Shown here: one piece after another, positions 1 to 64,000 of the stretch
Numbering within the stretch: the stretch's first letter is position 1
Layout: every line of letters starts with the position of its first letter
NCBI RefSeq assembly: GCF_009730915.1
Contig: NC_052472.1
Coordinates: 1,178,001 to 1,242,000, forward strand
Direction: 5' to 3'
DNA from: Dioscorea cayenensis subsp. rotundata
Taxonomy: Eukaryota > Streptophyta > Magnoliopsida > Dioscoreales > Dioscoreaceae
Length of the DNA: 64,000 nt
Notes under the pieces: generated by a model
What the model was told of the DNA's origin: nothing
Database searches by the model: none
Seen by the model: the letters and a program-made list of their open reading frames with translations, nothing else
Translations under genes and position numbers: made by a program

Positions 1-977
1 GTCAAGACTGATGGATCTAAATGTGGAGTGAAATTATATTGTTCTGATTTACCACAAAAGCGTTCTCCAGAGAAAAAGATAAGTGGATCTGCATACTATT
101 TTTGTCCGACTGAAGATGAAGATGTTTGTCCAACATGTCTTGAAGGTACACCATAATAAATTCTTTTTCATTCTTTATCTTAACAAGAGTCTTCTTTTTA
201 TGAGAAATTTTAGTATTTAAAAAGTAGATATAATGACAGGGAGAAAAATGTGGAAGTGCAATTTTGATCATGAAATATAACTTTATGTTTACTTTAGTCC
301 TTGAACTTAAAACATGTTCATGTTTGTCCTTTGACTTAGAAGAAGCTTAAACTATGAACCATGAGCTGTTTAAGTCCTTGAACTATTTTTTAATATTCAT
401 GTTGGTCTCTCAACTCAAAACATGTTTGTGTAATCATGTTTGTCAGTTAACTAAGAAGATAGTTTTTGATCCTTGCACCAAGACGATGTTTTTCATTCCC
501 AAAATAAACTTTTGGCTATAACTCAATACATCACAAAAGAAATTGTTTGCTGAATGACTTCTTGATACTTCTAAATTAGTGATACATGCCGAATCAAGCA
601 AAAAATACAGAGATTGTGAACTGAATGATAAATGATAATTCTTAGTTTTTGAACTCAATTTTCATGTCATGCAAGGATTACATCAAATATTCAATCACAT
701 GATCATCGATTTTGCAGAATATACTCTTGAAAACCCGAAGATAACACTGCAATGTTCCCATGATTACCATCTAAGTTGCATATATGAATGGATGGAGAGA
801 AGTGAAGCTTGCCCAGTCTGCGGAAAGGTAATTAATTTTTCTCAACTATCACCATAATCAAACTTTTACCTTAATCTGTAAAACTCTGTTATCTGTTTTC
901 TTTTACCATATTACTGTTATTAATCTGACATTCTTACCTACTAATTTTTTTAGATAATGATGTTCGTGGAAACGTAA
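1..977 (+). CDS. RING-H2 E3 ubiquitin ligase, 3' part (copy 1)
   Basis: This is the C-terminal part of a small RING-H2 ligase of the Arabidopsis At3g02290 type; its 5' exons lie left of the window. Exons are 1-145, 718-827 and 954-977 (stop TAA 975-977), with introns 146-717 and 828-953 that all obey GT-AG and join in frame. The exon 1-145 product ends DEDVCPTCLE. The next exon supplies CSHDYHLSC and EACPVC, which completes a C3H2C3 zinc-binding set, and the last exon encodes only IMMFVET. Such RING domains recruit an E2 and transfer ubiquitin; the substrate cannot be read from sequence. The second copy (49718-52229) is complete and nearly identical, differing here by L for P in the EYT(L/P)EN stretch. 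Family assignment is strong; function beyond E3 activity is unknown. Confidence 0.9.
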
Positions 978-2431
978 TGATCGATCTCAATCTCAGCATC
1001 GAAATGTTAATATTGTGAAGAATTCCAGACTGATATGTTGCTTGGTGTAAATCTTTCTTTTGACTTTGTACATAAGCTTCATTTTCAATGGTTCAGTGGT
1101 TATATTTATTTATTTATTTTTGGTGTGAGGAAAGTTAAATTGTTTATTTGATTCATAATTTGGTCAAATTCACTCTGTATATATAAATACAGTAACAAAA
1201 ATTTGGTGAAATTTGTAGTGTTTCTTGAGAATTTACTAATAGAGCTTCTACCATATGTTTGGTTACCCTGTTTCCTGTTTCCTTTTTTTAGTATTTTAAT
1301 TTTTTTTCATTTAATATTTCTTTTTTTATTTAGTTAATTATATTTATTCTTGGAATAAGCATGGTTTATATTTTTAATTTTTGAATTTTACTTTATTTTT
1401 AGCAAATGATTTGTTTTTGGACAGAAAATGAAAACAGAAAACAGGGAACAATGAAATTAAATTTGAACCCCCTACAAATTATTTTATATTAAAAATAATT
1501 GTATTTTAGATTTATGGTTAATTTTTAAGTATGATATTAAAATTATGGATGAAGGTGTACTTAATACTATAATTATTTTATTTAATGGACAGTATTTATT
1601 TATATTTTTTAAAACATATGGATTGAAAAAAAATTAGAAAGAATAATACAATGAAATTTTGATTTTTTTCCCCCTTTTTTTTAAAAAATTAACATTCTGA
1701 AACTCATTATTTGTAAAGTTTGAGTTAAAATTAGAAACAAACCCAACAACTTTTTTCTCAAGAAACAAATAAAAAATAATGCTAAATTAAACTTAAATTC
1801 AAGTATATTTTTGATGTCATATATATAAGCCCAAAAATTTATAATTATAAACTATAACCCTTAAAAAGAACATTAGTAACTTTTTCAATCAACAAATTTG
1901 AGTATTTAATTCCAAACAAAATTAAGAACCAGAAAGTTTCTCATGAAATAAAGAAAATAATTAACAAATATATTACTTAATCTATTTTTAAAACAAAATA
2001 ATGGCGATAGTTAGTTGTTGAGTGAAGCATCTATTTTTCTTTTCATTTTTTTTCACGCATACACATTAATCTTCAACTATGTTTTGAAAAGTCGAACACT
2101 CGAGTGTGACCTTTTATATGGGAATTAATTATATTACTATTCGGCTATTGTAGTGATGGTGTCTATATATCATTATTTTATATCTTTTGTCTATAATTAA
2201 AATATCAATTATCCTCTTTTTGTCACAACTTTTATGTATAACCATGTCTATAACTCATATAATCAACCATTTAAAAACAAGTTGCTAAGAAACAAAGTTA
2301 AGGAACACATGAAAATTAAGCACAAGTACAACAACAAACAAAAGTGTTTAGATATATATAACTAGAATGCAAACATACACTAAACTTGATCTGCCATGTC
2401 TTAATTGATAACTTAATTCTTTTGCTCAAAG
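978..2431. other. AT-rich spacer between RING and YABBY genes
   Basis: No coding signal is seen. It holds the 3' untranslated regions of the two converging genes and one candidate MITE (1262-1449). The rest is AT-rich sequence without recognisable structure. Confidence 0.7.
1262..1449. mobile_element. Candidate short TIR element (MITE), copy 1
   Basis: The left end reads GTTACCCTGTTTCCTGTTTC. The right end, read on the other strand, begins GTTCCCTGTTTTCTGTTTTC, giving about 20 bp of imperfect terminal inverted repeat around 188 bp of AT-rich, non-coding sequence. No clear target-site duplication is visible, so the superfamily is not assigned. The same element is at 52520-52711 in the other block. 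Confidence 0.45.
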
Positions 2432-3491
2432 TTACTTCAATGCATTCAAGCTCTCTATGATGAAACCATTAGCACTCTCCTGAAAAACACACACCAAATT
2501 AACTATCATCTTGAACATCATCATAACATAACATGTATTTCACAAGAAGAGTTAATTAATAATTTTACTGGGTCTTTCTTTTACTGAAGATGAAGCAGCA
2601 GTCGAAGTTTCGGGGATCGCGATTTCTTGCCCACTGATCAAAATACATTGAAAAAAACATTAGTGAAGACACTAGTGATAGTTTGAGTACTATATATAGT
2701 TCAATGTTTTATATATGAAGTGCATGCATATCTTACATTTTTCGCCGCCATGCTAAATGCTTCTCTATGAGGAATGTTGGGCTTTTCGGCTTTTATTCTC
2801 TGAATTTCCTCTCTACAAATTAAAATTTTCATCATCTATTCATATATTTAGATCAATAATGTTAGAACAATAATACTGTTTATGATCAACGTGAATCACG
2901 ATCCAACACAATGATAATCGAACGTCCATGATATCTACGTAACGTTCATAGAGATATATAAATTCTATATATATATATATATATATTACTTCATAAAACG
3001 GTTGTAGGCAGATGGAAGTCTGTGTTTCTTCTCTGGAGCTGAAATTAAGAAATGTAGAATCAAAGAAAGAAGATGTATTGAAGAAAAAGACGATGAAATG
3101 ATATCGAAGGAGGTATACGTTTAACAACAAATGGTGCAGATGGAGTTGAAGGATCAGTGGAAGTGGAAGAAGAAGACTGAGGTAATTGGTTGCTGCTCTT
3201 CCTGCAGTCACTGCATGTACCCTAATATGATTCATGATAAACAGATTAATTAATTAATTATTATGATGAAAAAAATTAATTAATTATAAAAAGAATTTTA
3301 TTGTACCTGAAAAGTGATGTGAGGATGATCAGAAGAAGAAGAAGAAGAGGATAGAGAATGGAGTAATGATCTGGGACTGAGGAAGGAGAGATGGTTGCAG
3401 TGGCCACACTTGACAGTGACTGTGTCCATGAGTCTCTTGCATGGAACTCCAACCTGTAATAATGCAAATAAGTTCTTAATTAGTGGGGATG

Positions 3492-3557
<66 letters not shown>

Positions 3558-3695
3558 ATGATCCGAGAGTGTTGAGGAGGATGTAGTATGGCTGATGGAC
3601 AGAGGGAGGGATATATAGAGAGAAAGATTAGTTATCATGAGGCAGTATGTGCAACGAACGGCATAGATGCTCAGTGGGAGTCTCACTAATTCCAT
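2432..3695 (-). CDS. DL: YABBY transcription factor, DROOPING LEAF/CRABS CLAW type (copy 1, with sequence lesions)
   Basis: Seven minus-strand exons: about 3637-3695, 3307-3453, 3119-3221, 2990-3038, 2737-2812, about 2572-2633 and 2432-2479. The C2C2 zinc finger spans exons 1-2 (CTYC and KCGHC). The HMG-like YABBY domain spans exons 3-6 (VVKPPEKKHR, LPSAYNRFM, EEIQRIKAEK, REAFSMAAKN). The order and wording match rice DL closely, including a CSDCRK stretch like rice CTDCRR. DL/CRC proteins are nuclear DNA-binding regulators of carpel identity, nectary and, in monocots, leaf midrib. Here exon 1 loses about 17 bases including its splice donor, and exon 6 reads WARNRDPR where the family has WAKCDPR and also loses its donor. 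Exons 2-5 and 7 are clean. Copy 2 is intact exactly where this one is broken, which favours sequence error over decay. Confidence 0.88.
3494..3553. repeat. (GA)n microsatellite in YABBY intron 1
   Basis: About 30 uninterrupted GA units lie between exons 1 and 2 of the YABBY gene. In copy 2 the tract (54789-54846) is interrupted by GCGAC. On the gene's strand it is a (TC)n tract, a common feature of plant 5' gene regions. Confidence 0.9.
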
Positions 3696-3721
3696 CAAAA
3701 GTAAATTATAAGAAGAAGATG

Positions 3722-4065
3722 AGTGTGTGTGTGTGTGTGTGTGTGTTTTGAAGAGACAAGAGAAGAAGAAGAAGAAGAAGAAAGATTTTTAGAAGTATAA
3801 GAAGGAGAAGAAAAAGTGATAGAGAGTGAGAGAGAGAGAGAGATTTGTAGAAGAAGAAGGAGAAGAGATAAAAAGATTGAATTATAGAGAATAGGATGAA
3901 GATAAGAAGAAATGGTTCTTAAAAAAGGAGGAGAAGAAAAAAGAGAGATGGATTTATAGAAGAAGAAGAAGAAGAAGAAGAAGAAGATGATGATGATATA
4001 TAACAGATGAATTATGGAAGAAGAAGAAGTAGAAGAAGGAGAGCTAGAGAATGGTAGATCTTAAT

Positions 4066-4096
<31 letters not shown>

Positions 4097-4112
4097 AAGA
4101 AGAAGAAGAAGA
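3722..4112. repeat. Purine-rich upstream region with (GT)n and (GAA)n tracts
   Basis: Directly upstream of the YABBY start codon are (GT)n at 3722-3746 and several (GAA)n tracts (about 3762-3781, 3958-3987, 4069-4111). In copy 2 the last tract is a GAA/GAAA mixture (55380-55453). It probably forms the 5' leader and core promoter of the YABBY gene, where pyrimidine-rich transcripts are common. No clear TATA box was identified. Confidence 0.7.
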
Positions 4113-5853
4113 GAGATGGTAAGGGTCTCTTGAGGAGAGGATTGAAGAGAAGGAAAAGATAGGGTTTTGAAGAGGGAGAGATTGAGAGATGGGTATGATA
4201 AGAAGGGTTGGTTTTCCATTCTTGGAAATAATGCCTGCGTGGTCTACCTTGGAAGTCTTTTAGTGTACAGTTGAGTTGAAAATAATTGATATATATATAT
4301 ATATATATAATTCATAATATATAGATTCTTTCTTTGTGAGTTAAATCTCAAATTAAAGCCAAAAGGAGGCCAGTGATGGTGGTGGTGAGATGTTCTATGA
4401 ATTTTCATGTAATTGAGAGTTTCTTTTTACCCTTCTGTTTTCTTCCTTTTGTTTTGGAGTTTCAAATTTATATTGCTAGTAACTTTTATCAATCTTTCAT
4501 CTTTTCATCATTTTTCTGATAAAAAGTTGGTTTTTTTCCTTTTGTTTTCTTGTATCAATCATTTCCCTTTCATTCTTGTATCATGATTACTTTTGTTTTC
4601 TTTTAGATTATTTTTTATTTATATTTTGTAAAAACAGTGTTTTTATTGGTTTGAATAAATTTTACAATAATATTCATAATTTTACAAATGAAAAACTTGT
4701 TTTTGGACCTAAAATTAAAATTTTTTTTACCTAAATGAGCACAACATATGTGTAAACTCATGAATCCATGTGGTAAATAGATACTTTGGTGATTGGATTT
4801 GGATATATATATATATATATATATATATACTATAAGCATTATATGATTTTTTTATAATATTCATGAATAAACAATCATCTACTTTATCAGAAAGATCAAA
4901 GGAAATTTTGTATAAAATGTGAACTTATAAAAAGAATAAAAAAAGTTATGAAGAAAATGAAAAACAAATCTTTGTGGCTTGTGAGCAATAATAGCTCTTA
5001 TATAAACTCAATCATCAATGAACTAATTGGCACATAATTCCAAGACCAAGGCACTTCATATCAACAATTATAAATGAATTATCTAAAAAGTTACATGATA
5101 ATTCCAAATGAAAAGATGAGCAATATATACAACATTTTTCACTAAAAAGCAAGAATCATCATTCACAACCAAAGGCCCCCCTTTTCTATTCTCTTTGTCA
5201 CAATTGTGGATATAGTGTGAGATACACTTGTATATTAATCAAAGGATATCCTAATATTTCTAACTATTAATTATATTAAAAAAGGATTAAGATTTTACAA
5301 CATTATAGTTAAGAAGTGAAAAAATCTAAACACTAAACTCTTCTTAAACATTCATATTGTTAATTACAAATAATTCTAAACACTATATTTTTCTTCTACA
5401 ATGTTTAATCTAATTATATAACAGTGAACCAAGTACATAAAAGTGTATTTGGAAAAAGAGAAAAATAACAATATTCCAAGACGTGTATGTATATATGTAT
5501 AACTGTAGCATGAGACGATGATATCTCAGAAATGCTAAGAAAATTAGGCATCGATCTAGATTATGTATGGTAATAAAATGATGGTCAATTTGTTTAAAAT
5601 TAATGAAGGGCAAGTGGTAACTCTTTTTCTCAATCTCCTTGTTTTTCTTTAGTATTTCTTTATAATTAGCCATTGCGTCACCGAGCAAAACATCTCTTTC
5701 TTTGATCTTAAGTTTTGTCTAAACATAAGTCTTAAGCCTAATGAAAATTATTCGGTGTTCCATTAGATACTAGTCACTAAGTTAACTTAATTAGCCTTCT
5801 AATCATGCAAAAGAAAATCACAATTCTTTCTCTCTCTCTCTCTCTCTCTCTCT

Positions 5854-5887
<34 letters not shown>

Positions 5888-6105
5888 CAAAGATTAACAA
5901 GATATAATGATAGAAGAGCTTCAAGTAAATTAAAACACGCATAGATTGAGAGAGAGTTTCAAGTAATTAATGTTTACCTCCCTCCATTTGAAGGTAATTT
6001 TTCTATGATTTACAATACCAAATAAATATTGGTACACAACTTTACTGTCCCTCAGTTATTTTCTCCTTAACAATTAATTTGAAAATTCTAATTGATGTAC
6101 ATAAT

Positions 6106-6151
<46 letters not shown>

Positions 6152-6434
6152 CTACCATGTAGTAATATTGGAAGATTAAATAAAAGTGAAAAGGTGATCA
6201 TGTACAAACTTTCTCTCTCTCTCTGTCTCTTTGATTGTCTGCCTCTCTGACAAATAAGGACAACAAGAAATGAAAGGAAGGGATCAAAGGTAGGCATGAA
6301 TGAAAAGAAAGTAGTAGGTTCTGGTCCTACAGTTAGAGGTCCATTGACACACAGAGAAAGAGACAGTGATAGCGACACTACTGCCTGCCTACACTAGTAA
6401 CACTAGTCACTATATTATTCCCGTTTTCAGTATT

Positions 6435-6492
6435 TGGCGGGAAGGCCATGTAGGCGCCCACACTCTTACCATCTTTGTATAACTTCCCGCCA
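6435..6492. promoter_or_regulatory. Paired E2F-like sites in inverted orientation (copy 1)
   Basis: TGGCGGGAAG at 6435-6444 is matched exactly by its reverse complement CTTCCCGCCA at 6483-6492, with 38 bases between. Each arm with its preceding T-rich flank fits the plant E2F/DP consensus (TTTSSCGC type). They sit at the head of a CT-rich stretch (6490-6580) that looks like a promoter or 5' leader, but no coding exon follows. The same arrangement is present in copy 2. Function is inferred from the motif only. Confidence 0.4.
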
Positions 6493-8410
6493 TTGCCGCC
6501 CTCTTGTCCCTTCTCCTCATCCTCCTCTTCTTTTCACCTTCATCACCTTAATTCTTCACCTTTTCTCTCTCTCTTTATATATATATATATATTATATATA
6601 TATTTATATATTTAGATTGTAAAATATGATGAAACATAGTTCCTTTTGATTGAACTCTCTTTGTTTGTCTCCTTAACCACTTCAAGGCCACAATAATCTC
6701 ATCCCTTGTCCCCCTATCTCCCTCTCTGGTTTTTTTCTCTTTCCTTTGCCTTTGCCTCTTTTCACTTCTCCTTCTCCTTCTCCTTCTCTTTCTAATTAAA
6801 ATCATCAACAATATATATTCATATATACACAAATTAACTTACCTAGTACTATATATATAATGAGAGAGATGAGCTAGGGTTATACCTTCCATCTCAACAT
6901 CATCAGATATATTCAGCTACATATATATATATATATACTTGCATTCATATATGCATACATGCATGTACATATTTATATATACACACAGAGAGAGTGAATG
7001 AGGTGATATACACACATATATATATATATATATACATGCATGCATGACATATTTATATAGATATCTTTATGTATAGAGAGAGTGAGTGAGATCAAAGCAT
7101 GCATCGATGTAAATATATGTGCATGTATATTTATATCTGGATTTGATTTCTCTCGGTTGAAAACAATAAAAAAATGTCAATAAATAGATAAATAAAAATT
7201 CTCCTTATAAATATTATGGAATATATGTATGTATGTATATATATATATATGTAGGTTATCATCTTCACATTCAAAGGATGATAACTCTTGCTTTTCTTTG
7301 CCAAGTGAGAAGTTGAGAAATCAATTTCTCTTTCACAATATTGGTTGAAATGAGTGACTTATCCACCTTATTTTAATAATATAATTTGAGTAATTTATTT
7401 TAATCATTATCAGTTTGTTTTGATTTATCATCGTAAAATTTTTGTAACTTTTCTTATCGCATGGCTGGGACATGGTAGAATTCGCATTTAGCTTCTTAGA
7501 ATTTTTAAAATATATTACTTATTATAAAAGTTATGACCACTTAATTTTTATATTTATTTCAGATTCACTCATTCGCTAACATAATGTAATTCTTTAAAAA
7601 TTGAATTAATCGATGTTATATATAGGACTAAACCACTGAATCACTAATTAATGATTTCTAAACATTCCGATATCAATATATATAGTGTTAGCACCAGACC
7701 TACAAGTATTAATTACCTCATTCCAAGATTAAAAGCAGTTAAGCTCAATAACTAATTTAGATTGACTTAGTTAAATGATGTCAATTATCAAATGCTAGAA
7801 ATTATAGATACTCAACAAAAATATCCACTAATTAATTCTTTATTTTCAATGCTTGTACATTCTACAATATAAATTAGTTCCATTTCAACTTCATGGAATC
7901 AAAAGTATTTTCACATTATATCTACAATCACATCCAACCAAACATTGCCTTTGTATGATTAAACATAATTTCCTTAAACAAATAATTTCTATAATAAAAT
8001 TAATTATGTGGATGAAAAGACATTTATGAATATTGTGAACCTTAGAAGAAATTAATTGCTGTGATATATATAGAGTAGTTTGTAGGATGGTCCTGATTAA
8101 TTAAATCTTCTCATGCGCATGTTTATGAATCTTTTATAGTGGGCAAATATGAACGGTGCAGCCTTGATTGACTTCACATGCATCTCATTGATGTGAATGT
8201 ACTGTGTTGTTTGATCCAAGTTGAGTAAGGCTCAAATAAAAAGGAGTTCCATAGAGACTTCTTTTTTAGGCAGGTTAACATTATTTTTTCTTGGTTTCTC
8301 ATTTGAAACCAGTCAAACTGATTTGAGCCTTCACTGATCTATCTATAAAGTTCACCATTTTCACTTTCAATATTTAATAATAATAATAAATAATAATAAT
8401 AATAATAATC

Positions 8411-8628
8411 ATAATAATAATTTCAATGGGATCATTTGGAGTCATATATATTATGAAATTCGTTTTATTTGGAGTGCCAATTTATTTATCTAATAATTTA
8501 TTATTTATTACTAATAATAAAAATAATAATTTCAATGGGATCATTTGGAGTCATATATATTATGAAATTCGTTTTATTTGTGGTGACAATTTGTTTATCT
8601 GATCATTTATTATTTATTTTACATAAAA
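8411..8628. repeat. Two-unit tandem repeat, period 109 bp (copy 1)
   Basis: The stretch starting TTTCAATGGGATCATTTGGA at 8421 recurs at 8530, and both units end in a TTATTTATT tract. The units differ by a few substitutions. An (AAT)n tract (8376-8420) lies just before it. The same pair is present at about 59744-59960. Confidence 0.85.
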
Positions 8629-11600
8629 AGGTACTAAGAATTCTAAGTATTTTCTTTTAATGAATTTTTACAACCGTATCAAGTTAAAAAATTGTAGAAT
8701 TTTAGTTAATGCGAACATAAGATAAGCAGCTGATTGTGTTAAAAAATCTAAACATGAATCGACCATTGCTTATTTATTTCGATATTATTTTATTATTTGT
8801 GATTTGCAATGTTTGACTTTGAATAATATAAAGTGAAACAATCATAACTCAATCTTTTACTGAGTCGACTATAGTTCTGAATTGACCAATTTGATAGAGC
8901 CAAAACAAAAGATAATTGTTATGAAGAATGTAGGTTCAATTGAACAAAGGTGAGATTTAATAATTTTATCATTATTGAGATTAAAAGTGGCTTAGCTTGG
9001 CTAATTATATGTCTTAATAAATATGGTTAAGTTACAAACCCTCAATTTTCAAGTTGGACAAGAATTATATAAATTATATTAATTGTACAAATATATATTA
9101 AAAAATGGATAATTATAATGAGGTTGATAATGTATATATATGTTTATGTTTTTTAAAATAAACTCAACAAGTGAAAGCATTCCTCTATATAAAAATAATT
9201 TCAATGGAAAGCATTGCAAATTTTTATTAATTAAAATATTCAAATGCTACAAAGTTTATATAGGTTTGAATTTCATTGATCTCTCAAGTTTTAGGGAAGA
9301 TCTTATTATTGTCTAAAAAAAAATTTCCAATTATTTTTTTCTGCTTCCTTCTAATTAATTGATAATTATTATTTCAATATAATCAATTGTCACAAATAAA
9401 TTTAAAAAAAAGTTAACATCAACTACTTGAATGTAAGAATTCACTTCATTAAGGCATTGGAGACAAAACTCTTCACCTCTACCAACCATATATAAGTTAA
9501 TATGAAAAATAGAAAAATAGATAAAAATCATGTATGGTTGGATCATGGTGGAAGTTGAAGTAGTGGAACTGTGGAAGTAAATGAGAGAATTAATTGAATG
9601 TCAAAAGGGTTTGAAAATGAAATGAGAAATGGAATATACATGAGAGTTGATGAGCAACTTAGAAATTTGTGCATTGAGGTATGGGCAACATTTACAAGAT
9701 GGATGACAAGTTGTGATAAGATGGGTCACTACTCACATGATCATAAATTTTTGGAGAGAAAGATAAGATGTGACTAGTGAGATATGAGGGATGAGCACAC
9801 TTAAACATGTGAATTTAGAGAAGGATGCCTTTAAATTTAGAAAACTTAATTATTAAGAAAATAAAATGAAAAATAAAGCTGTTATTATAATTTTTTATTT
9901 TCCATGTGAAGAAAACCAAACTTTATTAGTCAAATTTAAGTGAACCAAAAACTTATTTAATTGAGCTTGGCCGGGTTGATCTAAGTTTGAGCTTGAGTGG
10001 GTCTGCTATAGGTGGATCTGAGCCCAATTGAATGAGAATTTTTTTTTAAATATAATTTTCAATTAAGATTAAATTACAAGATTATTAAAGATTTTTTTAT
10101 TAGCTAGGTATTAACTTTGGATTTAGGTTAATTAGATTAGTTTGAGCTAATAACCAAACACTGGAAAAGAGTGAGATCTATTGATGAGATTAGTTTGGAC
10201 TCATAACCATACACTTGAAAACCAACCCATTTTAAGTTCGACTATAAAGGTTTTGGCGCCTATATTTCTCATACCCATATGTTCGGTATTAAATTTAATA
10301 ATGTGTATTAAATGCTATTTACTCTTTCATAAAAATCTTCTCTAATGAAGACATAGAGACATCTGTATTTTGATTTTTTTTTTTTTTTACAAAGTGGGTA
10401 AATTACTTTGGGTTAGAGGCTCGGTATTAGTAGGATAAAGTATGTTCTTTGATATTTGTTTGGGCGACTGCATGATCTAAGAACTAGCACACATAGGTAT
10501 AAAGTTAATTTTTCAATGCTTGGTCAAATTAAAGGGGCTACATACCCAGACACAATTAATTTTTCTACATGCATTATACGTGCTCTCTCATAGCGGAGGC
10601 ACATAATTAATTCCTCATACGTGCTTCTGGGGATCAATCTTGAGCCTCCTCCCACACATTAGGAACCCTTCCACTCGATGGAGAGATCTTTGGTCTCCTA
10701 AACAAAATTTCATCATAAGAATAATAAAAATACAGAGAAAAAGACTTGCCAACAAGGTGATGCGCATCTTGTGTTTTTAAGAATAAGAACAACTCTTATG
10801 TTATAATATAAAATAAAATAGTGAAAATATAAGATAAACTACTCTATTGTAAGAAAGGTGAAAGTTATTTCATATTAATCCACACCAAAGTGAGATGGGG
10901 ATATATATATACTTAACCATTGGTTTAGACAATGAAGATGTGATCAAGAGCAATGATGACCGGCGCTGTTGACAACCTTTAGTCTTTTCTTAGTCCAGTA
11001 CTTGTTAGAAAAAACGTCTCATAGATGTCATCAAGCCCTAAATAACAAGGATGAATGCATTTTTAACATTTAACTGACTCAACCGAATAAGATTATTGCT
11101 AAAGTTAATTATATAATTATTTTTCAGATGTTAATTAAAACACTTTGTCAAGAACAAGGCAAGGCATGAACTCAAAAAAACTTATATAATAAAATGAGAT
11201 TAATATAACTTTATTGATATAGGAAAATAATACACCAAATAGCTATATATATAATATATCATTGCTTAAAACATTAAATAATCAACACATAGTGCTTTGC
11301 TTATTTTATAGCCAAAGTTTTGCATGTAAATATCTTAGTTAGGTCGCAACAAGTAATCTCATATAATTCTCCTTTTACTAGAGTAAAAGACCCTATAAAA
11401 CTTTACTATTCTTTGAAATTGGTTTCAATTAGAATTTCAAATATATAATATTATCTTTTGTCTTTTTTTTATTTAAAGATATAAATCATTATATTATTAT
11501 TACTCATTAATTATACCTATTTTTTTTCACCCATTTCTTGGTTTTTTATTATTGAGTCTTGTAATGAGTTCTCTTGTAGAACTACATTGGTTTTTCTAAG

Positions 11601-12007
11601 TAAATAAGATGTAAAAAAATATAAGATACACTTAAAGATAAAAATTAGAGATTTTAAATAATAGATATAATAAATTAATTATAAATTAAACATAAGATAA
11701 TAATACAAGAAAAAAAAACTAAATTATAAAATATATGGGCCCAAAAATAGATAATTAGTATTTAAAATCATATATATTATTTTTTGTATGATTTAAAATA
11801 TATAGTAAGAAATAAACCAAGATTCACCCTCTTTGCACTTGATTTGAAAATTTTAGCCCAATGTAATTGGGCTTGGGCTAAGATCTTGGGCCCAATTTGT
11901 TTGAGCCCATGAGGAACATTGCTCATCTTCACTAAAACCTTCACAAACCGACGCAGAGCTTTTGGCAATCGCCATTGATCCACAGATCAAGCTCTGGAGT
12001 TCTTCCG

Positions 12008-15000
12008 ATGCGTTTCATTGTTGGAACAGCCTTCAAATTGCCTCGGAAACCATCAAAATCAAATCTTTCCTTCTTTTCTTCTGCTCAGAACTCTGAAAGA
12101 TCCAACCTGGCGTTGGAGATTGAAGGTTGTAGAGTCATCAAGGAAGGGGAAGCTCAGGTCCTCTTGGATGACAGTAATGGCGTTTTCTGCAACAAGGCTC
12201 AGGTCCTTCTTTCTCGTAAAAATCATTCCTTTCTCATAAAAATGTGCCCTTTTCTTGGGGTGTTTTTTTGATGTTTTAATTGGTTGTGTCGTTGTGTTGC
12301 TTAAATGGATTGGCTTGTGTTTGTATAGATTTTCTTTTAAACTTGTTCTCTGGTTCACTTTTGATCATTTTAATTTTAAATGTAGCTGTTTTGGTGTTCC
12401 TATGGTTACAATTTATTGTTCTGGTGTTTTCATTGAATACCCATTTGTCAAAATTTGATCTTTTTGATTGGCTTTGTTTGCCTACTGTGATGGTTTTCAG
12501 TTGCTGCTCTTGTGAACTTCGTCTCAGTGGAATTACATATTCCTATGTCAAACTAGGTAGAAATTAGATACTTAACTATATTCATTCTTTTGCTTTATAT
12601 TCTTAATAATTCTTGAATGTTGAATTGTTAATTAAATAGTACTGATCATTTGGTTTGTTTTGCCACTACTTTGAGTTGCCTCTGAGTAAATTGTGCTTTG
12701 GATTTCTGAAATTTTGATAAGGGCCAGCATCTAGAGTATACATTGAAACATTGTTTTTACTTAATCAGGTTAACAACAGAGACATGTCTATTGCTGTTTT
12801 GCGGACATTTATTGCCAAACGCAAGGAAGAACATGCTTCAAAGTTCTGTAGGGAGAATGTAAATGATCCACTTAAGAGCCATCAAGAACTTAAAGAACCA
12901 ATGGTTCTTGAGGTACAATATATTCAAAATTTTTTTCTAGGACTTGTCTTATGAAGCATAGCAATGGGTATAAAAGCTGGCTCAAACATGTAGTGTATTT
13001 CACTTATCATTTATGTGTAGGCTTTGGCTGCTTCGGGATTAAGAGCGATACGTTATGCCCAAGAAGTAGAAGGCATAAGCCAAGTCATTGCTCTAGATAG
13101 CGATAAAGGTGCTTTTAATCTGCTTTTTTTTCCCTCTAGGATCATATCCTGCCCTGTTATCTTGCTTCCTAAGGAAGTTGTTATGGATTGAATTTGTTAA
13201 AGTACATGGCTTGATTTTTGAACAGCTTCTGTTGATGCTTGCAAGAGGAACATACAATTTAATGGCTCTGTAGCAAGTTCAAAAGTGGAAGTTCATCTTG
13301 TGGATGCTCGAGTTCACATGTTAACCCACCCAAAAGAATTTGATGTTGTATGTAATTCCAGTAACTCTTGTATTCCACTTACGCCATCTTTTTGGTGTTC
13401 CTTGATTGTGTGCAAGTAATGATTATTACTATTCAGGTGGATATTGATCCGTACGGATCACCTTCCATATTCTTGGATTCGGCAGTTCAATCAGTAGCCG
13501 ACGGGGGCATGCTAATGTGCACAGCTACCGACATGGCGGTGCTCTGTGGGGATGACCGGGAAGTTTGTTATTCCAAGTTAGTTTTACTGTATTCTTTACC
13601 TTCTGAAATAGAACTTTAGTTTACTCCATCCTTATTTGAGTTACAATGGTAGACAGGTATGGTTCATACCCTCTGAAAGGAAAATACTGCCATGAAATGG
13701 CTTTGAGAATCCTTCTCGCATCAATTGAGGTATTTGAGATGTCTTTATCTAATTTTCGTTTATTAATTTCCTTATCCTTTCAAAATTGACCTTTCATGGT
13801 TTCATTAATCAGAGTCATGCAAATCGATATAAGCGTCACATTGTTCCTGTCCTCTCTGTATATATGGATTTCTATATCCGGGTCTTTGTACGCATTTTCA
13901 CGTATGTTTCCTATTTCTTATCAAATAGTTCTTTTGTGATTAGCAATTACATGATGTGTTTTTTAATCTAAAGGTCTGGAAGTGCCATGAAGGAGACTCC
14001 TCTTAAACTCTCATATGTCTACCAATGTGTTGGTTGTGATTCATTCCATCTGCAGTGTCTCGGCAGAACTTTTACGAAGGTACATTTTTTGTTTAGTACT
14101 CACTTTACCTCATTTCACAAACCCATTTCCTTTTTCTCGGTGTCCTAGAACAATAATGTGAGATATGCTCCTGCATTCGGGTCCTCTTTGTCGACAAAAG
14201 AGTGCGGTGATTGTGGAAGGAAATTCACCATTGGTGGGCCAATATGGTCCGCTCCAATCCATAACCATGATTGGGTTGTTTCCACATTATCAGATGTTAT
14301 AGCAATGAAGAATAGATATCCTGCGTATGATAGAATCTCTGCTGTACTAACAACAATCTCCGAGTACAATGTCACATTTTGGTCAGTTTCTATTCAATCC
14401 TCAAATTTCACCTTGCTAATTGAACCAATATGATTTTTGTCGCTTAGGAATTGCCAGATGCCGCTCTTTTCCTCAACCTCCACAACTTGTCTGCAACAGT
14501 CAAGTGTGATTCCCCTCGGCACTCATGTTCCGCTCTGCAGTGATCAACGCTGGGTATCACATCTCTGGCACCCACATTACTCCGCTCGGGCTTAAATCAG
14601 ACGCGCCCATGAGTGTCATTTGGGACATCATGCGTTGTTGGGTGAAATATTATTCTACTCATTTTGATCATTCTTTCAATTTGTCTCTCGTTTTTTACTT
14701 CTACTAAAATTGTCATGATTTCAGGTTAAAACACGGAAAGTAAAAGATCAACCATCAGATCAACCTGGCGCAGCTATCCTTGCAAAGGAACCAACTCTGC
14801 AAGTGAGTTCTTTGCTGATATGCTTTTGTTGTATAACCAATGATCAAGAACACTATTTAATTGAAATTTATGAACCTCCATTGCATCAATAAAATGAGAT
14901 TACGTCTGTATAGATAGCAGATAATTGACACAAGTACGCAATGTATCAAGCTATTTTCTTATTAGATGAATGTTAAACTCTACAGGTGAATTTTAAAAAA

Positions 15001-15168
15001 GCCGTCGGAGCTGTTAGCAAAGCACAAGCTAACAACATTGCGAGGTTTCTTCCAAAACCCGAAAAAAATTGGGGGCCTAAGATCAGGGCAGGAAGGCGGA
15101 TTATCGCTACGAAGCATGCTTCGATCTTGGGCTGCAAAAACATCGTTACCGATGATACGGGTTCATGA
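12008..15168 (+). CDS. TRM1: tRNA (guanine-26-N2) dimethyltransferase TRM1 (copy 1)
   Basis: This enzyme uses S-adenosylmethionine to form N2,N2-dimethylguanosine at position 26 of tRNAs. Twelve exons: 12008-12202, 12769-12912, 13021-13108, 13226-13347, 13437-13576, 13657-13729, 13813-13901, 13974-14079, 14149-14363, 14448-14641, 14725-14802 and 14986-15168, about 540 residues. Landmarks are [10 protein letters not shown] and [10 protein letters not shown] near the start, the SAM-binding [13 protein letters not shown] and ALDSDKASVDA, the [10 protein letters not shown] catalytic motif, paired cysteines (CVGC, CGDC) of the C-terminal zinc-type region, and [10 protein letters not shown] near the end. 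The first 30 residues (from [10 protein letters not shown]) are rich in R/K/S and lack acidic residues, so they could be an organelle transit peptide. Two defects: exon 10 breaks frame at a C run (14512-14515), and the exon 9/10 junction keeps frame only if one G is missing at 14364. Both look like homopolymer undercalls. Confidence 0.93.
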
Positions 15169-15622
15169 AAAATTTAGGGTGATGAATTGAAGTTGTGGGT
15201 CTCCAATTTTTGCTTGTACACAGTCTGCATGCATGTAATTAACTCGGAAATTAACCTGCAAATTTTGAAAGTACATAATTGCATTCCTCTCTGTATTGTA
15301 TGTTTTAATTTTTATCTTCTCAATATTATAACTGTCTCTGTAGATTTTACTTTCATCTTGTCCATTCTTGTTCCATTGTACATTTTTTTAGAATTAAATA
15401 TTTTGACTATTTTTAGCTTATTTACCTGTAAATTTTATAATACTAAATTAAATGAAAATATTATAAGATATATAACAACACAACTCCAACATTCATCTAA
15501 TTTTTTTTTAAAAAAAATTGTTTAGGGAAATTAATAAACAATTTTTTCAGTATTACATTTTTTTATTAATAAATCATTAAAATATAATCAAACACACAAT
15601 TATTATAATTAAGTGAATATAA

Positions 15623-15698
<76 letters not shown>

Positions 15699-16590
15699 AC
15701 TAAGTAGTTTTTTATCAGAGAAAAAGGAACAGGGTGGGGCAAGGTAAAAATTCGCCTTAATCGAAATAAATCAGGTAATAAATCACGGATTTGCATAAGT
15801 TTTTGCCATCCCTAATTCAGATTACTTCAAATTGATTTGTTATATGGTAGTGCTATTTATGTGCATTGTTGATACATTTAATATATATATATATATACAC
15901 ACACCAGAGGAAGTTCAAAATGAAGGAGAAAAACGTATAAATTAAAAATAGATTAATCCAATAGATCAAGAAAAAAAGTTGCGTTTGAGCTGGAATTAGA
16001 GTGTGCTAATATTTAAGTATACAAGATTTTTTTATATTAATCTTAAATTTAAATTTAATTTATTATTATTTTTGGGAAAGATTGAGACAAAAAAAGATAT
16101 AAAAACGGCCAATTCTAATATTTAAGTAATTTTTATTAATTAATAATATTTATTTATATGTATTTAATTTGAGAACCAATAAAAAAATAAAATTATTATT
16201 ACGTATAAACTAATAATTTTATTTTCTTAATGCATACTATTCATGATTCTTCCTTAACATGCTGATTAATTAGGATGAAAACTAACATAAATTAATACAT
16301 ATATAGATTCCACTTAATTATAAATTGACACACAAACATGGCATGATGTTAAGTTGATGAATAATCAAATCCAAATAACACAAATAAATATGACATCTAG
16401 CTAATTAACTTCATATTCCACACAATAATATATAAATCATCAACCATATATAACAACAAAGAACAACATATTTAGTAACATGATCATCAGCTTTATTTAG
16501 TTATGTTATCAAACCACCACATGATAACATGCATGACATATATATGCATGCTTATTCCATCCCCTCTTACATAATTATTCATTTCTTGAT
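15169..16590. other. Spacer between TRM1 and the Kunitz cluster
   Basis: The TRM1 3' untranslated region is followed by AT-rich sequence with a long (TA)n at 15629-15694. Sequence from about 16330 resembles the 3' flank of the other Kunitz genes. No gene is seen. Confidence 0.7.
15629..15694. repeat. (TA)n microsatellite
   Basis: Uninterrupted TA repeat of about 33 units downstream of TRM1. Confidence 0.95.
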
Positions 16591-16591
16591 C

Positions 16592-17202
16592 TCATGCCTT
16601 CCTAAACTGGACAGGAAGCACACTCTCATCATATCTAAACAAACTCAACCAACGTTGATCTTCCACAATGTCAACGTTCAAAAGCCCACAAGTAGGATTA
16701 CAGTCATTGCACACAGTAGGGCAAAAGGCAAGCCTGTAAACTTCCATGTGTCTCTCTATCCTGAACCAAAAGTTCAGTGATGCTTGATTTCCAGAGACTC
16801 CTGTATATCCTCCTGTTGAAACATATGCTCTGCTGAAGACTTCATCGGCTTCGGCGAGCCTCCAGACTGTCGAGAACGCCTCGCATGTTGTCGTTGACGT
16901 CGAAAATGCAATGTTCACGTCTTCATCATAATTAATAGTGACAATGTCTTGGCTTACACGAGTGAAGGTCACTGGAATACCTGAGTCTCCCTACTTGAGG
17001 GAGATTGAGCTATACTGAGAGGGCATGAACCATTCCTGCCTGCTAGAGTGAACCCTCCGGCAACGTCGGTGTTCCGGGGACGATGTAGTACTGTCTGTCA
17101 GTCCTTATCGGCTCGCCATCGGTGTCGAGGACGTAGATGTTTTTGTGCTGCTGAGATGGTGATGATGGAGAGAAAGATTGGGAAGAGGAGGAGCTTGATC
17201 AT
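16592..17202 (-). pseudogene. Kunitz/miraculin-like protease inhibitor 1, frameshifted
   Basis: Single-exon secreted Kunitz (STI) family gene. The start ATG at 17202 opens a signal peptide (MIKLLLFPIFLSIITISAA), and the stop is at 16592-16594. The Kunitz landmarks YVLDTDGEP, QYYIVPG, NGSCPLS, STVWRL, NFWFRIE, FCPTVCNDCNPTCG and VQFRKA are all present, but in three different frames. Shifts fall just after the signal peptide (A run near 17147), after the VPG motif near 17070, and near 16990 before the long intact C-terminal half. Each is explained by one missing or extra base. It may be a young pseudogene or error-bearing sequence of a working gene. Such proteins bind serine proteases or serve in storage and defence. 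Its flanks and TATA match the next copy. Confidence 0.85.
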
Positions 17203-17271
17203 GTTTGTGTTTGATGGTATTAGGTTTTCTTTAATTTGGGTGGTGGCAAATTGATGAGGTTGGGAAGGCAT

Positions 17272-17280
17272 GTATTTATA
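17272..17280 (-). promoter_or_regulatory. TATA box of Kunitz gene 1
   Basis: TATAAATAC on the minus strand lies about 70 bp upstream of the start codon. The other three Kunitz genes have TATA elements at similar distances. Confidence 0.6.
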
Positions 17281-17289
17281 GAGAGAGTT

Positions 17290-20200
17290 GATAAAAAGTT
17301 GATTGGATTTTTGCTTTCAATTATTGTTTTGACATTGAAAATGAGATGTGTACATATTCATATGTCTATCTTGCTTTAGATGTTGTCCATACGTGGGAGG
17401 AGACTAGTTGAATATATATATACAACCATGCAGAAAAGAAAAGTTGTTTGGATTGGAGTCTTGTGTCTCTAGCTATTATCTATTTGAGTTATCCATTTCA
17501 TAAATGATATCATGCATTACAGCTCTAAAGTTTTGTACACATATGCCGCTCTTCCATATTCATCCTAAAATGTATTTATACATATTAATTATATATGAAA
17601 CCTAAATCATATGCCAATTCTCTGCCATGCATGTTCTTCCTAAAATATATATATATATATATATATATTATGTAACCTAAAAATTGTGGCAATAGGTAAG
17701 TAATAGTATCTTTTACTTCTTTTAAAGGCTTAAAATTCGCCTTAATTTGATTAAAACATGATTGAGGGTTTTTCTTTTAAAACATAATTAAAAATTTACC
17801 ATGTGTGTATATGAGGTGGTTTGTACATGTTAAGGGAAAACTTAAATACCTTTAAAATTATGTCAAAATATCAATTTTTTTTTTTTAAAGAAGATATGTA
17901 TGAGATAATGAAATAAGAGGCAAAACAAAATAGTGATATTTACTTCTGCTTTGATTATGTTTTTAAGATGCAGCGGATATAGTGATAATTATTTTCTATT
18001 ATGTATTATTATTATTATTATTTTTTATCTTGGCTAATTAAGACAAATACAATCACATTTCTAAGTGCTATGAATGCGATTTGGGAAATTTTCAACATGG
18101 GTATTTTACATGGTTATTGTTACTGCATGCATGGGTGTGTTTAAATCCATGTAACTCTCATGAATTTTAACTAAAGAACACAAGCATTATACACGAAGAA
18201 ATCATCTTGTCTGGTTCCCTAACTAGGATATTCACTGGTCATCCTTATCATATTTTGACACGTGTCTTATTAAATATTGTTATTTTTTTATGTTGCGATT
18301 GATAGTAATATGGAGACATATGCAAACTGTGATTTACTTGAAAAATCCAAGAAGCTTGGTTTGTTCCTTTAATCTACTAAAGAAGAGGATTAATTGAGCT
18401 TGATTTAACATACTTGTAAGCTTAATTTGTCAGCAATTTCTTTTTTTGTTCGTGAAGCTTTAATTAATGTGGTAGATTTAAGCTTTGTAAAAGTTGTACA
18501 CATAATTTTCAACATTATAGTGAAATTTTCTCATCGTCTCTGCCCATGAACGTATAAGTTAAATCCTTGTATTCTTATTAGATTGCTTTTTACACTATCA
18601 CTTCTTGCGAGTTAATTAATTTGTGAAGCATATTAGCTGGCCTTATCAACTGTCCATCACCTCAACATTAAGGCTATGTACAAATATGTCTAAAAAAAAA
18701 TGCCTTCCAGAGTTTGAAAGAGTGCAATTAGTTAAAGGCATAAGAGTAGATTCATATTATAATAAAGTACAGAAGTCATATATAAGAGATACCCATCTAT
18801 ATTAGGATAATTTTTTTTTTTTATAAATTATCAATATATATAATATATAAATTAATAGAAGAACATATGATCAGCTAGATGAAAATTAAGCGGTATTAGA
18901 TGTAAGTGATACAACAGCAGAGTACGTCAAAACCGCTAAAAGAATATATAGTTTGGAGACTAATTTATTACGTTAACTTGAATGAAGTAATACTTCAGCT
19001 AATTAACCATCCATCGTCATTCCTTTCATTTTTTTAGCACTAATGATGTTAAAAGAATATATAGGTCATAGAGTGACTAACTTATATTGGAGATGCACAC
19101 ATTTCACTTATTGGTTTAATATTAAATTGCTCATTTGTGTGTGGGAGCTGTGATAAATCCTAATTGGTTCTCTTTTACTCAAATGACAAAAGAGAAAAAT
19201 AATCAAAAATAACATTCAAAGTGTACATAAGCTTTTAGATTAAATGATGATAAAATTAGATATAAAAATTATAGATTAATATTGTTCATTTATATAAATT
19301 TTTGTGAACCAATATAATTGATTAAAAATTATTAATGATATAAATTAATTATAAATTGCTTTTTTCTTAATGGATTATTTATAAATTATTTCTTGAAAAA
19401 GAAAAACTGATGAGTAGGATGAGAAGGCATTAATTAATCATGCATTTAAACTTACAAATTTCATACACAAATGTGACATGATGTTGAGGTCTAATATGAA
19501 CGTCGATCTTAGTTTATATTCTTAGTTAATATTCTAGACAAATAAATCATCAACAGAAATATAAAATGCAACATTTGGTGGAGATAATTAACCTCAATAT
19601 TTAAAAATTATTTTAAGCTTAAAATAGGACTTACTTTCAATTTGAATACTCCCTCCCGTTCCTTTTTGCGTGTAACATTTACTTGATTCACACCGATTAA
19701 AAAAAATTAGTTAAAATTAGTTGGTTACCTATATGTTATAAAAAATTTCATTACTTTCAAAAACTACCCCTATTAAAACCCCATTAGTAGAGTATGTAAT
19801 TCAATGCATAGTTGATTGTGATTTATTTAACATTGTACAAGCACATTAAATTAAAAGTTAAATTTAAAAAAAATTATTTAAATGATGCACAAAATTTCTA
19901 ATATGACAAGTAAAAAATAACAGAGAAGAACTCCAAAATATGACAATTTAAAAAAGAACTGAGAGAAATCTTATTAGAATTCCGTGTATGATCATATTTG
20001 GGAATGTTAGTCTAGCTCATTTCTCTTTTTTTTTTATTTTTTAAGTTAAATTATTTCTTGGTGGTTCAACTTGTTTCTACTTTTTTTTTTTTTCTCCATG
20101 ATCTTTAGTTATAGTATTGTTGCACGGTTATATATTTTTACCCTTGCATAGCTTTTATATTTTATTTATTTCTTATTTAATATATTTTGGGTGATTTATT

Positions 20201-20370
20201 CACTGTTTGCAACACAAAAATAAAAAATAAAAAATAAAGAAAATCAAACAACACAGTAATATGATCAACTTTAACATGATCAAGTTTATGTATCATATTA
20301 AACTAAACCATCACATGCATGCATAATGCATGGTTATTCCATTCCATTCCCTCCATCCAAACATTGTTGC
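17290..20370. other. Spacer between Kunitz genes 1 and 2
   Basis: AT-rich, no gene seen. It includes (TA)n at 17645-17668, a Stowaway-like MITE candidate (19649-19966), and from about 19430 a stretch resembling the 3' flank of Kunitz gene 1, showing that the duplicated unit includes flanking DNA. Confidence 0.6.
19649..19966. mobile_element. Stowaway-like MITE (Tc1/mariner type), degenerate
   Basis: After a TA dinucleotide the left end reads CTCCCTCCCGTTCCTTTTTG, close to the Stowaway terminus (CTCCCTCCGT). The right end on the opposite strand reads TCTCTCAGTTCTTTTTTAAA. Inside each end lie related GTAACATTT and GTCATATTT stretches. About 318 bp, no coding capacity. The TA target duplication is clear only on the left. 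Confidence 0.5.
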
Positions 20371-20375
20371 TTTTT

Positions 20376-20980
20376 TCATGCCCTTTTAAACTGGACTGGG
20401 AAACATCTCTCATTAGATCCAGTCAAAACCAACCAACGATGACATTCCACAACCTCAACACTCAAAACTCCACACTGAGGAATACCACACTGATCATGAC
20501 ACTCATTAGGGCAAAAGCCAAGCCTGTAAACATTCATATACTGTTCTATCCTGAACCAATTGTCCACTGTTCCTTGCAGAGGGTTTCCTGTATATTTTGA
20601 GGTTGAAACATGATACCTGTTGGAAACTTCATCAGGACCTGTGATCCTCCAGCCCGTCGACTCTGCGCACATCGAAGTCGAAAAGGAAATGTATATGTTA
20701 TCTCCAAGACCAATAAGGTCCTTATGAGGGTTTGCAATAGTGAAGATCACAGGTAAGCCTAAGTCTCCATTATTGGGAGATTGAGCTACATTGAGAGGGC
20801 ATGAACCATTGTTGCTTTCCAGAGTGAGCCCTCCGGCATCATCGGTGATCCCCGGGACAATGTAGTACTGAACGCCGGGAACTAGAGGATTGCCATCGGT
20901 GTCACAGACGTTGTATAGTAGTCATGTGCTGTGGCAACGGTGATGATGGATAGGATGACAGAGAGGAGGAGGAACTTCAT
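20376..20980 (-). pseudogene. Kunitz/miraculin-like protease inhibitor 2, one frameshift
   Basis: Single-exon Kunitz gene with ATG at 20978-20980, a signal peptide (MKFLLLSVILSIITVATA) and stop at 20376-20378. One frame break occurs about ten residues after the predicted cleavage site (near 20910). From VCDTDGNPLV onward a single frame runs to the stop, with VQYYIVPGITDDAGG, NGSCPLN, RITGPDEVS, DNWFRIEQYM, FCPNECHDQCGIPQCG and VQFKRA. The usual STVW is STGW here. If the one break is a sequencing error this is a normal gene of about 200 residues. Expected role: secreted or vacuolar inhibitor or storage protein. Confidence 0.87.
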
Positions 20981-21045
20981 GTTTGTGTTTGATGGAATTA
21001 GGGTCTGTAGATGCATGATGTCAAATGGATGAGGTTGAGAAGATG

Positions 21046-21055
21046 TGTATATATA
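21046..21055 (-). promoter_or_regulatory. TATA box of Kunitz gene 2
   Basis: TATATATACA on the minus strand, about 68 bp upstream of the start codon, in a context shared with Kunitz gene 1 (the flank reads GGTTGAGAAG against GGTTGGGAAG). Confidence 0.6.
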
Positions 21056-21059
21056 GTGA

Positions 21060-21240
21060 TCATAGTTGATAAAAAGTTGCTTGGCTTTTTCTTTCATTCA
21101 TGAGATGTGTATAGATATATACTTATCTTCTTGCTTTAAATGTTATTCATATCCATGCATAGGAGACTATTTGCATATTGCTACAAATTAAGAAAACTTG
21201 TCTGGAGTATTTATGTGTTTTAATTTATGTGCATATATAT

Positions 21241-21293
<53 letters not shown>

Positions 21294-22990
21294 ATTTCAT
21301 AAATTATATCATGCATGACAGCTCTATAGTTTTGTACATATCCTTAAAAAGTATATGTATACGTATTATGTCATGAGGCCTAATCGCTCCCGATTTCCTC
21401 ACCTTAGTGGTCCCAGCGAAGAGTTAAAGTATGCAAGAGACTTAGGCTTATCTTTAAAATTAATTATGTGGAAATATTTTTTTTCTCTTTTTATAATATA
21501 TAGAAGATATGTAATTAATTAATTGTATACCACTAACATGTAAGTTATTAGTAAGTGTATTAGTCGGTCAAATAATAGATTGTGCTTTACAAATAAGATG
21601 AATCCCACAAGGATTAGAATTACTAGTAGTAACTCCTCTTATATTTTTTTACTATAGATTAATCAGGTTGCTAAATCAAAAATTAAATAGAATTAAAAGT
21701 ATATATAAACTAAGTGATTAGAAGATAAATAAAATGAAAGACAATACCTAAATTCTAATCGAATGAAAGCTTGATTGTTTGGACCATGGAGATGCTTAGT
21801 TTATGCTAATTAATTAATACCTCTCTCGAGACTACTAGCTAGCACCTAATTTCACACAAAGATCAATTGAAATATTTTTTTCTAATCTGACCTATGTACC
21901 ATTGCATTACGTCCTATGAATCACTCTAATAGGATTAAAAACATTCCACTGATCCCTAATTTTAATTCGGAAGAGTTGTGACACTAAATTTCTACAACTT
22001 CCTTCAATTATACGAGATCTATACATAAAGATATTTCAATTTCATGCGCAACTTAAATATGAATCAAAGCTCTTGCTATAATTTTGGTTTAAGCATCAAA
22101 GCTCACATAGACAAATTGCAAACAAATATATAAAACCAGTATAAAAGTATTAAATTACACTTTTATACTAGAGCTCAAGTATCCGGATACCCAAGGAGTT
22201 TAGTTCCTCATCTTAGCTAGATGTTCTCCATTAACAACCAAGTAAAAGACAATAAAATAAAACATAATGTAAAGTTCCCTTGAATTCCAAGGCCAATTGA
22301 TGGAAACACTTTTTTGGGGACTCGACATTGCTCCCAATATATATATATATATATATATCTCGTCCAAGTGATGCCGCTGAAGCCACCTGAGATCTATCAC
22401 AATAACTCCTTTAAACGTTAGATGGGCTACTTGCAAAATAGGTGCAAAAGATTGAACAAAGTGCAAAAGTCCCTAACAAAATTGCGACTAGTCTTTTTAT
22501 TCCTTGATTATTGAACACGTGTGTGTTTAGACCTTGCAATTAAACCTTAAGACACTGGGAGTGAAGTTCTCGATAAACTATGGCAAAACAATGATTTTTC
22601 TTTTTTATTTACATGCCCGTCTGTGCCTATATAGCTTCCAAGAAATTGCTATAGTAGTTCTACTGCAACTTTGATGCTAGCTAGTGCTTTACTACAATAA
22701 GAAATTTAATTTTTTTATCAACCATGAAAAAGTCAATCAAGAGAAATTGAAGAATAAAAATTCCTATATTTTATTTTCGTATGTGTGAATATATATAGAC
22801 ATTTGATTCATGTTGTTTTTTGTTCTAGGATCTAACTTCAAATCTTCGGTGATCAAAAATGATACAATGTTGAAGAGGATTGTTGTTCTGTACTTATAAA
22901 ATGGAGAACAAACTTTATGAATATCTTGCTCAGTTACTACTGGGCAGAGAACCATCCATTAAAAACATTTTCAAAAGTTTTCCGTCATCA
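21060..22990. other. Spacer upstream of Kunitz gene 2, unassigned repeat-like sequence
   Basis: (TA)n at about 21233-21291. From about 21540 to 22560 the sequence is less AT-rich, with short phrases such as AATCCCACAAGG that recall non-coding LTR elements, but I could not define ends or a pair. No gene is seen. Confidence 0.4.
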
Positions 22991-23257
22991 TGTTAGAGTC
23001 CCAATACAAAAAGTAGCTTTTAATCTTAACCTATTACAAAATATAGCATAATTAAGACATTGTCAATACAATGAAGATCACAACTCCATGCTTCCATTGG
23101 ATGTAATGGCGGTGAGGCAAACTCAGTGGCCTTTAAAGTTGAGTGGAGAATCTGGGCATTCATTGCCCAGTTGATAAGTCAGCTGCTTCTAAAACTCCTT
23201 CCAATTCATTATTGACCAGTCAACTCCACCTAAAATATTTTCAAGCAACTTGCAACA
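22991..23257 (-). repeat. 3' LTR of the Copia element
   Basis: Direct repeat of 27296-27572. On the element strand it begins TGTTGCAAGTTGCTTG and ends near GGGACTCTAACA. Confidence 0.8.
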
Positions 23258-23329
23258 TCCTTCCCTGCTTGAAAAGTCTTCAACTCCTAACAAAGCTCTT
23301 AAATAATGGTGCTTCTTCACAGGCAGAGA

Positions 23330-26300
23330 TTTTGTGAGTATGTCTGCCTTCTATTCTTCTGATTTGCAATGCTTCAACACTATCGATCCATTTGCAACTA
23401 AACCTCGAATGAAATGAAAATGAATGTCAATATGTTTTGTTCTTCCATGATGTGTAGGGGTTTTAGCTATCTCAATAGCAGATCGGTTATCACACCAAAT
23501 CTCAACAACTTCATTGATCTTCATACCACAATCCTCCAGCACTCTCTTTAACCATACCCCTTGACAGGTTGTTGCAATAACAACATATATTCGGCCTCGT
23601 TTGTAGAGAGTGCAGTTACATCATATTTCTTAGAGCTCCATGAGATGGCTCCTGAACCAAGATAAAAAACCATGCCTGAAGTACTACATCTGTCTTCAAT
23701 TGAGCTTTCCCAATCGCTGTTACTAAAACCTCTCAATTTCCAATCTTCAACTTCAGTATACTTCATACCAAAATTACTTGTACTTGCTATATATCTCAAC
23801 AGATGTTTCGTAGCCCCAAGATGCATTCTGGTGGGCTTGCTAACAAATCTGGATAGTAAATTCACAGTAAAAGTTATATCTGGGCGAGTGTGTTAGATAC
23901 AAGAGTCTTCCTATCAAGCTTCTATAAACCTTTGGATCTGCAGTTATGGATTCATCATCGCTTTTTAATTTCTCACTGCTGTTCATGGGAGTACATACCA
24001 TCTTTCATTTATGCATCATAAACAATTTTAATGTCTCCTCTGCATACCTTCTCTGAGTAATGAATATTTCTCCTTCTGTCTATTTCACCTCCAAGCCTAA
24101 AAAGTAATTTAGCAGTCCTAAATTTGACATTTCAAAACAATCTTTCATCTCTAGTTTGAAAACATTTACCATTGCTTGTGATGAACTTAAATAGCTAGAT
24201 GATATGATATCATCCACATAAATACTCACCGGCAGTAAATTACCATATTCATCAGTTCATTTATCGAGAGTATGCTTATTCACACTTCTAATAAAGTCTT
24301 TACTCTGAAGATAGCCATCAATTTTAGAATACCAAGCTCTAAGAGCTTGTTTTAGGCCATACAGTGCCTTTTTTTAAGTATGAACACCTTGTTTTCTTCT
24401 TCCTCTTTCTCATAGCCAAGTGGTTGTTCAACATACACCTCCTCATATATTTCTCCATTCAAAAATGTGGATTTGATGCCAAACTGATACACTGGCCATC
24501 TTCTCTGCTCAGCAATGGCAAGGAGGAGTCGCACCGTCTCCATTCTAGCGACTGGTGCATAGATTTCATGGAAATTAATTCTAGCCTTTTGAGTATAACC
24601 CTTAGAAACTAAACGGGCTTTATGTCTTGAATCCTTCCATCTGAGAGATACTTCATCTTTTACACCCACTTTAACAACACAATTTTCTTGTTAGGTGGGA
24701 GTCTATCAATTCCCAGGTGCCATTTCGCTCAATAGCATTCAGTTCTTCTCTCATTGCTTCTCTCCACATCTCAAACTTAATTGCCTCTTCATATGTAGAT
24801 GGATCAGATACATTGAGAGCAAATGTGCAGCTCTCATTAATGTCCTTCAATAATCTGAGGTGATTCCTCACTTGAGTTAACATCGACATCAATACCTTCT
24901 CTATTGTCACTTTCAACCTGAGTTGTATCACCATCACTGAGTTGATTCACTGATGATGATCCCAAGCCCAGGTTGCTTTCATCTGTTGGACAGCATGTGT
25001 CCACGGGTGACTCTTCATATATAATCAGTGGTGTAGACTCGGTCTTGTGGCTACAATTCCAATCCCAACCTGCACCTTCATTAAAGGTTACATCTCTACT
25101 TATAACAACCTTAGAAGTAATGGGATTGAATAATCGGTATGCTTTAGAATACAAGCAATATCTGATGAATACACATCTTTTAGACTTAATTTTTATCTAG
25201 TTTCTGCAATTTATTCGAAGGAATTAGAGTGTATGCAATGCACCCGAATACTCTGAGATGACTCACCTTGGGTTTGCAACCATGCCAAGCTTCATAATGT
25301 GTCTTGTTCCTCAGAGCACTGGTAGGTGTGATATTGATAAGATGCGCAACTGTAGTTACAACTTCTCCCCAAAAACTATTTGGTAACCCTCTCTCCTTCA
25401 TCAAGGCTCTGGCCATGTTCATGACAGTCCGGTTCTTCCTCTCTGAAACTCCATTTTGCTGTGGCAAATATGGAGCTGTGAGTTGCCTGATGATTCCACA
25501 CTTCTTACAGAATGAATTGAACTCATTACTTGTGAATTCTCCTCCTCTATCCATGCGCAACACCTTGATCTTCAAACCAGACTGTGTCTCCACCATTCGC
25601 TTGAATATCTGGAATGGTTCATGTGCTTCTGATTTTTGTTTCAAACAATATATCCAGCACATGCGGCTGTAATCATCAACAAATAATCAATAGTACTTAT
25701 TGCCACCAAGAGAACTCATTTGCATAGATCCACATATGTCAGCATGGATCACTTGTAGATGAGTGCATGCATTTCCAGAGTTTTTAGATGGAAATGGTTT
25801 CCTGACTTGCATCTCCATCACACATGTTTCATAGTAGTGAAGCTTGCTGATATTAGGAAGTCCCAACACCATCTCATTGCTCTTCATGCTTCTTAGTGAT
25901 TCAAAATTTAGATGGCCCAACTGTAGATTCCACAGCCTTGTGTTCTCCTTCACATTCAGTGCTACATTGCCCTGTCCAACATCTGAAATATTAAGAGGGA
26001 ACATATTATTCCTAGTTTTGATTATACTTACCATTTTTTCTCCTGTCTTGTCATTACGAATCACACATTTATTCTCTATAAATATCACATTAACCAGATG
26101 CCAACAACTGACCAACACTCAACAAGTTATGTGCTAACCCCGAAACATATTGCACATCATGCAATAGTTTAGTTCTTCCCTCATATGCAGCAAGAGACAC
26201 CATTCCTCTTCCTTGAACCAATATCTCCTTGTCATCTCCCAATCTTATAGTAATCTTCTGAGTCTCATCAAGATCTTTGAACATTTCCCTGGCACCAGAC

Positions 26301-27295
26301 ATATGATTGGAGCATCCACTGTCCACCAACCACACTGATGTGGTTCTCTCTTCTTCTTCTTCACATTCAGCCATAAACAAGTTGCTCACTTCCTTCTCCT
26401 CAGCAACCAATGTAGTCACTTTCTCAGCATGTCTGTCCCTATACCAACAATCCACCTTCATATGACCAAATTTCTTACATAAATGGCATTGGACATTCCC
26501 TTAATTTGTAGCTTCTTTGCTCTCCTTGAAGTTGGCGATTGTCAATTGCTCTGCCTCTTCCTTTTCCATGAAATCTCTTACGAGAAAAACTTCTCCCACG
26601 ACCTCTAAAAGGAGCCCTCTCTCTATCTTTGACTCTCGATGCTTCACCCCTAACGTGAAATACTTTCTCTTCCTTATCAGCCTGATTATTGGCCTGTCTC
26701 AGTAGCCTTACTTCATTGGCTAGCAATGATCCACTCACATCATCCATGGTAAGCTTTGTGAGGTCTTTGGACTCTTCAATGGCGGTGACCACATGATTGA
26801 ACTTGCAAGTTCAATCATGGCATCTGGTATAGTGTCTCCCAAGGGTTTCAATTGAGTTTGCTAGCTCCAAGACCCATGTAATATAGTCTTGAATACCTTC
26901 ACTGTTTTTTATTCTAAGAGCTTCAAACGATTGTCTCTAAGTCTGAATTGAAGATTCACAACCACGATCTTAGGGTTGCCTTGGCACACCTTTTGTAATG
27001 CAGTCCATGCTTCATTCATTCGTAGTGTTTTGCTGAAGCTATCCGTTGTAGTAGTGGCCGAGTAAGAGCTTGTTGTATGAAGAACACCACCTTGGCATCT
27101 CTTTTCTTATTTTTTCCTTTACCTTTGCTTCCATCATCTTTCTCTGAGAACCTTTTTCTCAACTAAATCCAGCCCAAAGGTTCTATGACCTAAACACCGT
27201 CTTCATCATCAAGCTCCAAAGGTCATAGCCTTCTCCATCAAAGGCCGGTACAGGTGGCCTTGAAACTCCAGCTGGTGTGCTGCTGCCATTACTAG
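23330..27295 (-). pseudogene. Copia gag-pol polyprotein, interrupted
   Basis: On the minus strand, in order: gag start (about 27290, with a FDGEGYDLWS motif), basic gag C-terminus (26475-26792), zinc knuckle CHLCKKFGHMKVDC (about 26450-26500), protease with DSGCSNHMSG (26330), integrase HLNFESLR zinc-region remnant and catalytic D, D, E in HADICG, RMDRGGEF and SERKNRT (25186-26118), reverse transcriptase (about 24100-24940) with SIYVDD at 24205-24235, and RNase H (23351-23865) with STNEAEYM and CDNRSAIEIA. Frame changes and stops separate these blocks; for example a TGA interrupts the integrase before the LFVDDYSR stretch and a TAG lies in the gag start. Gag begins almost directly after the 5' LTR, with no recognisable tRNA primer-binding site. 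The element cannot make an intact polyprotein. Confidence 0.9.
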
Positions 27296-27572
27296 TGGGC
27301 AAAGTCCCTATACAAAAAATAGCTTTGAATCTTAACCTAGTACAAAAGATAACATATTTAAGACATTGTCAGTACAATGAAGATCACAACTCCATGCTTC
27401 CATTGGCTGTAATGGCGGTGAGGCAAACTCATGGTTTTTAAAGTTGAGTGGAGAATCTGCGAATTCATTGACTAGTTGAAAAGTCAACTGCTTCCAAAAC
27501 TCCTTCCATTTCAATTTCCTTCATTGTTGACCAGTCAACTCCACCTGAAATATTTTCAAGCAACTTGCAACA
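27296..27572 (-). repeat. 5' LTR of the Copia element
   Basis: Direct repeat of 22991-23257, with shared long stretches such as AATGAAGATCACAACTCCAT. It contains a short insertion relative to the 3' LTR around 27510. Its inner boundary is uncertain because gag-like coding sequence follows at once. Confidence 0.8.
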
Positions 27573-28608
27573 GTTTTTGTGATTAAAAGTTGGTTAAAGA
27601 CTATATATATATATATATTGGGAGTTATGTGAGGAGAACCAAAAAATTAAATGCTTGAATTATCTTAATGCTGGATTAAGAAATATTACTTCTTCAAAGA
27701 GAACTCCAAACTGGGAAAAGATCATGAAAAAAAGCATTGACACATGCATTATTCAAACTCATTACTCCACCAACGAAAATGTTAAGATGAAATTAGCTAA
27801 CTAGTGAAGTAGCTTTTATCCTTTGCCCAGTTTAAAAGGGATGAAGAAAAAAATGAGTGAGGAGGGAAGCACGGAGGGTTTAAAAATATCATGTTTAATT
27901 GGTTTGTTGATGAAAAGAAGTAAGGTAGAATTTGATGTATATAAGCTAATTTACCTTTTAATAGAAAATGGATTATGATTTTTAATATATTTTTATTTTT
28001 TTAATAATAATAATAATAATAATAATATATTATTATTATTATTATTATTATTATAAAAAACTAATACCATTCTCACTCATTTTTTATATATATTTTTTCA
28101 CATATTTTTGTTATTTTTAATTTTAAATTAATGTGTAAAAAAATTAAAATTAGTACGGTGAGTATTTGAATTAAAATCAATTTTTAAATTTTTAAAATAA
28201 TAAAATTAAATAAAACAAAAATTAAAAAGGTATAATTTTTCTCAAAACCTAATTCTGTCACAGGTTATCCTCCAAACGACTCAATTTGAAGGAATGGGAT
28301 ATGAGCACCCCTTCAGACTTATTCTTGCTCTCCCAACCAAATGCACATAAATCCTTTCCACTCCCCACTGGTTACCACTCTAAAAAACCCCAATCAAACA
28401 AAAGTTTTTTATTTCAAAATGCCAAAATAGACAAATCGTTGGATATGAATATATAATCACCAAACAAAAGATAGAAAATCATTAAACGATTACAATTAAA
28501 CACCAACAATTAATTAATACTGGTAATACATCATATAAAAGACCAAGTTTATTAAATTATTTTTATTAAATCATTATATATATATATATATAATGGTTAT
28601 TATTCACT
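27573..28608. other. Spacer downstream of Kunitz gene 3
   Basis: AT-rich, no gene seen. At about 28006-28052 an (AAT)n tract runs directly into (ATT)n, forming a long palindrome that could fold into a hairpin. Confidence 0.65.
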
Positions 28609-29205
28609 TCATGCCTTCTTAAACATGAAGGGAAATGCTCTCTCACTGCCTCTGCTCAAAGCCAACCAACGTTGATCTCCAACAACATCAATAGTCAAGT
28701 CCCCACAAACAGGCCTACAAACATCACACACACCTGGGCAAAACACAAGCTTGTAAACACCCATGTACTGCTCTATCTTGAACCAGTTGCTCAATGTATT
28801 TTTTCCCGGGTTCCCGGTAACTCCTCCCGTCGAAACATAGAACCATTTGGAGACTTCATCGGGACCGGTGAGCCTCCATACCGTCGACTGAATGCATATA
28901 GTCACAGCTGAAAATGCTATGTTTGTATCTTCTCCAATGTTAACAGTCTTTGCATTAGGGTTTGCAGGAGTGAAGATCACCGGGAAACCATCACCTCCTC
29001 CCCGGGGAGCTTGAGCTACACTGAGAGGGCATGAACCATTCCTGCTTGCCAGTGTGAGCCCTCCGGCCACATCAGTGATCCCTGGCACTATGTAGTACTC
29101 AATGCCGGGATTTAGCACATCGCCATTGGTGTCGAGGACGGAGATGGTGTCTGCTGTGGCTATGGTAATGATGGAAAGGATGATAGGGATGAAAAGGAGC
29201 TTCAT
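28609..29205 (-). CDS. Kunitz/miraculin-like protease inhibitor 3 (intact)
   Basis: Uninterrupted single-exon gene of 198 residues, normal for the family. Residues 1-18 form a signal peptide. Residues 23-39 (VLDTNGDVLNPGIEYYI) satisfy the soybean-trypsin-inhibitor Kunitz signature. Cysteines are at 59, 104, 156, 160, 163 and 167. The usual pairs would be 59-104 and 156 with one of 163/167; the extra pair fits the miraculin-like FCPxVCxxCxxxCG pattern. STVWRL is at 107-112 and NWFKIEQYM at 140-148. The loop where STI has its reactive Arg reads NPNAKTVN, so canonical trypsin inhibition is uncertain. Product: secreted or vacuolar beta-trefoil protein, role in defence or storage inferred from family. 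It is the only fully open member of the four-gene array. Confidence 0.95.
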   Translation of the reverse strand: MKLLFIPIILSIITIATADTISVLDTNGDVLNPGIEYYIVPGITDVAGGLTLASRNGSCPLSVAQAPRGGGDGFPVIFTPANPNAKTVNIGEDTNIAFSAVTICIQSTVWRLTGPDEVSKWFYVSTGGVTGNPGKNTLSNWFKIEQYMGVYKLVFCPGVCDVCRPVCGDLTIDVVGDQRWLALSRGSERAFPFMFKKA

Positions 29206-29262
29206 CTTTGTGGTTGATGGAATTAGGGTTTATGGAAGGTGGTAAGTTGATGAGGTTGGCAA

Positions 29263-29282
29263 GCTTGTATTTGTATATATTA
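29263..29282 (-). promoter_or_regulatory. TATA region of Kunitz gene 3
   Basis: ATATATACAAATAC on the minus strand, about 60-75 bp upstream of the start codon, in a flank (GATGAGGTTGG) shared with Kunitz genes 1 and 2. Confidence 0.5.
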
Positions 29283-29289
29283 TAGAGAT

Positions 29290-32190
29290 TAGAGAGAGTT
29301 GAATAGAGATTGTTGTTAATTTGGAGTTTTGTCAATTGATGTTTAGGTATAGTTTGAAGATGAGTTGTACTGTTTAGATATCTTCTTGTTTTAAATGTTA
29401 TCCAAACAAAGAAGTAAACAATTTGAATGGTATCTTGCACAAAGAAAACTTGGCTCTTGTTTGTTTGTGTGCATTTATTAATTATCTATGCATTAATTTT
29501 GGAGGTTAAATTTTGACTTTATTATTGGTTTAGATGGACTATATATCCGTTCTTATATTTGACTTTAATATTAGCTTAAATATTTTTTAAAATATTTTTA
29601 ATATAAATTTTATACTAAAGATGAAATTATTCTTAATTATCATGGTTACTGAGTCATAATACTTCTTGAAATATATGTTTTTAAATACATTTTTTGCTTA
29701 TGTGATTGTTGATATGAAATTTTGTTTTATGGGGATTTTTATATTTTTATAATCTTTAGTTTTGATGGTATAACAAATTCTTGGTGCTTAATTACATCTT
29801 TTCTAAAAAAATTATCAATTGTGACACTAACTTAGATAACATATGAAAAAATCATTTAAAAAGTGTGCACTTCAATACGTATCCTGGCTCAATAATTATA
29901 AAAATAATAACAAATACTTTTCTCTTAATAAGTGTACTATATTGGACGTTTTAGATATACACAACCAAAATAATTATTATCATGTAATATAAGTATCAAC
30001 TTGCGTAAACTATACATATTTGAAAAATTGTATCTAACTATATATATATATGTTATATTCCAAAGATATTATTTCTATTTTTTATACTTTAATTAAATAG
30101 AAAACATATATTTAAGATTTTATTAATTATACATATATTTTTTGTTAATGAAATGTGAAAATCTTTTTAAAAATTTTAAAGAGTTGATTTGCATAATTAG
30201 GCATTCATTATGAAGACATTGGTCTCTTTACAAGCCTATAGATCATTTGAAAGGATAATTGGATGTAAAATAAATCTTTCTATTTACTTGAATTATTTGC
30301 TAATCAATTAATTGCTTTCTTTTATAAGAATTATGTACAATCTAAGGGGAAAAAAGGTTAGGGTTGAAATTAACAAACTTAAATGTATATTTCTTCTATA
30401 TATCAATCGATATATAAAGGACATATAAATACACACACACACATATTCATGTCCTTAGTCATGAATCAAAGCAACTCTTTGAATTGGTACGTACCAAAAG
30501 GACTCCATTCAAAGTTTACAACCATAAAAGAGAAGAAAATTTCTACCAAGTGAAAGAATGAAGTGGATGAAGGAAAAAACCACTTTCTCACTACCATTGA
30601 ATGATTTTTTTCTTCATTTTTTATTAAAACTATATATGAAGCTTCCCAAACTTTGACAAGAGTATTAATAAAAAATGGAAACAAAAATATATTTTTAATA
30701 GTAATAAATACTGAAAATTTATAATCTCGAAAAGAGTTATATATAAACATACTATTAAACTTGTATATATAATTGTGGGATATTTGAACATTTGACATTA
30801 AGATAAATTATTAATATGACCTCCCAATTATATATTTTATTGACATGAATGATATTTTAACTACAGAAAAATGTAAATGTTTTAAATTTATTTTGTTCTA
30901 ACAAAACTCCCAAAAATTAGCTATTTTTATTCTCCAATTTTTTTCCACTTAATTATCTAGCGTCTCTCTTCTACATATGTACACACATATATATGGATAA
31001 TTGTATTCTTTTATTACATCATAAATAATTTAATTGCTTGAAAAAAAAGTGCTATATATATTATGAAAAAAAAGGGATAAAAAGCAAGCACTTTAAGAAA
31101 GAGTCAATTCAAAGTAAGGAACCATGTGCAGAAGCAAATTTCAATAAGAAATGGTTTGCTTTTCATGCCTAATTTTAACCAAACTTGCAACATGGAGAGC
31201 TTCGTTTTATTATTATGAAGTGTCATTAAATAATTGGTAGAGAGGGTTACGTGTGTGGGATAAAATTTGTTTTAATATTTTAACAAGTCTAGAAATTGAA
31301 TATAAATTGCTTGAGTACTTGTAAAATTTTATATTAATTTCGACTTACTCTTCCTAAGTACTATTTATGAAAAAAAAAGTTTAATTATAGAAAAAAAAAT
31401 GAACATGTAAAATACAAGTAAAAGTAATTTGATAGATCAAATTATTTTTATTATGAATTTAAAGGACTAAAAAGACTAATACATAAATTTAGAATGCTAC
31501 TATATATTTTCTAGTGTCATTTTTAAAAATAAAAGGATCATCATAAGGAACATTTAATCACCTTCGATGTAAAACACAAAAACAATAGCAAAATAGCAAA
31601 CAATCAGAATTCAAGCCATTTTATATATAATTCTTATCTAATTTTAATTAAAAAAAAAAACAATTTCTACCCAAGTAAAACTTTTCTCATATTTTTTTGA
31701 AATTAAAACCCTCTCTTTTTTATATATAACTAAAAAAATTCATTATTAACAAAATATAAAAAATGTCAATTTGGTACTTTCCATCTCCAAATTGGAAACA
31801 TATACGTTTTATTTGGTCTCTGAAGATAGCAAAAAAAAATTGTAATAGTAGACCCTAAATAGTAAAAACAACAAACAACAAGATAAACATTTTTTTTTTT
31901 CAATTTTGAAAACAAAAATCAATTCTCCAAATGATTTGCAGAACAAACTTTCACTTAAATCAGAGCTTGTGATGACAAAAAACTTTCACTTAAATCTTAA
32001 TGAATATGCCAATATTCATTCACAGCAATATATAAAACAAAGAATACACCTCTTATTAGCACAACTGAGAATGCATGTCTAAATAACTTCCCTTTATTTG
32101 ACAACATGTATAATATCTAACAACCATTTTATTCAATCAAATATAAACTTAATTATAAATTAACCCATGACACAACATCAACATATATCA
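29290..32190. other. Spacer between Kunitz genes 3 and 4
   Basis: AT-rich sequence without a recognisable gene, RNA or element. Minor A/T runs only. Confidence 0.65.
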
Positions 32191-32193
32191 ACA

Positions 32194-32784
32194 TCAAGCC
32201 TTTGTAAAAGCACAAGCAAATGGCTCATCAGTGATAGCAAGCCAAAGTCCCCCATCATCATCATTAACAATACCCAAATATCCACATGCAGGCTTGCATG
32301 TCTCACAAACAGTAGGACAATAAACAAGCTTGTAGAGACCATTCATGTACTCTTGTATATTAAACCAGTTGGCCAAAGTATCATTCCCAGGGTTCCCTAA
32401 AACTCCACCAATCTTCACGAATCGCTTTCCGGTGTCGGTATCAGAGACTAAAGTCCATACTGTCGATGAATTACATGTCGTCGGACCGGAGAAGGCAATG
32501 TTTATGCTTTCATTAAGGGGCAATAGTTGTGGAATTAGGGTTTACTGTAGTGAAGTTCACAGGTAGGCCATTTTTCTGTAGGGTGAATTACCTTCAGCCA
32601 CATTTTCAGCACATGAACTGTTTTTTGTTGTTTCCCTAAGGTGAGCCCTCCGGCATAGAGCGGTGGCACTCGGGAGGATGTAGTACTCTGTGTTAGGCTT
32701 TAGCTCATTGCCGTCGGTATCGAGGATCACCGCCTTTGTTGATAAGACAAAGGAAAGGATGAAAGTGAAGATGATGAGCTTCAT
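32194..32784 (-). pseudogene. Kunitz/miraculin-like protease inhibitor 4, several frameshifts
   Basis: Divergent Kunitz gene. ATG at 32782-32784 opens a signal peptide (MKLIIFTFILSFVLSTKA) and the signature VILDTDGNELKPNTEYYIL. The frame then slips near 32650 (the AGGLTL stretch is in another frame), again before NSSCAENVAE, and twice more before PLNESINIAF near 32520. From there one frame runs to the stop at 32194-32196 with STVWTL, LANWFNI, FCP-like YCPTVCETCKPACG and CAFTKA. It is the most different member in sequence and the most damaged. It could be a true pseudogene; base-call error is also possible because the C-terminal half is clean. Confidence 0.82.
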
Positions 32785-32789
32785 TGTTG

Positions 32790-34135
32790 GTAATGAAAAG
32801 TTGAAGATGATGGTATAGTAGAGCTTGATTAAGGGATGTTTATATATATATATATATATATATATGCATGTTAGTTTTTCAAAAGTTTGAGAGTCTAGAG
32901 CATTGACAAGTCTTAATTATTAGAGTTTTCAATTGATTTCTTTGACTTTGATGTTAGGTATGGTTGGTGATGAATTTAAATTTCTTTGTAGTTCATGTTA
33001 CGTACCAAGTCAAACAAGTTAATTATGTTTTTTTTATAATTATAAGCTCTTGAGTTGAGGGAAGGAAAAGTTTTCAATATAATCTTTGAAATTAGAGAAA
33101 TTAGGGTTAGGGTTTTCAAGGTGATATGAATGAAGTTTTTTATAATTATTTTCACTTTTTATAGCATTGAATTCTAGATCTTGAAGAAACTTTCATGTGT
33201 TTGTTTGAGCGTGTTTTTCTAATCTCTAGAAGGTTTTCATAATTATGGTTCTTATTATAAACTCTTGATTTGATTAAAAAAATTCAAAATAATCTTAAAA
33301 TTCAAGGTGATATGGTATTTAGGGTTAAATTTACATCCAAATAATTTTGTTAATATTTTCTATATTTATTTAGCCTATTATAAATATTTCTTTTTTTTTA
33401 TAAAATAAAATTCTAGACCCTAGCAAAACCTTTCCGTACGTGCTTATAAGAAAATATTAAAAATGCAAAAAAGAGAAAGTCAAAGTACTTCCTTCTAATT
33501 GAAATAAGTTATTTTTAAAGCCACATGCATTTATTGATTATTTGACAATGAAATAGAAAGAACATGGAATTAGTGTTCTAGTTTAAATTTTATTCTTTGG
33601 TCATTACTTTCATGTTCTCTTTCTTACTAAAAAAAACAAGCCAAGTTACCTACAAGTTATTCCTTCTTAAGAGTCTATTCAAAGAAATTAACAACCATAT
33701 AAAACCATGTGCCAAAGACAATCCATGATAACAACTTTGTGCATCCCTTCTTAATTTGTATTATATATTTTTATTATTAATTTTATATATATATATATAT
33801 ATTTGAGTTCGGTTAATTTAGTTTTAACTCAAGCCAAATTTTATATTGTAGAATTAATTTGAAATCGAGTTCAACCATATTAAGTTAACTTGTACTTGAA
33901 ATAATTCTTTTGTTTATTTTTGAAGAAATTTTTAGATTCTCTGCAATATATAATCATTAATATATATTATTAATTATTAGCTATATTGGTTATCACCCCT
34001 TTCCTTACAATAAAATTAAGTGATTAAGACACAATGCATTTTATTAATATAAAGTTAGTTGCATTAGGTACTAGCCAACAAAAATCGTACATGTAATGTG
34101 ATGTCCAAGTTTGGTTATTTAGAGATAGTTAATAA

Positions 34136-34224
<89 letters not shown>

Positions 34225-35985
34225 AACATTGTGAATAGATATAATGAAATTTACACTTTATCTATAATTAACTATTGTATGTGTGACAAATAAATAACAA
34301 TTAATCAAAATAATTAATGTTAATTAATTCACCAAAGAAGATGAGTCCTATACCACATATATGGACTTTATTTATATGTCATGAAACTTTAAATATCATT
34401 TTGAATATTAATTTCTCTTATCTCAACTGAGTAAAAGAGAACAAATTAAAGTAAGATTTACCACACCTATATATATTTGAATTTTTTTATCATTTAATAA
34501 TAATTGAAAAATAGCCAATGCGTTGGATCTATAAATTTCCTAAACACCTCCATTGGCATGTTATTCTGTATATTGGTTTACAAAACCTAAAATTAAATAG
34601 ATGAAAAGAAAAATAAATTTAAGTACAGTGATATATAAAAGAATTTTAATCCCAAATTCAAACCAATATTAGATTTCTATTAGCATAGTAGTAATCAACA
34701 CATATATCAAAGTTATCAACAAAGACTTAAACAGCTAATTTTTAATCATGAAGCTATTGAGAAAAGATCTAGTATTCAAACTAAAAAAATAGTTTTTTGC
34801 ACTATAATATAATTGAGGTGCAACTTTTTTTTAAATAAGAGTTTAAAGATTATAATTTTTTTTCCTAAACTTAACCAACAAGATATTAATAACTTTATAC
34901 TTTAAGCATATATTATTTTAACATCCTCTTAAACTATTGATTTGAGAATACGTAAGCATTAAGAATTTGCTTTAAAAAACTAAAAAATAGCCAAAATGTG
35001 AGGTTTTATGAACATATTAGCAAACCTCAAAGAAGATTTAACATGTGAATGAGCAATATATAGTACCTCGTAGATAATATTGGCACATAAAATAAAAATC
35101 AATTTAATTTCATATGTTTTGTTTGTTTATGAAAATCCGAATCATGTGCAATGGAGATAGTGCATTTATTATCACAATGAAGGGCACAGACATTGATTGT
35201 GGAAATCTAAAAACATTTAAAAGCCAATTAAGAAGCTAGATAATCTCCATTGTGTTAAACCACCATGGATCGCTACTCTGCTTTAATTAGTGGAGGATCC
35301 AGTAACAACTCCTTATTTGGTTTCTTGTTTTTCCAAGAGATTAAAGAAACTCCGAAATAAATACACCAATCAATAGTGAAATGACAATCTTTGATATGTT
35401 CAACTCAATTTGCATCATAAAAAAAAATTACATAAAATCAATGATAAAAGACAAAGGAAATAATATTAATTGGTAATTGCCAAAAATCTCTTAAAAAAAT
35501 TTTTTATACACGCTTGGCCCTCCTAAATTTGAGTATTCTCAAAATAATCTTTTTTTTCTGACAGCTTACCTTTCACTAACTTTGACATAAGTAGCTGTCA
35601 TTGACCAGAAGGACCCTCAGCTTTTTAACAGGAAACACATAATATTAAATAGGAATGTCAGATATTATATAACAAAAACAAATATTAAACGAAAAGATAA
35701 TATATTAAGTGAAAATTTATTTGTTTCCACTTAAACACGCAATGTTGAACAAAAACTATAATTATTAAGCTGGAAGTACATGTTGTAAGATAAAATAAAA
35801 TAACAGAGTGAGCTTCAATGACAAAAAATGAAGTGTACTAAAAAAAAAAAAGCGGAATTGTCCGAAAAATTCAAATGTTAGTTGGGAGACTATCTATTTA
35901 GAAAGTTTTGAAATTCTTAGGGAGCTAAATGTAATTTTTCCTAATAGTAATCCATGATAAGTGCCTTTCATATACTGAAAAAATC
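32790..35985. other. AT-rich spacer upstream of Kunitz gene 4
   Basis: (TA)n at 32845-32866 may serve as the TATA region of Kunitz gene 4. A long (ATT)n lies at 34137-34220. About 35475-35945 is bounded by imperfect inverted ends (CCCTCCTAAATTTG against CTCCCTAAGAATTT) and could be a decayed MITE. No gene is seen. Confidence 0.5.
34137..34220. repeat. (ATT)n microsatellite
   Basis: About 28 uninterrupted ATT/TTA units. Confidence 0.95.
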
Positions 35986-35989
35986 TGAA

Positions 35990-38900
35990 GAATTGCTACT
36001 ATTAAGTAGGACAAGGAGCAAAACTAAACAAACAAACAAACTAAACAAACTTTCAAGGTGAGTGATAATTGTGAGATACACTAAAGAGCTAATAACTTCT
36101 ACATATCAAGTGAGATCATCCAAAAGTGTATAATTATCTGGGAGAGTTTAACATCGTACCTAGAAGGAATAGCTATTGTATTTTCATTAGTAAGATTAGA
36201 TCTATTATGCGTATCAAGTACATATTTAGCCTAAGATAAAAATAACCACAAGCTAATTAATGAGGTGACTTCAATACCAAGAAAATAACGTAGAGAGCTT
36301 AAATCTTTTATTTTAAATAATTCTGCAAAGTGATCCTTAATAAAGTCAATAGCATCCAAATCATCTTTAATGTTTATATCATTCACATAAAAAAACAATC
36401 CACGAGAAAAGATAGGACTGAATAAATTAAATCATCAGGTAAATTAATAGAGTCAATTTAGAGTAATGTTAAATTGAACTTATGAGCTAAGAATAAGTTG
36501 TTTGGTTGAGACAATAAAGTATATGCTCTAAAAAGACAGCACACTTATCTCTGAATGCGGAGCAAACTAGAGAAAAATGCATGCATACCTCTTTATGTAA
36601 TCTCCACTTAAGAAAGCATTTCTTTTTTTATATCCACTTGAAAAAGAAGAAGCAAAGGCTATCAAAACACATATTAAAGTCATTTTTTCACTAGAGTAAA
36701 AATCTCCTCATAGTTAATGCTATACTCCTGAGAAAAACCTTTAAACACAAGGCAAGATCTATAATGTTCAAAAGATCCATTTGCCATTGCCTTTGTCTTA
36801 TATATCCTCTTACAACCAATAAATTTTTTACCTTGGGGTGATAAAGCAAGATCCCAGAAGTGAGTTTTCTATAGAGTTATAAGTAGGGGCGGACCCACAT
36901 GGGTGGCAGCCCGGGCTGGCCGGCCGGAAAATCTTAGAAGAACTGTGTTCAGTAAGATTTTTTATATGAATATTAATGTTTTATAATATTTTGTTTGTAC
37001 AAAGCTAATATATATGTAATGGGCTTGTGCTTGAGTGGTTTGTTGGAATTGGATGGTAGGAGCCAACCATGGTTCAAATCCTAGACCTAGAGTTTACAAT
37101 GTTAAGTTTTTAATAACTTTTAGTAATTAAAAAAACAAATCAAAAAAATTATGAAAAATTATACAATGTTTTTAAACTTTATAATTTTTTAATAATTAAG
37201 AAAAAACTAAATTGATAATGTGGCATGACAAATGTTAAAAATTTTAGTAATGAAAATTTTTTCTTATTTAAATTTTTTTAAAATTTTAAGTTTTAATAAA
37301 ATTTGAGAAATTGTTCAAAACATCCATCACAATGATAGTAGTTGACATTAACCCCCCTCACCAATGAGTTTTGGTTCTGCCACTGACCGTGGTTGAACTG
37401 AAAAGAGACCATGGTTGGGCTAAAAACGCCAGAAAATTAAAAGTTGACGAATATGAAAATGTTGACTTTTATTTAAGCCCGGGCTGAACTAAATTCCTGG
37501 GTCCGCCACTGGTTATAAGTTCTTCTATCATAGAAAAAAGCTTTCTATAAAAGATGAATGTTCAATAAAAAAAATGTATAGATGATAAAAACAAGCAATA
37601 GTCAAAGGAATAAACATAGAACAAATGAGTTAATGATATATACTTGTCAATGGTGAACTAAAAGAAATAGTGGCAAGAACTAAATGAGTGATAGATGTTA
37701 ATTGTATCATTAGAGAAAGGATCCATAAAAACCATAGATTATGAGATTTAGAAGAAGACAAAGTATTTCTTGATGAATAAGAAGGAATAAATTCTAAAAT
37801 ATTTTATATCAGATACATATAATCAATTAATACTTGGATCAAAACATTGATATCTTTGTAAACTAACACCATAACTAAGAAACACACACATATGTGACTT
37901 AGCAGATAATTTTGTGCATTCATGAATAGGTAACAAAACAAAGAAAGTGCACTTAGAAACACAAAGAACAATCATTTGGTAGAATACCAAACAACGAATG
38001 AAAAAAGTCAATGTAAAAGGATTACGATTAATAAGATGCATGATAACTAAAACAACTTCACTTAACCAAAGACATGAATGGCAATGGTAGAAAGTATCAA
38101 TAATATGTAGTTTCCATAACATGATGATGCTTACATTCTGCAATTCCATTTTGTTCAAGGGCGTAAAAACAAGAAGTTTAATGAATTATTCCGACAAAGG
38201 CCAAAAACTAAGTAAATTGATTAATATGACAATTTGAAATATCACTAAAATAAAATTTTCTTAATATTCTTGTAGAAACCAAATACTCCAATCCAAACTT
38301 AGAAACACGCCCTAACCAAGAATGCCACAAGAAAAATAATATAGATTGAGAATTTAACTCAAAAGTAGATAAAGACGAAAATGTTTTAAAAGTAACAATT
38401 AAATGCGGGGATGCGAAAATGCACAACAAAAAGAGTAGCATTGAAGGTTATATGATAGCCTAAATCAACCAATTGACTAATAGATAATAAACTAGCATGA
38501 GTTTGGGAGCATGCAGAATATGTTCAAAAGTAAGGTAAGATAAATCAAAACTACCAATTCCTTGAAGGAGTATAATAGAAACATTGGTAATATAAACTAG
38601 TTTGAGATTATCAATAGAAGAAGAATAAGTATACCAAAGTAGATCTCTAAGGGAGTCATATGATTAATAGCTATAAAATCAATCAACTGTACTTATATAG
38701 TAAAAAGATTATCTGAACTGTAAATTAACTTATGCGGAGTAGAAAGATTACAAACATTTTGACATACAAAATCTTTGAGGTTGGTTCAACAAAAATATTT
38801 GGATTCTTATCCAAATATCCTAGTAGGTAATGAAAGTATGTGTTGTTTACCAGGTATATCGAGATAAGACATTATAGCAGAAAATACTTATCCACGTCCA

Positions 38901-39240
38901 TTGCTCAGTTATATTTACCTAAAATAAACTGAGAAATACTAATACGGAGTATGGCATACCCTGTAAATTGTAAATAAGAGTTGAATAAAACCTATATTAG
39001 TGATAGCACATGAAAAATTTTGAGATTAGCTAATACCAAAATTGGACGGCATAGCAAAACGAGTCTTTTTTGCAATTAATTCACTTATAGCTAGATTAAC
39101 AGTGGGCAAAGGCAAACAACATAATTGACAGAGTACTCCTAAAAGACTTAAAATGTTCTCTTACTGCCATTAACAATTATGTACAACATTATTTTTCTCT
39201 AAATTTAAAAAAGATTGGATTTACTTGCGATTCATAAATA
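35990..39240 (-). mobile_element. Second Copia element, heavily decayed, minus strand
   Basis: Translated fragments in shifting frames on the minus strand follow Copia order from right to left. Protease-side text with SLLSISQLVDLG lies near 38480; a GAG-pre-integrase LWHSWLGRVSKFGLEYL stretch near 38290-38330; integrase fragments HLINRNP and HECTKLSAKSHMCVFL near 37880-38050; reverse transcriptase fragments KGFSQEYSINYEE near 36720 and DDLDAIDFIKDHFAEL near 36330, where the expected YVDD reads YVND; then AKYVLDTHNRSNLT near 36200. No LTRs are recognised, and the right side runs to the assembly gap. It is interrupted by a TIR element at 36885-37511. It belongs to a different Copia subfamily from the 23-27 kb element. 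Confidence 0.8.
36885..37511. mobile_element. 627-bp TIR element with 9-bp target duplication (Mutator-like MITE candidate)
   Basis: GTTATAAGT occurs exactly at both flanks (36876-36884 and 37512-37520). The termini are inverted repeats: AGGGGCGGACCCA on the left, and AGTGGCGGACCCA on the opposite strand at the right (after one further C). Further in, both ends carry CAGCCCGGGCT, so the inverted repeats extend imperfectly to about 35 bp. A 9-bp duplication with long TIRs fits Mutator-like elements. There is no transposase. Internally, GCTTGAGTGG (37029) and GGTTCAAATCC (37071) resemble tRNA-type A and B boxes. It inserted into the Copia relic, so it is younger than that element. Confidence 0.75.
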
Positions 39241-39309
39241 TGCTCTAAAAATACTACATGATTAAACAACATAATTAATTAATATAAAAATCTTGAATAA
39301 AAGCGTCAC

Positions 39310-40309
39310 NNNNNNNNNNNNNNNNNNNNNNNNNNNNNNNNNNNNNNNNNNNNNNNNNNNNNNNNNNNNNNNNNNNNNNNNNNNNNNNNNNNNNNNNNNN
39401 NNNNNNNNNNNNNNNNNNNNNNNNNNNNNNNNNNNNNNNNNNNNNNNNNNNNNNNNNNNNNNNNNNNNNNNNNNNNNNNNNNNNNNNNNNNNNNNNNNNN
39501 NNNNNNNNNNNNNNNNNNNNNNNNNNNNNNNNNNNNNNNNNNNNNNNNNNNNNNNNNNNNNNNNNNNNNNNNNNNNNNNNNNNNNNNNNNNNNNNNNNNN
39601 NNNNNNNNNNNNNNNNNNNNNNNNNNNNNNNNNNNNNNNNNNNNNNNNNNNNNNNNNNNNNNNNNNNNNNNNNNNNNNNNNNNNNNNNNNNNNNNNNNNN
39701 NNNNNNNNNNNNNNNNNNNNNNNNNNNNNNNNNNNNNNNNNNNNNNNNNNNNNNNNNNNNNNNNNNNNNNNNNNNNNNNNNNNNNNNNNNNNNNNNNNNN
39801 NNNNNNNNNNNNNNNNNNNNNNNNNNNNNNNNNNNNNNNNNNNNNNNNNNNNNNNNNNNNNNNNNNNNNNNNNNNNNNNNNNNNNNNNNNNNNNNNNNNN
39901 NNNNNNNNNNNNNNNNNNNNNNNNNNNNNNNNNNNNNNNNNNNNNNNNNNNNNNNNNNNNNNNNNNNNNNNNNNNNNNNNNNNNNNNNNNNNNNNNNNNN
40001 NNNNNNNNNNNNNNNNNNNNNNNNNNNNNNNNNNNNNNNNNNNNNNNNNNNNNNNNNNNNNNNNNNNNNNNNNNNNNNNNNNNNNNNNNNNNNNNNNNNN
40101 NNNNNNNNNNNNNNNNNNNNNNNNNNNNNNNNNNNNNNNNNNNNNNNNNNNNNNNNNNNNNNNNNNNNNNNNNNNNNNNNNNNNNNNNNNNNNNNNNNNN
40201 NNNNNNNNNNNNNNNNNNNNNNNNNNNNNNNNNNNNNNNNNNNNNNNNNNNNNNNNNNNNNNNNNNNNNNNNNNNNNNNNNNNNNNNNNNNNNNNNNNNN
40301 NNNNNNNNN
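39310..40309. other. Assembly gap of exactly 1000 N
   Basis: A run of exactly 1000 unknown bases, a conventional scaffolding placeholder rather than a measured length. Apparent open frames across it are meaningless. It lies between the two copies of the duplicated block. Confidence 1.
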
Positions 40310-40553
40310 ATTAACTTCTTGTTTTATTTTTACGGAAGCTGTAATGTCAGCAGCCCAGTGTGAACTCCAAGCTTGGCAGAAACCATAGTGTAAGGTGGAT
40401 TGCACGATGATTTGAAGTTAAAGGAATCGCTTCAATGCCTTTAGTGATTGTGGTAGTCAATTGTGTGCTCTTTAAAATTTGTAGTTGGTTTACTACTATG
40501 TAAATTTATATATCATAGGGGTGTGAGTTCCTGGGGTGGTCTATGAAAGTTCT

Positions 40554-40593
<40 letters not shown>

Positions 40594-40751
40594 AATAAGT
40601 CTATGAACATCTGCACCAAAACTTCTGAGAGGACCCAAGAAAGAGATAAGAGGCACGTAGGAGTTGGTGGGTCAAGAATTTATTATTTATTTTGGAATCG
40701 TGGTAAAACTGACCGATTATCAAATGGGGACATTTGCCAGAAGACCGCACC

Positions 40752-40799
<48 letters not shown>

Positions 40800-41440
40800 C
40801 TATATTTTAGATAGCTCATTTAAGAAAAAGGAGTTCCCATTCCTAATTAAAGTGGGCTCTATATAGAAGGCTTTATTTAACCAACTCTGGCTAACTGTCA
40901 AATGGATAAAACATAAGATAAGTAAAGGCACTACTCAAATCTTTAGTTTAACTTTTTGAGGTCACCAGTATATTATAACCTTCATTCTCATGTACCCTTG
41001 CCTATATATGCACATACAAACTATAGTTTGAATAGCTCATTTAAAGAGAAATTAATCCTAAGATGGGCAGCACTACTATATGAGGTGATTGCTCGTTTGT
41101 CTACATCAAATGGATAAAAATAAATGATATAGAAGCTACTATAAATATTTAATTTTAACTTTTTATATGAGATCTTTAGATACAACTTCATTCTCATGTA
41201 TATATATACCACACTGGCTATGGTTCGAGATAGTTCATTTTAAAAGGAAAAAGGAAAAAGAAATTAATCTTAAGGTGAGCTCTGCATATAAAAGCTTTAT
41301 TGCTCACATTTGTTTCTACATCAAATGGATAATAGGACAGAAGCACTATGATACACGCACAATTTTAGCTTTTTAGTAGGGATCTTATATTTTAATCTTA
41401 ATTCTCATGTATTTTTAAAGTTGTAATTAAGTTTCACTGA
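40310..41440. repeat. Post-gap sequence with three diverged tandem units of about 200-220 bp
   Basis: After the gap comes unrecognised sequence with (TA)n at 40557-40590 and 40758-40799. Units beginning near 40798, 41018 and 41216 share, in order, a (T)AGCTCATTTA or TAGTTCATTT start, a GGGCTCT or GAGCTCT stretch, a TACATCAAATGGATAA-type block, and a TTCATTCTCATGTA or AATTCTCATGTA end. A fourth related unit is at about 44955-45165. The TACATCAAATGG block resembles the promoter motif of the small membrane-protein family downstream. Confidence 0.65.
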
Positions 41441-42970
41441 TTAATAATAATAATAATAATAATAATAATTTATTTTTAGTCTCTTGTGTTTATTAAGGTC
41501 AACTTTAAAACGTAGCTATCCACAGAGATTTGATGCAACTCAAACGTACTTCCATCAGTGATTCGTTTCAAATTAACTTGCCATTAAACTATCTCCACAT
41601 AATGGTTATCTTTATAAAATGAGGACTTTGACGCAATCATTTCGTTAAACTTCATAGCTGATTAGGCTATCTCCCACCATTATAATTATTTAATAAATAT
41701 TAAATATTATTAATAAAATAATAAAATAATATATTAAAAAATTATATTACAAACTAAATATTTAAAATAATTAAAGTATATTATTAATTTAATAATAAAA
41801 TTATTATGTCCTTTTGGATAGACTTAATTTGTGTGTGATAAAAATAAAAATATTTAAATTTATTATTTAATGGAGATGGTCCCCTAGGGTATGGAAATGA
41901 ACCAAATCGTTTGTTAAAAGCTCGAGAGGCGCTCGGCTCATTAAGAGCTTCGATTCGGCTCATTTATTAAAGCTTGTAAGGTAAACAAATCGAGTTTAAA
42001 CACCACCAAGCTCAAGCGGCTTTGATGAACAACTGCGTTTATAGTATGCATTTAAAGACATCGTACAGAATGGGTGCTCTCGCAGTGCTCACATTTAGAC
42101 TACGTGATCATTTATAGTATCATTAACAAGTTTATTTATAAAAATCATTAATAGAATTATTTATATATCATCAACAATCTCATTTATGTAAAGTATTTAT
42201 AAAAACTTTTATAGGAATATTAACATCGTTATACGTGGGATCATTAATAATAAAGTATTGCAAAAATATTACACTAATTTTTAAGTATAAAATTAAGAAA
42301 AAATAAGATTAATTTATAACTTTTATTATAAAAAATTTCAATATTAATTTTAAAACAATATTTTTTTAATAATAATAATTACTATGATGATGTATTTTTC
42401 ATAACCGATCTTTCTCAAGCAAACAAGTTGAACCTAAAGCTCTATGTAGGCTCAAGCTCGACTCGGACTCGTATAAGACAACTCGAGTTCGGCTTGAGGC
42501 ATAGTTAAAAACAATAGTAGCTGAGCTTAGACAAAAGCCGTACTCGGGACACTCAGCTCGTTTATACACTAGCCTGGTGGTCCATCTCACATTTTAATAT
42601 AAAAATAAATGGGACCCACCTGGCTAGTGTTTGGTAATGGTGTTAAAGCCCTCCTATATAGAGGGTTTTGAGCAGGTAAATAATAACTCTTAGTGATGAT
42701 AAGTATATTCTCTTAACTACCAGTGGCGGTGTTTTATAAAAGAAATAATAATAAAGCTGCATGAGGATCAAAGTCAAAAATATAATAATTATTATACATT
42801 CAATCTCTTGCTGACAAAATAGTATGCATATACCACACAGCCCTGAAGAGATGGATAGTAATTTTGTTTGAGAGGCCACTATTAGCCAGTAGAGATAAAT
42901 CAAGCTTCATATCCATCACTAAAACAACCTTATACATTATTCATATAAAAATAAGTTGAAGCCTAACCAT

Positions 42971-43003
<33 letters not shown>

Positions 43004-43260
43004 AAAACAAACACATCACATATTCGACATGATTTTTAATAATATATAAATGAATTAATGGCCTCTTGAGCTAATAATATGAACTTTGTACATAGTGTTC
43101 ATCTTCACAAGAAGGACTTAAAAGATTGAATTCCAAAGCTCAATAAAGTGAGGGTACACGTGTGATGGGTTATTAAGTCTATTATCACTTATATATATAT
43201 ATATATATAAATCAACGATGCAGTGGGGATATGACATGACAAGGATTGAGTGAAACCCGC
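41441..43260. other. Repeat-rich spacer with GAGCTCG-type sequence
   Basis: (AAT)n at 41444-41469. At 41900-42030 and 42400-42570 GC-richer patches repeat GCTCGAG, CGGCTC and AGCTCGGC words in both orientations, unlike the AT-rich surroundings; a similar patch fills 45290-45890. This looks like a dispersed repeat family whose ends I cannot define. From 42895 to 42980 the sequence matches 46690-46765, marking the left part of the duplicated small-gene unit. No gene is seen. Confidence 0.45.
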
Positions 43261-43325
43261 ACCGGAATAAATACACCTCATAAAGTTCCACTGCTAAGCT
43301 TATTGGTTCAACATTACATCACAAA
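43261..43325 (+). promoter_or_regulatory. Promoter-like module 1 of the small membrane-protein family
   Basis: GAATAAATACACCTCATAAA (a TATA-like AATAAATA) is followed by a GTTCAACATTACATC block. Near-identical modules are at about 45960, 46138 and 46882, the last being upstream of the intact gene. Shared position before each gene copy suggests core promoter and 5' leader; this is inferred from conservation only. Confidence 0.5.
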
Positions 43326-43445
43326 GAAAGATAAAGAATAAAGAATCACTATATACTCAGTCTCCACTTCCTCTCTATTTCAATTTATCGAGACCTTCAA
43401 TTTCCTTTTTGTTTTTCTTCGTCTCAAAGAATTTGTTAGCAAAGG

Positions 43446-44037
43446 ATGGAGAAGATGAAAGTGATTAGAAGGCTGATGGTCAAGACACTTATCATCATAA
43501 GGCAGAAGTAGTTGGAGGAGAAAGAAGGAGAAGTGAAAGAGAGGCCAGGACTTCATTCAAGCAAACCTAACCCAATTCTCCACTTCTTGGGAACTTAGCA
43601 GACTTCTTCACCAAAAGTTTGATGAGTTGTGTGCCACCAGAGACAAGAGATGAGACACTTAAACACTGGCTTCATATAATGGTCTCACCATTTGTTGTTT
43701 GTACCAATACTCCTCATTCTTACCTTTCTAGCATTGCTGTTGTTGTTCTTGTCTTACCATTGTTTTAGCTATTGCATTCATTTCTTTAGAGTTTCTATAG
43801 AGATGATGATGACCTGTTGTCGTTCTTGTCTTGGTTGTTTTAGTCATTTCTTTAGAGCTTCTATAAAGATGACAAAGGCCACCGTGTCGTTCCTTGGCCA
43901 TCGTAGTTTGCATGTGTTGCTTTAGTTCTACAAAGATGATGAAGAAGGCTGGAAGGAATGGCACACTCATTTCCAAGGAGTTTCTTTCGAGGGCTAACCC
44001 TAGGGTTACTTTGGAAACCTCAGGGGATAGGAATTAG
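43446..44037 (+). pseudogene. Decayed copy of the small membrane-protein gene
   Basis: Homologous to the intact gene at 47019-47342. The leader (CTCAAAGAATTTGTTAGCAAAGG), the GACTTCATTCAAGCAAACC segment, the CTCCACTTCTTGGG segment, the terminal GGAAGGAATGGCACA and the AACCTCAGGGGA end are all recognisable. The frame from the first ATG (43446) stops after 22 codons. An insertion follows the middle, and a segment ending TTTAGAG(T/C)TTCTATA(G/A)AGATGA is present as three imperfect tandem copies. It cannot make the 107-aa product. Confidence 0.7.
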
Positions 44038-45290
44038 GAACTTTTGTCTTTTGAGAAGTTGTGTGTTTGCTATAGATCCACATGCATGCATGCATGCATA
44101 TATACATGTTTGATCTATATATCTATCTATATATATATATAAATATATATGGTATGAGTATGGTCTTGTAATGTTAATTTATATAGTTCTTTATGTATAA
44201 TTTCTTAGTTTGAGATATATGTGGTTTAATAAATTTTATGTTTTATGTGTTCTAGATATTATTTTTCTTTCTTTTCTTTTATCTCTTGTAATTATACTGC
44301 CTTGTTTGCTTCTATCAACTTCATATCATATCTTCTAATTTCTTCTTCAAGATCAAACAGTTTTAATTGCAAGATCAACAACAGGAATTAACAACTTGGA
44401 AAAAACATGCAGAAAAATAGATGAAAACTGCAGCAATTAATGTGAGAATGAGTTGATCAATCGGTTACTAACTCAGAGTGCTATTATGTTGATCACCTTA
44501 ATGAAGCAGTTAAGCATTAGTTGTGGAACATGAATAGAGTGGATAAGCCGATTTTATTAAAAAGAGAATAAAGTCATGAGAGAGGAAAGCAACGTGAACG
44601 ATAAAAAACTGAAGTTGTGGAACATTTCAATTCCCTCTAATTACTCTGGCTTTATGAACACAAACAAAAAGTCTTTTTATAATTTATAAATATTAATTTA
44701 GTATCCTAAATAAAATCCAACAAATATTTCATAATAGTCCATATTTATATACTATATAATTTGATGCAAAACTCAAGGAAAAGAAAATAAAAAGTAAATT
44801 ATATACATAACTATCGAAATTTTTAATTATTATCTAAACATATAATGGGATTCATCTTGTTCGACGACCTGGTTGACTGTTTCATCAGATACTCATCCAA
44901 GTGGAGTCAGTAAGTCAATTTGTGTGTTTTATATGACCCAACCCAATGATATGATTCAGTTAGGTAGAAACAGCTTTTATATTACCTCTATATATAAAGT
45001 TTTATTGCTTAACTGTTCTACATCAAATGGATAAATAAAGTAAATTAAAAAAGCACTGTAAATTTCCACTTTAACTTTATTTAATTTATTTTTTTTTGGT
45101 GAGATCTTATATTTTTACTTCATTTCTTATGTATTTTTGAAGTTATATGCTTCACAGAATCATAATTAATAATGATTTAATTTGTTTTAGTCTTTGAGTG
45201 TGTTTGTTAGCTAGTGATAGATAAAGTAAATAGCGTCCGTGGTGAATATAAAAGTGAAAAATAAAAATAAGTTGCTAGAGCTTAACATTT
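44038..45290. other. Spacer with a dispersed repeat unit
   Basis: AT-rich. Contains the fourth copy (about 44955-45165) of the unit found at 40798-41440, with ATAAAGTTTTATTGCT and CTACATCAAATGGATAAA. No gene is seen. Confidence 0.5.
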
Positions 45291-45890
45291 GATCTCGAAT
45301 TATTAAACAATGCGCGAGCTCAGACAACATTTGAGCTAGAATTATTAAATCAGCGACGTTAAAGCTCACGAGCCTGCTTGTTTATCAAGCTCGTGAGCAG
45401 ACTCACGAATAAACTTATATACCAAGCTTGCGAGCTTAGTAAATGAGCTTGCTCGCGAGCCCTACTAACAAATATGTTACATAAACTTAATAATAAAACC
45501 TACTAGTCGTGAATCGCTAAGCGAGCTTGCATTTTTCTTAAATATAAATAAATTCATGTGTTAAATATTAATAATAGGCATTAGAGTTTATTATTTTTAA
45601 AACTGCTTTTCGAAGCGAAAGTTCTAGCGAGCTCCTCGTTTTTATCATAAGCGAGGCTTCTTTGAGAGTCTAACTTGGAGCAGGCTCGAGGCTTAGTTAG
45701 TTTTTATTATAAAGCAAAAGCTGAGTTAAGCTCACTTGGCTTAATTTTTACTTATCTCGAGCCGAGTTCGAGGTTTTACAAGATATGGGCAGATCGAGGC
45801 TGGCGGCACGTAGCTAGTCCAATGAACCAATCATTAAACATTTCAAGCTCGGCTCGACTCGATTCGTTTGCTCCCCTCGACTGCCCGATT
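45290..45890. repeat. GAGCTCG-type dispersed repeat, second patch
   Basis: A GC-richer stretch full of AGCTCGCGAGC, GCTCGAGGC and CGGCTCGACTCG words, related to 41900-42570. No open frame of substance and no defined termini. Confidence 0.45.
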
Positions 45891-45900
45891 TATTATACAT

Positions 45901-46254
45901 CTTTAAATGACGATGCATTGGAAAAAGAAAATACTAAAGACAACGATGAAACCCACACTAGAATAAATACTCCTCATAAAAAGTTCCGTTTTTCATTGGT
46001 TCAACATTACATCAAAAACAGAAAAAGAAAAGTAATAAAGAATAAAGAATCACCATATATTTATTAAAAATAAAAATCTTTAAATGAACGTGCATTGGAA
46101 AAAGAAAAATATAAAGACAACGATGAAACCCCACACTAGAATAAATACTCCTCATAAAGTTCCGTTTTTCATTGGTTCAACATTACATCAAAAACAGAAA
46201 AAGAAAAGTAATAAAGAATAAAGAATCACCATATATAATTTTGTATTTCCTCTA
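45901..46254 (+). repeat. 177-bp tandem duplication of promoter-like modules 2 and 3
   Basis: Unit 45901-46077 repeats at 46078-46254 with few changes. Each starts CTTTAAATGA, carries AGACAACGATGAAACC and GAATAAATACTCCTCATAAA, then GGTTCAACATTACATCA, and ends with AATAAAGAATCACCATATAT. The second unit leads into a truncated gene copy. Confidence 0.8.
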
Positions 46255-46350
46255 TGCTTCAATTATTAAAGCTTCAATCTCCTCCTGTTTTCCTTGTCTC
46301 AAAGAATTGGTAGCAAAGGAAAGATGGAGAAGATGCTGATTAGGTGGTAG
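46255..46350 (+). pseudogene. Truncated third copy of the small membrane-protein gene
   Basis: After module 3 the 5' leader is recognisable (TCTCAAAGAATTGGTAGCAA), followed by a start-like ATGGAGAAGATGCTGATTAGG that runs into TAG within about ten codons. Downstream sequence no longer matches the family. Only the leader and first codons survive. Confidence 0.55.
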
Positions 46351-46881
46351 AGAAACTTATATAGAAGTATATCGTATATTATTTTTATAATATTTTGTAT
46401 TCATATAAAGGAACTGTACACTATTTACAAAAATATTGTATAATATTTTTATAATATTATTAAATATTTGCACAATATTATACCAAGTGGATTCAATCTC
46501 TAAACTGCCTATAATTCACCTTTATAATAAGATGCCACTGGAGTATCAGTTGTTCTCCATTATCACATTTTTCACTTTAAACTTTAGTAGTTAAATAAAT
46601 TCATCATATATATATATATACACACTATTTTCATACACATAACCTGGAGATTTAATTTTGTTCAAAAGACCATATTAAGAGATAAATTAAAGCTTCACAT
46701 CCATCACTAAAAACAAGCTCATACCTTATCGTATAAAAAAATAAGTTTAAAGCCTAACTATTATTTGATACGCCAGTACTCTTGCAACCTGATTTTTAAT
46801 AATACTATATATGCTAAATGGACATGCATCACAAGAAAAAAGGAATAATTATAAAAAGATTGTGTGAAACACACATGCACC

Positions 46882-46975
46882 AGAATAAATAGACCTCATA
46901 AGGTTTCGTTGCTCATTTGTTCAACATCACATCAAAAAGAAAACTTAAAGAACCACTATATATAAGTCTTCCTTA
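46882..46975 (+). promoter_or_regulatory. Promoter-like module 4, upstream of the intact small gene
   Basis: GAATAAATAGACCTCATAAG, then GTTCAACATCACATCAAAAA, then a clear TATA candidate ACTATATATAAG near 46952-46963, about 55-65 bp before the start codon. Confidence 0.55.
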
Positions 46976-47018
46976 AGTCTTTCTTAGTCTCTAACAATAG
47001 TTGTCAAAGATAGAGATA

Positions 47019-47342
47019 ATGATCATTGGAAGGCAGATGGCAGAGCAACTTATCAGTAATATAGTTGGTCACTTGTTGGACTTCATTCAACAAACCCTAA
47101 CCCTAATTCTTCACTTCTTGGGGAACACAGTAGCCTTGATCTTCACCAAAAACCTTAGTGAGTTGTTGCCAATAGTTCTCATTCTGATTTTCTTGTATTG
47201 TTGTTGTATTTGTTGCAGTTGGTGCTTTTGGGTTTCTAGAAAGATGATGAAGGCCCCTGGAAGGAATGGCACAATATTCATTCCAAGGAGATCTTTTGAG
47301 ACCAACCCTAGAGGTTATTTTAGAAACCTCAGGGGAAAATAG
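47019..47342 (+). CDS. Small membrane protein of 107 aa, family not recognised
   Basis: ATG 47019 to TAG 47340-47342, single exon. The N-terminal 45 residues are amphipathic to hydrophobic (LISNIVGHLLDFIQQTLTLI). Residues 48-70 form a strong membrane segment ending in a cysteine cluster (YCCCICCSWCFW, 60-71) of a type often palmitoylated. A basic tail follows with MKAPGRNG (77-84) and a terminal FETNPRGYFRNLRGK. I recall short plant proteins ending with a similar MKAPGR...YFR-LR pattern but cannot name the family or a function. Evidence that it is real: a decayed and a truncated paralogue with matching leader lie upstream, and the conserved parts include the coding ends. Likely topology is a tail in the cytosol next to a membrane; this is inference. 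Confidence 0.7.
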   Translation: MIIGRQMAEQLISNIVGHLLDFIQQTLTLILHFLGNTVALIFTKNLSELLPIVLILIFLYCCCICCSWCFWVSRKMMKAPGRNGTIFIPRRSFETNPRGYFRNLRGK

Positions 47343-48537
47343 TCCAACTTTGTCTTTTGAGAAGTTGTGTGTTTGTTAATTTGTTTGATATATATATATA
47401 TATAGTTTTTCATGTATAATTTCATTGTTATATATATGTATGGATGATGTTTATGTATGAGAGGGTTGTTGATGATGTCCTTATGATTTAATAAATTAAA
47501 TATTTATGTTTATGTGTGTGCATTGCTATATGTGTTTGGAGTTTATCAGAGTGCATGTTTTGACATGTTCATTAGCATAGAGTTCGTTGGTTTGAAATCA
47601 AAATTAGTTTAAGTTGGAATACTGAGAGTTTTATAAGAGATAGAATCGGTTAGCTGTTTTTTTATTTTATGTATATATAAATTAAAATTACATTTTAAAC
47701 AATTCAAATTTCTATCATTTTTTAAATTCTCTTTAGTTTGTTTTGAGATATGATCTTGTGAAAGGAAATGAAATTAATTAATAGTTATGCATTATCTTGT
47801 TTTGCATAATTTTTTTTTTTAAGTAATATATATTCAGAAATTAAAGAAATTGAAAAAATTGTAATTTTTATCTAGTTAAAAATTATGTTGACTCAAGCAT
47901 TGATTTTTTTAAAAAATTATATATACAATTGATTTTTGTTATTCATATATAATAAATAATTTTATTTCTTAGAGGAATATATATGTATATATATACACAA
48001 ACATATTTTTAAAGGAAAGTGAGGGTGTATGAGTAATTTCAAAATTACACATTAATTAATTTCTAAAATTTATTCGTTGGAAAGTTAATTACTAGTCGAT
48101 CGAATAGTATTGCTTTTTAGTAAAAACTATTTTAAAACATTGATGCAACACCAAACATAAATTAATTTTTATTTAGATAGAATGTAACATTAGATTGGGA
48201 TTAAAGTTAAAATAATATTCTTATTCTTTTCACATTTGATATTTCATTAAAAATAAATTGAGTGTTTAATGACTTATGTAATGAAAACTTTCATCCAAAA
48301 GAGAAATCTAAATACATTTTTTTTTGGTATAAATAATAAATTATAGGTTTTAAGAAAAATTATTTTAAACATATTAAAAAATATAAATACACTTCTCATT
48401 AAGATAAAGATGATATTTACCGTACACCTTTCACTTGGTTAGCAAGTGTGCCACTTTTGTGACCGGCTAAGCGAGTATTGAAAGACTATCTTAGTTGTAT
48501 CAGTGCGGACCTCATTTGACTTAGCTACTCACCTTGT

Positions 48538-48575
<38 letters not shown>

Positions 48576-49130
48576 AAGAGAGAGAGGATGCGTCTTTTAC
48601 GTACATCCTCAGATTTAAAATCTATACAAGTTGGTTATCAGTTGTTGGATTGTAATCCAACAGTTGATACTCTTCAGCTAAATTGTAATACTGTGCTTAT
48701 AAACAGAACCAATCAACTTGTTGATCTTTCTGCCTCTCTCTTTAATTTACATTGTACACTTCCTAATTTGCACTGTACCCAACTGCGGACTTTCTACATT
48801 TCGTCATATATATATATATATATACCAAAATCTAACAAATCTTTATCAATTGAATCAATCAATTTTTTTTTAAAAAAAATTGGGTAGTATATATGATCCA
48901 GTATAATCTCTGGTCATATTTAAAATTTTCTTAAATGAATAAAAAAAATTATTATAAATTTACAAATTAACTATTTGTTTTTAATATAATTCAGTTATTT
49001 TTCTGGGTTCATATGCAAAACTCACCTAATAAAGATATTAAAAAAATACAATTTTGAACTTTTTAGGGGTATATATGAAAAACAACCTTCTAATAGGAGT
49101 TCTATTTCCTGTCAGACTAGAACAAAGGGT
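47343..49130. other. Spacer upstream of the second RING gene
   Basis: AT-rich, with (TA)n at about 48541-48570. A slightly more complex patch at 48580-48800 contains short inverted words (GAGGATGCG and ACATCCTC) but no gene or element that I can define. Confidence 0.55.
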
Positions 49131-49139
49131 TTTGCGGGA

Positions 49140-49717
49140 TTTATCTCCGCGCTCTTTTTCATTGCTCTTTTTTGGGCGAAAAATCCGAAGAATTTCTTGC
49201 AATCCAGGTTTGATCTCAATTCCTATCGATTATTGACTTGTTTGATCTCTAAAAGTTGTCTCCTTTTTCTTTTTTCAATTGCCTTTGATGCTCTATTTGC
49301 CATCCAAGACTCTAGAGAGGTTTTGATTTAATTTTGGTTTTTGTTGCTTTTTTTTTCGGATTTGATGTGGTTTTTGCATTTTTTTTATTGGTTCTTTTGT
49401 TTATTGGCGTGTAATTTGTGGAAAGATGGGTTTTTTCATATGAATTTGAGATCTTGTTATCTTTTTCCTTTTTGGATTTTGATTGGTATTTGAGTTTGAA
49501 TTTTGACCCTAATTTTGGCTCAAAATTCAAGTAATGGGATCTCGGTATTGATTTTTTTAGGTTTAGAGTATGATGCTTTGGGTTATGGAAATCAGGGTGT
49601 GTTTACAGTGTTGCTGTTCTGAATTTTCTTAGGTTGAACTAGTGAGTATTTGGTGTAGCCTTTCTCTCATTGAAGACAAAGGCATATACTTCTCACTAAC
49701 ATTTAAAGGCTTGGAGC
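49140..49717 (+). promoter_or_regulatory. Likely 5' leader (with intron) of the second RING gene
   Basis: A GC-richer stretch ending AATCCAG at 49207 is followed by GTTTGATC, a plausible splice donor, and a T-rich tract leads to an acceptor (TTTTTAG near 49560 or TTCTTAG near 49632). An in-frame TAA at 49697-49699 precedes the start codon, supporting translation start at 49718. Transcript ends cannot be fixed by eye. Confidence 0.4.
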
Positions 49718-52229
49718 ATGGGGGCTTTGTTGTGTTGTTTCCGTGTACAGGAAGCACCCGAACAGCGGGAATCACCTGTTCGTCGACGTATCTGCCCCCC
49801 TTTGAACAGCTTTGTTCAACCATTTAGAAATGGGGTATGTATGTTTTGAATTCTGTGGTTATTTGCAGAGTTGTGTTAGTTTTTCTATTTTGATAATCAA
49901 GTGATATGGTAATTGTCTGTAAATAGACGATGAATAAATTTCTCACTCTTGATTGGTTATTGCCATGATTTAGATAGTGGAAGATTGAATGTGTTGAAGG
50001 AGTAGATTGGCGGTGTTGCATGATTATTGATGATTAAATGCATTATTATGTTATAGGAGGTGCCATGTTAGTTTGAGATTAGCTTGAAAAATCATAGATA
50101 CAATGAGAAGTGGCCCCTTGAAAATCAGCTTCACACTTGTGCAATAAGAAGCTGAAGTTTAGCATTTTCTAACATCGAAAGACTCAAAATCAGTTTCACT
50201 CTTATGCTATCAAATTATCTTGATCATCTTTGTAGGCAGTAGCACTACTCGTCATTTGTAGGACTTGGGTTTTTTCATCCTAAAAGTTTGATGAAATGCA
50301 TCTAACCTTGTGCTTAATTATTTTGATTAGACTGTTTCGGTGAATGCATGAATAATGAAAGTTCATCATTCTGAAAAGTCGCTTGGTGATATTTGGAGCT
50401 ATACAACTTGCTTTGAAACTGTGACCCTTTACTTCCATGCTTGCTTATAAATCTCTTTTAGCCTGAAAACATGTTTCATCTAGTTTTCATTTTTTGAGGT
50501 AAATTTTTGTACATTGTCTTGATAATTAGAATGATTGATTCATCATCTGAAGTGGCTTTCTTTGATTACTCTGTTTGCAAACATAGAGGAAGTGGATGAA
50601 CAGAGTAAGCACTGCCAAGAAAATTCTAATTGGTCTGAGCGTGCAATCCTCTTCTGAGACCTCGTGGTTTGATATTTTTTGTTTTTTTCCTCAGTGCATT
50701 CTCATATCATCCCTTTTGTACTTATTTTCTTTTCTCCTTTTGTTTACACTTATAGAATGGTATTCTTTGATTGTTTTTGGTTCCGCATGTCACTTATAGC
50801 AAACTCATTAATATTTTTCTTGACTTGGCTTTGCCAATAAGCAGTAACATTCATTAGTTTTAAACTGTCTAATTCCAAAGATGAGTTGGAACAGATTATT
50901 TTCCTTTAGAATGAAGTGTCTATGAAGTGATTCTTTCAAATTGTACCATTTTTTTTCATCTTACAGTACATTTCACTATTCCAAAGCGGAGACGTGCATG
51001 TTGTGCCTTTACCTGCTGGGAGAGCAAGCCCTTCGGCTTTTACCAGCAGAGATGCAGACTATTCTGCTATTGATTCATTCCATCCTCCTCCGAGACCTCT
51101 GGCTTTTGATGATCCTCGATTCTCAGCACATCATGATGATGTATCTCTCTCACAGCGTGACAAGTTTTCAAGCCAATCTCATGAGGATACTCAGTCACTG
51201 AGAGGTTGTTGCAATGAACCCTGTTCTGAAACAGGGAGAGAAGTCAAGACTGATGGATCTAAATGTGGAGTGAAATTATATTGTTCTGATTTACCACAAA
51301 AGCGTTCTCCAGAGAAAAAGATAAGTGGATCTGCATACTATTTTTGTCCGACTGAAGATGAAGATGTTTGTCCAACATGTCTTGAAGGTACACCATAATA
51401 AATTCTTTTTCATTCTTTTATCTTAACAAGAGTCTTCTTTTTATGAGAAATTTTAGTATTTAAAAAGTAGATATAATGACAGGGAGAAAAATGTGGAAGT
51501 GCAATTTTGATCATGAAATATAACTTTATGTTTACTTTAGTCCTTGAACTTAAAACATGTTCATGTTTGTCCTTTTGACTTAGAAGAAGCTTAAACTATG
51601 AACCATGAGCTGTTTAAGTCCTTGAACTATTTTTTTAATATTCATGTTGGTCTCTCAACTCAAAAACATGTTTGTGTAATCATGTTTGTCAGTTAACTAA
51701 GAAGATAGTTTTTGATCCTTGCACCAAGACGATGTTTTTTTCATTCCCAAAAATAAACTGTTTGGCTATAACTCAATACATCACAAAAAGAAATTGTTTT
51801 GCTGAATGACTTCTTGATACTTCTAAATTAGTGATACATGCCTGAATCAAGCAAAAATACAGAGATTGTGAACTGAATGATAAATGATAATTCTTAGTTT
51901 TTGAACTCAATTTTCATGTCATGCAAGGATTACATCAAATATTCAATCACATGATCATTGATTTTGCAGAATATACTCCTGAAAACCCGAAGATAACACT
52001 GCAATGTTCCCATGATTACCATCTAAGTTGCATATATGAATGGATGGAGAGAAGTGAAGCTTGCCCAGTCTGCGGAAAGGTAATTAATTTTTCTCAACTA
52101 TCACCATAATCAAACTTTTACCTTAATCTGTAAAACTCTGTTATCTGTTTTCTTTTACCATATTACTGTTATTAATCTGACATTCTTACCTACTAATTTT
52201 TTTAGATAATGATGTTCGTGGAAACGTAA
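49718..52229 (+). CDS. RING-H2 E3 ubiquitin ligase (copy 2, complete)
   Basis: Four exons: 49718-49834, 50967-51387, 51970-52079 and 52206-52229, together 672 bases, 223 residues, close to the roughly 230 of the Arabidopsis At3g02290 protein. The first exon encodes MGALLCCFRVQEAPEQ. Gly2 followed by Cys6-Cys7 suggests N-myristoylation plus palmitoylation, hence membrane attachment, as the related MGA-CCC start suggests for the Arabidopsis protein. A Ser/Pro-rich middle contains PPPRPLAFDDPRF. RING-H2 zinc ligands are C174, C177, C192, H194, H197, C200, C211 and C214. All junctions obey GT-AG and keep frame. The gene faces the YABBY gene tail-to-tail. Substrates are unknown. Confidence 0.92.
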
Positions 52230-53697
52230 TGATCGATCTCAATCTCAGCATCGAAATGTTAATATTGTGAAGAATTCCAGACTGATATGTTGCTTGGTGT
52301 AAATCTTTCTTTTGACTTTGTACATAAGCTTCATTTTCAATGGTTCAGTGGTTATTTTTTTTATTTATTTATTTATTTTTGGTGTGAGGAAAGTTAAATT
52401 GTTTATTTGAGTCATAATTTGGTCAAATTCACTCTGTATATATAAATACAGTAACAAAAATTTGGTGAAATTTGTAGTGTTTCTTGAGAATTTACTAATA
52501 GAGCTTCTACCATATGTTTGGTTACCCTGTTTCCTGTTTCCTTTTTTTAGTATTTTAATTTTTTTTCATTTAATATTTCTTTTTTTATTTAGTTAATTAT
52601 ATTTATTCTTGGAATACGCATGGTTTATATTTTTAATTTTTGAATTTTACTTTATTTTTAGCAAATGATTTGTTTTTGGACAGAAAATGAAAACAGAAAA
52701 ACAGGGAACAATGAAATTAAATTTGAACCCCTACAAATTATTTTTTATATTAAAAATAATTGTATTTTTAGATTTTATGGTTAATTTTTAAGTATGATAT
52801 TAAAAATTATGGATGAAGGTGTACTTAATACTATAATTATTTTATTTAATGGACAGTATTTATTTATATTTTTTAAAACATATGGATTGAAAAAAAAATT
52901 AGAAAGAATAATACAATGAAATTTTGATTTTTTCCCCCTTTTTTTTAAAAAATTAACATTCTGAAACTCATTATTTGTAAAGTTTGAGTTAAAATTAGAA
53001 ACAAACCCAACAACTTTTTTCTCAAGAAACAAATAAAAAAGTAATGCTAAATTAAACTTAAATTCAAGTATATTTTGATGTTTTTTCATATATAAGCCCA
53101 AAAAAATTTATAATTATAAACTATAACCCTTAAAAGAACATTAGTAACTTTTTCAATCAACAAATTTGAGTATTTAATTCCAAACAAAATTAATAACCAG
53201 AAAGTTTCTCATGAAATAAAGAAAATAATTAACAAATATATTACTTAATCTATTTTTAAAACAAAATAATGGCCATAGTTAGTTGTTGAGTGAAGCATCT
53301 ATTTTTCTTTTCATTTTTTTTCACGCATACACATTAATCTTCAACTATGTTTTGAAAAGTCGAACACTCGAGTGCGACCTTTTATATGGGAATTAATTAT
53401 ACTACTATTCGCCTATTGTAGTGATGGTGTCTATATATCATTATTTTATATCTTTTGTCTATAATTAAAATATCAATTATCGTCTTTTTGTCACAACTTT
53501 TATGTATAACCATGTCTATAACTCATAATCAACCATTTAAAAACAAGTTGCTAAGAAACAAAGCTAAGGAACACATGAAAATTAAGCACAAGTACAACAT
53601 CAAACAAAAGTGTTTAGATATATATAACTAGAATGCAAACATACACTAAACTTGATCTGCCATGTCTTAATTGATAACTTAATTCTTTTGCTCAAAG
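52230..53697. other. Spacer between RING and YABBY genes, copy 2
   Basis: Counterpart of 978-2431, including the MITE candidate at 52520-52711. No gene is seen. Confidence 0.7.
52520..52711. mobile_element. Candidate short TIR element (MITE), copy 2
   Basis: Same inverted ends (CCCTGTTTCCTGTTT and, opposite, CCCTGTTTTTCTGTTTTC) as the element at 1262-1449, so it was present before the two blocks diverged. Confidence 0.45.
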
Positions 53698-54239
53698 TTA
53701 CTTCAATGCATTCAAGCTCTCTATGATGAAACCATTAGCACTCTCCTGAAAAACACACACCAAATTAACTATCATCTTGAACATCATCATAAATACAACA
53801 TGTATTTCTACAAGAAGAGTTAATTAATAATTTTACCGGTCTTTCTTTTACTGAAGATGAAGCAGCAGTCGAAGCTCGGGGATCGCATTTTGCCCACTGA
53901 TCAAAATACATTGAAAAAAACATTAGTGAAGACACTAGTGATACTGTGATAGTTTGAGTACTATATATAGTTCAATGTTTTATATATGAAGTGCATGCAT
54001 ATCTTACATTTTTCGCCGCCATGCTAAATGCTTCTCTATGAGGAATGTTGGGCTTTTCGGCTTTTATTCTCTGAATTTCCTCTCTACAAATTAAAATTTT
54101 CATCATCTATTCATATATTAAGATCAATAATGTTAGAAACAATAATCATCATATCGATGTCGCCGGTTGAATCGTGCATCCAACGGTCGATAATTGACGT
54201 CATGAATTTTATCATTTAGAGCGATATAAACATAGATAG

Positions 54240-54276
<37 letters not shown>

Positions 54277-54810
54277 CATATCTACTAAAACAGTTTGTAG
54301 AGCAGATGAAGTCTGTGTTTCTTCTCTGGAGCTGAAATTAAGAAATGTAGAATCAAAGAAAGAAGATGTATTGAAGAAAAAGACGATGAAATGATATCGA
54401 AGGAGGTATACGTTTAACAACAAATGGTGCAGATGGAGTTGAAGGATCAGTGGAAGTGGAAGAAGAAGACTGAGGTAATTGGTTGCTGCTCTTCCTGCAG
54501 TAGCTGCATGTACCACTATGATTGCATGATAAACAGATTTAATTAGGTAATTGTATGATGAAAAATTAATTAATTATAAAAAGAATTTTATTGTACCTGA
54601 AAAGTGATGTGAGGATGATCAGAAGAAGAAGAAGAAGAGGATAGAGAATGGAGTAATGATCTGGGACTGAGGAAGGAGAGATGGTTGCAGTGGCCACACT
54701 TGACAGTGACTGTGTCCATGAGTCTCTTGCATGGAACTCCAACCTGTAATATGCAAAATACAGGTTTTCTTAATTGAGTAGAGGATGCAAGAGAGAGAGA
54801 GAGAGAGAGC

Positions 54811-54850
<40 letters not shown>

Positions 54851-54999
54851 ATGATCTGAGAGTGTTGAGGAGGATGTGTAGTATGGTTGATGGATAGAGG
54901 GAGGGATATATAGAGAGAAGAGATTATTACCGCGAGGACAGTGTTGCAGTATGTGCAACGAACGTAGCATAGATGCTCAGTGGAGTTCACTAATTCCAT
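53698..54999 (-). CDS. DL: YABBY transcription factor, DROOPING LEAF/CRABS CLAW type (copy 2, with sequence lesions)
   Basis: Exons on the minus strand: 54931-54999, 54597-54743, 54412-54514, about 54283-54331, 54008-54083, 53837-53896 and 53698-53745; about 183 residues when exon 4 is taken at its copy-1 length, near rice DL (194). Exon 1 is clean here: MELVNSTEHLCYVRCTYC, with C15, C18, C39 and C42 of the zinc finger. Exon 6 is clean: WAKCDPRASTAASSSVKERP, followed by ESANGFIIESLNALK and stop. Damage is elsewhere: an extra T after the exon 3 acceptor AG (54515), CSYCRK for CSDCRK, and a garbled exon 4 lacking the clean LPSAYNRFMK text and donor found in copy 1. Neither copy alone is intact; together they define a normal DL gene. 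Confidence 0.88.
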
Positions 55000-55453
55000 C
55001 AAAAGTAAATTATAAGAAGAAGATGAGTGTGTGTGTGTGTGTGTGTGTGTTTTGAAGAGACAAGAGAAGAAGAAGAAGAAGAAGAAAGAAGAAAGATTTT
55101 TAGAAGTATAAGAAGGAGAAAGAAAAAGTGATAGAGGTGAAGAGGAGAGAGAATTTGTACAAGAAGAAGGAGAAGAGATAAAAGATTGAATTATAGAGAA
55201 TAGGATGAAGATAAGAAGAAATGGTTCTTAAAAAAGGAGGAGAAGAAAAAAGAGAGATGGATTTATAGAAGAAGAAGAAGAAGAAGAAGAAGAAGATGAT
55301 GAGTGATATATAACAGATGAATTATGGAAGAAAGAAAGAAGTGAAGAAGGAGAGCTAGAGAATGAGTAGATCTTAATTAAGAAGAAGAAAGAAGAAAGAA
55401 GAAGAAGAAAGAAGAAAGAAGAAAGAAAGAAGAAAGAAAGAAAGAAAGAAGAA
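54789..55453. repeat. (GA)n, (GT)n and (GAA)n tracts of YABBY copy 2
   Basis: Counterparts of 3494-4112: interrupted (GA)n 54789-54846, (GT)n 55026-55050, and GAA/GAAA mixtures at 55380-55453 where copy 1 has pure GAA. Confidence 0.85.
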
Positions 55454-57449
55454 GAGAGATGGTAAGGGTCTCTCTTGAGAAAGGATTGAAGAAGGAAAAG
55501 ATAGGAGTTTTGTGAAGAGGGAGAGAGTGCAGAGATGGGTATGATAAGAAGGGTTGGTTTTTCCATTCTTGGAAAATAATGCTATGCGTGGTCTACGTGG
55601 AAGTCTTTAGTGTACGGTTGAGTTGAAAATAGTGATATATATATATATATATATATATATAACATATATCTAAATTCATAGATATACTTAGTGCTACTGT
55701 GAGTTAAATCTCAAATCAAAGCCAAAGGAGGCCAGTGATGTGGTGGTGGTGAGACATGTTCTATGAATTTTTCATGTGATTGGGAAGTTTCTTTTTACCC
55801 TTCTGTTTTCTTTGCTTTTTGTTTTGGAGTTTCAAATCATATTGCTATTAACTTTTATCTAAATACTTTCATCTTTTCATCATTTTTCACCGATAAAAGG
55901 ATTGGTTTTTCCTTTGTTTTCTTGTAACTTTCAATCTCGTTTCCTTTCATTCTGTATCATGATTACTTTTGTTTCCTTTTAGATTATTTTATTTATATTT
56001 TGTAAAAACAGTGTTTTTTATTGGTTTGAATAAATTTTACAATAATATTCATAATTTTACAAATGAAAAACTTGTTTTTGGACCTAAAATTAAATTTTTT
56101 TTTTACCTAAATGAGCACAACATATGTGTAAACTCATGAATCCATGTGGTAAATAGATACTTTGGTGATTGGATTTGGATATATATATACTATAAGCATT
56201 ATATGATTTTTTTATAATATTCATGAATAAACAATCATCTAGTTTATCAGAAAGATCAAAGGAAATTTTGTATAAAATGTGAACTTATAAAAAGAATAAA
56301 AAAAGTTATGAAGAAAATGAAAAACAAATCTTGTGGCTTGTGAGCAATAATAGTCCATATAAAACTCAATCATCAATGAACTAATTGGCACATACTCCAA
56401 GACCAAGGCACTTCATATCAACAATTATAAATGAATTATCTAAAAGTTACATGATAATTCCAAATGAAAAGATGAGCAATATATACAACATTTTTCACTA
56501 AAAGCAAGAATCATCATTCACAACCAAAGGCCCCCCTTTTTTTTTTTATTCTCTTGTCACAATTGTGGATATAGTGTATATCACTGTATATTAATCAAAG
56601 GATATCCTAATATTTCAGCTTATTAATTATATTAAAAAGATTGAGATTTTACCAGCATTATAGTTAAGAAGTGAAAAATCTACAACACTAAGCACCACTG
56701 CTTAAACATCGTATTGCATGGTGACAAATAATTCCTAAACACTACTATATTTTCTTCTACAATGTTTTAATCTAATTATATAACAGTGAACCAAGTACAT
56801 ACAAGTGAAATTATTTTGGAAAAAGACTTTCTTAATATTCAAAGACGCTGTGTATGCCTATATGTATATACTGTGCATGACACTGATGATATCTCAGAAA
56901 TGCTAAGAAAAATTAGCATCATCTAGATTATGTATGGTAATAAAATGATGGTCAATTTGTTGAAATTAATGAAGGGCAAGTGGTAACTCTTCTCTCAATC
57001 TCTGCTTTTCTTTAGTATTTCTTTATAATTAGCTATTGCGTCACCGAGCAAAACATCTCTCTTTGATCTTAAGTTTTAGTCTAAACATAAGTCTTAAGCC
57101 TAATGAAAATTATTCGGTGTTCCATTAGATACTAGTCACTAAGTTAACTTAATTAGCCTTCTAATCATGCAAAAGAAAATCACAATTCTTTCTCTCTCTC
57201 TTTCTCTCTTTCTATATATATATATATATAACAAAGATTAACAAGATATAATGATAGAAGAGCTTCAAGTAAATTAAAACACGCATAGATTGAGAGAGAG
57301 TTTCAAGTAATTAATGTTTACCTCCCTCCATTTGAAGGTAATTTTTCTATGATTTACAATACCAAATAAATATTGGTACACAACTTTACTGTCCCTCAGT
57401 TATTTTCTCCTTAACAATTAATTTGAAAATTCTAATTGATGTACATAAT

Positions 57450-57487
<38 letters not shown>

Positions 57488-57768
57488 CTACCATGTAGTA
57501 ATATTGGAAGATTAAATAAAAGTGAAAAGGTGATCATGTACAAACTTTCTCTCTCTCTGTCTCTTTGATTGTCTGCCTCTCTGACAAATAAGGACAACAA
57601 GAAATGAAAGGAAGGGATCAAAGGTAGGCATGAATGAAAAGAAAGTAGTAGGTTCTGGTCCTACAGTTAGAGGTCCATTGACACACAGAGAAAGAGACAG
57701 TGATAGCGACACTACTGCCTGCCTACACTAGTAACACTAGTCACTATATTATTCCCGTTTTCAGTATT

Positions 57769-57825
57769 TGGCGGGAAGGCCATGTAGGCGCCCACACCTT
57801 ACCATCTTTGTATAACTTCCCGCCA
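57769..57825. promoter_or_regulatory. Paired E2F-like sites in inverted orientation (copy 2)
   Basis: TGGCGGGAAG 57769-57778 and CTTCCCGCCA 57816-57825. Both arms are identical to copy 1; only the loop differs, by one base in length. Confidence 0.4.
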
Positions 57826-59743
57826 TTGCCGCCCTCTTGTCCCTTCCTCATCCTCCTCTTTCTTTCACCTTCATCACCTTAATTCTTCACCTTTTCTCTC
57901 TCTCTTTATATATATATATATATTTATATATATATTTATATTTAGATTGTAAATATGATGAAACATAGTTCCTTTGATTGAACCTCTTTGTTTGTCTCCT
58001 TAACCACTTCAAGCACACAATCTCATCCCTTGTCCCCCTATCTCCCTCTCTGGTTTTTTTCTCTTTCCTTTGCCTTTGCCTCTTTTCACTTCTCCTTCTC
58101 CTTCTCTCTTTCTAATTAAAATCATCAACATATTCATATATACACAAATTAACTTACCTAGTTATATATATAATGAGAGATGAGTCAGGGTTATACTTCC
58201 ATCTCAACATCAGACATCAGCGTTATATATATATATATATATACTTGCATTCATATATGCATACATGCATGTACATATTTATATATACACACAGAGAGAG
58301 TGAATGAGGTGATATACACACATATATATATATATACATGCATGCATGACATATTTATATAGATATCTTTATGTATAGAGAGAGTGTGAGATCAAAAGCA
58401 TGCATCGATGTAAATATATGTGCATGTATATTTATATCTGGATTTGATTTCTCTCAGGTTTGAAAACCTTCATGTCAATAAATAGATAAATAAAAGATTC
58501 TCCTTATAAATATTATGGAATATATGTATGTATGTATATATATATAGGATATATATATATGTAGGTATATCATCTTTCACATTCAAAGGGATGATAACTC
58601 TTGCTCTTTTGCCAAGTGAGAAGTTGAGGAAATCAATTTCTCTTTCACAATATTGGTTGAAATGAGTGGCTTATCCACCTTATTTTAATAATATAATTTG
58701 GAGTAATTTATTTTTAGTCATTATCAGGTTTGTTTTGATTTATCATCGCAAAATTTTTGTTTGTAATCTTTCTTATCGCATGGGCTGGGACATGGTAGAA
58801 TTCTGCATTTAGCTTCTTTTGTAGAATTTTTAAAATATATTACTTATTATAAAAGTTATGACCACTTAATTTTTATATTTATTTCAGATTCACTCATTCG
58901 CTAACATAATGTAATTCTTTAAAAATTGAATTAATCGATGTTATATATAGGACTAAACCACTGAATCACTAATTAATGATTTTCTAAACATTCCGATATC
59001 AATATATGAGTAGTTAGCACCAGACCTACAAGTATTAATCACCCTCATTCCAAGATTAAAAGCAGTTAAGCTCAATAACTAATTTAGATTGACTTAGTTA
59101 AATGATGTCATCATCAAATGCTAGAAAATTATAGATACTCAACAAAAAAATATCCACTAATTAATTCTTTATTTTCAATGCTTGTACATTCTACAATATA
59201 AATTAGTTCCATTTCAACTTCATGGAATCCAAAAGTTATTACATTATATCTACAATCACATCCAACCAAACTATTGCCTTTGTATATTGATTAAACATAA
59301 TTTCCTTAAACAAATAATTTTCTATAATAAAATTAATTATGTGGATGAAAAAGACATTTATGAATATTGAACCTTAGAAGAAATTAATTGCTGTGATATA
59401 TATAGGAGTAGCTCTGTAGGATGGTCCTGATTAATTAAATCTTCTCATGCGCATGTTTATGAATCTTTTATAGTGGGCAAATATGAACGGTGCAGCCTTG
59501 ATTGACTTCACATGCATCTCATTGATGTGAATATACTGTGTTGTTTTGATCCAAGTTGAGTAAAGGCCTCGAAATAAAAAGGAGTTCCATAGAGACTTTT
59601 AGGCAGGTTAACATTATTTTTCTTGTTTCTCATTTTGAAACCAGTCAAACTGATTTGAGCCTCACTGATCTATCTATAAAGTTCACCATTTTCACTTTCA
59701 ATATTTAATAATACTAATAATAATAATAATACGAATAATAACA

Positions 59744-59960
59744 TAATAATAATTTCAATGGGATCATTTGGAGTCATATATATTATGAAATTCGTTTTAT
59801 TTGGAGTGTCAATTTATTTATCTAATAATTTATTATTTATTACTAATAATAAAAATAATAATTTCAATGGGATCATTTTGGATTATATATATTATGAAAT
59901 CTAGTTTTTATTTGTGGTGACAATTTGTTTATCCCGATCATTTATTATTTATATATATAA
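59744..59960. repeat. Two-unit tandem repeat, period about 109 bp (copy 2)
   Basis: Units begin TTTCAATGGGATCATTT near 59754 and 59863. Counterpart of 8411-8628. Confidence 0.8.
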
Positions 59961-62900
59961 AAGTATTAAGAATTCTAAGTATTTTCTTTTAATGAATTTT
60001 TACAACGCGATCAAAGTTAAAAATTAGAAATTTTAGTTAATGTGAACATAAGATAAGCATAATGATTGTGTTAAAAAATTTAAACATGAATCGACCATTG
60101 CTTATTTATTTCGTATTATTTTAAAAAAAATTATTTGTGATTTGCAATGTTTGACTTTGAATAATATAAAGTGAAACAATCATAACTCAATCTTTACTTG
60201 AGTCGACTATAGTTCAGAATTGACCAATTTGATGGAGCCAAAACAAAAGATAGTGTTATGAAGAATGTAGGTTCAATTGAACAAAGGTGAGATTTAATAA
60301 TTTTATCATTATTGAGATTAAAAAGTGGCTTAGCTTGGCTAATTATAGTAGTCTTAATAAATATGGTTAAGTTACAAACCCTCAATTTTCAAGTTGGACA
60401 AGAATTATATAAATTATATTAATTGTACAAATATATATTAAAAAATGGATAATTATAATGAGGTTGGTAATGTATATATATGTTTATGTTTTTTAAAATA
60501 AACTCAACAAGTGAAAGCATTCCTCTATATAAAAATAATTTCAATTGAAAGCATTGCAAATTTTTATTAATTAAAATATTCAAATGCTACAAAGTTTATA
60601 TAGGTTTGAATTTCATTGATCTCTCAAGTTTTAGGGAAGATCTTATTATTGTCTAAAAAAAAATTTCCAATTATTTTTTTCTGCTTCCTTCTAATTAATT
60701 GATAATTATTATTTCAATATAATCAATTGTCACAAATAAATTTAAAAAAAAGTTAACATCAACTACTTAAATGTAAGAATTCACTTCATTAAGGCATTGG
60801 AGACAAAACTCTTCACCTCTACCAACCATATATAAGTTAATATGAAAAATAGAAAAATAGATAAAAATCATGTATGGTTGGATCATGGTGGAAGTTGAAG
60901 TAGTGGAACTGTGGAAGTAAATGAGAGAATTAATTGAATGTCAAAAGGGTTTGAAAATGAAATGAGAAATGGAATATACATGAGAGTTGATGAGCAACTT
61001 AGAAATTTGTGCATTGAGGTATGGGCAACATTTACAAGATGGATGACAAGTTGTGATAAGATGGGTCACTACTCACATGATCATAAATTTTTGGAGAGAA
61101 AGATAAGATGTGACTAGTGAGATATGAGGGATGAGCACACTTAAACATGTGAATTTAGAGAAGGATGCCTTTAAATTTAGAAAACTTAATTATTAAGAAA
61201 ATAAAATGAAAAATAAAGCTGTTATTATAATTTTTTATTTTCCATGTGAAGAAAACCAAACTTTATTAGTCAAATTTAAGTGAACCAAAAACTTATTTAA
61301 TTGAGCTTGGCCGGGTTGATCTAAGTTTGAGCTTGAGTGGGTCTGCTATAGGTGGATCTGAGCCCAATTGAATGAGAATTTTTTTTTAAAATATAATTTT
61401 CAATTAAGATTAAATTACAAGATTATTAAAGGTTTTTTTATTAGCTAGGTATTAACTTTGGATTTAGGTTAATTAGATTAGTTTGAGCTAATAACCAAAC
61501 ACTGGAAAAGAATGAGATCTATTGATGAGATTAGTTTGGACTCATAACCATACACTTGATGAGATCTATATTTCTCATACCCATATGTTCGGTATTAAAT
61601 TTAATAATGTGTATTAAATGCTATTTACTCTTTCATAAAAATCTTCTCTAATGAAGACATAGAGACATCTGTATTTTGATTTTTTTTTTTTTTTTACAAA
61701 GTGGGTAAATTACTTTGGGTTAGAGGCTCGGTATTAGTAGGATAAAGTATGTTCTTTGATATTTGTTTGGGCGACTGCATGATCTAAGAACTAGCACACA
61801 TAGGTATAAAGTTAATTTTTCAATGCTTGGTCAAAGGGGCTACATACCCAGACACAATTAATTTTTCTACATGCATTATACGTGCTCTCTCATAGCGGAG
61901 GCACATAATTAATTCCTCATACGTGCTTCTGGGGATCAATCTTGAGCCTCCTCCCACACATTAGGAACTCTTCCACTCGATGGAGAGATCTTTGGTCTCC
62001 TAAACAAAATTTCATCATAAGAATAATAAAAAATACAGAGAAAAAGACTTGCCAACAAGGTGATGTGCATCTTGTGTTTTTAAGAATAAGAGCAACTCTT
62101 ATGTTATAATATAAAATAAAATAGTGAAAATATAAGATACACTATACTCTATTGTAAGAAAGGTGAAAGTTATTTCATATTAATCCACACCAAAGTGAGA
62201 TGGGGATATATATATATATATATATACTTAACCATTGGTTTAGACAATGAAGATGTGATCAAGAGCAATGATGACCGGCGCTGTTGACAACCTTTAGTCT
62301 TTTCTTAGTCCAGTACTTGTTAGAAAAAACGTCTCATAGATGTCATCAAGCCCTAAATAACAAGGATGAATGCATTTTTAACATTTAACTGACTCAACCG
62401 AATAAGATTATTGCTAAAGTTAATTATATAATTATTTTTCAGATGTTAATTAAAACACTTTGTCAAGAACAAGGCAAGGCATGAACTCAAAAAAACTTAT
62501 ATAATAAAATGAGATTAATATAACTTTATTGATATAAGAAAATAAGACACCAAATAGCTATATATATAATATATCATTGCTTAAAACATTAAATAATCAA
62601 CACATAGTGCTTTGCTTATTTTATAGCCAAAGTTTTGCATGTAAATATCTTAGTTAGGTCGCAACAAGTAATCTCATATAATTCTCCTTTTACTAGAGTA
62701 AAAGACCCTATAAAACTTTACTATTCTTTGAAATTGGTTTCAATTAGAATTTCAAATATATAATATTATCTTTTGTCTTTTTTTTTATTTAAAGATATAA
62801 ATCATTATATTATTATTACTCATTAATTATACCTATTTTTTTTCACCCATTTCTTGGTTTTTTATTATTGAGTCTTGTAATGAGTTCTCTTGTAGAACTA

Positions 62901-63312
62901 CATTGGTTTTTCTAAGTAAATAAGATGTAAAAAAATATAAGATACACTTAAAGATAAAAATTAGAGATTTTAAATAATAGATATAATAAATTAATTATAA
63001 ATTAAACATAAGATAATAATACAAGACTAAATTATAAAAATATATGGGCTCAAAAATAGATAATTAGTATTTAAAATCATATATATTATTTTTTGTATGA
63101 TTTAAAATAGTAAGAAATAAACCAAGATTCACCCTCTTTGCACTTGATTTGAAAATTTTAGCCCAATGTAATTGGGCTTGGGCTAAGATCTTGGGCCCAA
63201 TTTGTTTGAGCCCATGAGGAACATTGCTCATCTTCACTAAAACCTTCACAAACCGACGCAGAGCTTTTGGCAATCGCCATTGATCCACAGATCAAGCTCT
63301 GGAGTTCTTCCG

Positions 63313-64000
63313 ATGCGTTTCATTGTTGGAACAGCCTTCAAATTGCCTCGGAAACCATCAAAATCAAATCTTTCCTTCTTTTCTTCTGCTCAGAACTCTG
63401 AAAGATCCAACCTGGCGTTGGAGATTGAAGGTTGTAGAGTCATCAAGGAAGGGGAAGCTCAGGTCCTCTTGGATGACAGTAATGGCGTTTTCTGCAACAA
63501 GGCTCAGGTCCTTCTTTCTCGTAAAAATCATTCCTTTCTCATAAAAAAATGTGCCCTTTTTCTTGGGGTGTTTTTTTGATGTTTTAATTGGTTGTGTCGT
63601 TGTGTTGCTTAAATGGATTGGCTTGTGTTTGTATAGATTTTCTTTTTAAACTTGTTCTCTGGTTCACTTTTTGATCATTTTAATTTTAAATGTAGCTGTT
63701 TTTGGTGTTCCTATGGTTTACAATTTATTGTTCTGGTGTTTTCATTGAATACCCATTTGTCAAAATTTGATCTTTTTGATTGGCTTTGTTTGCCTACTGT
63801 GATGGTTTTCAGTTGCTGCTCTTGTGAACTTCGTCTCAGTGGAATTACATATTCCTATGTCAAACTAGGTAGAAATTAGATACTTAACTATATTCATTCT
63901 TTTGCTTTATATTCTTAATAATTCTTGAATGTTGAATTGTTAATTAAATAGTACTGATCATTTGGTTTGTTTTGCCACTACTTTGAGTTGCCTCTGAGTA
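63313..64000 (+). CDS. TRM1: TRM1 tRNA dimethyltransferase, 5' part (copy 2, cut by window edge)
   Basis: Exon 1 is 63313-63507, 65 codons from [10 protein letters not shown] to GVFCNKAQ, encoding the same residues as copy 1; intron 1 runs past the window end. The remaining eleven exons lie to the right. The promoter region upstream (63100-63300), including GGGCTTGGGC and GGGCCCAATT words, is also nearly identical to copy 1 (11800-12000). GGGCCCA-type words resemble the site II/GGCCCA elements common upstream of plant housekeeping genes. Confidence 0.9.

Follow-up and report, generated by a model that had tools for sequence, protein, structure and literature searches.

In the account given by Kelley and Salzberg (2010, PMC2864568) upon which we draw, a duplicated contained contig (DCC) was filtered by alignment over >93% of its length, at >95% identity and within 50 kb, and was decided upon by mate-pair consistency. 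The merging of such false duplicates, in the same account, yielded 124,432 SNPs and 22,960 indels for chimpanzee, 188,617 and 16,840 for chicken, and 50,209 and 10,764 for cow, i.e., some 5 to 11 SNPs for every indel. The program purge_dups (Guan et al. 2020, PMC7203741) was written to remove haplotigs and also uses read depth. Ko et al. (2022, PMC9516828), in the part of their paper that bears on this, gave an assembly gap between the copies as a trait of false duplications. The locus described below resembles all three.

The window is the whole stretch of 64,000 bases that was analysed, C2:1178001-1242000, within an assembly of 584,211,761 bases in 2,249 contigs, probably that of a plant to judge by its size, the introns and the Kunitz_legume genes; the window was examined together with 100 kb on either side (264 kb). 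Four N runs, every one exactly 1000 bases, split the 264 kb into five contigs or contig parts, here called W, X, A, B and Y, with W and Y being truncated at the edges of the 264 kb. The layout is as follows.

C2:1097085-1098084, 1168690-1169689, 1217310-1218309 (within the window) and 1277084-1278083: the N runs.
C2:1169690-1217309: contig A, 47,620 bp, with a 1000-N run at either end.
C2:1218310-1277083: contig B, 58,774 bp, the next after contig A.
Window 1..12688, + strand: copy 1 of the repeat, part of contig A (blastn self-match).
Window 12689..39309, + strand: remainder of contig A, doubled in contig B up to C2:1270477, excepting a fill at 34101-36876 that is found in A only.
Window 39310..40309, no strand: gap between contigs A and B, exactly 1000 N.
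Window 40310..42996, + strand: leftmost part of contig B, ahead of the match to A, which starts at C2:1220997.
Window 42997..51242, + strand: part of contig B that matches the bases to the left of the window, where contig A starts (C2:1169690-1178000; assembly comparison).
Window 51243..64000, + strand: copy 2 of the repeat, in contig B (blastn self-match).

The earlier note had described a 12.7-kb block present twice (1-12687 and 51243-64000), with a 1000-N gap between the copies. Both points were borne out, as the longest blastn self-match pairs 1-12688 with 51243-64000 on the same strand, and the N run at 39310-40309 was confirmed to be exactly 1000 bases. In this self-match, 94.3% of the 12,989 alignment columns are identical, gaps are opened 243 times, and the 209 mismatches amount to 1.7% of the 12,457 bases aligned without gaps. 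A MAFFT global alignment of the same copies gave 484 mismatches and 161 indels, a discrepancy that we take to reflect gap scoring and placement, and the blastn alignment was used; how exactly the differences divide into substitutions and indels thus varies with the aligner. Scans of the 64-kb window for Rfam families and tRNAs gave no matches.

The copies had also been said to run off the window, as indeed they do: beyond the left edge another 8,311 bases match, up to the point where contig A starts, and rightward the match reaches C2:1270477. The prediction made for the haplotig reading, that DNA to the left of the window should match 40310-51242, held for 42997-51242 (8,246 of the 10,933 bases), which match C2:1169690-1178000; the other 2,687 bases, 40310-42996, are without a partner because contig A starts there, after a 1000-N gap.

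Extended to the full contigs, positions 1-47620 of contig A align from the first base to the last (window 39309) with positions 2688-52168 of contig B. The alignment falls into three blocks (A 1-33891, 33881-42411 and 45188-47620; identity 95.3, 96.8 and 94.4%), and contig B overhangs the match by 2,687 bp on the left and 6,606 bp on the right. On A, the match stops on either side only where the contig itself ends at a 1000-N gap. Contigs A and B have in common 0.61 of the distinct 25-mers of A and 0.49 of those of B; the other nine pairs among the five contigs of the 264 kb have at most 0.016 in common. The only matches of at least 500 bp within those nine pairs link W to A (82%) and to B (75-77%), and these belong to an older local repeat family. 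A rough estimate of the chance that both match ends would coincide with contig ends was dropped, as the same containment would result from a larger duplication that begins and ends inside gaps.

Contig A falls within the DCC filter: 44,855 of its 47,620 bases are covered (94.2%), and identity with gaps counted, summed over the three blocks, is 95.5% (the third block alone has 94.4%), between contigs that are adjacent. The likeness to a DCC, in the description of Kelley and Salzberg cited above, lies in a shorter contig aligning entirely inside a longer one nearby, both placed in the chromosome and on separate contigs with the N run 39310-40309 between them; the alignment here, unlike that of a DCC as so described, is broken into three blocks owing to two structural differences. 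The pair is also like the haplotig of purge_dups (PMC7203741, as cited), a contained haplotypic duplicate left in the primary assembly, and like the heterotype false duplication of Ko et al. (PMC9516828, as cited), in which two divergent haplotypes lie in one scaffold with a gap between them and genes are falsely doubled. The DCCs were decided by mate pairs, and the duplications of Ko et al. came from vertebrate genomes, with depth, linked reads and k-mers as confirmation, according to these same portions of the two papers, whereas the present pair appears to be from a plant and was assigned from its sequence alone.

Copy number across the assembly was assessed with the best-scoring candidates only, so that all of these counts are lower bounds. 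Window 1-3000 has two long matches among those listed, A itself (whole) and B (query 1-2986, 96%), and the remaining listed matches are all of 132 bases or less; window 36877-39309 (the right end of A) and window 45000-48000 each have two full-length matches among those listed. Separately, window 36877-37516 is a dispersed repeat of ~640 bp, with at least 38 further long matches across the assembly at 78-91% identity.

We consider, with a probability of roughly 0.92, that contig A and C2:1220997-1270477 of contig B are the allelic versions of a single locus, the plant being heterozygous. What the sequence shows is the end-to-end containment, the adjacency, the gaps on both sides, and two copies, with no third among the matches listed, for each of three pieces. 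The earlier note had left the choice between a very recent large duplication and two alleles assembled in series; the lying of contig A wholly inside contig B favours the alleles. The assembler would have retained both alleles because they differ sufficiently, in substitutions, in repeat lengths, by a hAT-like insertion and by one further structural difference. The scaffolder would then have set allele A, the contained and shorter one, next to contig B and facing the same way, with a gap fixed at 1000 N. We infer that the A and B sequences stem from homologous chromosomes, each expected at half normal read depth. The doubled stretch of about 48 thousand bases is most likely an ordinary assembly artefact, i.e., a contained haplotig or false segmental duplication.

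The two structural differences are located as follows.

Window 25570..25577, + strand: empty target site CTTCAAAC, single copy in contig A; the element in contig B is at C2:1254777-1258805.
Window 34101..36876, + strand: dissimilar fill between common flanks, 2,776 bp in A vs 683 bp in B.

At the first site contig B carries an element of 4,013 bp, with the ends CAGGGGCGGCTCAA and, reversed, CAGTGGCGGCTCAA, lying between two copies of CTTCAAAC. The flanks of the element in B, when joined, are identical to the 50 bases of A, and the 8-bp target-site duplication is perfect. A reading frame of the element matches Dimer_Tnp_hAT (PF05699, E 1e-14), and its ends, starting with CAG, and the 8-bp duplication are like those of hAT transposons; a Copia-like element (RVT_2 and rve) surrounds it. 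The hAT-like insertion postdates the parting of the A and B sequences. It fits alleles; duplicates would permit such an insertion too, and read errors would not. With its exact empty site, it would make a ready marker of heterozygosity if A and B are alleles. At the second site the fill in B (C2:1267396-1268078) is without clear similarity to that in A; its first bases are TGTTGGGGAGCCC, and it may belong to a transposable element.

The doubled region includes the following genes.

Window 639..854, + strand: RING-H2 finger exon of a doubled gene (zf-rbx1, E 1.1e-9; zf-RING_2, E 1e-8).
Window 11936..15165, + strand: exons of TRM1, tRNA N2,N2-dimethylguanosine methyltransferase (PF02005).
Window 16592..17316, - strand: Kunitz_legume inhibitor gene 1 (PF00197, E 1.3e-24); frame broken in A, single open frame in B.
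Window 20376..21097, - strand: Kunitz_legume inhibitor gene 2 (PF00197, E 1.6e-40); frame broken in A, single open frame in B.
Window 28609..29229, - strand: Kunitz_legume inhibitor gene 3 (PF00197, E 2.1e-48); open in A and B.
Window 32194..32916, - strand: Kunitz_legume inhibitor gene 4 (PF00197, E 1.6e-27); frame broken in A, single open frame in B.

PF02005 was matched in 4 of the 7 pieces of TRM1 in contig A and in 2 of the 3 pieces in contig B; the first piece in the window (11936-12271), which had no Pfam match, and the last (14977-15165) were assigned by position only. Between A and B the TRM1 region has 11 substitutions and 25 indels, 24 of the latter being of 1 bp, and the frame breaks sit at different places in the two contigs. 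Among the assembly-wide candidates, the PF02005 family was found in both A and B and on C15, and C7 has a single match; the C15 locus (C15:23070052-23071456) is another of the TRM family, with a stop within 2 of its 4 exon matches. Frames of the Kunitz genes are broken in 3 of 4 genes in A and in none of the 4 in B; each gene region has between 2 and 10 substitutions. The breaks in A are probably errors of the consensus, and annotation would turn the genes into pseudogenes.

Over 44,103 aligned bases, contigs A and B differ by 591 substitutions (1.34%; 305 transitions and 286 transversions) and by 591 indels, of which 368 are of 1 bp and 203 adjoin a short homopolymer. Short indels along with substitutions had been noted before within the window; that observation stands and is refined here, in that the changes are clustered across contig A, with 44% of neighbouring changes at most 10 bp apart vs 24% under uniform placement. 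The substitution rate per kilobase ranges from 0.1% to 5.9%, with a median of 0.95%, in 46 of 48 bins (the two left out have no aligned bases). It exceeds 3% in 5 of the 46, which is high for alleles; these bins are, as judged by eye, partly simple repeats and near older repeats. The equal numbers of indels and substitutions are unlike the merged alleles of Kelley and Salzberg (PMC2864568, in the counts given above). Reading frames are broken in both contigs, and this, along with the equal numbers, suggests consensus error in both. Because indels equal substitutions, part of the difference between A and B is probably consensus error, and is not to be read as heterozygosity.

A true tandem segmental duplication, recent and 48 kb or more in length, with a later gain of the hAT-like element in one copy and a divergence of 1-2%, would account for copies that lie side by side and point the same way, like tandem duplicates, and both the insertion and the frame breaks could postdate it. 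We nevertheless hold it to be very unlikely, as its junction is not in the sequenced DNA: the 2,687 bp ahead of the matching part of B are unlike the end of A, contig X has no match to the extra left end of B, and no match as long as 400 bases links the start of B to its extra right end. Given that X is unlike B, and the start of B unlike its right end, both limits of a duplication must fall inside gaps; likewise, the limits of the match on A are both contig ends, with none within sequenced DNA. A larger real duplication with its limits inside the gaps would, when only the bases are compared, look identical. Mutational decay is expected to yield more substitutions than indels, and the equal numbers found here go against a duplication that has aged in this way. 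Little credence is given to a young ~50-kb duplication bearing TRM1, RING-H2 and four Kunitz genes, of which one copy would be losing its Kunitz frames and the other would have gained a hAT-like transposon. Least probable, and close to negligible, is a homotype duplication, in which a single sequence was assembled twice through sequencing errors: the 591 indels (368 of 1 bp, 203 by a short homopolymer) and the conserved frames broken in both contigs are what it would leave, but the two large structural differences, one having a precise 8-bp target-site duplication and an empty site, are not read errors.

If A and B are two alleles, the assembly misstates the gene content of the locus. Taken at face value there are eight Kunitz inhibitor genes, where the plant probably has four, and two TRM1 genes, where it probably has one; apparent pseudogenes at the locus may be consensus errors. 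Such pairs should be purged before gene-family expansions are counted or the ages of recent duplications are estimated from the assembly.

The sequence around the doubled stretch shows some older similarity. The right end of contig W (C2:1093868-1096791) is 75% similar to the left end of contig B (window 40359-43381), and W is 82% similar to the left end of contig A. We read this as an old local repeat array which the 70-kb contig X splits, and the placement of X may be questionable. Beyond the end of the match to A, contig B (C2:1270478-1277083) has long open frames, presumably those of a LINE (endonuclease and reverse transcriptase), and contig A stops just short of them.
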